64,000 nt of DNA from a virus. Positions 1 to 64,000 of the stretch are shown one piece after another. How positions within the stretch are numbered: position 1 is the first letter of the stretch; every line of letters begins with the position of its first letter. The DNA is taken from positions 62,001 through 126,000 of the IMG/VR virus record IMGVR_UViG_3300045971_000149. One strand, written 5' to 3'. The position numbers and the translations under genes were made by a program. The notes under the pieces are model-generated. The model was not told the origin of the DNA. It saw only the letters and a program-made list of their open reading frames with translations, and did no database searches.

Positions 1-191
1 TTAATCAGCTCGCTCACCAGTGCGTCTGCTTCGGGCGCATTGCCGCAAGTGGTCATACGATCTGCATCCAGCACCATTTCGATTGCATCCCCATTGGACT
101 CGCAGAACTCCATAGCATCGGAACCAATGTAGTTCCAAGTTGCGTAAACGGCTTGATTGAGTTGGGAAATAACTGTTGCGTCTAGCTTCAT
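1..191 (-). CDS. Small hypothetical protein, C-terminus cut by window edge
   Basis: Reading from the ATG at 191-189, the frame stays open to base 1 (at least 63 residues; begins MKLDATVISQ). The start is chosen because an AAGGAG ribosome site and the conserved promoter lie directly upstream. A longer frame over 1-246 exists but runs through the promoter, so it is a shadow. The protein is acidic with two cysteines; no family is recognised. Confidence 0.75.
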   Translation of the reverse strand, partial: MKLDATVISQLNQAVYATWNYIGSDAMEFCESNGDAIEMVLDADRMTTCGNAPEADALVSELI

Positions 192-217
192 ACTGTACTC
201 CTTGTTGCGATGTATGT

Positions 218-246
218 ATTATAGCGCCTATTGAAAAAACAGTCAA
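218..246 (-). promoter_or_regulatory. Sigma70 promoter, left array copy 1
   Basis: TTGACT (246-241), 17-bp spacer, TATAAT (223-218), then the shared leader with CATCGCAACAAGGAG before the ATG at 191. Confidence 0.85.
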
Positions 247-250
247 GAGA

Positions 251-272
251 AACCCGCCACAAAGGACGGGTT
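251..272 (-). terminator. Terminator-like hairpin
   Basis: On the minus strand AACCCG pairs with CGGGTT (the stem extends past a bulge with CC/GG) and is followed by a pyrimidine-rich run. It lies between the stop of the 291-563 gene and the next promoter. Confidence 0.5.
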
Positions 273-290
273 TAAGTGAGCTAGGAAAGC

Positions 291-563
291 TTACAGAGTG
301 ATGCCAAGTGCACGCGCCTTGAAGCCCAATGCAACGATCTCACGGCTTGGACGTCCGAGTTCGTATTCTGTGACTACAACGCCATTGCCAGCAGTGCGAG
401 TATTTGCGTAGACTGCGTATCCGAATTGACGGATACGTGATGCTTCTGCGCGTAGATTGCCAACTGAGAAGCGATTACGTGCTTCTGCTTGTGTCAACTT
501 CTCGCCTGCTGCCAATGCTGCGAATACCTTACCGGTCTTAGTGTCTTGATTAATCTTCTTCAT
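291..563 (-). CDS. Small protein, possible winged-helix DNA-binding fold
   Basis: This 90-residue protein has an ATG 9 nt after AAGGAAT. Residues about 10-55 (KVFAALAAGEKLTQAEARNR, then VGNLRAEASRIRQFGYAVYA) look like a helix-turn-helix followed by a beta wing. Phage proteins of this pattern are often annotated as HTH proteins. A regulatory role fits its place among early genes but is inferred. Confidence 0.7.
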   Translation of the reverse strand: MKKINQDTKTGKVFAALAAGEKLTQAEARNRFSVGNLRAEASRIRQFGYAVYANTRTAGNGVVVTEYELGRPSREIVALGFKARALGITL

Positions 564-600
564 TTGTTATTCCTTGTAATACTGCTTAACAGTTAATACA

Positions 601-629
601 AGTATAACAACAACGATTTGGTAAATCAA
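601..629 (-). promoter_or_regulatory. Sigma70 promoter whose -35 contains a stop codon
   Basis: TTGATT (629-624), 17 bp, TATACT (606-601). The TGA at 628-626 is the stop codon of the upstream 626-847 gene. Confidence 0.75.
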
Positions 630-847
630 GCACTTATCTTGCCAAATTCCTTTTTCGTGTGATAGTTAGCCAGCATCTCGTGTACCATACTAACTACATT
701 GTCGTGATCTTCAGTTAGAAGGAACTGAACAGGGCTTTTACTCCAAGAGCGGTTCTTCAAGAACTCTGAATAGATATCACGATGCTTCTTGTCCGCCGGA
801 TTGAACATTACAGTCGGACGGCCATAGTTTTGCAAAACGCTTGCCAT
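626..847 (-). CDS. Small hypothetical protein
   Basis: 73 residues (MASVLQNYGRPTVMF...), no family recognised. It begins one base after the stop of the 849-1064 gene and has no clear ribosome site, so it is probably translationally coupled. Its stop codon lies inside the -35 box of the next promoter. Confidence 0.7.
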   Translation of the reverse strand: MASVLQNYGRPTVMFNPADKKHRDIYSEFLKNRSWSKSPVQFLLTEDHDNVVSMVHEMLANYHTKKEFGKISA

Positions 848-848
848 A

Positions 849-1064
849 TTAGCTAGACTTTATAGAAGATTTAAACAACAAGCCGCACAGGACATTGATT
901 CCTAATGCAGTCCATACAGAGTTGATTGGATGAATTCCGTCAACAACTCCTACCAAGCAATCATTCCATAGCCACATTGTAGGGTATGCAAACAGCAATG
1001 CCATTACCACAACGATTGCAACAATGCCAACGATTCCGACAATAACAACAAACAACTTATCCAT
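849..1064 (-). CDS. Small membrane protein
   Basis: 71 residues from the ATG at 1064, preceded by GGAG; a TTG two codons upstream is the alternative. Residues about 4-30 form one very hydrophobic Val/Ile-rich helix and about 50-62 a weaker one. Probably an inner-membrane early protein of unknown role. A weak promoter (TTCAAT, 16 bp, TATAGT) may lie near 1085-1112. Confidence 0.7.
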   Translation of the reverse strand: MDKLFVVIVGIVGIVAIVVVMALLFAYPTMWLWNDCLVGVVDGIHPINSVWTALGINVLCGLLFKSSIKSS

Positions 1065-1111
1065 ATTCAACTCCAGTTAAAGTACTATACAGCGGGGTCT
1101 TGGGTATTGAA

Positions 1112-1549
1112 TTAAACCAATGCTTCGCCAACGGCCTTAAGTGCTTCGTCGTCGGTAAGCTTCTTCTTAATAACTGCCTTTGCTTCGGCGATAGTCACGA
1201 GCGGGCCAGTAGGGCCTTCAACTGCGGGCAGCTTAGCCTTAACAGCTTTAGTCTTTGCAGGAGCTTCCTTCTTGGGCTTGTCTTTGGATGCAGCTTTAGG
1301 AGCGGGTTCGGAACGCTTGTCAACTTCAGCTTCCAATGCAGCACGGATCTCTGCTTTGCCGTTGTCAAAGTCAATGCCGATCAAATATGCAACTGCATCT
1401 TCCTTGGACATTGGGTGTTTCAATTCCACGATATCAATATCAACGTGGCCGTTCTTTGCAAGCACCTTAACGCGCATTGCGTCATTGGCATAGCGAACTT
1501 TGTATTCGCCGTTCAGTTTAGATACGCCAGCATGTGAAAAAGTAGTCAT
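1112..1549 (-). CDS. Hypothetical protein with Lys/Ala/Pro-rich linker
   Basis: 145 residues. The N-terminal half (1-65) looks globular with predicted beta strands; residues about 75-110 form a low-complexity Lys/Ala/Pro linker; the C-terminus is helical (TIAEAKAVIKKKLTDDEALK). The two-domain shape with a charged linker suggests a nucleic-acid or protein-binding tether. No family recognised. Confidence 0.75.
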   Translation of the reverse strand: MTTFSHAGVSKLNGEYKVRYANDAMRVKVLAKNGHVDIDIVELKHPMSKEDAVAYLIGIDFDNGKAEIRAALEAEVDKRSEPAPKAASKDKPKKEAPAKTKAVKAKLPAVEGPTGPLVTIAEAKAVIKKKLTDDEALKAVGEALV

Positions 1550-1601
1550 TTGTAGTTCCTTCTGTGTGTGTTTTAAACAGCACCTTGCTGTCTATGTGTT
1601 A

Positions 1602-1630
1602 ATTATAACGCCTAATGGAAAATTCGTCAA
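1602..1630 (-). promoter_or_regulatory. Sigma70 promoter, left array
   Basis: TTGACG (1630-1625), 17 bp, TATAAT (1607-1602). The leader to the 1549 start is longer than in the other copies (about 50 nt). Confidence 0.85.
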
Positions 1631-1635
1631 CCAAT

Positions 1636-1749
1636 TTATTGTTGTTTTTCTGCAACAATATTGAAGCCTGCTTCGGCTTGCTCATCTGCTTCGTATTGTG
1701 TATACACTGTGAACAGGTACAGTTCACCGTCCCAAATTTGATAGCTCAT
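1636..1749 (-). CDS. 37-residue hypothetical protein
   Basis: The ATG at 1749 overlaps the TGA of the 1746-2165 gene (ATGA), a classic coupling arrangement. The peptide begins MSYQIWDGELYLFTVYTQYE and ends in TAA at 1638-1636, six bases before the next -35 box. Composition is protein-like (aromatic strands, then an acidic helix). It is short enough to be missed by standard ORF cut-offs. Confidence 0.7.
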   Translation of the reverse strand: MSYQIWDGELYLFTVYTQYEADEQAEAGFNIVAEKQQ

Positions 1750-2165
1750 TCCGCATCCTTTGCCATAGCTGTAGTCAGGTCTTCAAAACCGTTGTCGTCA
1801 ATGTTCACATACCACTTGCCGTCAGTACGCAGGATGTAGTCAAATCCTTGCATGTCTCCGCTGTTTTGGTAGTGCAGGAAGTCAGTAAAGCGTTCCTTGC
1901 CTTGCTCAGTATCACCGCGATCGCGTCCGTAGAACACGCATACGCCCTTCTGTGCGTTTTCGAACCAATGTGCCCCGGTTGGCTCAACAGCCGCAGCAAG
2001 GACGGATACATTGCCCAAATCGATTAGCTTTTGCAGCTTGAACGGATCGCTGTAGCTATCGCGCAAGATGCGTCCATTGTGCGACAAGTAACCATCCCAG
2101 TGGCAATACACTTGCTCTACTGTGCCGTCTGCATACTCGAGTGCGATCGTGCTGTTTGTGCTCAT
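1746..2165 (-). CDS. Conserved phage hypothetical protein
   Basis: 139 residues. The N-terminus (IALEYADGTVEQVYCHWDGY, then LSHNGRIL) matches a pattern I recall from many phage early proteins of unknown function. Contains HWDGYLSHNG and several Asp/Gly turns; no catalytic motif is evident. It heads a two-gene unit with the coupled 37-residue gene. Confidence 0.8.
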   Translation of the reverse strand: MSTNSTIALEYADGTVEQVYCHWDGYLSHNGRILRDSYSDPFKLQKLIDLGNVSVLAAAVEPTGAHWFENAQKGVCVFYGRDRGDTEQGKERFTDFLHYQNSGDMQGFDYILRTDGKWYVNIDDNGFEDLTTAMAKDAE

Positions 2166-2190
2166 TACGTTCCTTTGTTGCTATGTATGT

Positions 2191-2219
2191 ATTATAGCGC
2201 CTTTCGGCGCTGCTGTCAA
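2191..2219 (-). promoter_or_regulatory. Sigma70 promoter with hairpin spacer and embedded stop
   Basis: TTGACA (2219-2214), 17 bp, TATAAT (2196-2191). The spacer contains the perfect inverted repeat AGCGCC-GAAA-GGCGCT, and TGA at 2218-2216 is the stop codon of the upstream gene. Confidence 0.9.
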
Positions 2220-2455
2220 ACGATGCTAGCAATAACCACTTTACTAGCAGGGTCAAACTTCAAGTACACTTTTGCCTTTACAAGCTTATCTACCTCCAGC
2301 ATTGTTACAGCATAGCAGAACTCACTGCCGTTAGTTAAGCCCAAAAACTTTGCACTTTGGAACAGCATATTCTTGTTCCCTTGTGCTTCCAACGTAAGCG
2401 CAAGACCTGCGTCGTCGTATGTAGTAAGCATCTTGAGCTGTGCGGCTGTGATCAT
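2216..2455 (-). CDS. Small hypothetical protein
   Basis: 79 residues from the ATG at 2455 (MITAAQLKMLTTYDDAGLAL). AAGGAG lies 5 nt upstream, so the longer frame to 2509, which crosses the promoter, is rejected. The N-terminus is helical, followed by beta segments. No family recognised. Confidence 0.75.
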   Translation of the reverse strand: MITAAQLKMLTTYDDAGLALTLEAQGNKNMLFQSAKFLGLTNGSEFCYAVTMLEVDKLVKAKVYLKFDPASKVVIASIV

Positions 2456-2480
2456 GTATACTCCTTGTTGCGATGTATGT

Positions 2481-2509
2481 ATTATAGCGCCTTTCGGCGC
2501 TGCTGTCAA
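2481..2509 (-). promoter_or_regulatory. Sigma70 promoter with hairpin spacer and embedded stop
   Basis: TTGACA (2509-2504), 17 bp, TATAAT (2486-2481). It carries the same GAAA-loop hairpin as the copy at 2191-2219. TGA at 2508-2506 ends the upstream 2506-2880 gene. Confidence 0.9.
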
Positions 2510-2880
2510 GCCTTCCAGTTGTAACGCGGATCGTACTCTTTGTTGATCTTTTGTATAGCTTGAAACGCAAACTCCTGCGACTTGCGCACTGCAACCTTCA
2601 CCTTACCTGCACGTTGCTTCTTAGCTTCGTACAGCGACTCGTACCATGTAGCGCCGTGGTCGGGGCTGTAGCGCATGGGCTTGTAATACTTTGTGCCCTT
2701 CAGCTGGCGCGTAAGGTAGCCGTAAGTAGTGTCAGTCCACTTAAAGCCACGATCGTAGCTGCCGCTTTGGCTGTTGCGCTCATACAACACAACAGTCACT
2801 ACATACTTGCCCAACAGGCATTCCTTGCCTTCGTTTGCTACATACTCTGCTACTACAGGTGTTGGGGAAAGTGTCTTCAT
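2506..2880 (-). CDS. Hypothetical basic protein
   Basis: 124 residues, rich in Lys, Arg and Tyr (RQLKGTKYYKPMRYSPDHGA). No catalytic motif recognised. The ATG at 2880 follows AAGGAACACACT. The gene ends inside the -35 box of the next promoter. Confidence 0.75.
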   Translation of the reverse strand: MKTLSPTPVVAEYVANEGKECLLGKYVVTVVLYERNSQSGSYDRGFKWTDTTYGYLTRQLKGTKYYKPMRYSPDHGATWYESLYEAKKQRAGKVKVAVRKSQEFAFQAIQKINKEYDPRYNWKA

Positions 2881-2906
2881 AGTGTGTTCCTTGTTGCGAT
2901 GTATGT

Positions 2907-2935
2907 ATTATAGCGTCTTTCAATAACCCTGTCAA
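2907..2935 (-). promoter_or_regulatory. Sigma70 promoter, left array
   Basis: TTGACA (2935-2930), 17 bp, TATAAT (2912-2907), shared leader to the 2880 start. Confidence 0.9.
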
Positions 2936-2943
2936 CCGATGGG

Positions 2944-3306
2944 TTATTCCCAGTTCACACTTATGTTGACTTCAACATCCTTTAGGCCGCCAGCGAGATC
3001 GTACTTGATGCCAGTGACGATAGCGCCGTACAGTACGTCTTTCAGTTGTGCTTTGACCTCTGTAACAAGGTCAGCGAGCAGATCGTCGAGCATGTCTTCG
3101 ACGCTATGTCTAACACCGCTTAGAGTTGCTTGCAGTTCGTCGCGTGTAGTGCCCATCTCACCGTCACCGTCGCACATCATGTCAACATAAGCTTCAGTTT
3201 GGTCGGCGAGCGCTTTACGCACGATTGCCTGCGCCACTTGCTTTTGTTTCCACATGATGTCGTGAGCGCCGAAGTTCTCTACAGGTGTTTTAACGATAAC
3301 GGTCAT
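2944..3306 (-). CDS. Hypothetical protein, acidic helical
   Basis: 120 residues. A long central helical part (about 20-85) contains DGDGEMGTTRDELQATLSGV, followed by amphipathic helices and a C-terminal beta end. GAGGAG precedes the ATG. It is three bases downstream of the 3310-3546 gene and probably co-transcribed with it. Confidence 0.75.
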   Translation of the reverse strand: MTVIVKTPVENFGAHDIMWKQKQVAQAIVRKALADQTEAYVDMMCDGDGEMGTTRDELQATLSGVRHSVEDMLDDLLADLVTEVKAQLKDVLYGAIVTGIKYDLAGGLKDVEVNISVNWE

Positions 3307-3309
3307 ACA

Positions 3310-3546
3310 TTACTCCTCTTCTGTTGTAAACTCAGCTTGCAGTGCTTCTTTCCACTCGGAATTGCGTTCCACCCAATCGTGCACAAAGCCCAGCATTGCT
3401 TCCAATGCGCCGCTGTTATCTGCAAGGAAGTCTGTCACATCCCTGTAGCCGAGCACTTTAACCACTTGCTCAAACTTGCGCACGCCGCTATGGCCTTCGA
3501 AGCTATACAAGTTTTCCTGATCTAAATACAAGTCTAGTGCGTTCAT
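3310..3546 (-). CDS. Small hypothetical acidic protein
   Basis: 78 residues (MNALDLYLDQENLYSFEGHS) ending in EEE. AAGGAG and the shared leader precede the ATG at 3546. First gene of a two-gene unit. No family recognised. Confidence 0.75.
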   Translation of the reverse strand: MNALDLYLDQENLYSFEGHSGVRKFEQVVKVLGYRDVTDFLADNSGALEAMLGFVHDWVERNSEWKEALQAEFTTEEE

Positions 3547-3572
3547 TGTGTACTCCTTGTTGCGATGTATGT

Positions 3573-3601
3573 ATTATAACAAAGAAACGGACTACTGTCA
3601 A
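3573..3601 (-). promoter_or_regulatory. Sigma70 promoter, left array
   Basis: TTGACA (3601-3596), 17 bp, TATAAT (3578-3573), full shared leader. A short GCCC/GGGC inverted repeat at about 3614-3625 lies between it and the upstream stop. Confidence 0.9.
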
Positions 3602-3628
3602 CCAATAGCCCGCCGCCCTGTAGGGCCT

Positions 3629-3901
3629 TTAGAAGTACATCACCCGGGTGCGATCTGTGTTTTCAAAGCGTTCCGGGAAGTCCAGGATACCTTGCTCGTT
3701 ATAGCGAACGCCCGGGTTGCCTTCGCACTCACCGTTGATCAGTGATCGGAAGCCGCGATAGTTGCCTGTCTGATGCAGTACTGCTTCGAGCACGTTCATT
3801 GCACCTTGTCGCACATCAACACGATCGGGAGCACTGTTCTTGCAGATGCCGTTAACCATATCAGTGAGTTCCGAAACACTAAACGTTTTGCGCTTTGTCA
3901 T
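3629..3901 (-). CDS. Hypothetical protein
   Basis: 90 residues (MTKRKTFSVSELTDMVNGIC...). A helical N-terminus is followed by RGFRSLINGECEGNPGVRYN and a basic tail. AAGGAG precedes the ATG. Small proteins of similar appearance occur in phage early regions, but I cannot name a family. Confidence 0.75.
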   Translation of the reverse strand: MTKRKTFSVSELTDMVNGICKNSAPDRVDVRQGAMNVLEAVLHQTGNYRGFRSLINGECEGNPGVRYNEQGILDFPERFENTDRTRVMYF

Positions 3902-3928
3902 CTTTAACTCCTTGTTGTTTAAGTATGT

Positions 3929-3957
3929 ATTATAACGTCATTCTGCAATACAGTCAA
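3929..3957 (-). promoter_or_regulatory. Sigma70 promoter, left array (leader variant 2)
   Basis: TTGACT (3957-3952), 17 bp, TATAAT (3934-3929). The leader differs from the main type (TACTTAAACAACAAGGAG). Confidence 0.85.
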
Positions 3958-3978
3958 CCAAAGACCCTACAGTCTGCT

Positions 3979-4164
3979 CTAGTACTTTCCAGCATCCACA
4001 AACGTACGATCCTTAGCAAAGAAGGTCATTGGCTTGCTTAAGACTACGGGCTCGTTGGATCCTGCCTTTATGTATGCAAAGAGCCGTGTCTTGTCCGTAG
4101 AGAGCAAGTAGATGTGGTTGGGAGCTGTGACGCTCCACTTGGTTGTCTCCTGGAAGTATCGCAT
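3979..4164 (-). CDS. Small hypothetical protein
   Basis: 61 residues from the ATG at 4164, which shares one base with the TGA of the upstream gene (TGATG); a TTG one codon earlier is possible. The sequence is beta-rich (HIYLLSTDKTRLFAYIKAGS). Translationally coupled second gene of its unit. Confidence 0.65.
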   Translation of the reverse strand: MRYFQETTKWSVTAPNHIYLLSTDKTRLFAYIKAGSNEPVVLSKPMTFFAKDRTFVDAGKY

Positions 4165-4496
4165 CAATCCATCCTGTCGTCTGCGTAGAACTTAACGCCC
4201 AGCCGTGCAGTAAGCAGATCAGCAGCAGCCTGCGCACCTGCGCTCAGTGCATCCACGCTCTGCGAATTGCTCTTGCTGGGATTCCACAGTTGATAGCCGC
4301 CGCCATATGTCTTAGAGAAGCCGTACTTCTTCAGTTCGCGCACAAGCTTAGAAGTGCCTTTCTCATAGGTCTTAACCCAGGCAAAACCGCAAGCACCGCG
4401 ATCACCGTGTTTGGAAAGGAATGCAGCGGTTGCTTTGGAAGCTTCCTGCATAGCATCTGCAACAGCGACCTTAACGTGAGTGTTAACTTCTTGCAT
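4164..4496 (-). CDS. Hypothetical protein
   Basis: 110 residues with AGGAG upstream of the ATG at 4496. Amphipathic helices at about 1-30 and 75-100 flank a Gly/Tyr-rich centre (YGFSKTYGGGYQLWNPSKSN). No family recognised. Confidence 0.7.
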   Translation of the reverse strand: MQEVNTHVKVAVADAMQEASKATAAFLSKHGDRGACGFAWVKTYEKGTSKLVRELKKYGFSKTYGGGYQLWNPSKSNSQSVDALSAGAQAAADLLTARLGVKFYADDRMD

Positions 4497-4527
4497 ATCA
4501 ACTCCTAGTGTGTTTGTGTAAGTATGT

Positions 4528-4556
4528 ATTATAACGCCGTTTTACAGAACTGTCAA
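4528..4556 (-). promoter_or_regulatory. Sigma70 promoter, left array
   Basis: TTGACA (4556-4551), 17 bp, TATAAT (4533-4528). The upstream gene's TAG stop is one base before the -35 box. Confidence 0.9.
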
Positions 4557-4557
4557 C

Positions 4558-4869
4558 CTACATCGACCAATAAGATTCGTATGCGGGCGACATGAAGCAA
4601 GGAGTGTCCTCTGCTTCCATGTAGGGCAGGCCGGACATGAGGTTGATCCGCTCGACCATCTTCACGGGGCGCTTGCTGTACTCAGCGACTGCCATCACCT
4701 TCCATTGCACAACATCCTTGCCGTCTACAACGACCAACTCGTATCCAGTGTACTCTCTGTTCAAACGAGTACATTGTGCCTTAGCAGCACGTTCGGTCTT
4801 GTACTTGGACGGGAGCCAGTAGTGCTTACCGTAGGGCTTTTCCGTTCCAACATTGATTACATACCACAT
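4558..4869 (-). CDS. Hypothetical protein
   Basis: 103 residues (MWYVINVGTEKPYGKHYWLP). The pattern of a beta hairpin and a Lys/Arg-rich helix with an aromatic N-terminus suggests a small single-domain protein. AGGAGTTTGAT precedes the ATG, and its AGG overlaps the stop (TAG) of the next upstream gene. Confidence 0.75.
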   Translation of the reverse strand: MWYVINVGTEKPYGKHYWLPSKYKTERAAKAQCTRLNREYTGYELVVVDGKDVVQWKVMAVAEYSKRPVKMVERINLMSGLPYMEAEDTPCFMSPAYESYWSM

Positions 4870-4878
4870 ATCAAACTC

Positions 4879-5025
4879 CTATCGGTTGTTGCGACGCACG
4901 TTGATGTGCATATCGTAGCTGTCGTGATTGACTAAGCTATCCCATACAGTCCACTTGTCAGTAAGCTTACTGAAGAACACAGTGTCAATCAGCTTGCCAT
5001 TCAAGTACACGTTCCAAGCTTGCAT
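4879..5025 (-). CDS. 48-residue hypothetical protein
   Basis: ATG at 5025-5023 follows the full shared leader with AAGGAG, and TAG is at 4881-4879. The peptide begins MQAWNVYLNGKLIDTVFFSK. It sits exactly between a promoter and the 4558-4869 gene, with no other candidate for that promoter's first gene. Its stop overlaps the ribosome site of the next gene. No family recognised. Confidence 0.75.
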   Translation of the reverse strand: MQAWNVYLNGKLIDTVFFSKLTDKWTVWDSLVNHDSYDMHINVRRNNR

Positions 5026-5050
5026 GTCTACTCCTTGTTGCGATGTATGT

Positions 5051-5079
5051 ATTATAACACCGTTTGGCTACGCTGTCAA
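5051..5079 (-). promoter_or_regulatory. Sigma70 promoter overlapping the end of a CDS
   Basis: TTGACA (5079-5074), 17 bp, TATAAT (5056-5051). The last codons of the 5068-5259 gene read through the -35 box, and its TAG stop (5070-5068) is inside the spacer. Confidence 0.9.
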
Positions 5080-5259
5080 CCTATAGAACGAGTGTATGTC
5101 GTTCTCTGCATCATACCGGATCTCAACATTGCCCACGGTGCAGTTATCATCTTCGTCTACTGCACAGGCAAACTCATTGACATCACTCCACGGCAGGTAC
5201 GGGTTAGTACATTCACCATCTGCGTCAAACGAGTCAACGCAGTTGCCAAGGTATGTCAT
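5068..5259 (-). CDS. Small acidic protein
   Basis: 63 residues from the ATG at 5259 (MTYLGNCVDSFDADGECTNP), one base after the TAA of the upstream gene. A longer reading to 5340 would overlap that gene by 80 bases and is less likely. Highly acidic with four cysteines. Probably coupled to the gene before it. Confidence 0.65.
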   Translation of the reverse strand: MTYLGNCVDSFDADGECTNPYLPWSDVNEFACAVDEDDNCTVGNVEIRYDAENDIHSFYRLTA

Positions 5260-5260
5260 T

Positions 5261-5482
5261 TTAGCAATCCGGATCGTAGTCTGCCCACTCTTGGGCTTCA
5301 TCGGGCTGGCCGTCGTTCTCTTCTTCGTAGTCTTCATCAAAGCGCTCGCTCAACTCGTTAGCATCCAGCATGCCTGCAACGTCATCCTCGGACATGTACG
5401 ACATGCACATATCCACAACAGCTTCGTGGCTGATAGCGCCCTGGTCAAGCAGATCATACAAACGGTTAGTAGCTTTGCGCAT
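5261..5482 (-). CDS. Small acidic hypothetical protein
   Basis: 73 residues (MRKATNRLYDLLDQGAISHE) with a strongly acidic C-terminus (FDEDYEEEN). AAGGAG and the shared leader precede the ATG. Resembles small phage proteins with an N-terminal helical bundle; no firm family. Confidence 0.75.
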   Translation of the reverse strand: MRKATNRLYDLLDQGAISHEAVVDMCMSYMSEDDVAGMLDANELSERFDEDYEEENDGQPDEAQEWADYDPDC

Positions 5483-5508
5483 AGTGTGCTCCTTGTTGCG
5501 ATATATGT

Positions 5509-5537
5509 ATTATAGCGTCAAACAACGAAAGCGTCAA
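5509..5537 (-). promoter_or_regulatory. Sigma70 promoter overlapping the end of a CDS
   Basis: TTGACG (5537-5532), 17 bp, TATAAT (5514-5509). The whole -35 box and most of the spacer encode the last residues of the 5518-5871 gene. Confidence 0.85.
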
Positions 5538-5871
5538 GCTTTCTTTTCAAAGACCCTACATTGCGAAGGGCTTCTTCAACCGCTTCGTTGATCATGTCAT
5601 CAGCAGTTCCGTCCGTAAGTACTTCTTTGGCATCCTCGTAGCAGCAACCTCCAACACAGGCATCGCCCATAGTATAGCCGTCGAGCAACACACGAACCCG
5701 CAGGAAGAACCAATCGTAGATGCCGTTATCGATCTTCTCACAGATCTCTTTTACATCCGGCGTATCAAAGCAATCGCGGGGATGTATGCTATCTTCGTAG
5801 GACTTATCCACAATGACTTCAAATCCGTCTTCACGTGTATAACGTTTGAGTTCGTCGTAATAGCGTTGCAT
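5518..5871 (-). CDS. Hypothetical acidic protein
   Basis: 117 residues from the ATG at 5871 (MQRYYDELKRYTREDGFEVI), chosen because AAGGAG lies 8 nt upstream; a longer frame to 5892 overlaps the previous gene. Contains a Cys-Val-Gly-Gly-Cys-Cys motif. Function unknown. Its last codons are shared with the next promoter. Confidence 0.75.
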   Translation of the reverse strand: MQRYYDELKRYTREDGFEVIVDKSYEDSIHPRDCFDTPDVKEICEKIDNGIYDWFFLRVRVLLDGYTMGDACVGGCCYEDAKEVLTDGTADDMINEAVEEALRNVGSLKRKLDAFVV

Positions 5872-5881
5872 AGTGTGCTCC

Positions 5882-6085
5882 TTAGTATTCAATCAATGTC
5901 TTAACACCAAACATGTATCCCAGCTTGATCAACGAGCTGCGAGTAGGTTCGCAGGAGTTGTCGTCTAGCTTGAAGATCTCGTCACGCAGAGCATCGGGTG
6001 CAGCTTCAAACAATTCGTAGATGCCACGACCTTCTGCATCATTTAAATCCTTACAAGCTTCAGCGAAGTCTTTAAGAGTCTGCAT
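5882..6085 (-). CDS. Small hypothetical protein
   Basis: 67 residues (MQTLKDFAEACKDLNDAEGR), largely helical. Its TAA stop is part of the TAAGGAG ribosome site of the next gene, so the pair forms a coupled unit. Confidence 0.75.
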   Translation of the reverse strand: MQTLKDFAEACKDLNDAEGRGIYELFEAAPDALRDEIFKLDDNSCEPTRSSLIKLGYMFGVKTLIEY

Positions 6086-6111
6086 AGTAGTTCCTTTGTG
6101 TTTAAGTATGT

Positions 6112-6140
6112 ATTATAGCGTAAATCGGCAAAGCTGTCAT
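6112..6140 (-). promoter_or_regulatory. Sigma70 promoter, first of the left array
   Basis: ATGACA (6140-6135), 17 bp, TATAAT (6117-6112). It is the most upstream copy of the minus-strand array. Confidence 0.8.
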
Positions 6141-6178
6141 CAAAGACCTTATAGTGTAGTAGGACTCTGGGATACCGG

Positions 6179-6207
6179 TTGACGCTTTACCAAAACGGTG
6201 TTATAAT
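6179..6207 (+). promoter_or_regulatory. Plus-strand sigma70 promoter facing away from the array
   Basis: TTGACG (6179-6184), 17 bp, TATAAT (6202-6207). Strong consensus. It would transcribe a short region ahead of, and antisense to, the tRNA terminator. Confidence 0.8.
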
Positions 6208-6243
6208 ACATGCATAAGAAGAAAAGCTCATAGAGCAACAAGA

Positions 6244-6336
6244 ATGTTTCGAAGCACAATAAAGCGGGATGGACGGCGAGGGTGCGCGTCCGGATTGGCA
6301 CTATACATAAAAGAAAACCCGTGTTACTCGAAATAA
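6244..6336 (+). CDS. Possible 30-residue basic peptide or non-coding transcript
   Basis: Downstream of the plus promoter an ATG opens 30 codons (MFRSTIKRDGRRGCASGLAL...). No good Shine-Dalgarno is visible, and the frame ends inside the inverted repeat that terminates the tRNA on the other strand. The region also holds a GCTC-ATA-GAGC hairpin and a GGACG/CGTCC inverted repeat, so a small RNA is equally possible. Confidence 0.25.
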   Translation: MFRSTIKRDGRRGCASGLALYIKENPCYSK

Positions 6337-6344
6337 CACAGGTT
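6308..6344 (-). terminator. Rho-independent terminator after the tRNA
   Basis: Minus strand: AACCTGTGTTA pairs over 11 bp with TAACACGGGTT, loop TTTCGAG, followed by TTCTTTT. Confidence 0.85.
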
Positions 6345-6349
6345 ATTAA

Positions 6350-6424
6350 TGGTGCACCAACTAAGAATTGAACTTAGACTCAACCGATTATGAGTCGGAC
6401 GCTTTACCATTAAGCTATTGGTGC
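6350..6424 (-). tRNA. tRNA with CAU anticodon (Met or lysidine-type Ile)
   Basis: The 75-nt gene folds as acceptor GCACCAA/TTGGTGC with discriminator A and encoded CCA, D stem GCTT/AAGC, anticodon loop CTCATAA, and T arm CTAAG-TTCAATT-CTTAG. The anticodon is CAT. The first pair of the anticodon stem is a T-T mismatch. CAU can be elongator Met or Ile2 (if lysidine-modified by the host); the sequence alone does not settle this. A terminator follows directly. Confidence 0.9.
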
Positions 6425-6492
6425 ACTTAACCTCTAATACATAGTATAGCACAATATAGCGATATTAGCACTATGATTATCACATTACATCC

Positions 6493-7497
6493 TTAAAACT
6501 TTGCCGAAGGATTACTTAATGCAGGACCAGTAGCAGCAGCCGGTTTTGGTGCTAACGCACTCATGAATGATGTTGGAATAGTTCCTTTAGCTTGAAACGG
6601 CACATGAGATACTACATTACTATCGATATTCTTCGGCTTGTTATTATATACAGGCGCTGCAGGAATAGTAGGAGCAGTAGGCTTCGCAGCAGCCGTTTGC
6701 ATTTGTGCAATACGTTCCATTAATGCTTTAGCTTCTGCCCCGGGATCAACACGCTTAGGTTCTGCAATAGGCACCTGCGACGGGATCATAGTCCACTCAT
6801 TACCTAATACTGGAGTTAAATCCCACGGTGAACGACGCACCCAATATAGTTCAGGTCCTTGTATACACATAAGATCAATTAGGTTAGCATATACACTATC
6901 AATACATGCTACAATCTCTGCCCCTTCAATAACAGATAACCAGTCGAATACATTGTCTGATAATGCTGTGATCTCAATAACCTTTACAGCGGGGTCAATC
7001 CAAGATGTGTCAATTTCAATACGAGCACTGCTCCCAACTGAATGTGTTAACGCATAACGTGCAGGAAGGTTTAATGATTCTTTAAAAGCTTTCTCACGAT
7101 CTAAATCCCTAGTTATACAAGATCTTAGTGTCCACTTCTTTAGAAAGGGAACTCCCGCAACTTGATACTTGTATTGATCAAACTTTAAAATATTAAACAA
7201 CTCTGGATCAGTCATTTGCGGCTGACTATTTAGATAGTGATACAAATACAATGCAGTATTAGGATCAACTCCTCTTTCTTTAAACACTTGCAGCGGGGTC
7301 TCTACAAAAAACTTACCTTGTGTATCCGTTTCCATAGAAACCCAAGTAATCCAGGGAGCAGCAGCAACTAGACTTGCATAGAACTCTGCACATACCGGCC
7401 AGATTATCTCGTCACCGTCGTCGCTGTAATGTTTAGCAATGGGAAGTGCAATAAGTATATCGCCTATTCCTCTGCTCTGTATAATACCTCTTTTCAT
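6493..7497 (-). CDS. GT9 (heptosyltransferase)-like protein with Pro/Ala tail
   Basis: 334 residues. The N-terminus (IIQSRGIGDILIALPIAKHY) resembles the GxGD...P loop that starts ADP-heptose/GT9 glycosyltransferases, and IVACIDSVYANLIDLM near residue 200 resembles the family's second-domain 'D(S/T)...HLA' region. The last about 80 residues form a disordered Pro/Ala/Lys tail not expected in bacterial GT9 enzymes. The ATG follows AAAGGATATAA. Could act in surface-glycan or virion sugar transfer; the substrate is unknown. Confidence 0.55.
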   Translation of the reverse strand: MKRGIIQSRGIGDILIALPIAKHYSDDGDEIIWPVCAEFYASLVAAAPWITWVSMETDTQGKFFVETPLQVFKERGVDPNTALYLYHYLNSQPQMTDPELFNILKFDQYKYQVAGVPFLKKWTLRSCITRDLDREKAFKESLNLPARYALTHSVGSSARIEIDTSWIDPAVKVIEITALSDNVFDWLSVIEGAEIVACIDSVYANLIDLMCIQGPELYWVRRSPWDLTPVLGNEWTMIPSQVPIAEPKRVDPGAEAKALMERIAQMQTAAAKPTAPTIPAAPVYNNKPKNIDSNVVSHVPFQAKGTIPTSFMSALAPKPAAATGPALSNPSAKF

Positions 7498-7534
7498 TTA
7501 TATCCTTTATGTTGTTCTTTGTTCTTTGTTCTAC

Positions 7535-7564
7535 TGTATAGTGTAGTGTATAGTGTAGTGTATA
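7535..7564. repeat. 12-bp tandem repeat, 2.5 copies
   Basis: TGTATAGTGTAG is repeated perfectly at 7535-7546 and 7547-7558, followed by a half copy. Confidence 0.85.
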
Positions 7565-7756
7565 TAGTAATGTGATACTGTGTTACATATATACACGTTT
7601 ACTGTAATTACCTTTCCTATGCAGCGGGGTCTTTTAATGTGAGTTAAAGTGAATCAATATAACTCAACATGAATCAATAAAAGTATAGTGGATTTACCGT
7701 GGGAAGTCAATAAGAATATTGTAGAAAGAACGGTGGAAGGTACTTCAAATTGTGGT

Positions 7757-7797
7757 TCAAAATGACTCAAAATAGGTCCAAAATGGATCAGAATAGA
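7757..7797. repeat. Four degenerate 10-11 bp direct repeats
   Basis: TCAAAATGAC, TCAAAATAGG, TCCAAAATGGA and TCAGAATAGA follow one another with a period of about one helical turn. Confidence 0.7.
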
Positions 7798-8039
7798 CAT
7801 CGTTTGGATAGTTTTCCGGCGTGTTTGGCACGTTTTTATACCGTAAATTATTTTGGAGGCCATTGGCAGTGAGAGGTATTACTTAGATACTTTCAAACAT
7901 ATAATCCACTATCTCCCAAATTCTTCAATCACCCCAGGGACCCCCATCATAATCCAATCCACCACAGTTTCTTTTCTTTATACAGTTCCTTTACTGCTAT
8001 CCACTGATCTTATATAGCAGCGGGGTCAAAGGAGAGTTT

Positions 8040-8047
8040 CTTAAATA
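8040..8047 (+). promoter_or_regulatory. T4-type late promoter core
   Basis: CTTAAATA ends 7 nt before the ATG at 8055. Confidence 0.5.
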
Positions 8048-8054
8048 CGCTTAT

Positions 8055-8285
8055 ATGTTCACCCACACTAACTATAACTCCGCTCGTATTACTCGTATTG
8101 CTGCTTACGCTAAACTCATTGAGAACTACACTATATACAGAGCAGGGGATACTATTGTTGATAGGAAAGGTAATACCTATACAGTTGCTCATACACATAT
8201 ATCCGGACATGCGTTATCCATTGTTGCTTTAGATAGAAACGATAATGAGCATACACTTGAGCACAAGAATATACGCAAAGTTTGA
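8055..8285 (+). CDS. Small hypothetical protein, SH3/KOW-like
   Basis: 76 residues, basic. The C-terminal part (AGDTIVDRKGNTYTVAHTHI, then SIVALDRNDNEHTLEHKNIRKV) looks like a small beta barrel of the kind used for RNA, DNA or protein binding. No Shine-Dalgarno at normal distance (an AAAGGAG lies about 20 nt upstream); a late-promoter core is 7 nt upstream. Confidence 0.65.
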   Translation: MFTHTNYNSARITRIAAYAKLIENYTIYRAGDTIVDRKGNTYTVAHTHISGHALSIVALDRNDNEHTLEHKNIRKV

Positions 8286-8547
8286 AGAGTTTACTACAGC
8301 GGGGTCTTTGTAGTAGTAGCAGCTAATATTACCAAAGTGTTTGCTCTGTATTACAAGATCGCTATATACTATGATTACTACTCGCTAGTTCGTTGTATCC
8401 GGGATATGTGATATAATAGTGCAGTTTGTGATATGTGGTTATTGTTACTGAGCAGTCTGATTAAAACGACGCTTATACAGTAAATAATCATGTGCTGCTT
8501 ACTGCCGCGCATATATGCGTATTATATTACTACGGAGGTATATATTA

Positions 8548-8967
8548 ATGCCAACTGAACTACTTGTATTGTTATCGTCGGTTTTTGGACTGCTAGTCTA
8601 TCTATGGATATTCTGGGGGTTCTATGTGTTAGTGATGGGTATATACCGTGCCTATTTGGATAAGAGATTGAATAAGCTAACATTGTGCTTATCGCTGCCG
8701 TTTGTCGCGGTGGGAGTTGCGTTGGATGTATTGGCTAATTTCTTTGTGGCCACGTTTGTCTTTTTGGAACTACCGAATGAATGGTTAGTTACATCTAGAT
8801 TGGTACGTTTGCAAAAAGGGAATGCGATCGGAAATTGGCGCAGGACATATGCCGATTGGATATGCTATAATTTGTTGGATGTGTTCGACCCAACGGGCTT
8901 CCATTGTTTGAAAGAAGATCCCGCGGAGGCTGAGAAGTTAGGGCTAAAGCCTGTAGCTAATATCTAA
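8548..8967 (+). CDS. Membrane protein, conserved phage type
   Basis: 139 residues from the ATG at 8548 with GGAGG 10 nt upstream; an earlier in-frame ATG at 8515 lacks a ribosome site. Two strong transmembrane helices (about 5-28 and 45-70) precede a soluble C-terminal domain (LVRLQKGNAIGNWRRTYADW). I recall this layout from phage membrane proteins of unknown role. A TATAAT-like -10 lies at 8412-8417. The 262-base gap before the gene otherwise holds only one CAGCGGGGTC copy. Confidence 0.75.
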   Translation: MPTELLVLLSSVFGLLVYLWIFWGFYVLVMGIYRAYLDKRLNKLTLCLSLPFVAVGVALDVLANFFVATFVFLELPNEWLVTSRLVRLQKGNAIGNWRRTYADWICYNLLDVFDPTGFHCLKEDPAEAEKLGLKPVANI

Positions 8968-8976
8968 ATTAGGTTA

Positions 8977-9237
8977 TTAACCAATTAGCGGGCCGTTACT
9001 ATCTTTGGTAATAGCATCTCTCGCAGGGGCCTCTGGTACATGAGTTTCGAACTTTGAAATCTTATGTAGATAGGCCTCTTTATTATGGACTACACGCCTT
9101 AGAGCCCGCTCGATATCGGCAATACGTTTGGCATCGGGAAAGGGCATACCCTGAGCTTCAGTTAGGTACATCCCAAGTTTCTTCTCTTCGAACTCGAGCA
9201 TTTTAATGTGGGCTTTGATTTTATTAATGTTGAACAT
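8977..9237 (-). CDS. Small helical protein
   Basis: 86 residues, mostly coiled-coil/helical (MFNINKIKAHIKMLEFEEKK), convergent with the 8548 gene. No Shine-Dalgarno precedes the ATG; instead CATAAATA ends 5 nt upstream. Confidence 0.65.
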   Translation of the reverse strand: MFNINKIKAHIKMLEFEEKKLGMYLTEAQGMPFPDAKRIADIERALRRVVHNKEAYLHKISKFETHVPEAPARDAITKDSNGPLIG

Positions 9238-9242
9238 ATGAC

Positions 9243-9250
9243 TATTTATG
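9243..9250 (-). promoter_or_regulatory. T4-type late promoter core
   Basis: CATAAATA on the minus strand, 5 nt before the ATG at 9237. Confidence 0.55.
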
Positions 9251-9265
9251 TTGGGCTATAATAGG

Positions 9266-9294
9266 TTGCAAAGATGTTGATAGTGTGTTACAAT
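9266..9294 (+). promoter_or_regulatory. Sigma70-like promoter
   Basis: TTGCAA (9266-9271), 17 bp, TACAAT (9289-9294), upstream of the 9317 gene. Confidence 0.6.
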
Positions 9295-9316
9295 AAGTGC
9301 ATAAGGAAACTAAACT

Positions 9317-9517
9317 ATGGAATTGAAACCCGGAAAAACATTCGTGCTCTCTAAGTCAACAAAGCGTCGCATGGCGTCTATTGTTAACCCCGTGGCACGT
9401 AATGAGTACAAGAATCAGATGATCCAAGCGGAGTTGGCCGCAGCGGTTATAGTTAAACGTGAGAAGCGTCCCGAAGGGCAAGCACGTGGTGCAGTGGCCC
9501 CTGACTCTGCTGACTGA
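9317..9517 (+). CDS. Small basic protein
   Basis: 66 residues (MELKPGKTFVLSKSTKRRMA), positively charged, preceded by AAGGAAACTAAACT and a sigma70-like promoter. The middle is helical and Ala-rich. No family recognised. The TGA stop overlaps a GATAAATA late-type motif (9516-9523). Confidence 0.7.
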   Translation: MELKPGKTFVLSKSTKRRMASIVNPVARNEYKNQMIQAELAAAVIVKREKRPEGQARGAVAPDSAD

Positions 9518-9543
9518 TAAATAGTAGAGTAGCGCAGGAAATA

Positions 9544-9566
9544 ATGGGCCATAATAGGCCCATTTT
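9544..9566 (+). terminator. Rho-independent terminator
   Basis: ATGGGCC / GGCCCAT 7-bp stem with ATAATA loop, followed by TTTTCGTC. Confidence 0.8.
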
Positions 9567-9573
9567 CGTCTAG

Positions 9574-9595
9574 GTTAGCATCTCCGGGTGCTAAC
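9574..9595 (+). other. Second hairpin
   Basis: GTTAGCA / TGCTAAC 7-bp stem with 8-nt loop directly after the terminator; role unclear (leader or RNA processing). Confidence 0.5.
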
Positions 9596-9681
9596 TAAAA
9601 CTACAATACACATAATACACATACAGGAATTACAAAAACACACCTAAAACACACACAGTAAATTTTATAAGGAGGACAGAT

Positions 9682-10404
9682 ATGTCTATGAAACGCATTG
9701 CATTACATGCGATAATAGTAGTATCGGCCCTGGCTTTCACAAGTGTTAGTCAAGCCGAGACCCCGGAAGTAGTAGCAGAGGGTCAATCAAGTTGGGTATC
9801 GAATGCAAGTTCGAGCCTATCAGGGTTAGTGGGAGTTTTCACTTCCGCAACACCCCTAAAAAAAGTAGACGCTAAAGAATTGCAGTGTCTATCGAAAAAT
9901 ATATATTTCGAAGCAGGTATCGAACCCATAGAGGGTAAGGTAGCAGTGGGTCTAGTCACCTTGAACCGTGTAAACGATGGGCGTTTCGGAGGGTCAGTGT
10001 GTGACGTAGTGGACCAAAAGACTGTAAAAGAGGTAACTAGCAGTAGGGTCGTGGAGACCCCCAGCCCTGTAGTAACGGGGGTATGGATTTTTACCCGGAC
10101 AGTCACCATTGTAAATAGAGAGGTAGTTAACGTAGTTAGCAGGGTATCGGTATGTCAGTTCAGCTGGCGATGCAATCCTGTTAAGACCCCCAAGAAAACT
10201 GATGCCCGCTGGGTAGAGAGTCAACGGGTGGCCCACGAGTTACTTGCCAAGGAAGATGCTTACCCTGAAGTTAGGGAAAAGTATAACGATGCATTATATT
10301 TTCATTCGGGCGCTCGTCCGATATGGGCGAAGATGAAAAGCATTGTTGGACGCATCGGCGGACACTATTTCTATAGTGAACGAGAGGAATACGCAAGAAA
10401 CTAA
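9682..10404 (+). CDS. Secreted SleB-type cell-wall hydrolase
   Basis: 240 residues. Residues 1-26 form a Sec signal peptide (basic start, hydrophobic core, SQA-E cleavage). The SleB/Hydrolase_2 pattern follows: CLSKNIYFEAGIEPIEGKVA (with the predicted catalytic Glu), VTLNRVNDGRFGGSVCDVV, VCQFSW, and YFHSG near the end. About 40 Val-rich residues (KEVTSSRVVETPS... to VSR) sit between CDVV and VCQFSW, which I regard as longer than usual. GGAGGACAGAT precedes the ATG. Likely peptidoglycan hydrolase for lysis. Confidence 0.85.
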   Translation: MSMKRIALHAIIVVSALAFTSVSQAETPEVVAEGQSSWVSNASSSLSGLVGVFTSATPLKKVDAKELQCLSKNIYFEAGIEPIEGKVAVGLVTLNRVNDGRFGGSVCDVVDQKTVKEVTSSRVVETPSPVVTGVWIFTRTVTIVNREVVNVVSRVSVCQFSWRCNPVKTPKKTDARWVESQRVAHELLAKEDAYPEVREKYNDALYFHSGARPIWAKMKSIVGRIGGHYFYSEREEYARN

Positions 10405-10411
10405 CTGCCAT

Positions 10412-10419
10412 ACTAAATA
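10412..10419 (+). promoter_or_regulatory. T4-type late promoter core
   Basis: ACTAAATA ends 5 nt before the ATG at 10425. Confidence 0.6.
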
Positions 10420-10424
10420 CTGAT

Positions 10425-10649
10425 ATGAGAGCCTACGAATTTATCCTATCAGAACAAAAAACAGATCCAGCCCTATGCCGTTCCGGACGTCGTTTGGGTA
10501 ACAGTGATCACGCTAGCTGTGTGAGCCAAGGGCTCCGAGCTCACACATCTAAAGGCAAAGGCCATACAGACGGCAAAGGCCATTACCTAAAGGGTAAGCG
10601 CGCCAAGTCCACAAAGTATGGCGGCGATGTTCCAGATTACGGCGAGTAA
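10425..10649 (+). CDS. Small basic protein with capsid-targeting-like N-terminus
   Basis: 74 residues. It starts MRAYEFILSEQ, which resembles the T4 capsid-targeting peptide of internal head proteins (MKTYQEFIAEA). The rest is Lys/Gly/His-rich (SKGKGHTDGKGHYLKGKRAK), suitable for DNA binding inside a head. No Shine-Dalgarno; a late promoter core abuts the start. Confidence 0.6.
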   Translation: MRAYEFILSEQKTDPALCRSGRRLGNSDHASCVSQGLRAHTSKGKGHTDGKGHYLKGKRAKSTKYGGDVPDYGE

Positions 10650-10661
10650 TTAATTACGTTG

Positions 10662-10669
10662 TTTAAATA
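10662..10669 (+). promoter_or_regulatory. T4-type late promoter core
   Basis: TTTAAATA ends 6 nt before the ATG at 10676. Confidence 0.5.
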
Positions 10670-10675
10670 TGCTGT

Positions 10676-12037
10676 ATGAGCATACGGCATCAACACATTA
10701 TCCCGATTATCAACCAAATTAGCCCGACGTTCTGTTTAGCTAAATGGCACCATACCACAATATATCTACAGACTGGGGAAACACATAGCTGTTATCACCC
10801 ACGTCCACATAGCATCCCCATTGCAGAGTTAACTAACAATCCCGGCGCATTACATAATACGTTACAAAAGAAAGCTGAAAGAGCTGAAATGGTCGCGGGT
10901 AATAAACCACAAGGGTGTAACTATTGCTGGAATATAGAAGCAATGGGCGACGAGTATATAAGTGATCGTAAAGAGCGAAATGCAAGCATTTATACTCCTG
11001 AGCGATTTGAAGCAATACAGCAATCACCGATGGCCGACGTCAACCCGCAATATATTGAAATAAGTTTCGGTAATGAGTGTAACTTCAAGTGTGGGTATTG
11101 CCATCCAAAACATTCTAGTTCGTATCAAAAAGAGATAAAAGACTTTGGTCCTTATACTATGGTAAAGAATCATCGTAATGATATCAATTGGTTTACTACA
11201 TACGAAGAAGAGACTAACCCATATGTAGCTGCATGGTGGGCATGGTGGCCCGAAGTATCAAAGACATTAACTATACTTCGCATTACAGGGGGTGAGCCTT
11301 TACTGCAAGCATCTACTTGGCGTTTATTCGAAGAGTTGTCTGCAAACCCAATGCCCGACTTAGAACTTAATCTTAATAGCAACTTAGGAGTAAAGCCTGT
11401 ATTGGTGCAGCGCCTTATTGAAAAGGTAAACGCACTGGTAGCTGGTGGCAGGATAAAGAGCTTCAAGCTGTTTACTAGTCTCGATACCTGGGGTAAGAGG
11501 GCAGAGTATATCCGTACTGGCCTTGACCTAGATGTATGGGAACAAAACTTTAATGCATATATGACTCAAACTAATCTACCCATTACGTTTATGGTAACGT
11601 TTAACGCACTCACTGTGACTAGCTTTACTTCGCTATTAGAGAAGTTCTTAGAGTGGAGAACTCGTTACAACGGAACTGATCAAACAAAATGGCAACGTAT
11701 TAGATTTGATACTCCTTACCTTAAAGAGCCGTTGCAGTATGATATGAACATCTTGCCAAAGGAAGAGTTTATGCCCTACATGTATGCTACATTAAAATAC
11801 ATTGCTGATAACGTAGATGCTACAGATAGAACTAAGTTTAGTCAAGAAGAACATGATAAGTTTCTGCGAGTAGTCAAGTATATGGAAACAACTCATTACT
11901 CTGCAGAAAAACTAACAGAAGGACGATCTGACTTTTATAATTGGTTTACTGAATATGATCGTAGGCGTGATACTAACTTTGCAGAAACTTTCCCTGAGAT
12001 GATAGATTTTTATACAGTGTCGGCAAGGGAAATGTAA
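10676..12037 (+). CDS. Radical SAM protein, twitch-domain type (1 of 8)
   Basis: 453 residues. The SAM [4Fe-4S] motif CNFKCGYC is at C135/C139/C142, and ITGGEPLL (SAM-binding GGE) follows about 65 residues later. The N-terminal Cys region (THSCYHPRP..., GCNYCWNIEAMGD) matches the layout I know from 'twitch domain-containing radical SAM' phage proteins. Such enzymes cleave SAM to start radical chemistry; the substrate is unknown. First gene of a three-gene plus unit, joined to the next by TAATG. Confidence 0.85.
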   Translation: MSIRHQHIIPIINQISPTFCLAKWHHTTIYLQTGETHSCYHPRPHSIPIAELTNNPGALHNTLQKKAERAEMVAGNKPQGCNYCWNIEAMGDEYISDRKERNASIYTPERFEAIQQSPMADVNPQYIEISFGNECNFKCGYCHPKHSSSYQKEIKDFGPYTMVKNHRNDINWFTTYEEETNPYVAAWWAWWPEVSKTLTILRITGGEPLLQASTWRLFEELSANPMPDLELNLNSNLGVKPVLVQRLIEKVNALVAGGRIKSFKLFTSLDTWGKRAEYIRTGLDLDVWEQNFNAYMTQTNLPITFMVTFNALTVTSFTSLLEKFLEWRTRYNGTDQTKWQRIRFDTPYLKEPLQYDMNILPKEEFMPYMYATLKYIADNVDATDRTKFSQEEHDKFLRVVKYMETTHYSAEKLTEGRSDFYNWFTEYDRRRDTNFAETFPEMIDFYTVSAREM

Positions 12038-13332
12038 TGCATTTTGTATTTGAAAAATTATCACCCGAAGCATCTGAAAATTTTATTAACTGTCCAGATG
12101 TAAACAACTCGGGCATTCGCCGATTTACTCCTAGCCCGGTAATAAATGCAGTGATTCACAATAGTACCCGTAACATATCATATTCGTCCCAAGTGCCCGA
12201 CGAAAAATATATAATTGCATCGGGAGTTGCACATAGCCCCGGAGGATGGTGTGGCCCCGATAGCGAAAATAACGGATTTGATAAAAGGGATCCTAATAAG
12301 CAATCAGTGTTTGCCCATCTAAGTGAACAATATCTTAAAGATTTGCAAACAGGTAAAGCATGGTTACTTCTTGATCAATCACACGAAGGACATCATGTGT
12401 TGTGGCTGTGGGATTGGTTTCATAATAACTGTAATACATATAACATTAATCCTAGCCAAATTATATATGTCACTGGAAACCTAAACAGCAGTTCTGATTA
12501 TGCTGATTGGTTAACTTCGAAAAATTTATCAACCGGGATGTTAGTTATACCAGCAACACATTTTGAATCATTTATGTGCTGGATGGCATCTATTGATAAA
12601 ATTGTTAATGATCTATCAGCTAAATCTCACATAGAGTACAAAACTAACAACTTAGAAAAGATTAAGGTTTATAATGCATTACAAAAAAGACCCCGGGTAC
12701 ATCGAATTTGGTTATTTAAATCTCTAGTTGAAAACAATTTATTAGATAGTGGTATCAATAGTATGAATTCGTTTTCTTACCTGCATAGTTATTTTGAAGG
12801 TCGACATATGAATGTCAATGAATATAATACTATAGCAAACTTACTACCTATGTTATCCCCTACTGATAATAACTTAGCAAAATTTTCTAATACCGTAAGT
12901 GGACACTATATTACAGATTTTAATGAACAACATATGTTAAATTCATGGGTAAGTGTAATTAGTGAAGCATCATTTGGTGATTCAGAAAGAACTTGCTTTA
13001 TTAGCGAAAAAACATTTAAGACTATCGCATGCTATCACCCTTTTATTATATTCGGAAACAAAGGATCGTTAGCGCATCTTCGTAAGTTAGGTTATAAAAC
13101 GTTTAGTCCGTTTATCGATGAAACTTATGATTCTTTACCTACATGGGAACGAATTTCGGCAATCATTGTAGAGATTAACAAAATAAAAAATATGACATCT
13201 TATGAAAAATTAGAGTGGTATAAAGGAATGACAGAAATAGTAACACACAATTATAATGTGTTAAAGAATAATTCAGCATCTTATGCTAACTTGCACTATA
13301 CACAACTAGCATCTCACTGTAATATTAGTTAA
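12037..13332 (+). CDS. Possible glycosyltransferase-like protein
   Basis: 431 residues, no firm family. The C-terminal motif FISEKTFKTIACYHPFIIFG, then NKGSLAHLRKLGYKTF, resembles the donor-binding end of GT-B-type enzymes (a conserved Glu-Lys, then a hydrophobic strand and Gly). The N-terminal part contains SHEGHHVLWLWDWFHNN. Overlaps its neighbours by single bases (TAATG on both sides), so all three genes are coupled. Confidence 0.5.
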   Translation: MHFVFEKLSPEASENFINCPDVNNSGIRRFTPSPVINAVIHNSTRNISYSSQVPDEKYIIASGVAHSPGGWCGPDSENNGFDKRDPNKQSVFAHLSEQYLKDLQTGKAWLLLDQSHEGHHVLWLWDWFHNNCNTYNINPSQIIYVTGNLNSSSDYADWLTSKNLSTGMLVIPATHFESFMCWMASIDKIVNDLSAKSHIEYKTNNLEKIKVYNALQKRPRVHRIWLFKSLVENNLLDSGINSMNSFSYLHSYFEGRHMNVNEYNTIANLLPMLSPTDNNLAKFSNTVSGHYITDFNEQHMLNSWVSVISEASFGDSERTCFISEKTFKTIACYHPFIIFGNKGSLAHLRKLGYKTFSPFIDETYDSLPTWERISAIIVEINKIKNMTSYEKLEWYKGMTEIVTHNYNVLKNNSASYANLHYTQLASHCNIS

Positions 13333-13856
13333 TGAAAATACTATGTACCGGGAATCCTGTTGCAGGTATTGCTAAGGAGTTACAAAGTCTATATCCAGAT
13401 ACTTGCTTTATATCCAGGACAAACGGGTATGATTTATCAACGATTGAAGGCATAGATAAGTTTAAAGAGTTGTTACCTAATTACGATGTGTTTATTAATC
13501 ATTCTCAATTACTACCTGGTACTCAACAACTATTACTACAACATGCCTATGCAATATGGAATTCAGGGCATGTTATTAATATCGGTAGTGTCTTAGAGTT
13601 TAAACAGTGGGAATGGATAGAACCCGATGCTGCTGAAGACAAACGGCAATTGCGAGAGCGAAGTTTAGCCTTGGGAAATGAGTTATTCAAAACTACTCAT
13701 CTTATAATTGGTGGAATACGAGATAATGATATTTGTCGAATGCATCCAGTACATGTTGCTAAAGCAATAATGTGGATACTAGAAAATGAAGTTCATATCC
13801 CGATGCTTTACATTGATAAACTATCTAACGAAGTATTATCTAAAAGGAAATATTAG
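13332..13856 (+). CDS. SDR-like NAD(P)-binding protein
   Basis: 174 residues. MKILCTGNPVAGIAKELQ is a Rossmann-type dinucleotide loop; YDVFINHSQ and VINIGSV correspond to the NxA(G) and catalytic-Ser strands of short-chain dehydrogenases. It is shorter than a typical SDR (about 250 residues) and lacks a clear YxxxK, so catalysis is uncertain. Its end overlaps the convergent oxygenase gene by 17 bases. Confidence 0.6.
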   Translation: MKILCTGNPVAGIAKELQSLYPDTCFISRTNGYDLSTIEGIDKFKELLPNYDVFINHSQLLPGTQQLLLQHAYAIWNSGHVINIGSVLEFKQWEWIEPDAAEDKRQLRERSLALGNELFKTTHLIIGGIRDNDICRMHPVHVAKAIMWILENEVHIPMLYIDKLSNEVLSKRKY

Positions 13857-14436
13857 TTGCAAGTATCTCAGGTACTTTACTTACTGGTACTTTAAATATT
13901 AAATGTGCTCGATCAGTACTTCCGAGATTATTTGTACTATGCATTAACGATGTGTTTACTAAGTATATTTTTCCAGGAGTTAATACAAACCGTTCGTTAT
14001 CGAATATAAAATAACTTTGATCGTTTCCGGTAATAGGGATATGTATTTTAAAGTACTCTTCATCACAGTATATTTCTTTATCGATGTGAGCATCTATAAT
14101 AGATCCAGGATTATGCACTGTAATACTTGCCTGCCTAGCACATGGAAATGCGTTAATGCATTTTTCTGCAAATCCGAATAATAATTTAGTAGGAGTATCA
14201 AACTGGTTATTATCTGTAGGACTCGGCGGCACCCATTCTGGGGGTAAATGCAGTGGAGCACACGGAATTGTAATATCTGCTAATTTAGTGTGGATCGCCC
14301 AAGCATGCCCGGTAAATTGTGATTCGAAGTTTGGCACCCATTTTAAATCTTGATGCTGCTCTTTGATTATTGCATAGTAATCGAGTAACTCTTGAAAAGA
14401 AAATGTAACATTATCGAGTTCTTTTATTGTGAACAT
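13840..14436 (-). CDS. 2OG-Fe(II) oxygenase, Asp/Asn beta-hydroxylase-like (1 of 9)
   Basis: 198 residues. IDAHID supplies the HxD iron ligands, HSTNNLGSTDRAHLIF the distal His and the 2OG-binding Arg, with a double-stranded beta-helix pattern between (FKIHIPITGNDQSYFIFDNE). This is the signature of the aspartyl/asparaginyl beta-hydroxylase family (PF05118). The substrate may be protein or peptide. Confidence 0.85.
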   Translation of the reverse strand: MFTIKELDNVTFSFQELLDYYAIIKEQHQDLKWVPNFESQFTGHAWAIHTKLADITIPCAPLHLPPEWVPPSPTDNNQFDTPTKLLFGFAEKCINAFPCARQASITVHNPGSIIDAHIDKEIYCDEEYFKIHIPITGNDQSYFIFDNERFVLTPGKIYLVNTSLMHSTNNLGSTDRAHLIFKVPVSKVPEILATNISF

Positions 14437-14447
14437 ATTATCTGCGA

Positions 14448-15353
14448 CTATCTAACTGAAATAAAATCTGGTGATAAATGGGTATCGGATGTTTTTATCA
14501 TACTATGCTCGGCTACCCAATTATACGGTTTATGTTTATCTAATGCAGTGCCTATACAAATAAATGATTGTGGTATTAGGGTGTCAACTGTATATTCCCC
14601 ATACTTTAAATGTAATATATCTTCAATGGGTTTTATTTTTTCACTGAAATAATTAAAGCTGTTACAAAATGCTAATTGATATCCTCGATCCAATGCAGTG
14701 AGTCCTATTCTAGAATATACTCTCCCCATTTGAAAATAGTATAATACATCGAATTGTTTAGGAGGAATACTAATTATCAACGGAGCATTCATTTGCGGAA
14801 TATGTATGTTACCGGGCTTACCCTCTCCTTCCCAATAAATCGCTAACGAATACATTATTTCACGCACTTTAGGATCTGTAATTACAACCTTATGTCCGGA
14901 ATTATCTATTAGAAAAGTATCAATTAACTCATTAATAATTTTCAAAGTTGTAACGTCTACAGGGGTATCGGTGTTAAATGAACGTTGACTATGCTTTAGT
15001 GTTTCGTATTTGTCTAAGCTACCAGAAAACGTAAAATTATTGTTGCTAACTCTTACAAATATTTCCTTGTCAGATGTTGTAACTGAATACGGTATATTAT
15101 GTTCATTTAGAAAATATTCAATACTACCCACTGAAAGTCCTGCATGTTCCCATTCTTCGAATCTATTAACATGTTCTGGCATAGATGATTCATTTTCACG
15201 CCTTGGATCTATTTTAGTGTATTGATTAGTTGGTGTAAAGATTAATACAATATTGGTGTCATCAACTTCTTGTAGACTACATTGAAAAAATGTACGGCCA
15301 CATCGAACTGGAGAAATAAACACCAGATGTTTGAGAATATTTAAAAGTTCCAT
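14448..15353 (-). CDS. Unknown protein, possible nitroreductase-like fold
   Basis: 301 residues. The C-terminal region (GRVYSRIGLTALDRGYQLAF, then LIPQSFICIGTALDK) resembles the FMN-binding end of nitroreductase-fold proteins ('...A..LGY...' then a strand with IG). The N-terminus (LVFISPVRCGRTFFQCSL) would fit the Arg-rich flavin loop. This is a weak match. GGAGTTAAT precedes the ATG. Co-directional with the oxygenases on both sides. Confidence 0.4.
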   Translation of the reverse strand: MELLNILKHLVFISPVRCGRTFFQCSLQEVDDTNIVLIFTPTNQYTKIDPRRENESSMPEHVNRFEEWEHAGLSVGSIEYFLNEHNIPYSVTTSDKEIFVRVSNNNFTFSGSLDKYETLKHSQRSFNTDTPVDVTTLKIINELIDTFLIDNSGHKVVITDPKVREIMYSLAIYWEGEGKPGNIHIPQMNAPLIISIPPKQFDVLYYFQMGRVYSRIGLTALDRGYQLAFCNSFNYFSEKIKPIEDILHLKYGEYTVDTLIPQSFICIGTALDKHKPYNWVAEHSMIKTSDTHLSPDFISVR

Positions 15354-15367
15354 ATTAACTCCAAATT

Positions 15368-16225
15368 TTATTTAAATGCAATATCAGGCAATACAAATGT
15401 TGCCTCTTCTAACTGATGTCCTGGCTCTCTATATTCAGTTAATATTAAATGAGCTCTTGGCTTATCCCAAGGATTTATAACAGTATGCAACATTTTTGGT
15501 ATCAACATCCATGCTTCACCGACAGGCATGTGCATCTTGTAGTACTTGTCTGTATCACCTTCATCTCTACATAAAAATTGCACATCTGGACGAGTAGTAA
15601 TAGGAACATGGTACCTGAGATATAAGTTTGCATCATTGTGTAAGTTATATCGTCTGCAGGGATTAACCCATAATATTCTAATTCCGCCGACCCATTTCCG
15701 TTGAAAGTTAGTTTCGTGCCATTCAATTAACGAATCAATTATTGTTTTTATATACAATCCATCTAATTCTTCTAAAAATTCTGTAGCATCTCCGGGGAAG
15801 TAACCTTGTTCAGTTTGCCAAGAGATGTGCCCTCTATTTTTTAAATATCTATCTTTTCCAGTAAGCCCAGGCTTATAGCTTAAATTTAAATCAAAGAAGA
15901 TAGGAGTAGTTGGATTGCCTAACGATTTCCATTTTTCAGAAAACCACTGGTTAGCTTCTACTTCCATGTCTTGATAACTGGCATATCCTAATCTGTGTGC
16001 TAGCTCAGTAAAGCTATTTAATAATTGCTCTTCGTCAATATCTACCATTATGGGATGATTGTCGGGAATTGAGTTAACTTCTTCTGCGGCATTTAAAATG
16101 TTATCAACATTGTACCCGTCGGGTATGTGATGCGGCCTAGTTAAGCTAGGCGCAGCATCTTTAATTGTATTATAATTTTTTGAATTGTTGTTGTAGTCTA
16201 ACGGTAAAAACTTAAAATGTTTCAT
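15368..16225 (-). CDS. 2OG-Fe(II) oxygenase, Asp/Asn beta-hydroxylase-like (2 of 9)
   Basis: 285 residues. YNLHNDANLYLRYHVPITT carries the first His and Asp (HxD), and LHTVINPWDKPRAHLILTEY the distal His and the Arg. The about 150-residue N-terminal extension is unassigned. AAGAGAA lies upstream of the ATG, and a late promoter core sits at 16244-16251. Confidence 0.85.
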   Translation of the reverse strand: MKHFKFLPLDYNNNSKNYNTIKDAAPSLTRPHHIPDGYNVDNILNAAEEVNSIPDNHPIMVDIDEEQLLNSFTELAHRLGYASYQDMEVEANQWFSEKWKSLGNPTTPIFFDLNLSYKPGLTGKDRYLKNRGHISWQTEQGYFPGDATEFLEELDGLYIKTIIDSLIEWHETNFQRKWVGGIRILWVNPCRRYNLHNDANLYLRYHVPITTRPDVQFLCRDEGDTDKYYKMHMPVGEAWMLIPKMLHTVINPWDKPRAHLILTEYREPGHQLEEATFVLPDIAFK

Positions 16226-16243
16226 TATATATTCTCTTAAATT

Positions 16244-16251
16244 TATTTAGT
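16244..16251 (-). promoter_or_regulatory. T4-type late promoter core
   Basis: ACTAAATA on the minus strand, 18 nt before the ATG at 16225. Unlike the leaderless class it leaves room for a ribosome site. Confidence 0.55.
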
Positions 16252-16277
16252 GCGTACAATTACTGATAAGTAGCATT

Positions 16278-16934
16278 ATGAACACTACAAAAGATTACTA
16301 TGTTTCTGATGCTAAGTTTTTAGAATTGGATATAGATGTGCCGTATGTTGAAATGTTGAAAGAAGCACAACAGCTAACACATAGATTTACTTCACACAGA
16401 TACGGCGAAGACCAACATAACGGTTGGAAAAGTCTGGCACTATACGGCATTGAAGAAGATAAACATGAGAATTGGAATATATACGGGTATACATCGGCAT
16501 TAGATGCTGCTAAAGATTTTAAGTGGACTGCGGCAGCATATGAATGCCCTACTATTATGAATTTCTTAATAAACAAGTTTCCATCTAAGAGATATGGCAG
16601 AGTTAGACTTATGCTATTAGAAGCCGGCGGGCATATTGCACCCCATAGTGATACCAGTCACCGCTTGTTGGAAAATATTAATATACCTCTTAGTAATCCT
16701 AAAGAATGTGTGTGGCACTGGGGTGATGGTACACACTTAGATATGAAACCCGGTACTCCTTATGCGATGAATATTAGTTATGTGCACAGTATAGAAAATA
16801 ACAGCACAGAAGACCGATTACATTTAATTGTGGCAAGGCACGACTCTACCCTAGCGTGGAAACAATTAATTGAACGTGCCGCTGCCAAAGCCGGTGTAAC
16901 CGGTCATTACATCACACACGAAATTGCAGTTTAA
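16278..16934 (+). CDS. 2OG-Fe(II) oxygenase, Asp/Asn beta-hydroxylase-like (3 of 9)
   Basis: 218 residues. GGHIAPHSDTSHRLLENINI has the HxD motif, and VHSIENNSTEDRLHLIV the distal His and Arg, in the canonical beta-hydroxylase order. Divergent from the 15368 gene and convergent with the 16931 gene (4-base overlap). No clear ribosome site. Confidence 0.85.
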   Translation: MNTTKDYYVSDAKFLELDIDVPYVEMLKEAQQLTHRFTSHRYGEDQHNGWKSLALYGIEEDKHENWNIYGYTSALDAAKDFKWTAAAYECPTIMNFLINKFPSKRYGRVRLMLLEAGGHIAPHSDTSHRLLENINIPLSNPKECVWHWGDGTHLDMKPGTPYAMNISYVHSIENNSTEDRLHLIVARHDSTLAWKQLIERAAAKAGVTGHYITHEIAV

Positions 16935-18355
16935 CCTAGTGGCCTAATACTAACCCAATCTTTAGAATGCCATGGCGCTTTTTTTAATTCGTTTATATCA
17001 GTAAGCTCGAAGTCTTTTGCAAATCCAGTAAGCGTTTGCCTTCGAGTTAGATATCCATCAGACGCTCGCGAAGTCATAATTATTGTAATATTAGGATCGA
17101 CGTTTTGTATCTTAGTAATTAGTTTATTCTCACAAGATATTCTATACTTCAAGCTCTGCGTAGCTACATACGGGCTGTGAGTAAACACATCGCTTAAATT
17201 TATCAGAGTTTTCTTACCAGGAACTATCCAGTCTAGATTATAACTTGCCATATAATCTATTAAAATATACTCAAATTTAAGCTGTTTAATCTTCGCCCAG
17301 GTTTCTTTCCAATTGGGATGCATAACAATAAATTTATCCCACTCGTCCCTTGTCCAATTAACATAAGCATTAATATCTTTGCTAAAATTATTTGGAGTAA
17401 TAGGACGATGCTTATCGTAAAAGTCTGAATAGTTTTCTCCGTCCCACTCTTCGACCATTGCCTTCATGAATTGCAATGTACTATGATTTATATCAGTGAA
17501 TATAACTTTAGTATCGGGGGTGGTAGTTATTCTATCTAAGTAGGTAATCCAAAATACACCAATTCCAACAGTAATATATTGTTCAACTGGCCCTTCAAAT
17601 GGAATACTTTCCTTAAACTGGTCGGAGTTCCACGAAGGAATAAAGTTATTACAAAAGAATTGATTATAGTATATATCGGATACTTGTCTTAAGAATACAT
17701 GATCGTATTCGTAGTATAGATATTTCTTACTTTCTCTAATGTCCGGGCCTAAGTCAACTACTACTTTGTTATTCTTTAACGCGGTGGAAATTAAATTCCA
17801 TCCATGCATTTTCATATTATAAGTCTTTTCAATTGTGCCTGGTTTAATCCAAGCTGCAACTTCGTGATCTCCGTATAAACATTCTTCGCTTCGGATAGGT
17901 TCAATTTGAGTATGTACAATCTCTTCCGGTTGACCTAAAGAAGGGCATCCTAGTTCCACATAATCTGCAAGACGAACTATGTAAAACTGATGATGTAATT
18001 CGTAATATGCATTTTGATAATACGACTTTTCATTTCTTTGCAGTACATGCCCCGCAACAAAGAATTCTTGTTGGCAAAGCTTTTCTATAGCAGGAAATAG
18101 TTTATCGTTTAAACCTAAAGACATCCCCATAGCAATAATTACTGCATGAGAATATCCTTCAGTGCTAACTTCCTTTAACAGTGCATCTTCATCTTTGCCG
18201 ATGAATATATCATATCCTTGCATGTTGAATCGGTGTATTAGAAAATCTGATATATTGATCGATACTTCTGTTGCCCAACTACTTTGATATAAGTCTCTGT
18301 TATCTACAATGCAGCAAACAATAGGATTCTTGTTTTGTTTAATAAAATTTACCAT
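16931..18355 (-). CDS. Unknown large protein, possible C-terminal methyltransferase fold
   Basis: 474 residues. Residues about 270-330 (ITVGIGVFWITYLDRI, then TKVIFTDINHSTLQFMKAMV) look like the glycine-loop, Asp-ended strand and helix of a SAM methyltransferase. Residues 10-130 look like a separate Rossmann-type domain. There is no catalytic signature, so the call is tentative. Overlaps the GNAT-like gene by 7 bases. Confidence 0.4.
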   Translation of the reverse strand: MVNFIKQNKNPIVCCIVDNRDLYQSSWATEVSINISDFLIHRFNMQGYDIFIGKDEDALLKEVSTEGYSHAVIIAMGMSLGLNDKLFPAIEKLCQQEFFVAGHVLQRNEKSYYQNAYYELHHQFYIVRLADYVELGCPSLGQPEEIVHTQIEPIRSEECLYGDHEVAAWIKPGTIEKTYNMKMHGWNLISTALKNNKVVVDLGPDIRESKKYLYYEYDHVFLRQVSDIYYNQFFCNNFIPSWNSDQFKESIPFEGPVEQYITVGIGVFWITYLDRITTTPDTKVIFTDINHSTLQFMKAMVEEWDGENYSDFYDKHRPITPNNFSKDINAYVNWTRDEWDKFIVMHPNWKETWAKIKQLKFEYILIDYMASYNLDWIVPGKKTLINLSDVFTHSPYVATQSLKYRISCENKLITKIQNVDPNITIIMTSRASDGYLTRRQTLTGFAKDFELTDINELKKAPWHSKDWVSIRPLG

Positions 18356-18915
18356 TTAGGGTATTGCTCCAAGTCTTTTAAAAATATTTCAGGAAAAAAT
18401 TGCCATACAGTTTGCATCGTACCTCTATACTGTACTTCTGCTGCAATTTTCATTATGCCTTTCTTTGCAAGTGCAGGACCAAACGTTCTATGCACTTTGC
18501 GTTGTGTTCCTACGGCATTTTCATTTGATGTAATATATAACGATGCGCCTTTAGGTGCCCATTCTATACATGCAGGTATTAAGAATTGCGCAGTAGGATT
18601 CTGATGGTGTGTTATAACACTAATAGTTCGTAATGCACTTCCGTACACTCCTTCTAACTTATCAGTGAATATGCATGTTCTTGCTGCAATACGATAACTG
18701 TTAGTCCCCATAACATCGTCAAAAGAATGTGCTGCCACACTACCTACAACAGTATCGTTAAAGTATAGCAACCACGTTTGCTTTTCTCGTTCGTTATTAA
18801 AACAGTCAACAAGCATATGTTTGCTAGAGTTATTATCAAAACCCCGTGCAGCAGCAGATGAATAAAACTCTGTAAGATCTAATTCGTTACTAAACGGTAC
18901 TACTTTAAATGACAT
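18349..18915 (-). CDS. GNAT-like acyltransferase
   Basis: 188 residues. The order of elements fits a GNAT fold: a helical N-terminus, WLLYFNDTVVGSVAAHSFDD (strand 2-4 with 'VG'), then RTCIFTDKLEGVYGSALRTI as a candidate acetyl-CoA site, and a C-terminal strand pair. The pyrophosphate loop R/QxxGxG/A is not well conserved, so this is a moderate call. Confidence 0.45.
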   Translation of the reverse strand: MSFKVVPFSNELDLTEFYSSAAARGFDNNSSKHMLVDCFNNEREKQTWLLYFNDTVVGSVAAHSFDDVMGTNSYRIAARTCIFTDKLEGVYGSALRTISVITHHQNPTAQFLIPACIEWAPKGASLYITSNENAVGTQRKVHRTFGPALAKKGIMKIAAEVQYRGTMQTVWQFFPEIFLKDLEQYPKW

Positions 18916-19603
18916 TCATTACCTTTTTAATAAAGTCTGCAGGATAATTTTTAGAGAAACTTTGCCAACATAGTTGTTCTAATGTTTCAAACTTCTGTGG
19001 TTCATCCCATACTATTCCTAACGATTCAATATGCTTACGCATAATATCTTGTCGTGTGCTATATATGTGACTCTCAACATCTTTAATACTAATCAATGTA
19101 TCTTTGTTATTGTACGTAAAGAAATAGTTTATGCTCTTTAGCTTACCGTTAACAATAAAGTAACTACTCGGATGCATACTGTATTTGAACAGACCGATGC
19201 TTTTATGTGCCTTTATAATGGTAAGCATTTGCTCTTGCCAATCCGGCAATACTTTATCGAAGTTTTCCGACAGGCACCCTGCCTGTTCCCAAAAGTCAGG
19301 ACCGTCTATACTTAGGTATAATTTTCGTTCATTATAGTCTACATCTAATATCGTCGGAACTAGGTTTGGAAACTGTGCAGCCATTTGGTATAGATACTTA
19401 ATTTCTCTATTCCATTTCTCGTGCATTAGTATAGGATCAACCACTTGGTTTTGTCCTTTGTGGTACTCTCCGTCGTTAAAGTACCATTGACAAAACACCT
19501 TTTGATCTGTTGATATAAGTGATGTGTATATCAAATTATTACGACAAGGCCCTGTCCCCGGGATATTGTTGTAATAGTAGTCGAATGAAGAAATATGTTG
19601 CAT
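18905..19603 (-). CDS. Degenerate kinase-fold protein (paralogue A)
   Basis: 232 residues. RKLYLSIDGPDFWEQ (hinge-like), WQEQMLTIIKAHKSIGLFKY, then HPSSYFIVNGKLKSINYFF parallel the catalytic loop and DFG region of APH/protein-kinase-like folds. The catalytic Asp and metal Asp are replaced (HPSSY, INYFF). It shares this architecture with the 24104-24784 product, so the two are paralogues. Likely a pseudokinase or binding module. Confidence 0.5.
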   Translation of the reverse strand: MQHISSFDYYYNNIPGTGPCRNNLIYTSLISTDQKVFCQWYFNDGEYHKGQNQVVDPILMHEKWNREIKYLYQMAAQFPNLVPTILDVDYNERKLYLSIDGPDFWEQAGCLSENFDKVLPDWQEQMLTIIKAHKSIGLFKYSMHPSSYFIVNGKLKSINYFFTYNNKDTLISIKDVESHIYSTRQDIMRKHIESLGIVWDEPQKFETLEQLCWQSFSKNYPADFIKKVMNVI

Positions 19604-19616
19604 ACTCTAATTTAGC

Positions 19617-19624
19617 AATAAATA
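19617..19624 (+). promoter_or_regulatory. T4-type late promoter core
   Basis: AATAAATA, 17 nt before the ATG at 19642. Confidence 0.5.
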
Positions 19625-19641
19625 CCTACATAATAAACATT

Positions 19642-20694
19642 ATGAACAACATAAAAGAAACAGTATCGTTATGTGAGCATTGTTATCGACACATTCCTGC
19701 AATGCGTATTGAAAAAGATAATCAAATTTGGCTAGGTAAAACCTGTCCAGTTCATGGATATGTAGAACATCTAGTAGAACCAGATGCGGCATTTTATAAC
19801 AATTATACATACCCTAACAGTCCATTGCAAGCTTATTTTATAGAAGTAACAAATAAGTGTAATTTGAATTGTCCGCACTGCTATCAGATGCCAGATAACT
19901 TATCAACTGATAACCCTATAGAGATTCTATTAGATCAAATTAAGTCGTATCCGGATGACGGTTACGCTATTTCGTTAGTCGGTGCCGAACCTACAATGCG
20001 AAAAGACTTACTAGAATTAATTATTGCGATTCAAGCATTGCCTGGATTACCTCGGAGGATTTTGATTTTAACTAACGCAGTTAATATGGCAAAGGACGAG
20101 TATGCGTCACAGTTTCAAGGCCTCAATAACGTGTTCTGGACAATTGGATTAAACCATCCCGACTATCAAGGTAAGACTGTACGTGCAAAGCAATTAAAAG
20201 GTATCCTCAACTGTGTTAAGTTCGGGTACAAAATTAAAAACATTAGCTACACACTTGAAAACTTAGATCAATTAGAATATTGTTTACAAGAAATACAACA
20301 GTTTGATCCCGAGACATGCAAACAATTTAGAATTCGATGTGGTGCAGATATTGGAAGGAATCCTAAAGACCCTACAATATACTTGTCACAGTTAGTGAAT
20401 GAAGTTAAGAAGGTTGCAGATCGTAATAGCTGGAGTTGTGTACCACATACATCTGATGGAATTCGTTCACACTATCCGTTAGTTATAAATGGAATATTTG
20501 TTAAGATTATCCAGTGGCCCGATGTAAAGACACTCGACTTAGAAGAAAAACAAACAGAATCGTGGGCCGATATAGTTCCAGGAAAACCTGTATCGCCATT
20601 AGTACATCAAGTTATACTTCGAGATGCACTAGTTAATAACGGTATGATGTTGTTTGATACTGTGCCGAAAAAATATAGGAGAATACATGATTAA
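19642..20694 (+). CDS. Radical SAM protein with N-terminal zinc-ribbon (2 of 8)
   Basis: 350 residues from the ATG at 19642; an upstream frame to 19519 overlaps the divergent gene and is rejected. C11, C14, C35 and H38 (LCEHC...KTCPVHG) form a putative metal site, and CNLNCPHC at C73/C77/C80 is the SAM cluster. A CxxC...CPxHG N-terminus is, as far as I recall, shared with the MoaA/tetraether-synthase-like radical SAM branch. Leads a six-gene plus unit to 23596. Confidence 0.85.
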   Translation: MNNIKETVSLCEHCYRHIPAMRIEKDNQIWLGKTCPVHGYVEHLVEPDAAFYNNYTYPNSPLQAYFIEVTNKCNLNCPHCYQMPDNLSTDNPIEILLDQIKSYPDDGYAISLVGAEPTMRKDLLELIIAIQALPGLPRRILILTNAVNMAKDEYASQFQGLNNVFWTIGLNHPDYQGKTVRAKQLKGILNCVKFGYKIKNISYTLENLDQLEYCLQEIQQFDPETCKQFRIRCGADIGRNPKDPTIYLSQLVNEVKKVADRNSWSCVPHTSDGIRSHYPLVINGIFVKIIQWPDVKTLDLEEKQTESWADIVPGKPVSPLVHQVILRDALVNNGMMLFDTVPKKYRRIHD

Positions 20695-21499
20695 AGGTAT
20701 TAACAATGTTCCGTATTACGATATGGAACCATACTTAGATATGGTAGAATTTGAAAAGCTAATACCCGAGGTCATTCGCGGATTCGCAGACGGTCGACAC
20801 TGTGCTAAAGAAGGAACTTGGATGGCACCCGGGTTTGCTACTGATAAGATGAGTTACGGTATAGGTTGGAAGCCATTATATAAAGCAATTGCAGAATTCT
20901 TAGCGTTACCCGATGACGACCCTATTAAAATGGGCGGCATTGACCTATACAGAGACTTTAACGACTTTAGTGTGCGTAATAGATTTACTCGATATGTAAA
21001 AATGGCAATGGGGGCATATGATCCATACATTTACTATTTTTTATCTGATCAAGGAGATTGGAATGATCGAACCTCAGCTAGGCCCCCAACTCCTGAAGCC
21101 GCATACTTTCCTAATCTAGTTAAGTGGGTCGAAGATACTAAAAAGAAGGGCATCTTCGAATATATCGGTCGTGTTATTTTATTCCACGTAGAAGCAGATG
21201 GAGTGCCGTTTGAGCATCGCGACTTAGATGCTAAAAATGGTGTCCTAGAAAATGATTTTTATACTCCGCACCGTAGTGAATTTATTCACATTAGACCTAA
21301 CACACGTAAATCATTTTATATGTGGGATCCTGATTCCCAAAATAAAATTCACCTTAATACTAGAGCAGCGTGGTTTAATGATCAAGATTGGCACGGCGGC
21401 GACAAAATTATGCAACAAAGTTGGAGTCTGCGGATTGACGGTAAGTTTACTGAAGAGTTCCGTAAGACATTAAAGATTGATCACTTGGAGACATATTAA
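20687..21499 (+). CDS. 2OG-Fe(II) oxygenase-like protein (4 of 9)
   Basis: 270 residues from the ATG at 20687 (AGGAGAATAC upstream), overlapping the radical SAM gene by 8 bases. FHVEADGVPFEHRDLDAKNG gives HxD, and FNDQDWHGGDKIMQQSWSLRIDG a distal His and Arg. The N-terminal 100 residues are unassigned. More diverged than the small oxygenases that follow, so iron binding is likely but not certain. Confidence 0.65.
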   Translation: MIKGINNVPYYDMEPYLDMVEFEKLIPEVIRGFADGRHCAKEGTWMAPGFATDKMSYGIGWKPLYKAIAEFLALPDDDPIKMGGIDLYRDFNDFSVRNRFTRYVKMAMGAYDPYIYYFLSDQGDWNDRTSARPPTPEAAYFPNLVKWVEDTKKKGIFEYIGRVILFHVEADGVPFEHRDLDAKNGVLENDFYTPHRSEFIHIRPNTRKSFYMWDPDSQNKIHLNTRAAWFNDQDWHGGDKIMQQSWSLRIDGKFTEEFRKTLKIDHLETY

Positions 21500-21990
21500 T
21501 GATTTACTTAGGTAACTATGCACATTGGATTAAACAAGAGTGGGTGGATTATGTATTTTCTAACACAGGATTTCCACGCCCCGGCGACAAAGTTCCAGAG
21601 AATAGTTTTGAAGAAACACAAAATGCGTCGATTACTAATAAAGGTTACACTAACTCCGTATATTGGTATAAATTCACACCTGATAACTTTCCATTCGATT
21701 TAAAACCTCCATTTGGAGAGGCAAAGCTTTGGTGGTTTGTTAAACTATTGCCCGGCAACGTAATTCCATTACATACAGATCAAGACGAAGTAACTGGTAA
21801 CTCAACAACTTTATACTGGATGTCTATGACTGATTATGAGCCCGGACATTTGTTTGTCTGTAAAGATGAATTATTAACAGGATATAAAAAGGGTGATTTA
21901 TTTAAACTTGATCATGCTAACGATTTACATGGCTCGTGCAATATAGGATTTACTCCTAGAATCATTTTTAATTTTACAACGGAGAGCTAA
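21499..21990 (+). CDS. Small 2OG-Fe(II) oxygenase, tandem paralogue 1 (5 of 9)
   Basis: 163 residues. GNVIPLHTDQDE holds H92 and D94, and DLHGSCNIGFTPR holds H144 and R154, with EPGHLF and YKKGDLFK between. The same framework recurs in the next two genes, so the three arose by tandem duplication. Starts at TAATG of the previous gene. Confidence 0.8.
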   Translation: MIYLGNYAHWIKQEWVDYVFSNTGFPRPGDKVPENSFEETQNASITNKGYTNSVYWYKFTPDNFPFDLKPPFGEAKLWWFVKLLPGNVIPLHTDQDEVTGNSTTLYWMSMTDYEPGHLFVCKDELLTGYKKGDLFKLDHANDLHGSCNIGFTPRIIFNFTTES

Positions 21991-21991
21991 T

Positions 21992-22486
21992 ATGGAATTA
22001 ATTGGAAACTATAAAGACATAATTCAAGAAGAATGGATTGAATTTTTAAAAACGCACGATGGGCAATTACTTCCGGATTCTAGGGAATGCCTGTTGCCAT
22101 ACTTTGATAAACAAAATGAAGACATTGCTAAAAACTGGCGCCCCGAATATGCAGCATCTTGGTGTAAATTTGAAATACAAGATGTTCCTTTTGTGATACC
22201 GTGGCCCGTAAATCTTACAAATAATATAGATTGGTGGATTATCAAACAATATCCTGGGCAACGAATACCCATGCATATCGATAAAAATCCACCAGATACA
22301 ACTGATCGATATGTTCTAATGTTTACTGATTATGAACCTGGCCATGTTTTAATATGGGACAACAAGCTTATAGATAATTATAAGAAAGGCGATCTGTTTA
22401 AGATTAAAGATGTTAATTCATCGCACGGGGCAGCTAACATTAGCAACACCCTTAGATTACTAGCGTATCTTACTGTATGGAATTAA
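21992..22486 (+). CDS. Small 2OG-Fe(II) oxygenase, tandem paralogue 2 (6 of 9)
   Basis: 164 residues. GQRIPMHIDKNP gives HxD, and SSHGAANISNTLR gives His and Arg, with EPGHVLIWDNKLIDNYKKGD between. ATG follows GGAGAGCTAAT. Overlaps the next gene by 10 bases. Only moderately similar to its siblings, so not a recent copy. Confidence 0.8.
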   Translation: MELIGNYKDIIQEEWIEFLKTHDGQLLPDSRECLLPYFDKQNEDIAKNWRPEYAASWCKFEIQDVPFVIPWPVNLTNNIDWWIIKQYPGQRIPMHIDKNPPDTTDRYVLMFTDYEPGHVLIWDNKLIDNYKKGDLFKIKDVNSSHGAANISNTLRLLAYLTVWN

Positions 22487-23001
22487 TTAAAAATCACGCC
22501 GGATGGATTACCCCGGAACTAATGAATTGGCTATCTACATGTACGGGCGATACTGTACCAGTTTGGCAACCTAATAGATGGAAAGGGCATCCAATGTTAG
22601 AATCTGCACTCGAACGTGCTAGATTTGGATATAGTGATAACAAACACTTTTTCCAACAGTTTAATTTTCATAGTAAAGACTCGCAGAATATTAAATTTGA
22701 AAGTCCGCTTATCGAAGAAAAAGGAGATAGAAAAGAATCTTGGTGGTTTGTTAAATTACTCCCTGGGCAACTACAGCCTATGCACTTTGATCCTATTCTT
22801 ATTGAACTTAAAAATCCTGTCAGATACACAATGTTTTTACAAGATTGGCAACCGGGTCATATTTACACTTGGAATGATCAAATGATCGCCAACTATAAAG
22901 CAGGCGATATGTATCGTTGGAAAGATCCTATGTGCTATCACGGATGTGTAAACATCGGATACGAAACTCGATATACTTTACAAATAACATTGCACGATTA
23001 A
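22477..23001 (+). CDS. Small 2OG-Fe(II) oxygenase, tandem paralogue 3 (7 of 9)
   Basis: 174 residues. GQLQPMHFDPIL gives HxD, and MCYHGCVNIGYETR gives His and Arg, with QPGHIYTWNDQMIANYKAGD between. All iron and 2OG ligands are present in each of the three copies, suggesting three active enzymes with different substrates. Confidence 0.8.
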   Translation: MELIKNHAGWITPELMNWLSTCTGDTVPVWQPNRWKGHPMLESALERARFGYSDNKHFFQQFNFHSKDSQNIKFESPLIEEKGDRKESWWFVKLLPGQLQPMHFDPILIELKNPVRYTMFLQDWQPGHIYTWNDQMIANYKAGDMYRWKDPMCYHGCVNIGYETRYTLQITLHD

Positions 23002-23002
23002 C

Positions 23003-23596
23003 ATGTCAGTTTATATCACAGGTGAAAAGAACATTACGTTCTTACATATTCCTAAAACAGCGGGTACTAGCTTACTCGACTGGTTAATTAATAACAAAGC
23101 TAACAGCAATCATATTAAGTGGGATATTCATCCTAAGCTATCAACTATAATAGATACTCGGATATCTAATTTTACATTTACTGTAATTAGAAATCCTTGG
23201 GATAGGATGATTAGTATGTATTATTATTTTAAAAATATTGCTATTAGTGAAGGTAGCAGATTTCTTGCTTTAAACAATATCACCGCTGATAATTTCCCAA
23301 CATTTGATAGATGGTTAATGGAAATGGACTCTTATATATTTCCAGAAGAATTTTGGTTTAAGATTACAACCCCACAAGTAGAATGGATTGACAAAGATAT
23401 TGACTTAGTTGTACGATACGAAAATTTAGAAACAGACTTTTCTAAATTGCAAGAGGCATTTACTTGTTATTTGCCATTACCTAAACTCTACGTGTCGGGA
23501 CACTTACCTTATCGTGATTATTATAATGGTACTACAAAAAAGATTGTAGAAAAGATTAGCGAACTTGATATTGATCGTTGGCAATATCAGTTTTAA
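23003..23596 (+). CDS. Sulfotransferase
   Basis: 197 residues. FLHIPKTAGTSLLDWL is the PAPS 5'-phosphosulfate-binding loop, and TVIRNPWDRMISMYYYF the 3'-phosphate-binding motif of the sulfotransferase family (PF03567 type). It would move sulfate from PAPS to a hydroxyl or amine, commonly on a glycan. Last gene of the plus unit, overlapping the convergent oxygenase by 4 bases. An APS-kinase-like gene lies at 39838. Confidence 0.85.
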   Translation: MSVYITGEKNITFLHIPKTAGTSLLDWLINNKANSNHIKWDIHPKLSTIIDTRISNFTFTVIRNPWDRMISMYYYFKNIAISEGSRFLALNNITADNFPTFDRWLMEMDSYIFPEEFWFKITTPQVEWIDKDIDLVVRYENLETDFSKLQEAFTCYLPLPKLYVSGHLPYRDYYNGTTKKIVEKISELDIDRWQYQF

Positions 23597-24111
23597 TATC
23601 CTAGTAAGTGGAACATATATTTCGGAGTCATACCTGCGTTAATACCACTATGCCATTCTCTGTAGTTGTCCCACTTATATAATGTGCCTTGTGGCTGATT
23701 ATAAAAACAAATATCGCCTATTGAAAAAATATGGCCAAACGTAGGTTTTTCAATAAAACAACTATATCGTACAATGGGACCTTTCTTTAGATATTCTGTT
23801 TCGTTATCATCTACATCCCAATGTAACGGAGCAAAGTATCCAGGATCTATTCTGCTTATCCAAGATCTGTGGATATTCAAATCTAAATAGGCTGCTATTG
23901 TTTCAGTTATCTCATTATCAAAATGTGTGCCCGGGTAGTAGTTAATCCATTTAATAGCAGCAGGATTAAACTTTGCTTGTTTCCACATTAGATGAATTTC
24001 GTTGTATCCGGGAACATCTGCTCTACACTTTTCTAAATCAGTATTAACTACAACTCCGGATTGAGTAGAGATATGGTTAATAACAGAATCCCAATCAATA
24101 AGGTTATTCAT
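23593..24111 (-). CDS. 2OG-Fe(II) oxygenase-like protein (8 of 9)
   Basis: 172 residues from the ATG at 24111 (an earlier ATG at 24141 is possible). FAPLHWDVDD gives HxD, and YREWHSGINAGMTPKYMFHL a distal His, with Lys where the Arg is expected. FGHIFSIGD and GTLYKWDN resemble the tandem trio, so it is a diverged relative. Overlaps the kinase-like gene by 8 bases. Confidence 0.7.
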   Translation of the reverse strand: MNNLIDWDSVINHISTQSGVVVNTDLEKCRADVPGYNEIHLMWKQAKFNPAAIKWINYYPGTHFDNEITETIAAYLDLNIHRSWISRIDPGYFAPLHWDVDDNETEYLKKGPIVRYSCFIEKPTFGHIFSIGDICFYNQPQGTLYKWDNYREWHSGINAGMTPKYMFHLLGY

Positions 24112-24784
24112 ACTTTTTACTATAGTATTCTTCAAATGCATTCTCGGGCCATTTCACATGTGTTTGTAAAATACGTTTAAAAAATATTTCAAAATTAATA
24201 CTATCGCCCTCTTCTGCTTCTTTAAATCGAGGAGTTGATATTGTGCCTACCATCCCGTTAAGCCGTTCTTTTTTAAGAAACGGATATGCAGTATCAACAC
24301 ATCCATAAAAATCAAAAGTTTTTAATATTCCGTCTTTAATAAAAAAACAGTGCGGATATAAGCTTGCTTTATATACTCCACCGGAGAGTAGGTCATCTAA
24401 TATGTTAAACATTTGTAATTTCCAATCTGGGGTATATCGAGTTAAATCCCATCCCCCGTATATAATATCATTACAAGTAGTACCCGGTGATTCAAAGAAT
24501 ATCTTCTTGCCGGGTATATCGATATCAATATATTTAGGTGCCCATGCATGATGTTTAAACATGTCTATATACTTTAATTCTCTTTGAAAGAAGTAATCTA
24601 CTAATTCAGCAGTATAGAACGGACGAGTTTGGTCGGGGTCGTATTGGTAAGGGTCAGTGACATCCCATGACATACACCATACTGTCATTTCTGGATTAAT
24701 CTTAGGAGTGTATAATAAGTTAGATCTAACTCGATTAGTCGGACCTTCTAGTTTACGATAGTTTGCCCAATTATCAATATTCAT
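24104..24784 (-). CDS. Degenerate kinase-fold protein (paralogue B)
   Basis: 226 residues. KKIFFESPGTTCNDI, WKLQMFNILDDLLSGGVYKA, then YPHCFFIKDGILKTFDFYGC align by eye with the 18905-19603 product and with kinase C-lobes. Here a 'FDFYG' resembling DFG survives, but the catalytic-loop Asp does not. The N-terminus (RVRSNLLYTP) is also shared with paralogue A. Function unknown. Confidence 0.5.
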   Translation of the reverse strand: MNIDNWANYRKLEGPTNRVRSNLLYTPKINPEMTVWCMSWDVTDPYQYDPDQTRPFYTAELVDYFFQRELKYIDMFKHHAWAPKYIDIDIPGKKIFFESPGTTCNDIIYGGWDLTRYTPDWKLQMFNILDDLLSGGVYKASLYPHCFFIKDGILKTFDFYGCVDTAYPFLKKERLNGMVGTISTPRFKEAEEGDSINFEIFFKRILQTHVKWPENAFEEYYSKKYE

Positions 24785-25452
24785 ATAATTTCCAATCTAA
24801 ATTCTGTTGGTAGTATTTTGGTGAATGCATCTAATTCGGATTTGTTTATTTTAAATGACGCCCAGGTTGATGAAAACTTAAAATCAGCTAACTTGTTTTC
24901 TTTATTAATTTTGTTGAGCCACGGACTTATTATATCATCGAATAAAAATCGTAGAGTATCTTTGTCTAAAGTAGGTGCTGAAATTTTAACATTTATAGGG
25001 TCTATTAGATTAGCATTTACTAACAGTTTACGAATTACTAATTGCACTCTATCAGTAACACCGAAGTTAACTGCACTATGCCTCGGTCCGGTGTCTAATA
25101 CATACCAACATCCGTCAGGGTGTAATCTATGCATTACTCCTTCATCTAGATTTGCAAGGTAGGCATAGTGACTTGCTATGTTTAAATGATATCGATCATC
25201 AATATCAGCATGTGATTGATAGCAGGTAGCTGGCTTCAACGAAATAATCCGTGCCTCACCTATCTCTAACGGTAACGTTTGTAAAATACGGTCCCATGCT
25301 GTTCCTTGATATTCTGGTTTTATCTTCCAGGGATCGTAGAAAAATCTGCCAGTTGGTTGATTAATTGTCTCTCTAAATTGATCAATTGGTAAAAGGTCTT
25401 TTGCGGCTTGTAATAGCTCGTCAGGTACTGTATAATTTAATTTAACTAGCAT
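24781..25452 (-). CDS. 2OG-Fe(II) oxygenase, Asp/Asn beta-hydroxylase-like (9 of 9)
   Basis: 223 residues. CYQSHADIDDRYHLNI gives HxD, and DTGPRHSAVNFGVTDRVQLVIR the distal His and Arg, in classic beta-hydroxylase spacing. The C-terminal about 80 residues (ISAPTLDKDTLRFLFDDIIS) are extra. No Shine-Dalgarno; a late promoter core lies 8 nt upstream. Confidence 0.8.
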   Translation of the reverse strand: MLVKLNYTVPDELLQAAKDLLPIDQFRETINQPTGRFFYDPWKIKPEYQGTAWDRILQTLPLEIGEARIISLKPATCYQSHADIDDRYHLNIASHYAYLANLDEGVMHRLHPDGCWYVLDTGPRHSAVNFGVTDRVQLVIRKLLVNANLIDPINVKISAPTLDKDTLRFLFDDIISPWLNKINKENKLADFKFSSTWASFKINKSELDAFTKILPTEFRLEII

Positions 25453-25460
25453 TATGATTA

Positions 25461-25468
25461 TATTTATA
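25461..25468 (-). promoter_or_regulatory. T4-type late promoter core
   Basis: TATAAATA on the minus strand, 8 nt before the ATG at 25452. It is back to back with the plus-strand copy at 25484. Confidence 0.7.
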
Positions 25469-25483
25469 TGCTATGTTAACTCC

Positions 25484-25491
25484 TATAAATA
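25484..25491 (+). promoter_or_regulatory. T4-type late promoter core
   Basis: TATAAATA ends 4 nt before the ATG at 25496. Confidence 0.7.
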
Positions 25492-25495
25492 AAAA

Positions 25496-26206
25496 ATGCA
25501 AACAACTGAAGTTCCGTTCGATCCGACCTGGAAAAACATAGCAATTAGCCTAAGTGGTGGTGCAGACAGTGCGTTACTAACTTACCTACTATGCTCAAAG
25601 ATTACACACCATACTAATATTCATATCATTAGTCATACTCGTATGTGGAAGACTCGCCCCTGGCAAGGTACTGATAGCTTACGTGTTTATAATTGGTTTG
25701 TTAACCAGTTTCCAAACATTCAATTTCATAGACATACAAATTTCATTTCTCCTGATTTAGAATATGGAAACGGTGCATTTGTTACTGACGAATATAAAAA
25801 AAGAGTAAGTGGCGACAATATTGAGATTCGAGCGTTTGCTGAATATGTATGCCACACTGAAGATTGTGCAGCATATTACAATGCAGTAACTCGCAACCCA
25901 AAAGGTATTGAGTTAGGTGGAATGAAAGAGCGAGATATTGATCCAACTGAGTCTAATAAGCATTTACAAGAGATGCAACATATGGGTAGATGGGCATTTC
26001 ATCCTTTTCGATTCGTAGATAAATCCTGGGTCCTTTCGCAATATGCGCAATTAGGTATTATGGAATTGTTTAATTTAACTCGTAGCTGCGAGGGTGAATT
26101 TGCAGATATAAACTATACTAATTACAAAGCAGGGCAATACGTTCCTTTATGTAACACCTGCTTCTGGTGTAAAGAACGGGCATGGGCAATTGAACAATCA
26201 ATCTAA
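25496..26206 (+). CDS. QueC-like PP-loop ATPase
   Basis: 236 residues. ISLSGGADSALLTYLL is the PP-loop of ATP-pyrophosphatases. RSCEG...VPLCNTCFWCKERAW reproduces the four-Cys zinc site of QueC (7-cyano-7-deazaguanine synthase). QueC makes preQ0 for tRNA or DNA modification, but no QueD, QueE or DpdA partner is visible in this window, so a different amide- or nitrile-forming role is possible. Starts leaderless-like and overlaps the next radical SAM gene by 17 bases. Confidence 0.7.
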   Translation: MQTTEVPFDPTWKNIAISLSGGADSALLTYLLCSKITHHTNIHIISHTRMWKTRPWQGTDSLRVYNWFVNQFPNIQFHRHTNFISPDLEYGNGAFVTDEYKKRVSGDNIEIRAFAEYVCHTEDCAAYYNAVTRNPKGIELGGMKERDIDPTESNKHLQEMQHMGRWAFHPFRFVDKSWVLSQYAQLGIMELFNLTRSCEGEFADINYTNYKAGQYVPLCNTCFWCKERAWAIEQSI

Positions 26207-27452
26207 CACATTTTGTATGCATCCCTTTACAGGGTTAGCAACACGAGAAGACGGAGCAGTTAAAGCATGTTGCCGCAGTCATCCTGTTGGCAATATTAAA
26301 TGCCATTCATTAGAAGAGATATGGAACAATCAAACAATGAAGCGTATTCGCAGGCAGGTGCTTAATAGCGAGCGCCCGCCAGAATGTGCACCATGTTTTA
26401 ATTTAGAAGATCAAGGAGTAGAGAGCTTACGGCAACGCCATATTAATGGTATCATTCCCGAAGCTCGTATTCACTTATACCCAACTGCATTATCTACTAT
26501 GCGAACTGATTATACAATGCCATTTGAAATTCCTACAATGGAAATTAAAATGAATAACCTGTGTAATCTAAAATGTCGTATGTGTAATCCAATGGATAGC
26601 ACTAGTTGGAATGACTGGAATGCAGTAGTTGATCATTATAAGAAAGAAGATAATTATCTTGTGCAACGAGTTATCGAGTTGAACTTAGTTAACAAGCCCT
26701 TTCTTGATAGTTTCGTTGATACAGACAACTGGTGGAATAGTTTTGAAAAGTTATTGCCGTTCTTTCGACGTGTTGAGTTTGCAGGAGGTGAACCATTAAT
26801 GGACCCTACTCATTATAAGATATTAGATAAGCTTGCGACATACGGGCATCAAATAGAAATCAAGTATGCAACTAATTTAACTATGCTAGGAAAAGGTAAA
26901 CGAACTATTTGGGAATACTGGCCTAAGTTTAAAAGTGTTGCAGTTAATGTAAGCATTGACGGAATAGGTCCTAGCTATGAATACATAAGAGGTAATGCTG
27001 ATTGGGACGAAGTAATTGCAAATATAAAAGACATACAATCTATTCCAAATATTAGCCGCATTGTAGGAGCAGTTGCAGTGCAGGTTAGTAATGTGTTAAT
27101 ATTAGATAAGATGATTGAATACTTCTTAGACGAGTTAGGAATTGTATTTTATACTAATATGGTCAACTACCCGCAAGCATTATCTATACAGGTATTACCG
27201 TTAGAATTAAAAGAGCTTGCTATTAAGCGATTGCAAGAAGCAAAGATAAAAGTGCCTACTTATAAGCATGTAATAAAAAATCCTATACTATTAGGTATCA
27301 CTAATACCCACATAGACGGTGTTATCAATTACTTAAATGCAAATGATAATTCTGTGATGTGGGCCGATTGTATAGATTTTAACAACAAACTAGATTCGAC
27401 ACGAAATCAAAGCTTTATCGATACTACTCCCGAGTTCAAACTGTATGTATAA
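26190..27452 (+). CDS. Radical SAM protein, twitch-domain type (3 of 8)
   Basis: 420 residues. FCMHPFTGLATREDGAVKAC with CC and ECAPCFNLE form the N-terminal Cys region; CNLKCRMC (C125/C129/C132) is the SAM cluster and FAGGEPLMDP the GGE motif. Layout matches the 10676 and 29317 products. Overlaps both neighbours, so it is co-translated with the QueC-like protein. Confidence 0.85.
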   Translation: MNNQSNTFCMHPFTGLATREDGAVKACCRSHPVGNIKCHSLEEIWNNQTMKRIRRQVLNSERPPECAPCFNLEDQGVESLRQRHINGIIPEARIHLYPTALSTMRTDYTMPFEIPTMEIKMNNLCNLKCRMCNPMDSTSWNDWNAVVDHYKKEDNYLVQRVIELNLVNKPFLDSFVDTDNWWNSFEKLLPFFRRVEFAGGEPLMDPTHYKILDKLATYGHQIEIKYATNLTMLGKGKRTIWEYWPKFKSVAVNVSIDGIGPSYEYIRGNADWDEVIANIKDIQSIPNISRIVGAVAVQVSNVLILDKMIEYFLDELGIVFYTNMVNYPQALSIQVLPLELKELAIKRLQEAKIKVPTYKHVIKNPILLGITNTHIDGVINYLNANDNSVMWADCIDFNNKLDSTRNQSFIDTTPEFKLYV

Positions 27453-28341
27453 AGTAGTAGGTAAATGGAAGCATCAAGACGCTATAAAAGTAGAATGGAA
27501 TCTTGGTAAACGATGTAATTATGATTGCAGTTATTGTCCGTCTAGTATTCACGATAATACAAGCCCGCATACTGATATAGGCATACTTAAATCTACTATC
27601 GATAAGCTTGCAGCAATAGGCAAACCTGTGCGATTAAGTTTTACAGGAGGCGAGCCTTGCGTTCACCCTAAGTTTGATAAGCTATTGCACTATGCAAGAG
27701 ATCACGGCATCGAGTGGGTTAGTGTAACAACTAATGGCACTCGCCCATATGAGTTCTATTCTACATTGCCGGTTGACCAGTATGTGTTCAGTATGCATCT
27801 AGAATACAACTGGCAGCGAGTGTTCGAAACAGGCAATAGAATAATAAGCATGACTGGGATTAATGTTATTATGCAAATAATGGCACATCACGATTACGTT
27901 ACACAGGCTCGCATGCTAAAGGAACGATGTGATGCTGAAGGGATTCCTAACACAGTGAGACGCATACGTTGGACAGAAGGCGATCATGATTTGTTTGACG
28001 ATATGCGCTATCATCCAGCTGATTTAAAATGGGTAAAAGAATCCGGTGCTAGTGTAAAACCAAATGTTATCATAGACGATAAACAAGAGATACACGCCAA
28101 TGATGTTATTAAACTTCACCTCAACGGATATAAAGGGTGGAGTTGCAATGCAGGTATCGAAAGCCTAATGATTAACTGGGACGGTGAGGTGCATAGAGCA
28201 ACATGTAGAGTAGGCGGCAGTCTTGGAAACATTTATAACGATACATTTACAATTCCTACCGCACCTGTTATATGTGATAGGAACTGGTGTACTTGTGCAG
28301 CCGATATACCATTAACAAAACATACAATTATCAAGCATTAA
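27445..28341 (+). CDS. Radical SAM protein (4 of 8)
   Basis: 298 residues. CNYDCSYC at C24/C28/C31 and SFTGGEPCVHPKFDKLL. The C-terminus has Cys at GWSCNAGIESLMINWDGE, ATCRVGG and WCTCAAD, a SPASM/twitch-like auxiliary cluster region. This 'GW.CN.GIESL.I...G' region recurs in the 28331 and 32343 products, which form a subfamily. Last plus gene of its unit, convergent with 28331. Confidence 0.85.
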   Translation: MYKVVGKWKHQDAIKVEWNLGKRCNYDCSYCPSSIHDNTSPHTDIGILKSTIDKLAAIGKPVRLSFTGGEPCVHPKFDKLLHYARDHGIEWVSVTTNGTRPYEFYSTLPVDQYVFSMHLEYNWQRVFETGNRIISMTGINVIMQIMAHHDYVTQARMLKERCDAEGIPNTVRRIRWTEGDHDLFDDMRYHPADLKWVKESGASVKPNVIIDDKQEIHANDVIKLHLNGYKGWSCNAGIESLMINWDGEVHRATCRVGGSLGNIYNDTFTIPTAPVICDRNWCTCAADIPLTKHTIIKH

Positions 28342-29320
28342 AAATTTTAATAGACTTTGAAATGCGAGTTTCAGGAGCACATATACATGTCTTATGCTCG
28401 CATACTGCGGACTTTAACTCTGGATTAAATTTACTTATAAAATCAGCATCGTAAATGTTATATTTGGCATCTAATCCGTAAAGCCGATTGCTGCACGATC
28501 CCTCCATTATTCCTTTGGGATTTATATAAAGGCTTTCTTTTCCAATATTACAATTCCACCCAAAAAAGTGATTCCAATCGTTTAATGCTACTTGGTTATG
28601 ACGAACCGTTTGAGTTGTTCCGTCATTAAACTTTATCTTACTTCTGTTAATATGAAAATGATTTCGCATCTTAAATGCATACCATAGATTTGGATATCGT
28701 TTAATTGAATTAGATAAAAATAATATCTGCTCTGGAGAATATAGATTTGCTCCGTCTGCTTCTTCGATTTTCTGCGTTCCTATGTACCACTTATACTTAC
28801 TATTCTTAAAATACTCAATCATGTCGATACATTTATTCCATTCATACGGATCCATGCATACAGAAACATCAACATATACTCCGTTCCTATAAAGAAGATC
28901 TGCAACCTCGGTAAAATGTTGTAAGTTGATTTCTTTATAATGTGCAGATAAGTTTACTTTATCGAAAATGTAATTTTTTTCCTGCCACCACCGTAATGTA
29001 CGTGATCCATTAGATTGGATAGACGATCTAAACTCGTGTTGCTCTTTTAATCTGCTTAGAAACTGATCAACTTCGGGCCATAGTGTAGGTTCTCCACCTA
29101 ATAATTGTAATTCAATTTGTGTTTTGCCGTTGCGTTTATAATAATCAAATAAGTGACTAAAATTATCAACTACTTGACTAACATTAGCTGGCCATTTATA
29201 CTTTCCGGAATTTGATCCCGGAAAACAATATCTACATTTAAAATTGCATATGTCTGTTACACTATAACTAATCTTAATAAAATTACTAGGTTGATTTGAT
29301 GTAATAGCAATAGGTATCAT
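28331..29320 (-). CDS. Radical SAM protein (5 of 8)
   Basis: 329 residues. CNFKCRYC at C25/C29/C32, LLGGEPTLWP, then GWNCNIGKESLYINPKGIME and CEHKTCICAPET at the C-terminus (auxiliary-cluster cysteines). Same subfamily as the 27445 and 32343 products. Its end overlaps the convergent 27445 gene by 11 bases; its start overlaps the upstream gene by 4. Confidence 0.85.
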   Translation of the reverse strand: MIPIAITSNQPSNFIKISYSVTDICNFKCRYCFPGSNSGKYKWPANVSQVVDNFSHLFDYYKRNGKTQIELQLLGGEPTLWPEVDQFLSRLKEQHEFRSSIQSNGSRTLRWWQEKNYIFDKVNLSAHYKEINLQHFTEVADLLYRNGVYVDVSVCMDPYEWNKCIDMIEYFKNSKYKWYIGTQKIEEADGANLYSPEQILFLSNSIKRYPNLWYAFKMRNHFHINRSKIKFNDGTTQTVRHNQVALNDWNHFFGWNCNIGKESLYINPKGIMEGSCSNRLYGLDAKYNIYDADFISKFNPELKSAVCEHKTCICAPETRISKSIKIFNA

Positions 29321-30615
29321 AAAATAGCTAATTCCGGAAAAACTTCTCTAAAGTTCGAATTGCGTTGTTGATCAGTAACTGTTAAGTACTCGAGCATAAT
29401 AGGTAACTTACTACTCCAATCTTCTTGATTCATATATTGGATTAACCCTTGCCATCGTGATTTTCCATACGGATTATTTTGAAACTCGATGTCATGTGAA
29501 TAGGTGTCACATAATTTAGTTACCTGCTGCTTAACTGCTTCTTTTAATTCTTTAGGTAATACTCTAACATTTAGATAGTCCGGCAAGTACACTAAATGTG
29601 TTCCTATAAGGCCCGCACCATACGGCGGCAGATTGATCTTTTTAAAATTTTGCTGTTGCTTCCATTTAACTAAATCTGCCACATATAGTACATTTAACAC
29701 CTGCACTGCACACGCAATATTTACAATAATGTTATTTGGGGTATCGTCTAGTCTATGTAAATTGGCAGTAACATCTTTCCACTTGCTAGGATATCTAATA
29801 TAATCATTTTTCTCCCCGACAGCATCAATGCTAAAGTTAAATTTAACTTGCTTAAAGTGTTTCCACAGTTCAAATAACTTCTCCGGGAGTTCTAATCCGT
29901 TCGAGTTATACCGTATTACACAATTCTTAGCAGCACCGATCTCTACCATAAACTCGAGTATTGTATAATGTTCAGGGATTAACAACGGCTCTCCTCCAGC
30001 AAAGTACAACTCTTGAATAAAGTGTGCCTGCTTACGCATACTTTCCAAGAAACTACCTTTCTTATACCAGTTGTAATTAACTTTACTATCCCAGCGTTGA
30101 TCATGCGATAGTTCAAATGTTTTGTATTTTGGATATTGTACCTTCCATTCTTTAATCCACGCGCTGCTATCATGTGGACTACACATAATACATTTAAGCT
30201 GGCATATATTTCCTAACCTTAAGTCAAAATATGGAATGCTAACAGGAAGCTCGCCGTTGGCTTGAGTTTGTGCCACAATACTATTGATATCTACACGATC
30301 CTTCCATACTACAGATTCCCATTGTCGTTTACTAACAATCCCATTTGATTCTTCATTAAAGCATTTTGCACAACTAGCCGGAATCTCGTTATTGAGCATT
30401 TGTAATCTAGTGTTTTTCATAAAAGAGGAATTCCACACCTCCTCTAATGATTGATGCTGTAGATTCATAACAAAATTGTCACTTTTAACTAAACCAATTT
30501 GCTTTTCGTTATCAAGCCCTGCACCGCTTGCGTTCGACGTGCAACACAGTCGTACATCACCGTTAGGGCGAGTTGCTAAATGTATCCAAGGTAACGGGCA
30601 AAAAGTACTAGACAT
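29317..30615 (-). CDS. Radical SAM protein, twitch-domain type (6 of 8)
   Basis: 432 residues. FCPLPWIHLATRPNGDVRLC with CC at C24-C25 and SCAKCFNEE; CQLKCIMC at C138/C142/C145; YFAGGEPLLIPEHY. Third member of the twitch-type group (with 10676 and 26190), and the N-terminal half is clearly alignable with the 26190 product. Overlaps the upstream gene by 8 bases. Confidence 0.85.
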   Translation of the reverse strand: MSSTFCPLPWIHLATRPNGDVRLCCTSNASGAGLDNEKQIGLVKSDNFVMNLQHQSLEEVWNSSFMKNTRLQMLNNEIPASCAKCFNEESNGIVSKRQWESVVWKDRVDINSIVAQTQANGELPVSIPYFDLRLGNICQLKCIMCSPHDSSAWIKEWKVQYPKYKTFELSHDQRWDSKVNYNWYKKGSFLESMRKQAHFIQELYFAGGEPLLIPEHYTILEFMVEIGAAKNCVIRYNSNGLELPEKLFELWKHFKQVKFNFSIDAVGEKNDYIRYPSKWKDVTANLHRLDDTPNNIIVNIACAVQVLNVLYVADLVKWKQQQNFKKINLPPYGAGLIGTHLVYLPDYLNVRVLPKELKEAVKQQVTKLCDTYSHDIEFQNNPYGKSRWQGLIQYMNQEDWSSKLPIMLEYLTVTDQQRNSNFREVFPELAIL

Positions 30616-31663
30616 TAGCTACTTGATCTCCCGGCTTTGCGAAATTCCCGTCGCCGCAACTTCTTGCACAGACAATCAACTTGTTAGTTGTCCAATACTC
30701 AGTCCATATTGTTTGGTAAGCATCTGAATCTATAACATCTTTAATAGATCGATTTATTACATTTGTATCACCTAACTTTGCCATCAACTCAGCATGTTGT
30801 TCTAGCATATCGATTCGAACTTTAAATGCTCCGTCTAAATCAACATGAGTATACGGAACACTAGCTATCCAGCAACATGGATACAAATTTTTGTAAGCAT
30901 CGATATACACTTCTTTATACTGTTGCACCTTGCATGATATAACAGAGTTTTTTACTATTTCTTTATAAGAATCTATTACTTTTTTATCTATGAATTTCAA
31001 CGGGGTATCTGTTGCAGGTTCGATGTAGTGCATCACTTTATTATTTCGATCTACAATTTTTACTGTTGGGTCTAAGATAAATCTAGAACTATTTTTAACT
31101 GTAAACTTTTTGAATCCTGACTTAATTGAAATACTTCGTGCCTCTTCAACCTGGTGTTCGTTATGTTTGAATCTAAGGAACACCCACTCAGCAGTCCCGC
31201 CCGAATTAATAAATGTACGCGCATTTTCTAATACTGTTTCAAATTTAGTTCCTACCCTATATAGGTGGTGGGTATCGGCTAACCCGTCAAGTGCAAACAC
31301 TACATTATGGTTATCCGGTAACGATTTAGCAAGTTGGCGCCACCAAACAGAATTTCGCGCACCGCCATTGGTATGAATAGTAATAGCTACATTAGGAGAA
31401 ATGCTACGTGAGTATTCGCACATCTCGATAAGACTATTGTTCATCATTGGATCACCAAAATTGCTACAAAAATAGTAATTTGTGATTTGCGACAGCACTT
31501 CGGAAGTCATTACAGATTTAAAATCGTCAAGTGACCAATTAGTTATTTTAATAAGCGGATTATCTAGGCCGCCGTCGATGTTCCTGTTACACATAGGACA
31601 GTTGGCTTGGCAGTTGTTTGTTATCTCTAGATGTATTTGTCTTAGTTCTGAAAAATGAAACAT
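30608..31663 (-). CDS. Radical SAM protein, SPASM-like (7 of 8)
   Basis: 351 residues. CQANCPMC at C18/C22/C25 and NFGDPMMNN in place of the usual GGEP. C-terminal SCKVQQYKEVYIDAYKNLYP with CC is a SPASM-like cluster region. The 'FGDPMMN' variant resembles radical SAM enzymes acting on peptides or sugars that I know by pattern only. Starts one base after the stop of the 31-residue peptide gene. Confidence 0.8.
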   Translation of the reverse strand: MFHFSELRQIHLEITNNCQANCPMCNRNIDGGLDNPLIKITNWSLDDFKSVMTSEVLSQITNYYFCSNFGDPMMNNSLIEMCEYSRSISPNVAITIHTNGGARNSVWWRQLAKSLPDNHNVVFALDGLADTHHLYRVGTKFETVLENARTFINSGGTAEWVFLRFKHNEHQVEEARSISIKSGFKKFTVKNSSRFILDPTVKIVDRNNKVMHYIEPATDTPLKFIDKKVIDSYKEIVKNSVISCKVQQYKEVYIDAYKNLYPCCWIASVPYTHVDLDGAFKVRIDMLEQHAELMAKLGDTNVINRSIKDVIDSDAYQTIWTEYWTTNKLIVCARSCGDGNFAKPGDQVANV

Positions 31664-31664
31664 A

Positions 31665-31760
31665 CTATTTGTAAATGAACGGGTCTCGTTTGCGTAGTTC
31701 TTTTAGTCTTTTCTTAAACAAGAAATAATTTTTAATTCTTAGTATTAATCTTTTTATCAT
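31665..31760 (-). CDS. 31-residue basic peptide inside the radical SAM operon
   Basis: The ATG at 31760 overlaps the TGA of the methyltransferase gene (ATGA); stop TAG at 31667-31665, one base before the radical SAM start. The peptide begins MIKRLILRIKNYFLFKKRLK and ends in RDPFIYK: 13 Lys/Arg among 31 residues, an amphipathic helix. The tight coupling makes it credible. It may be a structural or regulatory peptide, or a substrate of a neighbouring enzyme; nothing proves a role. Confidence 0.6.
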   Translation of the reverse strand: MIKRLILRIKNYFLFKKRLKELRKRDPFIYK

Positions 31761-32353
31761 TTTCTTCTTCCTATGATCATGTAACGGGTATACATTGGTA
31801 GATCGAGTTCGCCTGCCCATAAAACTGTGTCAATGTTACACTGTTCTTTAAAGTTATCTAAACTGGTTGCTGTGCGAATATGCTCTGGTATGTTATAGTT
31901 ATTGCTTTGTAGCACTACTACACTAGTATACGGCAATGCCGAACACCACCGATTATAGTCTGCCTGTGTAATATGTTCGCAACTTGTGTTAATTATAATG
32001 TCAGCGTTACTTTTAATGTCACACATATTTGCTGTTACTGCGGTGAATCTACCTTGCATTTCTTCGCCCTTATTCATCATGGTAGCAATAGGTGCACAAG
32101 ACGGATCTATATCGATGCTGCGAATATTTCCTACCGGAGTATGACTTTGAAATAACATGCTAGCAAGTATGCCAACCCACCCTCCGTGGATATCAACAGA
32201 GGCCTGTTGTAATACAAAAGGCCGTAGGTTACTAATTAACCATTCCTTACTGGAAATTTGTCCTTTCCAAAATGCATCTAGTGTACGAATAGGATTATCG
32301 CTTTGCCTAATAGCCTGCATCCAGTAATGGATATGGTCCGAATCAAGTTGCAT
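31757..32353 (-). CDS. Class I SAM-dependent methyltransferase-like protein
   Basis: 198 residues. ASVDIHGGWVGILASMLFQS (glycine loop), IRSIDIDPSCAPIA (acidic end of strand 2), ADIIINTSCEHITQADY (strand 4 with a catalytic-site-like region). Short for the family. Overlaps the upstream radical SAM gene by 11 bases and the downstream peptide gene by 4, so all are one transcript. Substrate unknown. Confidence 0.65.
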   Translation of the reverse strand: MQLDSDHIHYWMQAIRQSDNPIRTLDAFWKGQISSKEWLISNLRPFVLQQASVDIHGGWVGILASMLFQSHTPVGNIRSIDIDPSCAPIATMMNKGEEMQGRFTAVTANMCDIKSNADIIINTSCEHITQADYNRWCSALPYTSVVVLQSNNYNIPEHIRTATSLDNFKEQCNIDTVLWAGELDLPMYTRYMIIGRRK

Positions 32354-33332
32354 TTATTGGTATCACTTTTCTTTTTGGTATTTTACTATCAGCTGAACTA
32401 ACGCATGTGGGAGTGATACATTTTGCAGGAGCATTAAAAATAGTAAACCCGTTATCTAACGTTCCTAACATAGTATCGTGACAACTGTAACCACGTTTCA
32501 CTTCGTTAGACTTAATTATAACACTTTGATGACCACTATTGCAAGTCCAATCTGTAAACTTATTAAACCCGAATGAATTGAATCGTTCAGCTTGGTCAAG
32601 CAAGTATTCTGTATTATGGTTATCATATAACGCTATCTGATATATAGCTGCTCCGTTACTCCGCTGTGGGAATCCGGTTTGCATGAGTTTAATCATATCA
32701 TCAGTGTATCCGCTTACTATGTTAGAAGCAGTTAAGTCGCTTTGCGGTTTAAGTGTAACATTAATACCTTGCCTATTAAAATTAACTAATCGATCATACA
32801 GCTCGTAAAACTTTCCGGGTACCATAACTTGATTTACAGTAACATGTACATTATCGTCTATTAACTGTAACAGTTTGTCACTGAACTGATCTTCTTTTGA
32901 AAACTCGTCGTGATAGCTGGCAGTTATGCTTCTACGTTGTAACATACTTGTAGAATCTGCCCAATTTCTCCACCAATTCTTACTAGGTGATAAGTTAGTA
33001 GTCATATGAATACTTTGATACGGTGTTTGAATACCATCATCAAGGTGCTTCGTTAACTCTAGAAGATGTTTATAAGCAGTAGGTTCACCACCACTAAAAC
33101 TCCAATGAAATTGGTTAAAACCATTAGATCTAGCTTGCGACTTAATTTCGTCTATTGTGTGTTTATATAGTTCTAACGGCTGGTAATCTAGAGTATCTGA
33201 TCTAGCATACGGCCAACAATAACTGCATTTATAATTACAAAATCGACCTAAAATCCAACTCACAGAAAACAATTGAGAATCGAGCATAGTCCGTTGACCA
33301 AAAACTTTTATAGTTTTCCATGGGATGTTCAT
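32343..33332 (-). CDS. Radical SAM protein (8 of 8)
   Basis: 329 residues. CNYKCSYC at C32/C36/C39, SFSGGEPTAYKHLLEL, and DWTCNSGHQSVIIKSNEVKR with CHD and CITPTC at the C-terminus. First gene of the minus-strand unit 33332 to 28331. No Shine-Dalgarno; a late promoter core lies 5 nt upstream. Confidence 0.85.
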   Translation of the reverse strand: MNIPWKTIKVFGQRTMLDSQLFSVSWILGRFCNYKCSYCWPYARSDTLDYQPLELYKHTIDEIKSQARSNGFNQFHWSFSGGEPTAYKHLLELTKHLDDGIQTPYQSIHMTTNLSPSKNWWRNWADSTSMLQRRSITASYHDEFSKEDQFSDKLLQLIDDNVHVTVNQVMVPGKFYELYDRLVNFNRQGINVTLKPQSDLTASNIVSGYTDDMIKLMQTGFPQRSNGAAIYQIALYDNHNTEYLLDQAERFNSFGFNKFTDWTCNSGHQSVIIKSNEVKRGYSCHDTMLGTLDNGFTIFNAPAKCITPTCVSSADSKIPKRKVIPINAT

Positions 33333-33337
33333 AATGT

Positions 33338-33345
33338 TATTTAAT
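33338..33345 (-). promoter_or_regulatory. T4-type late promoter core
   Basis: ATTAAATA on the minus strand, 5 nt before the ATG at 33332. Confidence 0.55.
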
Positions 33346-33381
33346 TGTGTACTTTATGCTAATGCAGAATACTGACTACTG

Positions 33382-33389
33382 ACTAAATA
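33382..33389 (+). promoter_or_regulatory. T4-type late promoter core
   Basis: ACTAAATA ends 7 nt before the ATG at 33397. Confidence 0.6.
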
Positions 33390-33396
33390 CTGTACT

Positions 33397-34140
33397 ATGA
33401 TGCCATTTCTACATACCAAATTCCTTACGTACACAGAAGCAAACGTAATTCAGTTTAGCAATACTGTAGCGGTAAAACGCTTACCTACTACTGCTAGATT
33501 AGATGTTACTGCTACTGATGTAACTATGTGGACAAATGAAGTTGATCCTGTAGGGTTTTCTCAAGTTAGTTGCTATAATGCATATCTATTTGAAAATACA
33601 GGAACATATCATTTAATAAGTGTTGATAATACATTTAACATTTACTCGGATTTATATAAAGAAAGCATTAACAGTAATGCATATAAAATGGCAACTCCTG
33701 TATCTTCTGATCAAACAGTAATCGGAGATACAGGAAACAACCCGCTATTTCCAAATACTACTCCGTTATATTACAGTAAGTATTCTATGCCTGATGGGTA
33801 CGGCCCTCCGTTTATGCTAGATTATATGACCGGGGCACTTACAGATGTTGCAGCATTACTGAAACAATTTATTAATGAATGGACAGTGATGTTTCAAGTT
33901 CTAAAACAATACGGCCACCCATTTCCTGTAACAATCGAAGTAGTTGATAGATTGCGAACAGGTAGTAATGAATATACTCATTATAAATTTACTCACCCTT
34001 TTAAGTTAGGAGTAAATGATGGAATTGATGCTGCGATTACAAAGGTAGACAGATTATTGCATGGAATAAATTCCGACCCTACAATAATATTAGATATATC
34101 AACTTATGCGAGACAACAATGGTTACCACTGAAAATTTAA
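33397..34140 (+). CDS. Hypothetical virion-type protein
   Basis: 247 residues, Thr/Asn-rich with long beta-prone segments, typical of phage structural proteins. A helical stretch (ALTDVAALLKQFINEWTVMF) lies at about 148-170. No family recognised. Has no Shine-Dalgarno and a late promoter core 7 nt upstream. Overlaps the next gene by 22 bases. Confidence 0.65.
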   Translation: MMPFLHTKFLTYTEANVIQFSNTVAVKRLPTTARLDVTATDVTMWTNEVDPVGFSQVSCYNAYLFENTGTYHLISVDNTFNIYSDLYKESINSNAYKMATPVSSDQTVIGDTGNNPLFPNTTPLYYSKYSMPDGYGPPFMLDYMTGALTDVAALLKQFINEWTVMFQVLKQYGHPFPVTIEVVDRLRTGSNEYTHYKFTHPFKLGVNDGIDAAITKVDRLLHGINSDPTIILDISTYARQQWLPLKI

Positions 34141-34340
34141 ATTGCATGGTAGTACTCTATTTAAATGATGCAAAAGTTGCTAGGGTCCCTTGTAATTTTT
34201 TGCAACATTTAATGCTTAATGATGTTTTAACTTATTTCGGACATCTTAATATCGAAACACTTAAATTCTACACAGATCTTAGTGTAGAAATGAACGGTGT
34301 GACAATTTTTAAGAAACCGTTAACTCAACTTATCGGTTAA
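34119..34340 (+). CDS. Small hypothetical protein
   Basis: 73 residues (MVTTENLNCMVVLYLNDAKV). A mixed alpha/beta sequence that could be a chaperone or partner of the preceding protein. Its end overlaps the convergent glycosyltransferase gene by 11 bases. Function unknown. Confidence 0.55.
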   Translation: MVTTENLNCMVVLYLNDAKVARVPCNFLQHLMLNDVLTYFGHLNIETLKFYTDLSVEMNGVTIFKKPLTQLIG

Positions 34341-34998
34341 AGTAATTTTTCAACCAATCAAAATCGTTGATCAATTTAATTGCTTCAGTATTACCCGAGT
34401 TAAGTGTACCGTATTTTCTCCCTAATACTGCGCCATCTATAGAATATTCGCTGTAGTCGCCGTTAGCAATAGTACACCATGTATCGAGGCGCTGTTCGGT
34501 TTCGGTATTAACTTGCCTGTCTATACTTTTACTGCTAAGTTTAACGCATTCTCTAAATGCTGACTTCCAAGTATTAAATGGGTCAGTATTAAATCGAGTT
34601 ATACTTGCAACCTGATCAATTGCCATGAAGTGCTTACTGATCGAAGTTGTCATATCGATGCTATTAACATCCAATGCTGCTGTAGCAATACGGGGCAACA
34701 GTTTAACTCCACCGTTACCGTATGCTAATCCGTTAAGAGGATTAACTGCTCTATATACACAAACGATATCTTCTAGATCTAATTCAGGAGTTTGAAAATT
34801 AAAGTCCTCTGCTATTTCAGAGTCACCATCTACTACCCAAAATCTAGTTGTAAAGCAGTTGTTAGCCGCATTGATATGAGCATTATGTATTCCTTTGACT
34901 CCGTGTATTCTACGAGCAAACGGAAACCGATTCTTTAATCTTTCCCAATTAGCATCGGCATTAGATTCGTTATACGATATAAATGCAATATCAAACAT
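34330..34998 (-). CDS. GT-A-like glycosyltransferase, pair 1 copy A
   Basis: 222 residues. FDIAFISYNESNADANWERL, GVKGIHNAHINAANN and FWVVDGDSEI (a DxD-type metal site, here DGD) give a GT-A nucleotide-sugar fold. Closely related to the 34991 product (shared YNESNA/YDEPNA, GVKG, AA.N, NGLAYGNG). Lacks that protein's C-terminal extension. Likely transfers a sugar to a virion or surface acceptor; substrate unknown. Confidence 0.7.
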   Translation of the reverse strand: MFDIAFISYNESNADANWERLKNRFPFARRIHGVKGIHNAHINAANNCFTTRFWVVDGDSEIAEDFNFQTPELDLEDIVCVYRAVNPLNGLAYGNGGVKLLPRIATAALDVNSIDMTTSISKHFMAIDQVASITRFNTDPFNTWKSAFRECVKLSSKSIDRQVNTETEQRLDTWCTIANGDYSEYSIDGAVLGRKYGTLNSGNTEAIKLINDFDWLKNYFNR

Positions 34999-35890
34999 GT
35001 TTACTCATTACCCACAAAATTTGTTCTTTGGTTTGATTATATTGATCTGCAAAGGTGTCGACAATAAACTCGCTAGTTACTGGATCAAGCAACACTGTTT
35101 TTATACCTAACTCTTGCTCGATTAGATTACCGTATTCTGTTATAGCAGACGTAACATCGAGAGAAGAAACTTCTTTCCAAACATCTTTCAGTTTGTCAAA
35201 GTCTCGTACATCAAGGTGATTCCACTCAGTGCAGTTTGTTTTATAACAGCCGTGCCTTGCTCCGAGGATTGCCCATAGTCCATTGTCAACATGAGATCCA
35301 ATATTCATCCAGGCCTTTAGTCTATGCAGGTTATGCCAGTGTAGTTTTTTAATGTCCTTTTCTTTAGGAAGCAGGCCGTTAACTAAACTCATCTTAACAC
35401 CTTCTCTAAATCCCGCACGCCATGCTTGATAAGGACTTGCATTAGGATAGGTAACTGAGAAGCTATCCATCATCGGAATGTATCCTGCTTCCCAACAAAA
35501 GTCTACAGCATTTTTATCTACTGCTGCTGCTTCGTGAGTTCGCATGTTTAATACAAAGTCCTTGCGCCATAACTTTAAACTGCCGTTACCGTACCGTAAG
35601 CCGTTAAGCACATTAAGTCCTGGCCAGCTACATGCATCGGTAGAATCTGGAAGTTCTACCACTTGGTCGAAGAATCTTGTATCTACAATGTTATCTGCAT
35701 CGACTGTAATAAACCAATCAGTTTCGCTAAGATTAGCGGCTGCTTTATGGCATTCGTCACTGCCTTTAACGCCATGCACTCGTTTAGCCCACATACATTT
35801 ATCAACAAGGTCTGCCCAATTCTGTTCTGCGTTGGGCTCGTCATAGCTCATAAAAATGCAATCAAGTTCTGTGATGTTTAATTTTATCAT
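34991..35890 (-). CDS. GT-A-like glycosyltransferase, pair 1 copy B
   Basis: 299 residues from the ATG at 35890, which overlaps the upstream TGA (ATGA). CIFMSYDEPNAEQNWADLVD, GVKGSDECHKAAANL and FITVDADNIVDTRFF (DxD motif DAD), then GLNVLNGLRYGNGSLKLW. Overlaps copy A by 8 bases, so the paralogues are co-translated. Confidence 0.75.
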   Translation of the reverse strand: MIKLNITELDCIFMSYDEPNAEQNWADLVDKCMWAKRVHGVKGSDECHKAAANLSETDWFITVDADNIVDTRFFDQVVELPDSTDACSWPGLNVLNGLRYGNGSLKLWRKDFVLNMRTHEAAAVDKNAVDFCWEAGYIPMMDSFSVTYPNASPYQAWRAGFREGVKMSLVNGLLPKEKDIKKLHWHNLHRLKAWMNIGSHVDNGLWAILGARHGCYKTNCTEWNHLDVRDFDKLKDVWKEVSSLDVTSAITEYGNLIEQELGIKTVLLDPVTSEFIVDTFADQYNQTKEQILWVMSKHV

Positions 35891-36435
35891 AATTTTGATC
35901 CCCACACACTAATCTTCTCAAGTGTGTCTAATTCTAATTCTAGTGTTTTATCTATGCTCAATTGGTAGATATCGATTTTGTATTTTTTCAATAGCGCAGT
36001 TGGGTCGTTGTACTTAGTAACATAAATTATACTATCGCCGTACCCTGCAGATATAGTTGTCTTGAAGTAATATTTAGACTGGGTAGACAATCTAGATGAA
36101 TCAAATAATAATGTTAACTTATCGGAATGTTCAAACTCGATGTTAAGTTGATCAATGAATACTGTTCTATAATTTAAATCTCTAACTACATTGTTTGCTC
36201 TAGCGGATTTATTAATAGTTGTAGATAATTTAGGGATAGGCTCAGCGTATCCAGTATTTGTTATACTAACAAAATACTCATGTAGCCGAAGAGGCCCTGA
36301 AATAAATTCAAGTGCAGTAGATTCCTGAATACGTGCTTCGCATTTTTTGTGTGGAATATCGTTATGAGGTGATCCGCCTATACTGTATATTTCAAAAGTA
36401 TCAACATCATATAGTAGATAGAAATCAGTGTCCAT
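35887..36435 (-). CDS. Hypothetical protein
   Basis: 182 residues, beta-rich (MDTDFYLLYDVDTFEIYSIG), no family recognised. Sits between two glycosyltransferase pairs with overlaps on both sides, so it is probably part of the same glycosylation or fibre-maturation unit. Confidence 0.6.
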   Translation of the reverse strand: MDTDFYLLYDVDTFEIYSIGGSPHNDIPHKKCEARIQESTALEFISGPLRLHEYFVSITNTGYAEPIPKLSTTINKSARANNVVRDLNYRTVFIDQLNIEFEHSDKLTLLFDSSRLSTQSKYYFKTTISAGYGDSIIYVTKYNDPTALLKKYKIDIYQLSIDKTLELELDTLEKISVWGSKL

Positions 36436-37246
36436 ATAAAGCCTCTAATGTTTTTATAGTAGACTCGTGTATAATATCTTTGTTTACATAATGAAGCAGC
36501 TCGTGTTGTTTCCATACTCCGAGGCTAACTTGTCCTGTGATGTCCATAGAAAATCTAAGTCTATCGGTCCAATCAATAACGTGGTCACTCCACCCTTGTA
36601 CCATGCCCTTCATATGTGTGATGCTAGGTGTGTCATGCGATACTGCTAAGTCAACGATATCTAACATACTTACTGCTAATGCAAATGCTTCATCGGTAGG
36701 AATCGAGGTCATATGCTCTGCCGAAATTAAATCTTTCAAAAAATATTGCGGATTGTTAGTGACTAATTTTACAGTATCAAAGAACTCTTTAGAAATTGCA
36801 GCATCTTTTTTAAAGTAAGTCCATGCATTATAAACATCAGGTAACTTATTATCTTCGAATACTTTGCGATAATAACCAAACTTGATCTTCTTGCCTTCAA
36901 ATGTTTTGGCCGATGATGCGACTGCTATATCTCGGTCTTTTACCATATCCCAATAATGCGACATATCTTTTAAAAATAGCATATCCGAATCGAGTAATAC
37001 AGTTTCATCGTACACTGCATAATCAAGAGCACGTGATCTAGCATCCATACCTAAGGGCCCGTTGTACGTGATTACGTTATCAAATATCGGGTATAACTCT
37101 ATTACTTTAGCAGGGTTGTTTGTAACTATTGCTACTTTATTATACTCATCCGGTTGTGTTATTTTTATAGATAACGCACACGCATATGCTAATCTAGTGT
37201 AGTCAATAGAATCAGTGTCTAATGCAAATAACAAATATCCTCTCAT
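36425..37246 (-). CDS. GT8-like glycosyltransferase, pair 2 copy A
   Basis: 273 residues. LLFALDTDSIDYTRLAYACA, KVAIVTNNPAK and ETVLLDSDMLFLKDM (DxD motif DSD) fit a GT8-like GT-A fold. Paralogous to the 37243 product. Overlaps both neighbours. Confidence 0.7.
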   Translation of the reverse strand: MRGYLLFALDTDSIDYTRLAYACALSIKITQPDEYNKVAIVTNNPAKVIELYPIFDNVITYNGPLGMDARSRALDYAVYDETVLLDSDMLFLKDMSHYWDMVKDRDIAVASSAKTFEGKKIKFGYYRKVFEDNKLPDVYNAWTYFKKDAAISKEFFDTVKLVTNNPQYFLKDLISAEHMTSIPTDEAFALAVSMLDIVDLAVSHDTPSITHMKGMVQGWSDHVIDWTDRLRFSMDITGQVSLGVWKQHELLHYVNKDIIHESTIKTLEALYGH

Positions 37247-38079
37247 TTGCTTAGTTCCAATAGTTTATCTAAATTTGCCAATAAACTTCGTTTATTCATA
37301 ATATGAACATCCTGACCTTGACATTTTGTTAAAGCATAATCATCACCGCTTAATCTCTTTAATAAGAACACAAGTGATCCGTCGTTGTCTACTTTTAGTA
37401 TTTCGTCAGTATCTCTATAAAACAAAGGCACTGGTAGTTCGCCGTGCCACATATCTTCGGGAAAACCGTTCATTGTAAAACATGCAATGCTGAATGCAAA
37501 GTCGTTTCTAAACTGGCGACTATCAAATTCGTACAATTGAGAAAAGTAAGAATATTCTTCTTTGATGTAATTAACTAAGTTAAACAGTATCTCAACTTCG
37601 GGAGTTTTGCTAAACATAATGTTAGTGGCCCATAGTTGGCGAATTGAATTGGGACTTATTCTATAATCAGTGTAGCTGTGTGTTTCCTGTTGTAATTCCA
37701 TCATCCCCGGAGTGATTAGAAAATCATGAGGGTCGTCCCAAAACTTACCAAGGGTATCACTAAACACAAGAAAGTCGCTGTCGATTACTAATGTCCTATC
37801 ATATGGGGTAATTGAATATGCTAGCGATCGAGAACCATTAAAGAACGGCAACTTCTCCCCGGCTAATACTCTTTGATTAGTGCTATCATTAGTAATCTCT
37901 ATAAGTTGATCAAACGGCAATACTTTAAACTTTGATTTAACATTATTAATAGTAGTGATGTCGGCAACTAACGATACAGGTACATTTAAATGTTTAACAA
38001 CAAGAGAAGCAGCTAATACAGCTTGTGATCCGTAGTCCATTATCCCGTCGTGGGCAAAAATTAAACATCCACAATTCAT
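37243..38079 (-). CDS. GT8-like glycosyltransferase, pair 2 copy B
   Basis: 278 residues. CLIFAHDGIMDYGSQAVLAA, VPVSLVADITT and RTLVIDSDFLVFSDTLGKFW (DSD). Same domain order as copy A with low identity, so an old duplication. ATGA-type overlaps join it to the genes on both sides. Confidence 0.7.
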   Translation of the reverse strand: MNCGCLIFAHDGIMDYGSQAVLAASLVVKHLNVPVSLVADITTINNVKSKFKVLPFDQLIEITNDSTNQRVLAGEKLPFFNGSRSLAYSITPYDRTLVIDSDFLVFSDTLGKFWDDPHDFLITPGMMELQQETHSYTDYRISPNSIRQLWATNIMFSKTPEVEILFNLVNYIKEEYSYFSQLYEFDSRQFRNDFAFSIACFTMNGFPEDMWHGELPVPLFYRDTDEILKVDNDGSLVFLLKRLSGDDYALTKCQGQDVHIMNKRSLLANLDKLLELSK

Positions 38080-38426
38080 AAATTAACAATTGCTTTGATT
38101 GTTCGTTTCTTTTTTAAGGCATCAATATCCAATGTGTATTGGTTGATTACAGTAAAATATGTATTTGTAATCTGTTCTCTAAATTTAACAAGATCATCAA
38201 CTCGAATTGGATTTTGAGTATCATCAAGCAAGATTACTGAGTTGGTACCTTCGACTGGTGTTATTAAATTTAAGAAAACAATTAAATTTCTATCGATGTA
38301 AAATCTCCCACCATTGTATCCAATAGTGAGATCTGATTTAAGTTTTTCTTGTAACCGTAATTTTTCTAAATATAGAGTTCGTCTAAACTTAGAGATTTCG
38401 AGAGCTTTTTCTAAACGAGTATCCAC
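38076..38426 (-). CDS. Hypothetical protein, GTG start
   Basis: 116 residues from a GTG at 38426 with AGGAAAAATATT upstream. The N-terminal 30 residues are a charged helix (EKALEISKFRRTLYLEKLRL), followed by beta segments. First gene of the minus unit running through the four glycosyltransferases. Function unknown. Confidence 0.6.
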   Translation of the reverse strand: MDTRLEKALEISKFRRTLYLEKLRLQEKLKSDLTIGYNGGRFYIDRNLIVFLNLITPVEGTNSVILLDDTQNPIRVDDLVKFREQITNTYFTVINQYTLDIDALKKKRTIKAIVNL

Positions 38427-38473
38427 AATATTTTTCCTATTGTGTTAATTATACACGAACTTAATATGAAAGA

Positions 38474-39334
38474 TCAAGTAAATGCGGTATTTACAATGTT
38501 AGAAGTTGGAAGTAATCCAGTAAATGCGCCTGTTGCAGCCAATCGGTACACATTCATTTGAACACCGGGACTAACATTATCTGGGCCACCGCTGATGCCG
38601 ACGTGCCCATCTTGTAACACTAGCATAAATCTGCATCCTTGATCACTAGTAATCTGTAATGAAAGAGTCAAATTATTTGAAGTATATGCACCACCACCTG
38701 TATTTGAATACAGTGTTAACAAATTGGATGGGGATTTGTTGCCTCTAGCATTCCAAGCATTAGTAAAATCAGCATAGGTAACTGTATAATTTACCGCGGC
38801 TAACTCAGTATGCCATGCAACGTCTTGAGCAGTATTTTGATTAGGCCCTGCTCCAACTATCTTAAATGTGCCACCTTGGTTAAAGTAAGTGTATAAGTTA
38901 CTAGTGGTACCAAAATCATTAGTAGTTTGACCAATATTGGTTCCTGCCCAATTTCCGGTACCAGTAATCTGTTCAACCAATGTTTGAGTTCGCTGATTAG
39001 CTGCTATGTTAAGGCGATTAGTTAGTAGAGAATTAGCAATTCCATCTAATAACACTAAATTAGTATACGAAATAGTGCCGCTAACTGTGAATAATGAAGG
39101 CCAATTAACTCCGTTTTGATGAAGGTAACATGTGTTAACATCATTTACCAGGTGTTGCCATTGTAACGCAGTAATAACATTAGTTGGGTTAACTAGTGAT
39201 GATGTTAAAATTTGTTCATAGCCGTAGCCTGCTGCGTATCCGCCGTATCCGCTACCGAACCCCAGTACTCCGTCGACCTTAACTTGAACAGCATTATAGT
39301 CTGCTCCGTAAATAATTTGTCCAATGCCTGCCAT
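38474..39334 (-). CDS. Virion-type protein
   Basis: 286 residues, Gly/Thr/Asn-rich and beta-prone (GFGSGYGGYAAGYGYEQILT near the N-terminus), typical of fibre or baseplate-associated proteins. GGAG lies 8 nt before the ATG, and the divergent late promoter pair is upstream. No family recognised. Confidence 0.65.
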   Translation of the reverse strand: MAGIGQIIYGADYNAVQVKVDGVLGFGSGYGGYAAGYGYEQILTSSLVNPTNVITALQWQHLVNDVNTCYLHQNGVNWPSLFTVSGTISYTNLVLLDGIANSLLTNRLNIAANQRTQTLVEQITGTGNWAGTNIGQTTNDFGTTSNLYTYFNQGGTFKIVGAGPNQNTAQDVAWHTELAAVNYTVTYADFTNAWNARGNKSPSNLLTLYSNTGGGAYTSNNLTLSLQITSDQGCRFMLVLQDGHVGISGGPDNVSPGVQMNVYRLAATGAFTGLLPTSNIVNTAFT

Positions 39335-39365
39335 GTTTCAAACTCCATTGATTAATTTTGATACT

Positions 39366-39387
39366 GTATTTATATGACTATAAATAC
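39366..39387. promoter_or_regulatory. Palindromic divergent late promoter pair
   Basis: GTATTTATA (39366-39374), a TGAC spacer, and TATAAATAC (39379-39387) form a perfect inverted repeat. Each arm is a consensus T4-type late promoter core facing outward, one for each divergent gene. Confidence 0.8.
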
Positions 39388-39411
39388 CTGTATAAAAATA
39401 AAGGATTCGAG

Positions 39412-39831
39412 ATGAGTGACTATATCTTACAAGACATTACTAAAATTGAAAAAGAAGAAATTTACGTCAAAGCACTGCGTACTCCTATCACTCGAGATAT
39501 CCAAGTAATACTCTCAGTATGTAAAGGTGTTACGGTATGGAAAGACGACGAAGTGCATGGCGGAGTGATGATGATAGGAAACCAATTGGTTGGGGCATCT
39601 ATGGGGCACGGAAAATGGGTTCCAGGTTGGCCACTTTTGATAAACTGGGCACATACTCAAGCAGATACGTTTGACGCTGTTATCCAAGATGAAAAAACTG
39701 CTGACCTAACAATAAAACTAGGTGCTGTATCTAAAGTATTACTTCCAAATGGGTTTTTCCGAGTAACATTTGAAAAATCACACACTGAGGAAGTATTGGC
39801 AACTATTGACCTATTTAATATTACCCCGTAA
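39412..39831 (+). CDS. Hypothetical protein
   Basis: 139 residues from the ATG at 39412, preceded by AAAGGA; a frame starting at 39358 crosses the promoter. Mixed alpha/beta (VCKGVTVWKDDEVHGGVMMI). Function unknown; probably late, given the consensus late promoter upstream. Confidence 0.65.
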   Translation: MSDYILQDITKIEKEEIYVKALRTPITRDIQVILSVCKGVTVWKDDEVHGGVMMIGNQLVGASMGHGKWVPGWPLLINWAHTQADTFDAVIQDEKTADLTIKLGAVSKVLLPNGFFRVTFEKSHTEEVLATIDLFNITP

Positions 39832-39837
39832 AAACTT

Positions 39838-40284
39838 ATGGCATGCCGGATATTAATTATGGGCCTTCCGGGCTCGGGTAAAACCACACTTGCAAACTTG
39901 CTATCCAAAAGGTTGCAGGCAGATTGGTTTAATGCTGACGAAGTACGAAAGCAAAATGAAGATTGGGATTTTAGCATTACTGGTAGAATTAGACAAAGTG
40001 AACGTATGCGAGCATTATGTGATGCAAGCACAAAAGAGTTCGCTATTGCTGATTTTGTGTGTCCGTTGCCTGAAATGCGAGAAAACTTTTCAGCACATTG
40101 GACAATATGGCTTGACACAATACAAGAAAGCCGTTATACTGATACTAACAAAGCTTTTAACCCACCTAGTAGCTATGACTTTCGGCTTTCAACCCGAGAT
40201 GCAGAAATGTGGGCGTTATTCATTTCAGAATACATATTAGCTATAACAGCAGAAAGATGCGTGATTCGAACATCCGAAGTTTAG
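39838..40284 (+). CDS. APS kinase-like P-loop protein
   Basis: 148 residues. ILIMGLPGSGKTTLANLLSK is the Walker A region; FNADEVRKQNEDWDFSITGR and IADFVCPLPEMRENF, then SRYTDTNKAF and YDFRL, follow the order of adenylylsulfate kinases (CysC), although shorter than bacterial CysC (about 200). Such enzymes make PAPS, the donor for the sulfotransferase at 23003. A different small-molecule kinase is possible. Confidence 0.65.
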   Translation: MACRILIMGLPGSGKTTLANLLSKRLQADWFNADEVRKQNEDWDFSITGRIRQSERMRALCDASTKEFAIADFVCPLPEMRENFSAHWTIWLDTIQESRYTDTNKAFNPPSSYDFRLSTRDAEMWALFISEYILAITAERCVIRTSEV

Positions 40285-40493
40285 CTAAAGCAGTTAGTTG
40301 GCGAGTAACTGGTACCGTTGATACTTTTATTATCAGTTGGTTCATTACAGGGCAACCGTTATTAGCTACTGGAATTGCACTAACAGAAATTATAACAAAA
40401 GTATTTTTGTTTTGGGTTCACGAACGAGCATGGAATAAAATAAATTGGGGAAGAGCAGATGTTGTACCAACCGTTAAAAACGCAAACGATTAA
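40257..40493 (+). CDS. DUF2061-type membrane protein
   Basis: 78 residues from the ATG at 40257. SLAKAVSWRVTGTVDTFIIS, then a second membrane helix and HERAWNKINWG, are characteristic of DUF2061 proteins. I recall these being encoded next to sulfate-activation genes in bacteria. It overlaps the APS-kinase-like gene by 28 bases, in agreement with that association. Confidence 0.75.
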   Translation: MRDSNIRSLAKAVSWRVTGTVDTFIISWFITGQPLLATGIALTEIITKVFLFWVHERAWNKINWGRADVVPTVKNAND

Positions 40494-40704
40494 GCTTGCA
40501 CCAACCGAAACACTAGAATACAATGCCTTAACAGGTGTTGTATTTGTTCCACAGCTTGACTCCAAAATTTATCTACATTGGATGGCCGGCGACAAGATCC
40601 GTGCCACATTCACGATGACCTACTCTACTAGAGTAGAGGGCGAATTTAAAATTATAAATGGTTCTGGAAAAGAAACAAGCATTATGGTAATACCTCTCGA
40701 TTGA
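40459..40704 (+). CDS. Small beta-rich protein
   Basis: 81 residues (MLYQPLKTQTIKLAPTETLE). GGGGAAGAG lies upstream of the ATG, which overlaps the DUF2061 gene. Looks like a small beta sandwich; function unknown. Confidence 0.55.
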   Translation: MLYQPLKTQTIKLAPTETLEYNALTGVVFVPQLDSKIYLHWMAGDKIRATFTMTYSTRVEGEFKIINGSGKETSIMVIPLD

Positions 40705-40729
40705 CATCTGCTGTAAAACCTGTTATAAT
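40701..40729 (+). promoter_or_regulatory. Consensus sigma70 promoter
   Basis: TTGACA (40701-40706), 17 bp, TATAAT (40724-40729), only 6 nt before the ATG at 40736. The TGA at 40702-40704 is the stop codon of the preceding 40459-40704 gene, repeating the stop-in-promoter arrangement of the left array. Confidence 0.9.
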
Positions 40730-40735
40730 TAAAGC

Positions 40736-40915
40736 ATGAACAAAGAAATTAACGAATTGCAATTGCCCGTTGTTACAGATGCGCAGATAGAGCAATGGAA
40801 GTCTACTTGGGACGGAGTAAGTAATCCACCCGACTGGGTACATGCACATATGTTGAAACAAATTCAACAGTCAAATACTGACTGGAATGAAATTCAAAGA
40901 AAGTTTCATAAATGA
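40736..40915 (+). CDS. 59-residue hypothetical protein
   Basis: MNKEINELQLPVVTDAQIEQ and onward, Trp-rich and helical. The ATG is just 6 nt after the -10 box, predicting a leaderless transcript. The TGA overlaps the next ATG (ATGA). Too short for many ORF filters. Confidence 0.7.
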   Translation: MNKEINELQLPVVTDAQIEQWKSTWDGVSNPPDWVHAHMLKQIQQSNTDWNEIQRKFHK

Positions 40916-41199
40916 AATTTACCGAATTAGTTGAGTCAGTATCTAGTCAGCAATCATTTATTGAGTTATCTAAAGAACTTAATGCGTTAACTATAGAATT
41001 AGTTAAATTTAATGATATAGTTAACGCAATTGGATACGATGCTGCTCGTAAGTTAATTCAACAACAAATCAATAATTCAATTAGTCGAGATTGGTATTAT
41101 AAGCTATTAGCAACTAGTAATCCTAAAACAAACCAACTGTTTAATAAATTAGTTTCGGCAAGAACTCAATTACAGGCTAAAATTAACTCAGGAGTATAA
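40912..41199 (+). CDS. Small helical protein with capsid-targeting-like N-terminus
   Basis: 95 residues starting MKFTELVESVSSQ, similar to other M-K/R-x-x-E-hydrophobic starts in this genome. The rest is predicted helical (ELSKELNALTIELVKFNDIV). It lies just upstream of the ligase gene. Could be packaged in the head or be an ordinary early protein. Confidence 0.6.
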   Translation: MKFTELVESVSSQQSFIELSKELNALTIELVKFNDIVNAIGYDAARKLIQQQINNSISRDWYYKLLATSNPKTNQLFNKLVSARTQLQAKINSGV

Positions 41200-41200
41200 C

Positions 41201-42514
41201 TTGAACCAATGCTACAACATTATTCGTGAACTCGAAGCGGACAATAGCCGCCTTGCAAAAGAAGCTATTGTAGAACGCGAAGCCAAAGCAAACAATGTAG
41301 AGTTGTTCGAAGGCATTCGACTTGCATGTGACAACCTTATCACTTTCGGTGTTAAGAAGATCCCTACACACAGTGGCCCTGATGGTCAAGGCCTACCTTG
41401 GGTTGCATTTAAAGAATTGCTACAATATCTACGAGTACGTGAATTGACAGGCGACGCTGCTCGCGAGGCTATTGAACTAGCACTTACTGTAAGCACACAA
41501 GCACAATGGAATGATTGGTACCGCCGTATCCTTATTAAGGACCTGCGTTGCGGTATGAGCGAGTCTACAGTAAATCGTGTGTGCGAAAAGAACTACCCAC
41601 AGTTCGCTATCCCTGTATTTGAATGCCAACTTGCACACGATGGCGCAAAGCACGAAAAGAAAGTTAAGGGTAAGAAGATCCTTGACGGCAAGCTTGACGG
41701 TGTACGTTGCTTAACTGTTATTAATATGGAAAGCCGCACTGTACAACAGTTTACTCGAAATGGTCAACCGTTGGATAACTTCGGACACATCACGGCAGGA
41801 CTAGAAGCAAACATTGCAGCCTTTGATCGTAGCTGGGTGCTGGACGGCGAGATGACAGGTGCGTCCTTCCAGAAGTTAATGACTCAAGTTAAACGTAAGA
41901 GCGATGTGCAAACAACTGACTCTGTTCTTAACTTGTTTGATATGATTCCACTTAGCGAATTTCAGAACGGCAAAAGTGTTATGGGACAGAAGCGCCGTAG
42001 TGCGTTGCTGAAGTCCATGCAGCCTGTATTTGATAAAGCCGGTAGCATTGTAGTTGTTGATCAAATCGAAGTTGATTTGGACACTGAAGAAGGGCAGATA
42101 GTGTTCAAGCAATTCAACAAAGATGCACTAAAGGCAGGACTTGAAGGAATTATGATCAAGGATCCTAATGCACCTTACGAATGTAAGCGCAGTGTAGCAT
42201 GGTTGAAGCAAAAGCCGTTTATCGAAGTTTCATTGGAGATTATTGATGTTGAAGAAGGTACTGGAAAAAATGTCGGACGCTTGGGCGCGTTTGTATGCTC
42301 CGGCGAAGATGATGGAGTCCTCATTACCGTCAACGTTGGCAGCGGATTTACTGATGAACAGCGGATTGAATTCTGGAATAGTCGCAACACCCTACCCGGA
42401 CAAATTGTTGAAGTCCGAGCTGACGCAATTACCCAAAACCAAGACGGAACCTACAGTTTGAGATTCCCTCGCTTTCTTCGCTTCCGCGGATTTGTTGCCG
42501 GACAGAAAATATGA
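41201..42514 (+). CDS. ATP-dependent DNA ligase (T4 gp30-like)
   Basis: 437 residues from a TTG start with GGAG upstream. Motif I is DGKLDGVRC with the adenylated Lys at about residue 164; RSWVLDGEMTG is motif III, LEGIMIKDPNAPYECKRS motif IV, VAWLKQKP motif V. Size and order match T4-type phage ligases (487 residues in T4). Seals nicks during replication and recombination. Its end overlaps the next gene (ATGA). Confidence 0.95.
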   Translation: MNQCYNIIRELEADNSRLAKEAIVEREAKANNVELFEGIRLACDNLITFGVKKIPTHSGPDGQGLPWVAFKELLQYLRVRELTGDAAREAIELALTVSTQAQWNDWYRRILIKDLRCGMSESTVNRVCEKNYPQFAIPVFECQLAHDGAKHEKKVKGKKILDGKLDGVRCLTVINMESRTVQQFTRNGQPLDNFGHITAGLEANIAAFDRSWVLDGEMTGASFQKLMTQVKRKSDVQTTDSVLNLFDMIPLSEFQNGKSVMGQKRRSALLKSMQPVFDKAGSIVVVDQIEVDLDTEEGQIVFKQFNKDALKAGLEGIMIKDPNAPYECKRSVAWLKQKPFIEVSLEIIDVEEGTGKNVGRLGAFVCSGEDDGVLITVNVGSGFTDEQRIEFWNSRNTLPGQIVEVRADAITQNQDGTYSLRFPRFLRFRGFVAGQKI

Positions 42515-42747
42515 TTGAAACAAGTTGGTTGTATGTACCAATGATGGCTTACGGCAAAGAACGCCGTAAGTTCATTAAAGATTGGTTTACTGCAAATCCT
42601 GAGGGAAGGTACTGTGTTAACACAAAGTATCGTCCTCAGGTTAAAGAAGATTCTGATTTGAAGAAACTAATCCGTGTTGGATTCCTAAAGCAAAAGCGTA
42701 TGCACACAAACAGATCACACGCACGTTCTTATTTGGTGAAAGCATGA
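42511..42747 (+). CDS. Small basic protein
   Basis: 78 residues (MIETSWLYVPMMAYGKERRK), Lys/Arg-rich, with helix-turn-helix-like spacing near the end. Coupled by ATGA on both sides. No family recognised. Confidence 0.65.
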   Translation: MIETSWLYVPMMAYGKERRKFIKDWFTANPEGRYCVNTKYRPQVKEDSDLKKLIRVGFLKQKRMHTNRSHARSYLVKA

Positions 42748-42875
42748 CTCTGATAGCGACTGCCCGTACTATAATGGCCGATCCTATTAAGTTTACAAAC
42801 TTAGAGATTCAGGATTTACTGCGCGATTTGATTGCAGAAAACGAAAATCTTCGCAGGGCAAATCTTGATTGTTGA
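42744..42875 (+). CDS. 43-residue hypothetical protein
   Basis: The ATG at 42744 overlaps the preceding TGA. The helical peptide contains NLEIQDLLRDLIAENENLRR, coiled-coil-like. Short and previously easy to overlook. Confidence 0.55.
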   Translation: MTLIATARTIMADPIKFTNLEIQDLLRDLIAENENLRRANLDC

Positions 42876-42942
42876 TCACTATGAAGATGCTGTTGCCGAA
42901 CTACAACGACTACAAGCAACAGGTGCGGGAGATACTCCGTGA
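42865..42942 (+). CDS. Possible 25-residue peptide
   Basis: A TTG start at 42865 opens a frame (IVDHYEDAVAELQRLQATGA) that ends TGA, overlapping the GTG of the next gene (GTGA). The overlaps at both ends match the local style, but the start is weak. An alternative reading in another frame starts at the ATG at 42880. Confidence 0.35.
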   Translation: MIVDHYEDAVAELQRLQATGAGDTP

Positions 42943-43166
42943 CTGATGACCTATCTCCAGAAGGCATTAACCGTAAGCACGGTAAGCCTACATGGCGATG
43001 CTGGGGATGCAAGGCCGAAACGGGATTGCACTGGCACTACGGATTATCAGTCGCTATGTGCAACAATCCCGAGTGTGGAAAAGCGTATAATGAAATGTGC
43101 AGGCAACAAGAAGAAGCGCAAGCTTCGTACGAAGCGTATTGCAGAGAGGTGTTCGGTGAATATTGA
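42939..43166 (+). CDS. Small Cys-rich (zinc-ribbon-like) protein
   Basis: 75 residues from GTG. CWGC (about residue 21) and CNNPEC (about 41) form a CxxC...CxxxxC metal-binding pair, followed by a Gln/Glu-rich helix. May bind nucleic acid or protein; function unknown. Confidence 0.65.
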   Translation: MTDDLSPEGINRKHGKPTWRCWGCKAETGLHWHYGLSVAMCNNPECGKAYNEMCRQQEEAQASYEAYCREVFGEY

Positions 43167-43311
43167 ATTTATTAGAGCAGCGTTAGGTTATCACGACCTA
43201 ATGTCCTGGTTTGGACAACCTATGTTATATGATGGTGGGCTGTGTGTTAATCGAACACTTGAAGATCATGTTGAACACAACAAACACCCTAACTCAAGGT
43301 TAATGGTATGA
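43156..43311 (+). CDS. 51-residue hypothetical protein
   Basis: GTG start at 43156 with AGAGG 9 nt upstream; begins MNIEFIRAALGYHDLMSWFG. Overlaps the preceding gene by 11 bases and ends in ATGA with the next mini-ORF. The same bases are also covered by a longer frame starting near 42946 that would fully overlap a better gene. Confidence 0.55.
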   Translation: MNIEFIRAALGYHDLMSWFGQPMLYDGGLCVNRTLEDHVEHNKHPNSRLMV

Positions 43312-43346
43312 CACTCGAAGACCTACAAAATGAACGTTCGAACTAG
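43308..43346 (+). CDS. 12-codon mini-ORF
   Basis: ATG overlapping the preceding TGA, 12 codons (MTLEDLQNERSN), stop TAG inside the start of the 43330 gene. Possibly a translational relay between the two neighbours rather than a functional peptide. Confidence 0.25.
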   Translation: MTLEDLQNERSN

Positions 43347-43545
43347 AAAACTTGCAGCCAGTGCCGGCATTGATATTAGGCATATTGAAAAACATGCAGA
43401 TGAAGAGTTTGCTGACAACTTGGAAAAATTTGCCAAGTTGCTCATTGAAGAATGCATGGGCAAGATGTCCGTGGAGTTTATCGAGCACAGTATGATAGAT
43501 GTTGCTATTACTAATACTACCGAATACTTTGGAATTGAAGAATGA
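43330..43545 (+). CDS. Small helical protein
   Basis: 71 residues (MNVRTRKLAASAGIDIRHIE), predicted all helical. Resembles small phage early proteins; unknown function. Ends in ATGA with the next gene. Confidence 0.65.
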   Translation: MNVRTRKLAASAGIDIRHIEKHADEEFADNLEKFAKLLIEECMGKMSVEFIEHSMIDVAITNTTEYFGIEE

Positions 43546-44000
43546 AAATCGCAGATCCTTACAAAGAATTGAATATCTTAGCATTTCAAGATCCACAGCC
43601 CGGAGACTTCTGGTTGGAACGGTGTTATTGCCCTTACTTTATTATAGTATCTGCGGATCAAAAGAATGATAGCTACACTGTGTTAAGTTGCATGGGTGGC
43701 CCAAACTCTTTTAACCGAAAAGAAGAACTGTACGCCAAGAAAGAAAACAACGACGGCACTTGGGAGTTTGACTACTCTAAGCACATGGTTGTGAATTTTG
43801 CCTGGATTAAGAAAGCTGTGAAGTATGATTCTATCGACGGCTTTGTAGCAGATGTTACCCGAAGTGAACGCAATAACACTATTGTAAAAGAGTGGACTGA
43901 ATACCAGACTGATAAGCTTCTAAGAGAGCTTAAGGCGTTAGGTCCTGTTGCAACTATGCATATGTATAGGACTCTAGGCTATCAAAAGGAAGAAGCATGA
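43542..44000 (+). CDS. Hypothetical protein
   Basis: 152 residues. The N-terminal beta domain (PQPGDFWLERCYCPYFIIVS) looks like a small SH3/KOW-type barrel, with a helical C-terminus (KLLRELKALGPVATMHMYRT). Function unknown. Coupled on both sides. Confidence 0.65.
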   Translation: MKIADPYKELNILAFQDPQPGDFWLERCYCPYFIIVSADQKNDSYTVLSCMGGPNSFNRKEELYAKKENNDGTWEFDYSKHMVVNFAWIKKAVKYDSIDGFVADVTRSERNNTIVKEWTEYQTDKLLRELKALGPVATMHMYRTLGYQKEEA

Positions 44001-44206
44001 CACCTACTGAAAAAGAAGCTGCAATGATATTGCTCGATAAAGGATGGTCCACTACTGCTGTAGCAATGCAATTTGGCGGCCCTGTTGGCACACTAGAGTA
44101 CTATCAATGTATAGATGACCTGGGCTGCGAGCTGCATACTGGCTGTCCTCGCTGCGGCGCAAAGTATTGTTTCGGCACAGGCGATTGTAACTGCGGAGAA
44201 GACTAA
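43997..44206 (+). CDS. Small Cys-rich protein
   Basis: 69 residues. An N-terminal helix-turn-helix-like region (AAMILLDKGWSTTAVAMQFG) precedes a CPRC...C...CNC cluster (residues about 50-66), probably binding zinc. Could be a small DNA-binding regulator. Confidence 0.6.
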   Translation: MTPTEKEAAMILLDKGWSTTAVAMQFGGPVGTLEYYQCIDDLGCELHTGCPRCGAKYCFGTGDCNCGED

Positions 44207-44487
44207 TGGGTGCATTTGACGGATACTGGGGCTGGGGCGGCAATAGCAATAGCTTTACCGGTGTTAGCAAGCGAGCAATTTATCCATACTTTAGCAATCA
44301 ATCATCGTTCGAATTCTTTAAAGGATTTGAGATGCCCGAGCTAAAGGCACTGTTAGCAGAAGCAGAGCGAGATGGTGATGACACTATATGGGTCCCGCAA
44401 GAACAACCAGGCCAAGGCCGCAAGGGATTAAAGACTTGGTATGTTAGAGCGTTAATTAAGGAATACGATGACACCGGCACAAATTAA
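44206..44487 (+). CDS. Hypothetical protein
   Basis: 93 residues (MGAFDGYWGWGGNSNSFTGV). The Gly/Trp-rich start is unusual for the region. TAATG coupling to the gene before it. No family recognised. Confidence 0.6.
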   Translation: MGAFDGYWGWGGNSNSFTGVSKRAIYPYFSNQSSFEFFKGFEMPELKALLAEAERDGDDTIWVPQEQPGQGRKGLKTWYVRALIKEYDDTGTN

Positions 44488-44698
44488 CAAGCGGCGCGAA
44501 CAAATCGAAAAACATCTGAAACGTTGGCAAGCAGGGCTAGGCGGGTTGCAAGATATGTGTCCTCACTTCAACGCAACACACAAGAACGGCGCAAACACTG
44601 GGAATTGGGATAGAAGTGATGACTGCTATTGGACAGACCACGTCTGTCCTGACTGTGGTAAGCATTGGACAACTGATCAAGATTGGGATAGAAAATGA
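44468..44698 (+). CDS. Small zinc-ribbon-like protein
   Basis: 76 residues. MCPHF and CPDCGKHW give a possible four-ligand zinc site; the N-terminal helix is basic (INKRREQIEKHLKRWQAGLG). Overlaps the preceding gene by 20 bases. Confidence 0.6.
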   Translation: MTPAQINKRREQIEKHLKRWQAGLGGLQDMCPHFNATHKNGANTGNWDRSDDCYWTDHVCPDCGKHWTTDQDWDRK

Positions 44699-44910
44699 CC
44701 GACGAACTTAAAGGCAAAGCATTTGTTGAACAAGCAAAACAATACGCAAGAGATCGAATGAATCACAGCCTGGTGCCGGAGTTATTTTCTGCCGCCGTTT
44801 TCGAACAACGTCTTGTAGAATTAATTGTGCGCGATTGTCTAAAGCAACTGGAAACTGGGGATCTAGATTTTGCAATCTGGAAAATAAAGAAAGACTACGG
44901 AGTAGAATAA
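44695..44910 (+). CDS. Small helical protein
   Basis: 71 residues (MTDELKGKAFVEQAKQYARD), predicted helical. Coupled by ATGA before and TAATG after. Function unknown. Confidence 0.65.
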   Translation: MTDELKGKAFVEQAKQYARDRMNHSLVPELFSAAVFEQRLVELIVRDCLKQLETGDLDFAIWKIKKDYGVE

Positions 44911-45122
44911 TGATCGAAGAATTTCCAATGGAAGACGATGAGCATGGTGAAAAAATATTTGAACTACAGCAAGAGAACAATAAATTGCGTGGGCAAATTA
45001 CATACCTACAAGAAGAACTATCTTGTGTAGAAGATGAGTTAGACAAAGTACGCGATAGTTATGAACGACAAATCGAATCGCTTGAACAACAGCTAGGCGA
45101 TGCCTTATACGGAAGAGAATAA
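44910..45122 (+). CDS. 70-residue coiled-coil protein
   Basis: From the ATG at 44910 (overlapping TAA as TAATG). After an acidic start, ELQQENNKLRGQITYLQEEL and onward form continuous heptads to the end: a two-stranded coiled coil. Possibly a scaffold or adaptor. A longer frame from 44835 is not favoured. Confidence 0.65.
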   Translation: MIEEFPMEDDEHGEKIFELQQENNKLRGQITYLQEELSCVEDELDKVRDSYERQIESLEQQLGDALYGRE

Positions 45123-45436
45123 TGACACTAGACGAAATGGCAGAAGAAGTACATACTGAAATGCACAAAGGAATGTCAGTTGAAGCTCTCAACGAGTTCT
45201 TTATGTCAGGATGGGGCAGCGGCACACTTACTCACTATCATACAGGTTTGGGCCGATATATCCGTAATAAGTATAAGCTGTGGGCTACACATTGGGTGGC
45301 AGAGGTAGCAGAGACTGCAAACGGTGCTGATTGTTCACCTAATCACCCAGATCAGGTAAGTATGACTATAATAAAAGAAATATGGAAGAAAGGCTTCCAA
45401 CAACATAAACTAGGAGATAGTAAGCAACGTGGCTAA
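45122..45436 (+). CDS. Hypothetical protein
   Basis: 104 residues ([20 protein letters not shown]). The middle ([20 protein letters not shown]) is glycine- and His-rich. Helical ends. No family recognised. Overlaps the IF-1 gene by 8 bases. Confidence 0.65.
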
Positions 45437-45650
45437 TAAAAGCGATGTCCTTGAATTGGACGGTGTAGTAGAAGAATGCCTCCCGAACGCAATGTTTAGG
45501 GTAAGGATAACTGAAAGTCATTTAGTGACAGCAGTTGTAAGTGGTAGAATGCGCCAGAACCGCATTCAAATCTTGTTAGGCGACAAGGTTAAACTAGAAG
45601 TTAGCACGTATGACTTAACAAAGGGCCGAGTAACTTATCGGTCAAAATAA
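45429..45650 (+). CDS. infA: Translation initiation factor IF-1 homologue
   Basis: 73 residues from GTG, matching bacterial IF-1 (72 residues) along its full length: [40 protein letters not shown], and [19 protein letters not shown] correspond to the conserved OB-fold strands and the 30S A-site-binding basic residues. IF-1 assists IF-2 and IF-3 in start-site selection. A phage copy is unusual. A strong terminator follows directly. Confidence 0.95.
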
Positions 45651-45675
45651 AAGGAGCATTTCTGCTCCTTTTTAT
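45650..45675. terminator. Bidirectional terminator
   Basis: AAAGGAGCA / TGCTCCTTT 9-bp stem, TTTC loop, with T-runs on both strands. It ends the IF-1 operon and the convergent HNH gene. Confidence 0.9.
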
Positions 45676-46184
45676 CCCAAATACTGTTCCCAGCTAGGGT
45701 ATTGAAGATCAAACTTCATCACCTTTCGCTTTTCTACGAGTTCCCAGTAGGAAGCCTTGTATGGCTTAGCCTTTGGAATAATCTTCTTGTTGTTACCTTT
45801 GTTGCTGTTGCAAGGGCCGCAAGAAGTAGTAGAGTTTTCCCATGTGCTCTTACCGTCGTGACTAACAGGCACAACGTGGTCTAACGTTGCAGTCTTGCGA
45901 GTCACTGGTGTGTGGCAGTATTGGCAAACATATCCGTCACGAAGGAATACGTTTTGCTTACTGTAGCGAACGTATGACTTCTTCTTGTAGTATTTCTTCA
46001 GCATGATAACAGAAGGAACACGAGTTTGCCAGTTTGCACTGTGGACGATCCAGTCTTCGTGCCATTCCAACACGACAACTTTATCCGATACTAGATACTG
46101 GATCGCGTCCTGCCATGAGATGGCACTAAGTGGCAGTAATGACACTGGGCTTGCGTCTGAATTTAGTAGTAAACAGGCTGACAT
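45672..46184 (-). CDS. HNH endonuclease
   Basis: 170 residues. CQYCHTPVTRKTATLDHVVP, then SHDGKSTWENSTTSCGPCNS, is a zinc-ribbon HNH motif (CxxC...DH...N...CxxC). The fold is common in phage homing or packaging nucleases. The N-terminal half (LPLSAISWQDAIQYLVSDKV) matches phage HNH proteins of this length. It stands alone between a terminator and its own late promoter, as mobile HNH genes often do. Confidence 0.85.
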   Translation of the reverse strand: MSACLLLNSDASPVSLLPLSAISWQDAIQYLVSDKVVVLEWHEDWIVHSANWQTRVPSVIMLKKYYKKKSYVRYSKQNVFLRDGYVCQYCHTPVTRKTATLDHVVPVSHDGKSTWENSTTSCGPCNSNKGNNKKIIPKAKPYKASYWELVEKRKVMKFDLQYPSWEQYLG

Positions 46185-46202
46185 GATTTCTCTCTTTTTC
46201 TA

Positions 46203-46210
46203 TATTTATA
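46203..46210 (-). promoter_or_regulatory. T4-type late promoter core
   Basis: TATAAATA on the minus strand upstream of the HNH gene, with GAGAG before its ATG. Confidence 0.65.
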
Positions 46211-46242
46211 GTTGCATAGATACAATTATTATACTATAATTA

Positions 46243-47055
46243 ATGTATATGAGCAAGCTTTTAATTACGGGGAACCGGGGGTGGATTGGTAAAAACTTTA
46301 CCAAACTGTTAGATATTTACAACATTCCGTGGGCAGGAGTTGATAGACTGGACGGACATTGGCTTGGGCCAAGTATGAAGGATATTTTGGAGGTAATCGA
46401 TGAATGTGACATTGTAGTGCATCTTGCAGCGACTCCTAGAATACCCGCAAGTTGGACTGATTCTAATAGATACCGTGACAATAATGTAGGCGTTACGGAT
46501 CAACTTGCTCGCATCTGTGCAGAGCATCAAAAGCATTTAGTGTTTGCAAGCTCAAGCAGTGTATACGGAGACGGAGAAGGACCACTTAACCCGTACTCTT
46601 GGACTAAATTAGCATGCGAGGAAAGCATCAAAATGCATTCTCGAGGTATGGGCATGCAATACACTATCTTACGTATCTTTACAAACTACGGTGAGGACGA
46701 TCCTAGCGGGCTTGTTATCAATCGCTGGATCAATGCATACAAGGGCGGCACTCCTTTACTTCTACGAGGTGATGGTAGCCAAAGTAGAGATTTTATACAT
46801 GTTAGTGATACTGCTCGTGCATTAATGGAAGTATGCATACAACGTCCAATAAATGTTACATTAGATATTGGAACAGGAAAGTCACACTCTTTAAAGAATC
46901 TAATTAGCATGTTTCCGTGTGATTACACTACTGAACCCGAGTTGCCAGGATATGCACATTCAACAAAAGCTAATTTAGAATACACCCAATCTCATATGGT
47001 ATGGTCCCCTATCACCCATATAGATCATTGGTTATCCTCTCAAATAGTAACATAG
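46243..47055 (+). CDS. NAD-dependent sugar-nucleotide epimerase/dehydratase
   Basis: 270 residues (start at 46243 or the ATG at 46249). LLITGNRGWIGKNFTKLL is the GxxGxxG NAD site; HLVFASSSSVYG and PYSWTKLACEE carry the SDR catalytic Ser, Tyr and Lys; DFIHVSDTARAL is typical of GalE/RfbB-type extended SDRs. Would make a nucleotide sugar for the phage glycosyltransferases. Slightly short for the family (about 310). Confidence 0.85.
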   Translation: MYMSKLLITGNRGWIGKNFTKLLDIYNIPWAGVDRLDGHWLGPSMKDILEVIDECDIVVHLAATPRIPASWTDSNRYRDNNVGVTDQLARICAEHQKHLVFASSSSVYGDGEGPLNPYSWTKLACEESIKMHSRGMGMQYTILRIFTNYGEDDPSGLVINRWINAYKGGTPLLLRGDGSQSRDFIHVSDTARALMEVCIQRPINVTLDIGTGKSHSLKNLISMFPCDYTTEPELPGYAHSTKANLEYTQSHMVWSPITHIDHWLSSQIVT

Positions 47056-47073
47056 ATTCAACTGTGCTATTTC

Positions 47074-47081
47074 TATAAATA
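47074..47081 (+). promoter_or_regulatory. T4-type late promoter core
   Basis: TATAAATA ends 5 nt before the ATG at 47087. Confidence 0.7.
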
Positions 47082-47086
47082 GCACT

Positions 47087-47317
47087 ATGCTCCCAGAAAA
47101 ACCCTTATTAAAAGAAGTCGCACTAGACGCAAAAGCGATAAAAACCTCACGATCTGAAGAAATACAGATCGAGCGTCCCGATACTAGTATGACATTCATA
47201 CGTAACTTTATCTTAGGTATTCCGTTCCAAGAAGTTCGAGAAACGGCAGAGCCTGAACAGGTGTTACCAGAGCAACACGATCTAGATCATATTAAAAAAC
47301 TAGCAGGAATTAGATAA
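47087..47317 (+). CDS. Small fibre-associated protein, family F copy 1
   Basis: 76 residues ending DLDHIKKLAGIR. The C-terminal motif recurs in the 48807 (ELARIKQLIQRK) and 54397 (EMARMKKMAGLN) products. Each gene lies directly before a fibre gene, here overlapping by one base. Possibly a fibre chaperone or tether. No Shine-Dalgarno. Confidence 0.6.
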   Translation: MLPEKPLLKEVALDAKAIKTSRSEEIQIERPDTSMTFIRNFILGIPFQEVRETAEPEQVLPEQHDLDHIKKLAGIR

Positions 47318-48435
47318 TGTCCATTAACTATGTAAACACCGGAACAAGCCCGAACAAAGGGAATGGCGACACATTAAGAACTGCATTTAATAAAATAAAT
47401 GCAAACTTTAGTTTCCTAAATACCGTAACTTCTGCGGATATTTCGTCGATAAAAGGAGATATCCTTCCAAATCTAGATGTAACTTATAGCCTGGGATCTC
47501 TTACTAAACACTGGAAGAGTCTGTATGTTAACACTGCTACCTTTAATACAGTATATGCTAATAGTGCTTCTATTAACTCTATTGTAATCAGTGGCTTTCC
47601 TTTAACTATAGATACCGCAAGTAATACAATAGTAATCGGCTCGATAACTTCGTCGACAACAAGTACTAGCCTTGCTACTCAAAGTTATGTTATAGAACAA
47701 ATTTTAGCGAATCCAGGAACAATAGGTCCTGTGGGGCCGCAAGGTCCTGCAGTCAGTACAGGACTACTTGTATTTGATGCCAGCGTAGGAATTGTTGGGG
47801 GGAATAACTTAGATCCTGCGTATCCGTATAATCTTATTCAATTAATTCCGAATAATGGTGTGTACGATATTAATAATCCGGTATTCGGTGGCAGCTTCCA
47901 GCAATCGGGTCAATTCTTAAATATCTATCCAGATACTGCAAATGCATTAGATCCTCGTATTCATATAGCAGCAGGTATAGGGGGCGATTTAGCAATAGGT
48001 ACCACACAAACAAATGTCCTAGTTAATCATCTAGGCAATATAAGTATCACTTCAATTAATCCTACAACAGGTACACACCATACTTGGAATTTTGGTGTGG
48101 ACGGTAGTTTAATTTTACCTATAGGCGGCACAATTACTGATAGCAGCGGAACAAATATACTGGCTAGCTATGTATTCGGTACTCCGTGGGCTCAGGCAGG
48201 GTACTTAACATCGAGCACGGTAAATCAATATGTAGTACATGCTACTACATCGACATTAGTTAACGGCACCTATACCATCGCACTTAACACAATCGGTGAA
48301 TTGGTATTCCCAGATGGTACGATACAAACTACAGCAAGCACAGGAACACAAACTGTAAATCTTGCAGTATTAAAGGCAGTAGTAGCAGCAAGCGTGTCGT
48401 TTGCGGATTTCCAAACATTGATAGCCAATCTATAA
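47317..48435 (+). CDS. Tail fibre protein
   Basis: 372 residues. NGDTLRTAFNKINANFSFLN is a typical phage fibre N-terminal region; LPNLDVTYSLGSLTKHWKSL is a recurrent fibre motif; GTIGPVGPQGPA is a short collagen-like stretch. The C-terminus is helical. Its TAA stop is part of the next late promoter core. Confidence 0.8.
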   Translation: MSINYVNTGTSPNKGNGDTLRTAFNKINANFSFLNTVTSADISSIKGDILPNLDVTYSLGSLTKHWKSLYVNTATFNTVYANSASINSIVISGFPLTIDTASNTIVIGSITSSTTSTSLATQSYVIEQILANPGTIGPVGPQGPAVSTGLLVFDASVGIVGGNNLDPAYPYNLIQLIPNNGVYDINNPVFGGSFQQSGQFLNIYPDTANALDPRIHIAAGIGGDLAIGTTQTNVLVNHLGNISITSINPTTGTHHTWNFGVDGSLILPIGGTITDSSGTNILASYVFGTPWAQAGYLTSSTVNQYVVHATTSTLVNGTYTIALNTIGELVFPDGTIQTTASTGTQTVNLAVLKAVVAASVSFADFQTLIANL

Positions 48436-48438
48436 ATA
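48431..48438 (+). promoter_or_regulatory. Late promoter core containing a stop codon
   Basis: TATAAATA; TAA at 48433-48435 is the stop codon of the 47317 gene. It drives the 48481 gene with a 40-nt leader and AAAAGGAAAAT before the ATG. Confidence 0.7.
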
Positions 48439-48480
48439 ACAAAGTATAAGAACAATACAGGTCTTATCTAAAAGGAAAAT

Positions 48481-48798
48481 ATGTTAACAAAAACAATCGG
48501 AACTTCAACAGTTCTAACAATGAGCGGAACTGCTCAAACAGTAAATCCAGTTACTAACGAAATTGGTACCTACAACGGGTTATTATACCAAAGATTACCA
48601 GCAGTCAAGGTTAGAATTGCTACAAACACTCAACCGGCGTTTGTTACTTTTGGAGTTGTTGCCACCGCAGGAACCGGAGTATTGATACCTGCAAATACAT
48701 CAGAGCATTTTAAGCTAGATGCAGGCACACTTACTAACTATGTAAGCGTTCTTCAGGCAGGCACTGGTGGAATAATTTCTATTACACCAGTAGCATAA
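48481..48798 (+). CDS. Small beta-rich virion protein
   Basis: 105 residues, Thr/Val/Gly-rich (MLTKTIGTSTVLTMSGTAQT), consistent with a virion decoration or fibre-tip protein. No family recognised. Confidence 0.6.
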   Translation: MLTKTIGTSTVLTMSGTAQTVNPVTNEIGTYNGLLYQRLPAVKVRIATNTQPAFVTFGVVATAGTGVLIPANTSEHFKLDAGTLTNYVSVLQAGTGGIISITPVA

Positions 48799-48806
48799 GG
48801 ATCACT

Positions 48807-49211
48807 ATGCGATCTCGTGAATTTACAATTAATATTCCGATCAACATTAGGATTAATGGTGACGGCGAACCTGTAATTGATATGGGGCAAGGACAAAAAT
48901 CAGACGATACTCCTGCTCTAAATCAAAATCCAGTCATGGTGCCGCCTCTACAACAAGATATTGAATTAAAGAAGGCTGAACTAGGCAAAGAAAGTCCAGT
49001 GATCGATAAATTAATCCAAAATAGTCCCGAAGTAGGTAACGAGCCTGCGCCGGGATATCCTAACACACGCCCACCAGAACAGCAACAAACTATCCCTATT
49101 AGTAATGTAGCTAATAAAGTATTGCAAAATATTCCAAGACTTCGCCAAAGACCAGATGATGGATTGAATAGTGAATTAGCCCGTATTAAACAACTAATAC
49201 AGAGAAAATAA
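48807..49211 (+). CDS. Small fibre-associated protein, family F copy 2
   Basis: 134 residues starting MRSREFTINI, with PPLQQDIELKKAELGKESPV mid-way and SELARIKQLIQRK at the end. The middle is Pro/Gln-rich and likely disordered. The PPLQ...IEL segment is shared with the 54397 product. Precedes the 49213 fibre gene. Confidence 0.6.
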   Translation: MRSREFTINIPINIRINGDGEPVIDMGQGQKSDDTPALNQNPVMVPPLQQDIELKKAELGKESPVIDKLIQNSPEVGNEPAPGYPNTRPPEQQQTIPISNVANKVLQNIPRLRQRPDDGLNSELARIKQLIQRK

Positions 49212-49212
49212 T

Positions 49213-49545
49213 ATGACTGTTCGTAAGATACAGTCCGGTCGCGTTGTAACGCTGACTGCCGAGCAATTTATCGGCGAGAAAGGCACGATTTTTTACAACG
49301 AAGATACCGGCAATCTACGAATGAGTGACGGATTAACAGTCGGCGGAGTCCCGATTGTTGGGCTAGCAGGTAGCCCAGGACCAAAGGGAGATACCGGAAC
49401 CCAGATAAATAGACTTATAGATATTCCGGATGTAAACAGTGCAGATTTGCAAGCAGGCTCGATACTAGTGTACGATGGAGCGAGTCAATGGGTGACAACC
49501 TTAACTATACCAGCACAAAGTAATATTGATGCAGGCGAATTTTAA
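49213..49545 (+). CDS. Short tail fibre protein
   Basis: 110 residues. FIGEKGTIFYNEDTGNLRMS and DGLTVGG are the same N-terminal fibre motif as in the 54702 product; GSPGPKGDTG is collagen-like. Short and truncated-looking compared with the 54702 fibre: an N-terminal adaptor without a receptor domain. Confidence 0.7.
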   Translation: MTVRKIQSGRVVTLTAEQFIGEKGTIFYNEDTGNLRMSDGLTVGGVPIVGLAGSPGPKGDTGTQINRLIDIPDVNSADLQAGSILVYDGASQWVTTLTIPAQSNIDAGEF

Positions 49546-49560
49546 TAGATATATAATAAC

Positions 49561-51888
49561 ATGACAACAATTAGAATTAAACGATCGGCCGTTACAGGCA
49601 ATCCAGGTACGCTTGCTAATGGTGAATTAGCATATTCGGGCTTAACGAATAATGGCGCAAACGGTGGTGATAGATTATACATTGGTTTTGGAACTGAAAC
49701 TACTGGTAATGCTGCAAACCACTATATAATCGGTGGTAAGTATTACACAGACTTAATGGCTGGGACTGCCGGTACGCTAGTTACAAATGCGACAAGCGTT
49801 CCTATTCTAAGTGCAACTGGTACAATCGATAAGTGGTTAGTTGGTAACTTACAACTAACTGGCAATACAATTAGCTCAACAGCTACTAATGGTAACATAG
49901 TATTGAGCCCGAATGGCACAGGCTTAATAAGTATCAACAACTTATACACATTGCCTGCTGTAGTAGGTACCGCCGGATATGTTTTAACAACAAACGGTGC
50001 AGGTGCAACTTCGTGGGCACCGGGTGCGGCAAGTTTATTATTCCAGGGTAATAATACACTTAACACCGGAACAATTAATCTATTAACACAAACATTAAGT
50101 ATTGTCGGTGGAACAAACGTTGTTACTACTTCAAGTGGACAAACACTTACCGTTTCGGTAGCGACTGCAACTAACACAGTATTAGGTGTTGCATCTTTTG
50201 CGTCTGCAAACTTTACAGTGAGTAACGGTGCAGTTAGTATCACAAATGGTACTATTTCTAATGCACAGCTTGCAAACTCGAGCGTTACAATTAACGGCGT
50301 TAACGTTGCATTGGGTGCAAGTGTTAATGTTGCAACTACTCAAACATTAACAATTGGTACTGGCTTAACAGGTAGCACCTTTAATGGATCTACTGCAACT
50401 ACTATTAGCATCGATGGTACTGTTGCTACAACTAGCACTGCACAGACATTTACCAACAAGACGATATCCGGTGCTTCTAACACATTCAGTAACATTCCTA
50501 ACAGTGCGTTAACTAGCAGCACAATTAGCGGAGTTGCACTAGGTGGAACACTAAATGCGTTAACAATCGGAACTGGTTTAAGTGGCGCAAGCTACACCGG
50601 CGCTGCTGGAGTAACAATTGCAATTGATAATACCGTTGCAACTACAAGTACTGCACAAGTTATTACCAACAAGACAATCGCTGCCGGTTCAAATACTATC
50701 AGTGGGTTAACAAATGCAAACTTGAGCGGTACTGCTGGTATCACAAATGCTAACTTAGCTAACAGCACCGTTACTATTGGTACTACACAACTTGCATTAG
50801 GTGCAAGTTCTACAACACTTGCTGGATTAACTCAAGTCGATATTGGTAACTTGCGAGTAACTGGTAACACTATTAGTTCAACAAATACTAATGGTAACAT
50901 TATCCTTGCACCTAACGGTACTGGCACAGTTGATTTCAACGCCGCAAGACTTACAAGCGTTGCAACACCGACTACTTCAACAGATGCTGCTAATAAGTCG
51001 TATGTTGATTCAGTAGCAACTGGTTTGACAGTAAAGTCAGCGGTTGTAGCTGCTACTACAGCGGCATTAAGTGCTACTTACGCAAACGGTACAGCCGGCG
51101 TTGGCGCAACACTTACTGCATCGTCCCCAGTAACTTTACCAACAATAGATGGATACACTGCATCAATTGGTGATAGAATCTTAGTTAAAAATCAAGCTTC
51201 TTCTATCCAAAACGGTATATATGCAGTTACGTCAGTTGGTAGTCCATGGGTGCTAACTCGTACTACAGACTATGATAATAGTCCAGTAGGAGAAGCAACT
51301 GCTGGTACATTCTTATTCGTGGAAGCAGGTACAACTCAGGCTTCCACAGGTTGGGTAGAATCTGCTTTAGGAACAGGTGTAGGATTATCACTTGTATTTG
51401 GTACAGATGCTGTTACATTTACACAGTTCTCCGGTGCTGGGTCGTACCTAGCAGGCAACGGGTTAACCCTAACCGGTAATACATTTGCTGCAACCGGAAC
51501 AAACGGTATTACCGTTGGAACATCTATCCAGTTGGCATCTACTGTTGCAGGTGCTGGTTTAAATTATGCAGCCGGCGTATTAAGCGTTGGTGGTACTGCT
51601 GGTAGAATTACAGTTGCTGGAACAACAGTAGATATTGCCGCAACTTATGTCGGTCAAACAAGTATCACTACAGTAGGAACAGTTGCAGTAGGTACTTGGA
51701 CAGCAACTACAATTGCTGCACAATACGGTGGAACTGGTGTAACTAGCTATGCTGCTTACGATTTACTTTACGGTACAGTAAGTGGTCCATTAGGTAAATT
51801 AGCAATGGGAACTGCTGGTCAGATTCTTCAAGTTAACACTACCAGTAACGCGCTCGTTTATGGCGACATTGATGGCGGAACGTACTAA
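49561..51888 (+). CDS. Large tail fibre protein
   Basis: 775 residues. The N-terminus (RIKRSAVTGNPGTLANGELA) is a common phage fibre start. Residues about 90-460 consist of repeated 'TNKTI..G.NT' and 'LTIGTGLTG' units (beta-repeat shaft). About residues 480-620 (AANKSYVDSVATGLTVKSAV, then DGYTASIGDRILVKNQASS) match a fibre domain widespread in myoviruses. A strong terminator follows. Confidence 0.85.
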   Translation: MTTIRIKRSAVTGNPGTLANGELAYSGLTNNGANGGDRLYIGFGTETTGNAANHYIIGGKYYTDLMAGTAGTLVTNATSVPILSATGTIDKWLVGNLQLTGNTISSTATNGNIVLSPNGTGLISINNLYTLPAVVGTAGYVLTTNGAGATSWAPGAASLLFQGNNTLNTGTINLLTQTLSIVGGTNVVTTSSGQTLTVSVATATNTVLGVASFASANFTVSNGAVSITNGTISNAQLANSSVTINGVNVALGASVNVATTQTLTIGTGLTGSTFNGSTATTISIDGTVATTSTAQTFTNKTISGASNTFSNIPNSALTSSTISGVALGGTLNALTIGTGLSGASYTGAAGVTIAIDNTVATTSTAQVITNKTIAAGSNTISGLTNANLSGTAGITNANLANSTVTIGTTQLALGASSTTLAGLTQVDIGNLRVTGNTISSTNTNGNIILAPNGTGTVDFNAARLTSVATPTTSTDAANKSYVDSVATGLTVKSAVVAATTAALSATYANGTAGVGATLTASSPVTLPTIDGYTASIGDRILVKNQASSIQNGIYAVTSVGSPWVLTRTTDYDNSPVGEATAGTFLFVEAGTTQASTGWVESALGTGVGLSLVFGTDAVTFTQFSGAGSYLAGNGLTLTGNTFAATGTNGITVGTSIQLASTVAGAGLNYAAGVLSVGGTAGRITVAGTTVDIAATYVGQTSITTVGTVAVGTWTATTIAAQYGGTGVTSYAAYDLLYGTVSGPLGKLAMGTAGQILQVNTTSNALVYGDIDGGTY

Positions 51889-51909
51889 GTAATAGTAATA
51901 TAGAAGTAC

Positions 51910-51940
51910 ACGGGGATTTTTATCCCCGTTATTCCTTTTT
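51910..51940 (+). terminator. Rho-independent terminator
   Basis: ACGGGGAT / ATCCCCGT 8-bp stem, T-loop, then TATTCCTTTTT. Confidence 0.85.
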
Positions 51941-51950
51941 AGGAAATTAA

Positions 51951-53000
51951 ATGTCAGTTATTAAATTCAAGCGGTCTTCCGTTTCTGGAAAGATCCCCTT
52001 ATCGACCGACTTAGCATATGGCGAAATGGCCCTAAACTATGCTGATGGCGCGATTTATTATAAAAATACAGCAAGTCAAGTTGTAAGTTTAGGTGGAATA
52101 GCCGGCCCTGCTCATGTATGGACCACCGCCACTTTATACGCATTAAGCTCATTAACAAACGACGTAGGATACCTCACTTCAGCGGTATTAGCATCATACG
52201 GTGTAAGCACAATAACCGCAGGAACAGATACTGCAATTTCAACAGCATCAGGTAATGTAACTGTTTGGAACACTTCAAATTTACAATCTATTACAAATAG
52301 AGGATCAGTAACTACAAACACAATTACTGCTCCGACTTTTATTGGAAATTTAACAGGTACATCAACATATGCATCGTATGCATATAGTTTTAACACCGGG
52401 ACATTAGTTGCAAATGCAGACGTTGCTAACAAAATTGGACTAAATTCCTCTACAGATATCACTGTTCGTTCGAGCCTAATTCCAGATACCAACATTAGTT
52501 ACGACCTAGGCTCTGCCACTAACAGATTTAGAACGTTGTACATATCAAGCGGCACAATTGATATTGGTGGTGTTTTAATATCAGTTCTTCCTAATTCTAA
52601 ATTATCAGTTGGTGGATTTGAATTAGTGAGTACTGCAACTATAGTGTCAACTGCGACATCTTCTGCTATTGCATACTCACTTGCTAATACATCAACTACA
52701 CAAGTTGGTTACGCAACAACAACATCGTATGCATTATCTTTTAACACAAGCACACTAGTAACTAATGCAGTTAATGCAACTACTTCAACTTATGCAGCAA
52801 TTGCGTATTCGATTGCTAATACGTCAACGCTACAGGTAGGATATGCAGTTGATGCAACCACCTCAACTTATGCAGCAATTGCGTATTCGATTGCTAATAC
52901 ATCAACACTACTAGTTGGGTATGCAGTTACCGCTACTAGTATTGTAGGAGGAGCACTGAATCCGACTACTGCTTACTTACAGAATTTATTTTATTTTTAA
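51951..53000 (+). CDS. Tail fibre protein with 26-residue repeats
   Basis: 349 residues. IKFKRSSVSGKIPLSTDLAY is a fibre N-terminus; NISYDLGSATNRFRTLYIS repeats the motif of the 47317 fibre. The C-terminal third has a 78-bp (26-residue) near-perfect tandem repeat at about 52776-52931 (STYAAIAYSIANTSTLQVGY). Confidence 0.8.
   Translation: MSVIKFKRSSVSGKIPLSTDLAYGEMALNYADGAIYYKNTASQVVSLGGIAGPAHVWTTATLYALSSLTNDVGYLTSAVLASYGVSTITAGTDTAISTASGNVTVWNTSNLQSITNRGSVTTNTITAPTFIGNLTGTSTYASYAYSFNTGTLVANADVANKIGLNSSTDITVRSSLIPDTNISYDLGSATNRFRTLYISSGTIDIGGVLISVLPNSKLSVGGFELVSTATIVSTATSSAIAYSLANTSTTQVGYATTTSYALSFNTSTLVTNAVNATTSTYAAIAYSIANTSTLQVGYAVDATTSTYAAIAYSIANTSTLLVGYAVTATSIVGGALNPTTAYLQNLFYF
52776..52931 (+). 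repeat. 78-bp tandem repeat inside a fibre gene
   Basis: Two copies start at 52776 and 52854 and differ at few positions. The 26-codon unit keeps frame, so copy number can change without breaking the protein. Confidence 0.8.
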
Positions 53001-53009
53001 GAGAATCAC

Positions 53010-54371
53010 ATGCTATTATTAACTACAACATTGGATAAGATCCAACTGATTACCGGCACAGCAGGTAATGTTGACATATACTCTACATGGGTAGACAATT
53101 CAACTACTTCAGTAATTGCCGGCCGCACGGTAACACCAGTTGTCACAGGTGCAGTAACTACTGATATCATTCCCGCACCAGCAGCAAGCACTCAACGAAA
53201 TGTTAAGTCTATTATTGTGTATAATGGAGGAGCAACAAATGCAATGCAGATTCAACACACTGACGGCACAAATGTTTCTACATTATGGTCCGGAACATTG
53301 CTCCAGTTTGAAAGTATTGTATATGAAGGAGATAATTTTACACGGTTGAATAGTGCAGGAACTCCTGTTACTCAAGGCTATTCAACTCCTAGAGATATTC
53401 AAATATACTCTACAGCCGGTGCATCTACATGGAACAAACCTACAACATTTACTCCATCTGTTGTGCATGTTAAGGTATGGGGTGCCGGCGGTGGCGGCGG
53501 CGGTGGCTCTTCTTTAGGCACTGCAATTGCAAGCCATGGCGGTGGCGGTGGCGGAGGTGGAGCATTTGCAAGAGAAACATTTAACGCAGCCGATTTACCT
53601 GCATCAGTTACGGTAACTGTGGGGCAAGGTGGTGCTGCGGGCACAGCAGGTGCTACAGGTACCGCAGGCGGTGCAGGCGGCATTGGCGGTAGTAGCTCAT
53701 TTGGTGCATATACAATTTCTTATGGTGGCGGTGGAGGCGGACCTGGGGCAATTACTGCGGCAGCTTGTGGTGGAGGTGGCGGTGGAGGCACAGCAACAGC
53801 AGGAACAAGTGGGTCAACTACCGCTGGAGTAGGCGGATTTCCGGGAACTGCGGTGGCTACGGGAGCTGCTGGTGGTACAGGAGCAACAAGTGTTGTTACC
53901 GCAACTGCGAATGCTGTTAACGCTACAACATGTTCTGAATTTGGAGGAGCAGGTGGTGCAGGACAACCGGCAACTTCGGCAGGTGGTGCATTTGCCGGAT
54001 CATCATTATATGGTGGCGGTGGAGGCGGCTCAGGCGGATGTCACTCGGCAGTTCCGGCAGCCCTAGCGGCAGGCGACGGAGGCGGGTCGGGTAAGTATTC
54101 AACCGGGGGCGGTGGCGTTGCCGGCACTAACGGATTAGCCGCAGCAAACGGCGGCGCAGGCGGTGCAGGAGCAAACGGTAACTCAACTACAGGCGGCTCA
54201 GGCGGCGGCGGCGGCGGCGCAACTACACTATCGGGCGGAACTGGTGGCGCTGGAGGAGCAGGCGGATTTGGAGGCGGTGCCGGTGGTGGCGGGGGTGCAG
54301 CCTTTAACCCAGGAACTGGCGGAGTTGGTGGGTTAGGCGGTGCCGGTTTAGTTATTGTAATGACTTGGTAA
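53010..54371 (+). CDS. Glycine-rich fibre adhesin
   Basis: 453 residues. The first about 150 form a beta domain (GNVDIYSTWVDNSTTSVIAG, then VHVKVWGAGGGG); the rest are dense Gly runs (GGGGGGG), as in polyglycine-II sandwich adhesins of T2/S16 gp38 type that bind host receptors. Codon-level low complexity also makes it a recombination hot spot. The likely host-range determinant. Its TAA stop is embedded in the next promoter. Confidence 0.75.
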   Translation: MLLLTTTLDKIQLITGTAGNVDIYSTWVDNSTTSVIAGRTVTPVVTGAVTTDIIPAPAASTQRNVKSIIVYNGGATNAMQIQHTDGTNVSTLWSGTLLQFESIVYEGDNFTRLNSAGTPVTQGYSTPRDIQIYSTAGASTWNKPTTFTPSVVHVKVWGAGGGGGGGSSLGTAIASHGGGGGGGGAFARETFNAADLPASVTVTVGQGGAAGTAGATGTAGGAGGIGGSSSFGAYTISYGGGGGGPGAITAAACGGGGGGGTATAGTSGSTTAGVGGFPGTAVATGAAGGTGATSVVTATANAVNATTCSEFGGAGGAGQPATSAGGAFAGSSLYGGGGGGSGGCHSAVPAALAAGDGGGSGKYSTGGGGVAGTNGLAAANGGAGGAGANGNSTTGGSGGGGGGATTLSGGTGGAGGAGGFGGGAGGGGGAAFNPGTGGVGGLGGAGLVIVMTW

Positions 54372-54374
54372 ATA
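54367..54374 (+). promoter_or_regulatory. Late promoter core containing a stop codon
   Basis: GGTAAATA; TAA at 54369-54371 ends the adhesin gene. Followed 23 nt later by the ATG at 54397. Confidence 0.5.
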
Positions 54375-54396
54375 TACATAACAGATCAGGAATTAT

Positions 54397-54702
54397 ATGA
54401 AATTATCGGAAATTTTAAGAGCACTTGCAGATATAGTTGATTCAGCCGACGGTGATCTATTAGATTTAACACAACAAAACGCAGCATCACTGAACACAAT
54501 TAATACGCCAAATATAGATAAGAGTCGTTCCGAAAAATTTGTTCCTCCTCTTCAGACTAAAATTGAATTACTAAAGAAAGCAGTTGATGTAGATAGTATA
54601 TACGATTCCGGAGCCGGCGAGATGGCACGTATGAAAAAGATGGCAGGCCTTAATCCTGTAGTCGCAGACGAAGCAGCTAGCGACGAACCACTAGATTCTT
54701 AA
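54397..54702 (+). CDS. Small fibre-associated protein, family F copy 3
   Basis: 101 residues starting MKLSEILRALADIVDS, with VPPLQTKIELLKKAVDVDSI and EMARMKKMAGLN. Shares both segments with family F copy 2. Ends TAATG with the 54702 fibre gene, again directly preceding a fibre. Confidence 0.65.
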   Translation: MKLSEILRALADIVDSADGDLLDLTQQNAASLNTINTPNIDKSRSEKFVPPLQTKIELLKKAVDVDSIYDSGAGEMARMKKMAGLNPVVADEAASDEPLDS

Positions 54703-55496
54703 TGGCAACTACTCAGAAGTTTTTTACTAGTAGAGTACAAACTGACCCTACTGCTTTTATTGGCGAAGTGGGGCGTATGTTCTATAACGAAGAAACTGGA
54801 GCAATACGTATCAGCGACGGAATTACACCGGGCGGAGTTGCAGCTACAATTGAAATCCATTCAGTTACTGATTTTTCAAACACTGCAACCTATGCTAAAT
54901 TTGCGGGAACTGCTACTCACGCAGCATTTGCAGATGTCAGCGGGTTTGCTAACTCCTTTAATACTAATACGCTAGTCGCAAATGCAACAAATGCACAAAC
55001 TGCAGGAACGGTTACTACTCCGGAGCAACCTGCTATAACTAGCGTAGGTACATTAACTAATTTAATGGTTGCTTCAATAGTAACTGCTACTAATTATAGC
55101 GGAGGTACTACACTTAATTGGACTCCAACTTTAACATTTGGAACAGTCCAAGGCACTCAAACCTACACTACTCGTGTGGGGTATTACACACAAGTTGGAA
55201 AATTAGTAATCGCAACATTTGACATAGCTATTAGCAGCCTTGGCACAGCAGCTGGCGCCTTTAGCCTAACAATGACCGGATTACCAAAATCGCTAGCAGG
55301 TGCTCTAAAAATTACCACTAGAACACTTTCGTCACAAAATGCTGTGGATATTATGGGTAGTGTTACTACTGCAACATCAATTCCTATATTCGGAAACATT
55401 GTGGTTGCTGGTACTATTTCTTATCGTCAAATACAAGCATCGGATCTGGGCGGAACAGCAATTATTTCCGGCACCATACAATATATTGCTAGCTAA
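54702..55496 (+). CDS. Tail fibre protein
   Basis: 264 residues. FIGEVGRMFYNEETGAIRIS (adaptor motif shared with the 49213 product), a middle 'NATNAQTAGTVTTPEQPAIT' linker, and a C-terminal beta domain (TRVGYYTQVGKLVIATFDIA) of the kind found at fibre tips. Its TAA stop lies inside the next late promoter. Confidence 0.8.
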   Translation: MATTQKFFTSRVQTDPTAFIGEVGRMFYNEETGAIRISDGITPGGVAATIEIHSVTDFSNTATYAKFAGTATHAAFADVSGFANSFNTNTLVANATNAQTAGTVTTPEQPAITSVGTLTNLMVASIVTATNYSGGTTLNWTPTLTFGTVQGTQTYTTRVGYYTQVGKLVIATFDIAISSLGTAAGAFSLTMTGLPKSLAGALKITTRTLSSQNAVDIMGSVTTATSIPIFGNIVVAGTISYRQIQASDLGGTAIISGTIQYIAS

Positions 55497-55499
55497 ATA
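55492..55499 (+). promoter_or_regulatory. Late promoter core containing a stop codon
   Basis: GCTAAATA; TAA at 55494-55496 ends the fibre gene, and the ATG at 55505 is 5 nt downstream of the core. Confidence 0.6.
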
Positions 55500-55504
55500 T
55501 TACT

Positions 55505-56263
55505 ATGAAAAAACTATTACTAATCTCATTATTAGCACCTATGTTAGCTTGGGCTAATCCCATTGATGACAAGTGCCCACAGTTTACCTATCAAGGTGCT
55601 CCAGTTAGTACACTTGCAGATAGCAAGGGACAATACCTTTGCAAGATGAACTATGCTATTCGATACAACTATACAACAAAGACTCCTGAATATGTTGTAG
55701 AGCATCCTACTAAGGCAGTGTTCACCGGACCGGCAAAGCGTAAGGATAATTTCCATGCAGATGCTAGTATTCCATCTCAATACAGCGCACATTTATCGGA
55801 CTATGATCTAACATATGATCGTGGTCATATGGTGCCTGCGGATGATAATACACAATCTGATGCTATCATGAGCGAAAGCTTCACACTTGCAAATATGGTA
55901 CCACAAGTGCCTAATAATAACCGTGGTATCTGGAAGCAACTAGAAACCCAAGTACGTAAATGGGTTATTGGCGGAAAAGACATTTATGTATCGAGTGGTC
56001 CTATATATGACAAGGGATACAAGACAATAGGAGCAGGTGTTGGTGTTCCTACTAGATTATTTAAAGTAGTTTTTAACAAAACTGATAATATTGCAATTGC
56101 ATTCTTAATGCCAAATACAGAACTAGTAGTAAAAGACTTACCAAAGTATGCAACTACAGTCGATGCAGTGGAAAAAGCTACCGGACTAAAGTTTATGCCT
56201 AAAGCAACGAGCACTACTATTAAAACCACTATACCTAATTTAGCTAAGTGGCCCGGACTATAA
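55505..56263 (+). CDS. Secreted DNA/RNA non-specific endonuclease (NucA type)
   Basis: 252 residues. Residues 1-18 are a signal peptide (MKKLLLISLLAPMLAWANPI). YDRGHMVPADDNTQ carries the catalytic His of the DRGH motif, and NMVPQVPNNNRGIWKQLE the metal-binding Asn region of beta-beta-alpha-Me nucleases. Exported enzyme; it could degrade host DNA in the periplasm, exclude other phages or act at lysis. No Shine-Dalgarno, so probably leaderless late mRNA. Confidence 0.85.
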   Translation: MKKLLLISLLAPMLAWANPIDDKCPQFTYQGAPVSTLADSKGQYLCKMNYAIRYNYTTKTPEYVVEHPTKAVFTGPAKRKDNFHADASIPSQYSAHLSDYDLTYDRGHMVPADDNTQSDAIMSESFTLANMVPQVPNNNRGIWKQLETQVRKWVIGGKDIYVSSGPIYDKGYKTIGAGVGVPTRLFKVVFNKTDNIAIAFLMPNTELVVKDLPKYATTVDAVEKATGLKFMPKATSTTIKTTIPNLAKWPGL

Positions 56264-56341
56264 ATGAGTAACAATGAATATCCTGTCTATCCTGAAGATG
56301 ACGGTTACGACCGTTTCAGAAATCCTTACAGTCCTGTTTAA
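56264..56341 (+). CDS. Possible 25-residue acidic peptide
   Basis: The ATG directly follows the nuclease stop (TAAATG) and opens 25 codons (MSNNEYPVYPEDDGYDRFRN...). It overlaps the 56274 frame, so at most one of the pair may be functional, or the two are nested. Confidence 0.35.
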   Translation: MSNNEYPVYPEDDGYDRFRNPYSPV

Positions 56342-56501
56342 CGGGTTTGTAGAAGGGTTGTCGCGTGCTGGCTGCGGAGTAGCAGGCATATGGTGGGAAC
56401 CGGAACAAGTTACTCCAGAAAAAGAAGATAAGACTATTCCGATCGAACAACAAGAACTTGTCTCAACTTCTTCAAAAGAAGGAAGAAGGAGACTTACCTA
56501 A
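56274..56501 (+). CDS. Small membrane-anchored protein
   Basis: 75 residues (start at 56274 or the ATG at 56298). An N-terminal amphipathic/hydrophobic helix (SEILTVLFNGFVEGLSRAGC) with a Cys is followed by a soluble charged tail. Spanin- or toxin-like peptides share this size, but no family fits. Its stop is in the first hairpin of the predicted structured RNA. Confidence 0.45.
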   Translation: MNILSILKMTVTTVSEILTVLFNGFVEGLSRAGCGVAGIWWEPEQVTPEKEDKTIPIEQQELVSTSSKEGRRRLT

Positions 56502-56646
56502 CCACCTTAGGTCCGTTTGTCGTCAACGGTAGGGAGAGAGCGAAAGCTGGTCTTCCACAGGCGTCCGCGCAATTGCACTAACCCGCGTAGTGGTTCCAGT
56601 ATTAAGTAAGCTGGACACTCATAAGAAAAGCGCCCTAGGGCGCTTT
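56496..56646 (+). ncRNA. Predicted structured RNA of about 150 nt
   Basis: Five short stems in series: ACCTAA/TTAGGT (56496-56512), CCGTT/AACGG (56513-56529), GGGAGA...AGC-GAAA-GCT...TCTTCC (56532-56556), CACTA/TAGTG (56576-56592), CCAG/CTGG (56596-56614), then the palindrome AAAGCGCCCTAGGGCGCTTT. A GNRA loop and a G-U pair favour the plus strand. No family recognised. Confidence 0.5.
56627..56646. terminator. Terminator palindrome
   Basis: Perfect AAAGCGCC/GGCGCTTT inverted repeat. The T-run is better on the minus strand (TTTTCTTATG), ending the 56664-56930 gene. Confidence 0.75.
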
Positions 56647-56663
56647 GTCACGATTAGCGTTGT

Positions 56664-56930
56664 TTAACGAGTAGACTTTGCGTTTTCAACAAACTTATAC
56701 ATTTTTTCCGCAGTTTCTAGAATCTTATCTAGACCCGGAAACTCTGGCATAGCAATAGTACTAATAAGTTGTCCTGTCTTTTCATTGCGTGTTGCAGTTA
56801 ATTCCCATCCTTGCAACTTTGCATGAAAGTCTTCAGTAACAAGCCCCTTAGCCATTGCTAAGATGTCAGTACGAATTTCGTATCCGTTTTTGTTAAATTT
56901 TACTTCCGGTAGTTTAAGTGTGTTTGTCAT
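56664..56930 (-). CDS. Hypothetical protein
   Basis: 88 residues with AGGAGAATAAAA upstream of the ATG. A beta N-terminus and a helical end (GLDKILETAEKMYKFVENAK). Probably an early minus-strand gene. A -10 TATAAT overlapping ATAAATA sits near 56978-56995. Confidence 0.7.
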   Translation of the reverse strand: MTNTLKLPEVKFNKNGYEIRTDILAMAKGLVTEDFHAKLQGWELTATRNEKTGQLISTIAMPEFPGLDKILETAEKMYKFVENAKSTR

Positions 56931-56994
56931 TTTTATTCTCCTGTGTGTATGACTGTGTACAGCAGTATTGCTGCGTCTATATTTATTATACTGT

Positions 56995-57186
56995 CTATAG
57001 TGTAACAGTTAACGCGATTTCTTTAAAGTTTTTCGCCAGCTTCCTTAATCTCGGTGCCAACTTCTTTGCGATTGATTGCTCATCAAGGCGCTGTCCTAAG
57101 TGATACTGTCCGTAAGCTTCTAATGCTTTAACGATTAATTCTTTTTGCCGAGTATCGATTGTGAGTGTGTATGTGTGATTATTCAT
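56995..57186 (-). CDS. Small protein
   Basis: 63 residues (MNNHTYTLTIDTRQKELIVK). A beta strand, then a helix with LVK.ALEAY-type spacing as in small phage proteins of the same size. Function unknown. TTTTAAATATG links it to the previous stop. Confidence 0.65.
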   Translation of the reverse strand: MNNHTYTLTIDTRQKELIVKALEAYGQYHLGQRLDEQSIAKKLAPRLRKLAKNFKEIALTVTL

Positions 57187-57188
57187 AT

Positions 57189-57308
57189 TTAAAACCAGCG
57201 GGGGTAATTGTTCTTCTTTGCTTGCAGCAATCGGTATCTGGTCAAATACGCTAAAAAACCAAATACATCCTTAATTGTAAACAAAAATTTAGATAGCATA
57301 GTTTTCAT
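57189..57308 (-). CDS. 39-residue basic peptide
   Basis: ATG at 57308 (a second in-frame Met three codons later), stop TAA at 57191-57189. MLSKFLFTIKDVFGFLAYLT then a basic tail (RYRLLQAKKNN). Amphipathic/hydrophobic and possibly membrane-associated. Sits exactly between two real genes with 2-base gaps. Confidence 0.55.
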   Translation of the reverse strand: MKTMLSKFLFTIKDVFGFLAYLTRYRLLQAKKNNYPRWF

Positions 57309-57310
57309 AT

Positions 57311-57493
57311 TTAAACCCTATAGTCAAAGTTAGACGAGCGAGCACGGTGTTGTCTACGGTCGTATTCATTAAGCCAATATTCAACATCGCATACGTTAGT
57401 AGGTTGTTTTTCGGCAATATAAGCGTCAATGCGTTCTTGTTCAGATACGGGTTTAAAGGCGCTCTTTACTCTTTCTAATAGATTAGATAGCAT
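57311..57493 (-). CDS. Small DUF3563-like protein
   Basis: 60 residues. SEQERIDAYIAEKQPTNVCD, then VEYWLNEYDRRQ, resembles DUF3563 proteins (short helical proteins with an 'EIDAYLA...DLE...R.LDRR' core). Overlaps the next gene upstream by 11 bases. Function unknown even in cellular relatives. Confidence 0.5.
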   Translation of the reverse strand: MLSNLLERVKSAFKPVSEQERIDAYIAEKQPTNVCDVEYWLNEYDRRQHRARSSNFDYRV

Positions 57494-57653
57494 TTAATAA
57501 CTCCTGAGGTGATGGTAAACGTTTGTTTTGGGCTAAAAAGTACTCTACATAGTCAAGCGGAACTGAACGGTATTCAGCACGAACCATACGTAGATAAGTT
57601 TCTGGGATCTTTTGTTCTCTTTTTAAGAGATATTTGGCAAATTTCAATAACAT
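57483..57653 (-). CDS. Small helical protein
   Basis: 56 residues from the ATG at 57653 (MLLKFAKYLLKREQKIPETY), chosen for AAGGAAAACACATA upstream; a longer frame to 57773 crosses the promoter. Related in size and in the 'Y.EYFLAQNK' end to the gene it overlaps ('VEYWLNEYD'), so possibly a pair. Confidence 0.55.
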   Translation of the reverse strand: MLLKFAKYLLKREQKIPETYLRMVRAEYRSVPLDYVEYFLAQNKRLPSPQELLNAI

Positions 57654-57703
57654 TATGTGTTTTCCTTTGGTTAGTATAGACTCATGGTTTCTACTGATAT
57701 GTT

Positions 57704-57743
57704 TATTTATACTTATTATACCTTGCACTGCAACATAAGTCAA
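57704..57743 (-). promoter_or_regulatory. Overlapping early and late promoters
   Basis: TTGACT (57743-57738), 17 bp, TATAAT (57720-57715), followed directly by TATAAATA (57711-57704). A sigma70 and a T4-type late promoter drive the same gene. Confidence 0.8.
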
Positions 57744-57823
57744 GTCCATTTTTAGTGTTTGCTCACTATCCAAATGATATGCTATACTGTTACATACAAT
57801 AAATACAAAAAAGGAAAGACCCC

Positions 57824-58123
57824 GTGAAAAGACATACTCGTAGCCTGCTCGAAGAGCTGAACGACATAGCAGTTAAGAAAGATACCGAAACTGTAGTTGA
57901 AAGCCGTGCGGTCCACGTCATCAACAGTGCTATCAATTTATTAACATTGATCCGCGAAAACTTTGAGCCAGAGTTGGCATATGAGTTAGAGAGACGATTT
58001 ATAAATTCGATTAAGGGTGCGGATCCTGCTAAGTTTACACGAGGTATCCGCAAGCTACGTGATTCAAAGGACCTTAAAAGCAATCTACGTATTATAGAAG
58101 GTGACGCCAAAAAAGACGACTAA
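57824..58123 (+). CDS. Conserved T4-like phage protein, GTG start
   Basis: 99 residues with AAAAAAGGAAAGACCCC upstream. RHTRSLLEELNDIAVKKDTE, ESRAVHVINSAINLLTLIRE and ERRFINSIKGADPAKFTRGI follow a pattern I recall from conserved proteins of T4-like cyanophages. Function unknown. Confidence 0.7.
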   Translation: MKRHTRSLLEELNDIAVKKDTETVVESRAVHVINSAINLLTLIRENFEPELAYELERRFINSIKGADPAKFTRGIRKLRDSKDLKSNLRIIEGDAKKDD

Positions 58124-58144
58124 TTGATGTTTTTTTGAGATCGT

Positions 58145-58152
58145 GATAAATA
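58145..58152 (+). promoter_or_regulatory. T4-type late promoter core
   Basis: GATAAATA followed by a 55-nt leader and AAGGAG before the 58208 ATG. Confidence 0.65.
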
Positions 58153-58207
58153 CTTTTACAAATTGCTTCAGAGAGAAGCAAGTCATACGAGATCAAGGAG
58201 AAATATT

Positions 58208-58582
58208 ATGACAGCAGGAATTACACGTATTCATGGCACTTCATTAGCAGGTGACTTCCGCGGTGGTTATCAACCACGTATTTTTAAAGTTGTCCCTACA
58301 CAAGGCGACTTTTCAATTGGCTATTCAGCTACAGCTACAAACAGCGTATTCGAAGGTGCAGTTCGCGCTATCGAAAACGTTGCATCGCTTGTTCAAGTTG
58401 GTGTTCCAACAGCAGCAGGTTTCGTTGTTGTAGTTGACGGTGGTAACTACTACGGTCGTGGTGATAACACTGGCTATGCAGCTGATACATCAGCAGCTAC
58501 TTTGAAGTCAAACATCGAAGCATTCACAGCAGTTACAGCTACAGTTACTGAAGTTGTATTCAGCGGTATCACATTAGTTTAA
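58208..58582 (+). CDS. Virion decoration-type protein
   Basis: 124 residues from the ATG at 58208. Thr/Val/Ala/Gly-rich, wholly beta-prone (VGVPTAAGFVVVVDGGNYYG). Strong AAGGAG, late promoter with a long leader and a terminator of its own suggest a highly expressed, single-gene virion protein. Confidence 0.7.
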   Translation: MTAGITRIHGTSLAGDFRGGYQPRIFKVVPTQGDFSIGYSATATNSVFEGAVRAIENVASLVQVGVPTAAGFVVVVDGGNYYGRGDNTGYAADTSAATLKSNIEAFTAVTATVTEVVFSGITLV

Positions 58583-58598
58583 TTAATTTTTAACTAAG

Positions 58599-58627
58599 AA
58601 AAGGGAGTTTTTAACTCCCTTTTCTTT
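58599..58627 (+). terminator. Rho-independent terminator
   Basis: AAAAGGGAGTT / AACTCCCTTTT stem followed by CTTTT. Confidence 0.9.
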
Positions 58628-58630
58628 TGA

Positions 58631-58638
58631 CATAAATA
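58631..58638 (+). promoter_or_regulatory. T4-type late promoter core
   Basis: CATAAATA, 17 nt before the ATG at 58656, with a weak AGGTAC site. Confidence 0.6.
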
Positions 58639-58655
58639 TCATATATAGGTACATA

Positions 58656-59075
58656 ATGGACGTTATTGAAATTAAAACCCTTATTGATATTACTAACACA
58701 GAAGTTAGGCGAATCAATCAAGGCACCCAAATAGAATTAGATCAGTTTCGCAACTGGACCACATTGTTACAATGTATAGGTATGCGAGCAATCATGACAT
58801 ACGATAAAAACCCAATAAGTAATACTGAGAATATTGATAATTTAGGGTTTGGCACAGAATATAAAGGTGTGCATACAGTATGGACTTTTAGATTTCGCCC
58901 CGATAGGGAAGGAACATTTGCAGACATTAGTTTATTAAAGGCCGACTTAGATCAAGTTCCTATTATACTAGACCTTTGTGATAGCATAAATCTTACAGAG
59001 ATAATAAATACTCCAAGGGCAGTGTTTAATGTATCTGATAAGAAATACATGAACACAGTGGTTAAGGCAATATAG
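58656..59075 (+). CDS. Hypothetical virion-associated protein
   Basis: 139 residues (MDVIEIKTLIDITNTEVRRI). Alternating strands and helices with WTFRFRPDREGTFADIS. The pattern is familiar from T4-like cyanophage structural loci, but no function is assigned. Confidence 0.65.
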   Translation: MDVIEIKTLIDITNTEVRRINQGTQIELDQFRNWTTLLQCIGMRAIMTYDKNPISNTENIDNLGFGTEYKGVHTVWTFRFRPDREGTFADISLLKADLDQVPIILDLCDSINLTEIINTPRAVFNVSDKKYMNTVVKAI

Positions 59076-59118
59076 ACCGCGACAGTATAAGATAAACAAA
59101 TTTCCTGGAGATGATTTT

Positions 59119-59349
59119 ATGGCCGGACCAACAGACATTGAAAAAGAAAACCTTGAAGCACACGTAGAGTTATGTGCCTATCGTTTTCAGCATTTAGATG
59201 ACCGCCTTACAAAGATCGAAACTAAAGTAAGCACATTGCAAGATACAATTGAGAAGAGTCATCTTAGTATGATTAAGGTACTAATTGGCACCGCTGGCAC
59301 AGTAGTTGCAGGTGTGTTATCAACTCTTGTTGTTATATTAACCAAATAA
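59119..59349 (+). CDS. Coiled-coil plus membrane-anchor protein
   Basis: 76 residues. Residues 8-48 form a coiled coil (FQHLDDRLTKIETKVSTLQD) and 52-75 one membrane helix (VLIGTAGTVVAGVLSTLVVI). This layout is shared by XhlA-type holin-associated proteins. CTGGAGATGAT precedes the ATG. Confidence 0.65.
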   Translation: MAGPTDIEKENLEAHVELCAYRFQHLDDRLTKIETKVSTLQDTIEKSHLSMIKVLIGTAGTVVAGVLSTLVVILTK

Positions 59350-59351
59350 AA

Positions 59352-59942
59352 ATGAGATTTACTGAGTTTGTAAAAGAAGCAAATGTTCCGCAACCTGTAG
59401 GTGGTACAGGTGCAGCTTCGGGAGTATCCGGCATGTCCGGTGCAACTACTCAACCGAAAACTGTTACTGCACCAAAACCAGTAACTGCTACCAAACCAAT
59501 ACAACAAGTGACACCTGCAGGACAGGCTGCACAACCAAGTCAATCGTCGTCTACTGTAGGTACTACAGGCAGCAGTACAGCACCTATTCCCAAGCCCGAA
59601 GATCAAATGGGGCAGGAGCCGGCTCCTGCAGGCCAACCAGTGCAACCTAATACTCAACAGGCACAACCTAACCCACAACAAGATCAGTTACGTAACGATG
59701 CCGCGGTAATGGCAAAACGGTTAGGAATGAATCCTCAACAGACACAGGCATTTACCAATAAAGTTATAGGAACTGGGCAGACTAACGACCCACAAGCTAT
59801 ACAAAAAGCATTGCCAAAGCCGGGCGAAAAACTTGGGCAAGCAACAGTAATGCAATCACCTGCTGGGTCCAAAGGGATTAAGCTAGATACTAGAAATCAG
59901 TTAGGTTATCCTGTAACCGTTGACCCCCAAGATCTAACGTAA
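59352..59942 (+). CDS. Pro/Gln-rich protein with capsid-targeting-like N-terminus
   Basis: 196 residues. Starts MRFTEFVKEAN, close to T4 internal-protein targeting peptides (MKTYQEFIAEA). The next 110 residues are disordered Pro/Gln/Thr/Ala repeats; a globular end follows (MAKRLGMNPQQTQAFTNKVI). Candidate internal head protein. Confidence 0.6.
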   Translation: MRFTEFVKEANVPQPVGGTGAASGVSGMSGATTQPKTVTAPKPVTATKPIQQVTPAGQAAQPSQSSSTVGTTGSSTAPIPKPEDQMGQEPAPAGQPVQPNTQQAQPNPQQDQLRNDAAVMAKRLGMNPQQTQAFTNKVIGTGQTNDPQAIQKALPKPGEKLGQATVMQSPAGSKGIKLDTRNQLGYPVTVDPQDLT

Positions 59943-60163
59943 TGAAAATACATCAACTTTTAGGTGGACCTTCCATCATCATCACTAATGAAGAACAAAC
60001 CTTCATTGACCAGCATCATAACGAGATCTCAATAGACAACTTACACGATCGTGAAGAAGTAGTGGCTCGTAATCTAGTACGCAAGGGCGTATATGAAATA
60101 AGTAATGATAGTAACAGAATCATTCTTAAAAAAGATGCAAAAAATAAATCCACAATTATTTGA
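59942..60163 (+). CDS. Small hypothetical protein
   Basis: 73 residues (MKIHQLLGGPSIIITNEEQT). TAATG coupling to the previous gene; a helical/beta mix with a 'REEVVARNLVRKGVY' winged-helix-like end. Function unknown. Confidence 0.6.
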   Translation: MKIHQLLGGPSIIITNEEQTFIDQHHNEISIDNLHDREEVVARNLVRKGVYEISNDSNRIILKKDAKNKSTII

Positions 60164-60602
60164 AAAAATAGAACGCCTAGCTAATACAGTTAAACAAGAG
60201 TTTAAACAAAAAGGATTAGCGATCCCACATAAAAACAGAGATGGATCTGTGCAAATGGGAGACTTTATAATTACAAAGCACGATTCGTCATTTTGGATTA
60301 GACACGTATTAGGGTACGATGTTGCGGGCCCTATCAACTTAGCCCAAACAGCGGCTGTGATTGCTAACGATTTAGCATTAGGTCGAGCAGTTGATCTAAA
60401 GTTATTAACTAGTGATAAATGGTACGGATACAAGGCATTCGATGTACAAGCATGCCAAATTCATGTAGCTAGTGCTCTAAAAAAGAAAGATTACGATAAA
60501 GCCGACTATAATATTAGCAGGATTGATCTTGCCCAAGAACAGATGCTATACTATAAACGACCTATAGATTCTAGGTTTGCTAAACTAAGAAGTTTAACAT
60601 AA
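60105..60602 (+). CDS. Hypothetical protein
   Basis: 165 residues if the ATG at 60105 is used, 155 from the ATG at 60135. Mixed alpha/beta (DGSVQMGDFIITKHDSSFWI). Overlaps the previous gene. Its TAA stop (60600-60602) is part of a CATAAATA late core. No family recognised. Confidence 0.6.
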   Translation: MIVTESFLKKMQKINPQLFEKIERLANTVKQEFKQKGLAIPHKNRDGSVQMGDFIITKHDSSFWIRHVLGYDVAGPINLAQTAAVIANDLALGRAVDLKLLTSDKWYGYKAFDVQACQIHVASALKKKDYDKADYNISRIDLAQEQMLYYKRPIDSRFAKLRSLT

Positions 60603-60605
60603 ATA
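60598..60605 (+). promoter_or_regulatory. Late promoter core containing a stop codon
   Basis: CATAAATA; TAA at 60600-60602 ends the preceding gene. Drives the 60631 gene. Confidence 0.6.
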
Positions 60606-60630
60606 CATTAAACGTTTTTTGGAAACCAAT

Positions 60631-62019
60631 ATGAAATCTACCGAAATGAATCGTCCGGTTACTGCCGCTCAATTAAATGAGAATATGTACAAACAGTTTA
60701 ATGTAAAAATTAACTTTGAGAAGTACACACGTGAGCAGTTGGAAAATGCGCGTAATTTATTGCGTACAAAGACCGGTACTGTTGAATCAAGTGCCAACTT
60801 CAACGATTTACTTTCTAATGAAAGTTATCAGCGTGACAAGTTTATGCTTGGTGTACTAAACACTAAGATTAAAGAGATGCTAGGCGAAAGTAAATTAGCT
60901 GAACTATCTGTTAAAAAGTTAGATAAATTTCGTAAAGATGCTAGGGCAGCATCACGCGATGATTCAACTCCAGATGATAAAAAAATAAAACATATCACCG
61001 GCGCACAAAAAGCAGATAAAAAAATAATGGCTAAAACAGGTAAGTACGCCGAAGACATTAACCAATCAGGAAACAAAATGAAAAATAAAAAAACAACCGA
61101 AGCAGCACCTGCAACTATAAAGACATCTTCCGGCGGCCACGCTACCCGTACTGCTACTGGCGTTGTACATAAAGCAGGTTCAAAAGGTTACGGCAACAAG
61201 TGGGATGGCGAGACACAAGATCAAGCTCCTGCAAAGTCCAAGGCTGCAAAGTCAGCTGCTGAAAAGAAAGCAAGCAAAGCAAACGATATCAAACTTCCAG
61301 CATGGAAGGGTAATGTTACAAAGCATAGTAGCAACCACGGTGCTGAGAAAGATGACGGCACAGGTGATGTATCCGAAGCCTTAAAAGGTAAGCAGAAGAA
61401 GTTAGATGCTGACAAAGACGGCAAGCTAGAAAAGAGCGACTTTAAGAAGCTTCGTGCAAAGAAGTCTGTTAAAGAAAGTGAAATGATGCACCTTGCATAT
61501 GCAAACTTCATTAACGAAGGTCTACGCCGTTTTGTTGCAGAAGATGAAGAAGGTAAAGCTAAGTCCATTACAGCAGCAGCTGATATGGTTAACGACTTTA
61601 CAAGTTGGATGCAACGTGTTGGTAACTATCAAACAAAGAGTATGATTGAATTAGCAGATAATATTCGTGCTAACTTTGGTATGCAAGAAGCTGAAACATT
61701 TAAGCAAGCTGTCGGTCAAGCACTTGAAGGTGCATTAAACTCATTAACAACTGCTCGCGAAGAAATTAACAATGCTGTTGCTGTTCTAGCAGGTGAAGCT
61801 CCTGCTGAAGAACAAATGGGGCAGGACATGAGCCAAGATGTCGGTGATGTTGGAATGGCAGATCCAGAAATGGATGCAAGCATGGATGCAATGAATCCAT
61901 CAGCAGAAGACGAGTTCGCAGCAAGCGATGCAGCATCAGGCGGCCCTGACACAACTGGTCGTGCAATGCGCGAGCACATCGAAAAGGGCAATCGATTAAT
62001 GAGAATGCTAGGTTCATAA
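60631..62019 (+). CDS. Scaffold/core-like virion protein with EF-hand motif
   Basis: 462 residues from the ATG at 60631 (GGAAA upstream; a TTG at 60619 is possible). The charged Lys/Glu/Ala-rich middle (about 110-270) suggests a flexible core. LDADKDGKLEKSDF at about residues 261-275 is an EF-hand calcium loop. The C-terminal helical domain (KSITAAADMVNDFTSWMQRV) is followed by an acidic Met/Asp/Ala tail. Candidate prohead core or internal protein. Confidence 0.6.
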   Translation: MKSTEMNRPVTAAQLNENMYKQFNVKINFEKYTREQLENARNLLRTKTGTVESSANFNDLLSNESYQRDKFMLGVLNTKIKEMLGESKLAELSVKKLDKFRKDARAASRDDSTPDDKKIKHITGAQKADKKIMAKTGKYAEDINQSGNKMKNKKTTEAAPATIKTSSGGHATRTATGVVHKAGSKGYGNKWDGETQDQAPAKSKAAKSAAEKKASKANDIKLPAWKGNVTKHSSNHGAEKDDGTGDVSEALKGKQKKLDADKDGKLEKSDFKKLRAKKSVKESEMMHLAYANFINEGLRRFVAEDEEGKAKSITAAADMVNDFTSWMQRVGNYQTKSMIELADNIRANFGMQEAETFKQAVGQALEGALNSLTTAREEINNAVAVLAGEAPAEEQMGQDMSQDVGDVGMADPEMDASMDAMNPSAEDEFAASDAASGGPDTTGRAMREHIEKGNRLMRMLGS

Positions 62020-62363
62020 TGCGTTTATTTGAAGTTGCTGGCAATCAATTTCAGGATGACCTTGCAAATGTCTTAAAAGTTATGCAAGGTCAAGCTGATA
62101 ACAAAAGAACTACAAGTAAAGTATTGTGGTCCGATATTAACAATAGACTACAAGGGTACGGCGAAGTTAATCAAGCCATGATGGATAAAGTTAAAGATAA
62201 TATTGATCCAGACGGTAACCTTATCCAAGATATTGTACCAGACGGTATTATCCTTAAAACTCAAGTAGCAAGTCCGGAACAGCCGATGGGTATACAACCC
62301 GCAAATGCTGGAAAATCCGTAGATTCAATGGCGCACTCTGCGGCGCAAGATACTCTAAAATAA
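62019..62363 (+). CDS. Small protein with capsid-targeting-like N-terminus
   Basis: 114 residues starting MRLFEVAGNQFQDDLANVLK. TAATG coupling to the core-like protein. The first helix resembles the other M-(K/R)-x-x-E starts. Function unknown; possibly a head protein. Confidence 0.6.
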   Translation: MRLFEVAGNQFQDDLANVLKVMQGQADNKRTTSKVLWSDINNRLQGYGEVNQAMMDKVKDNIDPDGNLIQDIVPDGIILKTQVASPEQPMGIQPANAGKSVDSMAHSAAQDTLK

Positions 62364-62366
62364 TTG

Positions 62367-62395
62367 TTGTATTTGCTCATTGTTTGTTGTATAAT
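62367..62395 (+). promoter_or_regulatory. Sigma70-like promoter
   Basis: TTGTAT (62367-62372), 17 bp, TATAAT (62390-62395), 5 nt before the ATG at 62401; an isolated early-type promoter in a late region. Confidence 0.65.
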
Positions 62396-62400
62396 GAACA

Positions 62401-63102
62401 ATGAGCTCTACAATAACAATTAACCCTCCTCCTTTTGTCGAAAAACATCAGTACCAAAGCTGTAAACAAATAAACGATCCTGTCACTCGTAAGCGTGTTT
62501 ACCTAACACCAGACGGACTCAAAACTCCAAGTGTAACAACTATCCTTAGTGCCACTAAAGACATGACACACTTGAATGAATGGAAAAAGCGTATCGGCGC
62601 CGAAAAGGCGCAACAGATCGTAACCGAAGCATCCGGAGTTGGCACTGCAATGCACGGTAATCTAGAACGATTCATCGCGGGTATTGCACGACAACCCGGT
62701 AACAATCCTGTGCATGTGCAAGCTAATAAAATGGCCGATGTTATTATTGCAAACGGTTTGAGCAAGGTAAACGAAGTTTGGGCAATGGAGCAAAGTTTGT
62801 ACTTTCCGGGGCTGTACAGCGGAACAACTGACTTAGTTGGAGTGTACGACGAGCAGCCGGCAGTAATGGATTACAAGCAAACAAATAAGCCAAAAAAAGC
62901 AGAATGGGTTGAAGATTATTATTTACAACTTATGGCTTATATATTAGCACATAATGAGGTTTATAAGTCTGACATTAGGACAGGTGTTATCTTCATGTGC
63001 AGTAGAGATCTACAATACCAGCAATTTACTCTAGAACCTAAAGACTTCAACAAGTATCAAGATTTATGGCTAGCTAAGGTAGAAGAATACTACAATTTGT
63101 AA
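62401..63102 (+). CDS. PD-(D/E)XK exonuclease, RecB/Cas4-like
   Basis: 233 residues. TPSVTTILSATKDM; GTAMHGNLERFI (catalytic-fold His/Glu helix); LYSGTTDLVGVYDEQPAVMD, then YKQTNK, provides the D...DxK nuclease core, followed by YYLQLMAYILAHNEVY (QxxxY helix). This is the RecB-family exonuclease pattern found in T4-like phages. It probably processes ends in replication or recombination. Start just after a sigma70-like -10. Confidence 0.85.
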   Translation: MSSTITINPPPFVEKHQYQSCKQINDPVTRKRVYLTPDGLKTPSVTTILSATKDMTHLNEWKKRIGAEKAQQIVTEASGVGTAMHGNLERFIAGIARQPGNNPVHVQANKMADVIIANGLSKVNEVWAMEQSLYFPGLYSGTTDLVGVYDEQPAVMDYKQTNKPKKAEWVEDYYLQLMAYILAHNEVYKSDIRTGVIFMCSRDLQYQQFTLEPKDFNKYQDLWLAKVEEYYNL

Positions 63103-63113
63103 TCGCTGTTTCA

Positions 63114-63121
63114 GATAAATA
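63114..63121 (+). promoter_or_regulatory. T4-type late promoter core
   Basis: GATAAATA, 20 nt before the ATG at 63142, with CAGGAGATATCCA ribosome site. Confidence 0.65.
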
Positions 63122-63141
63122 TCTCATACAGGAGATATCCA

Positions 63142-64000
63142 ATGGCAGTTATTCAGATTAGTAAGATTCAAATACGACGCGGGCAAACGAAGCAGACAAA
63201 CTTCCCGCAACTAGCCAGTGGAGAATTTGGGTGGAGCATTGATAATCAAGAGCTGTTTATCGGTAATGGTGCAGTGTCCGAAGGTGCTCCTGCTGTCGGC
63301 AATACTCGTGTATTAACTGATCACGACATTAAAAATCTATTTACATTTTTTGATAACGAAAGAGGTATTCAGTATACCTACAGAAATGATAATAAAGCTA
63401 CTACTCGCTGGTTACAAGATAGATTAGACGAACAAGTTACTTTAGATGCGTTTATAACTACATCAACTGATTGTACCGCTGCTCTTCAAACCGCAGTTAA
63501 TTATTTGTTTAATGGAACAATTACAAATTACGGTCCACTACTTCTTCCGGGAAAGAATTATGTCGTAACCGGTACAGTGTATATTCCTCCACATGCTGAA
63601 ATACGTGGAGCAGGCACACAAAAAACATTCATTACAAACACATCTAATAAATCAATATTTCAAACAGTGGCAGCAAACGGCGGAACACTGCTAGCCACAC
63701 AAAATGTTAACATCAGCGGTATTACCTTTAGTTCACAGTTAGATAACGCCAATCCTATTATGCAGTTAGATTGTTTAACAGACAGCGCAATAACAAATTG
63801 TGAATTTATCGGTAATGCATCTTCAAGTACTTCCGCAATTGCAGTACAACTACGAGATAACGCCATTACTGGTGCAAATTCTACTGATAATGTATTGATT
63901 GCTAATTGTGTATTCTCAAAGGTATCAAGTGGAGTTAGTAGTGATACTGATATTACAAACATAAAGATTTTCAGTAACAAGTTTAAGAGTGTAGATAGAG
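63142..64000 (+). CDS. Beta-helix virion protein, cut by window end
   Basis: At least 286 residues, open to the right edge. The N-terminus (QISKIQIRRGQTKQTNFPQL, then ASGEFGWSIDNQELFIGNGA) is a conserved myovirus structural start. From about residue 115 a right-handed beta-helix pattern begins (YGPLLLPGKNYVVTGTVYIP, then ISGITFSS... and repeats), as in pectate-lyase-like tailspikes. Possibly polysaccharide binding or cleavage. Confidence 0.8.
   Translation, partial: MAVIQISKIQIRRGQTKQTNFPQLASGEFGWSIDNQELFIGNGAVSEGAPAVGNTRVLTDHDIKNLFTFFDNERGIQYTYRNDNKATTRWLQDRLDEQVTLDAFITTSTDCTAALQTAVNYLFNGTITNYGPLLLPGKNYVVTGTVYIPPHAEIRGAGTQKTFITNTSNKSIFQTVAANGGTLLATQNVNISGITFSSQLDNANPIMQLDCLTDSAITNCEFIGNASSSTSAIAVQLRDNAITGANSTDNVLIANCVFSKVSSGVSSDTDITNIKIFSNKFKSVDR

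Follow-up and report, generated by a model that had tools for sequence, protein, structure and literature searches.

An island of two modules with eight radical SAM enzymes in an uncultured T4-like phage, and a possible route to a phage-specified surface glycan

A conserved radical enzyme cassette in a T4-like phage

The 64,000-nucleotide stretch of DNA analysed here (the window) comes from an uncultured T4-like phage (whole record 157,925 bp) and carries an island of two modules, A and B, with eight radical SAM (rSAM) genes. Module B is a cassette of radical enzymes whose gene order recurs recognisably across dozens of uncultured phages, whilst module A, a separate operon, joins one rSAM gene (R106) to glycosyltransferases. 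We suggest, with a probability of roughly 0.4, that the product is an unusual amino-sugar-like surface glycan.

The initial annotation had placed eight intact rSAM genes of three types at 10676–33332, and both points were upheld. An ORF check returned the same coordinates, and all eight proteins have the CxxxCxxC triad and match Pfam Radical_SAM (PF04055), six above the gathering cut-off and two, R106 (10676..12037, + strand) and R306 (30608..31663, −), just below it (27 bits vs. 29.5); these are the only PF04055 matches in the 157,925-bp record. Seven have a GGEP or GAEP motif, and R306 has FGDP. BLASTP among the eight groups R106, R261 (26190..27452, +) and R293 (29317..30615, −) together, R274 (27445..28341, +), R283 (28331..29320, −) and R323 (32343..33332, −) together, and leaves R196 (19642..20694, +) and R306 each apart. 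The first trio falls into the N-terminal twitch family NF033640 (N_Twi_rSAM; 317, 340 and 412 bits against a membership cut-off of 170 bits along the entire protein), of which the other five are non-members, R274 and R283 possess C-terminal auxiliary-cluster cysteines, and R196 has a zinc ribbon (PF23545) and resembles HMPTM/Tes/TrsS proteins. Window positions 25073–34425 recur at 99.99% identity in another assembly record, 9,353 bp long, so the core of the island is not a mis-join.

The structural model of R323 (pLDDT 85) matches MoaA best in the PDB, followed by EpeE, anSME, PqqE, ChlB and TigE; it shares with MoaA, EpeE, anSME and PqqE a fold of rSAM core plus C-terminal auxiliary-cluster region, at TM 0.43–0.53 and 11–18% identity, values at which a substrate is not transferable. 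The N-twitch profile matches SkfB. Weak matches also include the twitch rSAM enzymes BtrN and SpeY, which oxidise aminocyclitols or sugars, and these were counted towards a glycan. Identity as viperin or pVip (antiviral or nucleotide-analogue synthesis) was rejected, the best NF038283 score being 53 bits vs. a cut-off of 180 and confined to the rSAM core.

Module B is inherited as a unit

Module B comprises R261, R274, R293, R306 and R323, usually R283 and sometimes R196, with a methyltransferase, a QueC-like ATPase and several 2OG oxygenases beside pseudokinase-like and acetyltransferase-like proteins. We compared 36 loci, each 20 kb or longer and found by a homologue of the core gene R274 only; at 95% identity they reduce to 34 distinct ones. 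At these R274-seeded loci the core members R261 (median 68% identity), R293 and OX247, an Asp/Asn-hydroxylase-like 2OG oxygenase (24781..25452, −; PF05118 weak, below cut-off), were present in 36 of 36, R306 in 35, the core Rossmann methyltransferase-like MT317 (31757..32353, −; median 63%, no Pfam match) in 33, R323, the best-conserved member of the cassette, in 31, the variable R283 in 28 (median 38%), the QueC-like PP-loop ATPase Q254 (25496..26206, +) in 22 and the optional R196 in nine; R274 adjoined R261 33 times. Whole records with module B hold up to 15 rSAM genes. In the closest pairs pN was 0.05–0.31 vs. a pS of 0.57–0.94, and such strong purifying selection on many Fe-S radical enzymes implies that the product is costly and important.

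The smaller companions recur at differing frequencies. X206 (20684..21499, +), a core member and probable 2OG oxygenase (HxD...H...R by eye), is found in 28 of 36 loci with a median identity of 63%, and the pseudokinase-like K189 (18905..19603, −) in 23; a profile of the latter matches the TTK kinase C-lobe (E = 1e-4), and the HRD and DFG aspartates are replaced in every member of its family. K241 (24104..24784, −), by eye a kinase-like relative of K189, occurs in 26 loci, and NAT183 (18349..18915, −), which we read as acetyltransferase-like (no Pfam match), belongs to a family in 16 compared contigs including the window. Three small proteins are oxygenase-like, with 2OG features by eye (21499..21990, +, OX214 family, 17/36 loci; 21992..22486, +, no Pfam match; 22477..23001, +, 12/36), a fourth is of the OX235 family (23593..24141, −, 30/36), and a sulfotransferase-like protein (PF03567) is encoded at 23003..23596 (+). 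Also in the island are three 2OG oxygenases of Asp/Asn-hydroxylase type (PF05118; 13840..14436, −; 15368..16225, −; 16278..16934, +, 61 bits), a two-domain relative of the f26 family (16931..18355, −; 27–44% identity to phage and bacterial island proteins) and a Rossmann-type protein (13332..13856, +; 32–37% to Bdellovibrionota-island and related proteins, and remotely like the neighbours of bacterial R323).

As first noted, adjacent genes on one strand share a few bases at their junctions (26190/26206, 27445/27452, 29317/29320, 30608/30615, 32343/32353), and the largest intergenic gap of module B in the window is 93 nt. The initial annotation took the arrangement to imply one pathway. Most of the island is indeed one co-inherited unit with its order kept at the R274-seeded loci, but the whole is not a single gene set, as R106 belongs to module A and R196 is an occasional extra; module-A-like genes were present in only three of the 36 module-B loci, at 32% identity. 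Module B was found in other uncultured phages and a smaller core of it in bacteria, and because the module-B genes co-occur in 36 loci, the possibility that they never do so elsewhere is dismissed. A pattern scan of viral contigs returned no relatives of R196, yet BLAST on individual viral contigs finds homologues at 35–61%, so the scan is limited in sensitivity.

No substrate could be assigned to any module-B gene, which weighs against the glycan reading; PDB profile searches with Q254, MT317 and X206 gave nothing useful, and rSAM fusions to glycosyltransferase or other cassette domains were absent from the compared loci. Relatives carry Fe-S carrier genes, an amidinotransferase matching HsvA, the inosamine-phosphate amidinotransferase StrB1 and AGAT, and proteins that are aminotransferase-like or, in one case, like an NAD-dependent epimerase; no amidinotransferase was recognised in the window. 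We counted the amidinotransferase, epimerase-like and aminotransferase-like genes of relatives towards a sugar, and the lack of a recognised amidinotransferase in the window against it.

Q254 retains invariant SGGADS and C..CxxCxxC motifs and matches phrog_1550 weakly. Such a QueC-like PP-loop protein, and the QueD and FolE of some relatives, would fit the production of hypermodified phage DNA or nucleotides, with QueC-like and 2OG enzymes acting as in deazaguanine or hydroxymethyl-pyrimidine pathways. We consider this very unlikely, given that QueD, FolE and genes of the thymidylate-synthase/dCMP-hydroxymethylase family are all missing from the record (which may be incomplete), that none of the eight rSAM proteins scores above the NCBIfam cut-offs for QueE, that Q254 has only short motifs in common with a phage QueC, and that relative G004 possesses QueD and FolE, yet its island is without Q254. 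The queuosine/preQ0 (7-deazaguanine) pathway in particular was rejected on these absences and on a Q254 that is only QueC-like.

A further alternative is that the SPASM/twitch rSAM enzymes act directly, in a RiPP-like manner, on residues of a protein of the virion or the host; the oxygenases, acetyltransferase and methyltransferase would finish side chains and the glycosyltransferases would then glycosylate the same protein. Its attraction lies in the R323 model, where EpeE, anSME, PqqE, ChlB and TigE follow MoaA, in the SkfB match, the Asp/Asn-hydroxylase-type oxygenases and the probable virion proteins that precede module A. The module-B gaps, however, contain no conserved small ORF across 20 contigs (19 counting the near-identical G004 and G007 once), on which ground a RiPP cluster with a local precursor was rejected, and no scanned protein has a Pfam or NCBIfam match to a leader-binding domain (RRE/PqqD-like), a search that divergent RREs would escape. 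Moreover, GT343 and the core occur together in bacteria, on chromosomes that lack fibres, and amidinotransferases of the matched kind use small amines. On balance we regard protein modification as rather unlikely. The R323 matches to the peptide-modifying EpeE, anSME and PqqE beside MoaA were counted against a glycan.

Module A links glycosyltransferases to tail fibres

R106, GT343 (34330..34998, −), its paralogue by sequence comparison GT349 (34991..35905, −), the by-eye sugar-transferase-like GT364 (36425..37246, −) and GT372 (37243..38079, −), and a small conserved protein (38076..38426, −) occur together in 23 of 23 R106 loci, and g12037 (12037..13332, +), a possible glycosyltransferase without a family match, in 21. 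In other phages module A follows immediately on PHROG tail-fibre genes and shares their orientation. The window has fibre-type genes at about 47–56 kb and a probable virion protein (38474..39334, −; DYNAxxxK...GYG motif), which in relatives sits between the fibre genes and module A; this agrees with the pelagimyophage-type host-recognition cluster, a hypervariable island by the tail-fibre genes. Recognisable fibre genes were found in none of the 36 module-B loci (a search of low sensitivity, as fibres diverge fast) and modules A and B are ~68 kb apart in record G003; module B itself is therefore not tied to fibres, a point against the glycan reading.

The GT343 model (pLDDT 92) has a GT-A fold (Foldseek probability 1.0, TM only 0.36–0.45), with fucosyl-, chondroitin-, SunS- and GalNAc-transferases as best PDB matches, and an invariant D59 lies within a DxD-type (D/N)(G/A)D motif. 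By fold and motif GT343 is a GT-A glycosyltransferase, of predicted activity. A Base-J-type glucosyltransferase role for GT343 and GT349 may be considered; a PDB profile search was empty, and Foldseek says only GT-A.

A minimal version on Bdellovibrionota chromosomes

R323 and R106 each matched more than 590 viral contigs (R106 at about 71–75% identity at best). A search of 50,697 phage records detected no match to either. The core R323-R306-R293, often with glycosyltransferases, is present on chromosomes of Bdellovibrionota, relatives of predatory bacteria, with identities of 44–49% for R323, up to 49% for R293 and 29–35% for R306. These islands share R323, R293, R306 and often MT317 and GT343/GT349 with the phage cassette, but differ in being chromosomal, in having other paralogue sets and in lacking a detectable K189 or X206 homologue at the R323 loci; most of the genomes searched have 8–25 NF033640 genes. 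A tree of R323 unites 21 phage sequences in a single clade (100/100) that groups with those of Bdellovibrionota; the deep rooting is uncertain because the outgroup branch is long. Homologues of GT343 and GT349 (35–46%) adjoin R293-R323-R306 on these chromosomes, which suggests that the chemistry of modules A and B is linked.

The core occurs in only 16 of 241 Bdellovibrionota genomes and is therefore not housekeeping. Auxiliary host metabolism or cofactor supply unconnected to surfaces, to which the Fe-S carrier genes of relatives and the frequent annotation of rSAM genes as auxiliary metabolic genes might point, is highly improbable given this sparse distribution and the failure of all eight rSAM proteins to exceed NCBIfam cut-offs for cofactor-pathway equivalogs. 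Alternatively, infected cells might produce a small molecule that diffuses (an antibiotic, a signal or something siderophore-like). This would suit the mixture, reminiscent of natural-product clusters, of aminotransferase-like, amidinotransferase, acetyltransferase-like, oxygenase and many rSAM genes, but is distinctly unlikely, as the window genes that were scanned include no recognisable NRPS, PKS or export gene and the most constant partner in module A, recurring in bacteria, is the glycosyltransferase pair.

It is plausible, at somewhat short of even odds, that phages and Bdellovibrionota have in common a biosynthetic system of radical enzymes not described before, with R323-R306-R293 as its core together with GT343/GT349 and MT317, and that uncultured phages have expanded it to some dozen enzymes for a chemically new surface modification.

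Proposed function

Since both modules lie together near fibre-type genes in this phage, they may share one product, a glycan that the phage specifies on the fibre or infected-cell surface. We counted towards this reading the co-inheritance recovered with independent seeds, the conserved gene order, the purifying selection, the fibre linkage of module A and the GT-A fold of GT343. Module B would build a sugar or amino-sugar-like unit, unusual and heavily modified, to which every rSAM enzyme of the auxiliary-cluster kind contributes a single radical step, be it dehydrogenation, epimerisation or bond formation; hydroxylation, methylation and acylation or amidation would come next, and the extra enzymes of the module may be exchanged between phages. 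Module A, in relatives transcribed with the tail fibres, would use its glycosyltransferases and R106 to transfer the sugars to fibre or adhesin proteins, and the resulting glycan on the fibre or infected-cell surface may alter adsorption or superinfection.

Comparison with known rSAM-rich phages

Islands rich in rSAM genes have been known in phages since 2010 but regarded as auxiliary genes loosely gathered together. The present analysis defines one cassette, which has a core, a gene order and a periphery open to exchange. Dozens of uncultured phages lacking a close sequenced isolate conserve it, in records of up to 353 kb, and bacteria have a minimal chromosomal version. Entry points to phage radical chemistry are offered by the minimal operon GT343-R293-R323-R306 of bacteria and by two remotely related isolates, Mosig and CP220.

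The number of rSAM genes is not in itself exceptional. The initial annotation had considered more than two or three per phage almost unheard of, which is incorrect, as Campylobacter phages CP220 and CPt10 encode 11 and 12 (PMC2853527), and TARA_ERS488813_N000010, a T4-like environmental genome of 183 kb, encodes 12 (PMC5332604). CP220 and CPt10 (Firehammervirus) are likewise T4-like, with rSAM genes in exchangeable clusters and an amidinotransferase with each, and the CP220 cluster adjoins nucleotide-sugar transferase genes near a tail-fibre gene (PMC2853527). The homology, however, is only remote (R306-like 23–27%, R283-like 32%), and no gene of the CP220 rSAM module best-matches R261, R274, R293, R323, MT317 or Q254. 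The window was accordingly rejected as a CP220-type rSAM module, on remote 23–32% matches and an amidinotransferase not recognised in it.

Pelagibacter phage Mosig EXVC030M has no match to R261, R293, R323 or Q254 and its accessory enzymes differ, but its island, part of the pelagimyophage host-recognition cluster, lies between the tail fibres and VrlC, and contains Asp/Asn hydroxylases, an acetyltransferase and a methyltransferase 31% identical to MT317 (PMC7029224). Two of its three MoaA-annotated genes match remotely (R306-like 31%, R283-like 28%), and the window fibre at 49561 shares 47% identity with a Mosig fibre over 263 amino acids. The position of the analogous islands of both isolates, Mosig and CP220, by tail fibres was counted in favour of a glycan.

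Eight radical SAM genes in one island

The window (bases 62001–126000) belongs to a virus record of 157,925 bp whose T4-like terminase shares 53% identity with that of the large Pseudomonas phage PA5oct. The initial annotation had described eight intact radical SAM (rSAM) genes, and all eight are present and intact, each recognised by Pfam, at window starts 10676, 19642, 26190, 27445, 28331, 29317, 30608 and 32343 (R106, R196, R261, R274, R283, R293, R306 and R323, respectively); the whole record contains no other PF04055 match. Its division of the eight into a twitch-type trio (R106, R261, R293), a GW-C-x-G-type trio (R274, R283, R323), a zinc-ribbon type (R196) and an FGDP variant (R306) was reproduced exactly by BLASTP among the eight. 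Extra cysteines positioned as in an auxiliary-cluster site occur in seven of the proteins, N-terminal of the rSAM domain in R106, R261 and R293 and C-terminal of it in R274, R283, R323 and R306, and we infer from these sequences that an auxiliary cluster would be bound there. A second assembly record matches positions 25073–34425 at 99.99% identity. In the closest pairs pN was 0.05–0.31 against a pS of 0.57–0.94, and these are therefore functional enzymes maintained by purifying selection. Among the rSAM genes, divergence is fastest in R283 and R306, perhaps a sign that the substrate is changing. A PF07486 cell-wall hydrolase (9682–10404, + strand) lies just upstream of R106.

A recurring rSAM cassette

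Homologues of R323, and likewise of R106, occur in more than 590 viral contigs (best ca. 70–76% identity), with no match to either among 50,697 phage records. ORF clustering of 27 contigs and the window revealed a recurring cassette, module B, in which R323, the methyltransferase-like MT317, R306, R293 and R283 oppose R274, R261 and the QueC-like Q254, followed beyond Q254 by the oxygenase-like OX247, more oxygenases, the pseudokinase-like K189, the acetyltransferase-like NAT183 and the oxygenase-like X206, with differing extra enzymes interspersed. Counts seeded on R274 alone (36 loci no shorter than 20 kb, of which 34 are distinct at a 95% identity threshold) found R261, R293 and OX247 in every locus, followed by R306 (35/36), MT317 (33/36), R323 (31/36), OX235, also oxygenase-like (30/36), X206 and R283 (28/36 each), K189 (23/36) and Q254 (22/36); R274 adjoined R261 in 33 of the 36.

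K189 (18905–19603), which forms a kinase-like pair with the gene at 24104–24784, resembles the protein-kinase C-lobe, and its family is conserved yet has the catalytic HRD and DFG aspartates replaced in every member. A homologue of translation initiation factor IF-1 (45429–45650, + strand; PF01176, 74 bits) belongs to a family, f14, found in 12 of the contigs compared and often flanking module B. Relatives also encode A-type Fe-S carrier proteins, two in record G003 and one in G005, which plausibly supply the rSAM enzymes.

A second module linked to tail fibres

R106 was accompanied by GT343 (34330), GT349 (34991), GT364 (36425), GT372 (37243) and g380 (38076) in all 23 R106-seeded loci (15 distinct), and we term this set module A. 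In relatives the order is tail-fibre genes, DYNAxxxK/GYGQ proteins, g380, GT372, GT364, m8, GT349, GT343 and R106, the whole array lying on a single strand. In the window module A is split, module B separating R106 on one side from the glycosyltransferases on the opposite side, and in G003 the two modules are ca. 68 kb apart. A search of low sensitivity detected a recognisable fibre gene in none of the 36 module B loci; the tail-fibre linkage has been demonstrated for module A only.

GT343 was modelled confidently as GT-A-like. A GT343-like domain (TM 0.92) lies within the uncultured-phage proteins BFVD A0A6J5LK21 and A0A6J5L5L5 (804 and 1076 aa), and in these fusions the remaining sequence could give a clue to function. 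The family that separates the fibre genes of relatives from their module A carries a DYNAxxxK motif at the N-terminus and a glycine-rich GYG(Q) motif (members at 38474–39334, - strand, and at 3851–5736 of locus L120), and has no match to PHROG or isolate phages; its members are probable virion proteins and candidate substrates. Directly following the fibre-type genes of the window lies a PF01223 DNA/RNA non-specific endonuclease (55505–56263, + strand, 153 bits) with an apparent signal peptide.

A bacterial counterpart

Bacteria also carry R323: 24 MAG contigs, most of them from Bdellovibrionota, encode it at 44–49% identity (one partial match at 55%). Given enough flank, R293 (mostly 43–49%) and R306 (29–35%) nearly always lie beside it, GT343/GT349 often and MT317 sometimes, the minimal form being GT343-R293-R323-R306 amid ordinary chromosomal genes (locus L262). 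This core occurred in 16 of 241 Bdellovibrionota genomes. Genes of the N-terminal twitch rSAM family NF033640 numbered 8–25 in each of 15 of the 16 bacterial genomes searched, some in 30-kb clusters, which share families f21, f26, f27, f47, f52 and Q254-like proteins with the phage cassettes; one Bdellovibrionota MAG (G046:C1:745513-774880, loci L274–L275) holds ca. 12 such genes within 30 kb. Four marine MAG contigs (L257, L269, L270 and L273) are phage-like in appearance and could have been binned wrongly. The tree of R323 united 21 phage sequences in one clade (100/100) grouping with Bdellovibrionota sequences, and the phage-contig sequence G019 fell outside it.

Possible product and comparison with known phages

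The R323 fold is nearest to MoaA and next to peptide-modifying SPASM enzymes; no precursor peptide was found in module B, and the queuosine partner genes are absent from the 157,925-bp record. Relatives encode an amidinotransferase matching StrB1, HsvA and AGAT, and, on our reading of their sequences, putative epimerase-like and aminotransferase-like proteins. We tentatively propose, with a probability of roughly 0.4, that the island makes a surface glycan of an unusual sugar or amino-sugar-like type.

So many rSAM genes in one phage have precedents: the Campylobacter phages CP220 and CPt10 carry 11 and 12, arranged in exchangeable modules that each include an amidinotransferase (PMC2853527), and a T4-like TARA genome has 12 (PMC5332604). 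Most whole records with the module B cassette hold 7–15 (10 in 191 kb, 12 in 217 kb, 15 in 331 kb and 11 in 353 kb), among them the very large uncultured phages of loci L313 (331,570-bp record, 15 rSAM matches) and L381 (353,233-bp record, 11). The literature searched held no report of the defined cassette, its two-module layout or its bacterial core, and there is a substantial chance that the cassette is a new system. Phage rSAM islands as such are of an already known, uncharacterised kind, and rSAM cassettes are included in the hypervariable host-recognition cluster of pelagimyophages (PMC7029224).
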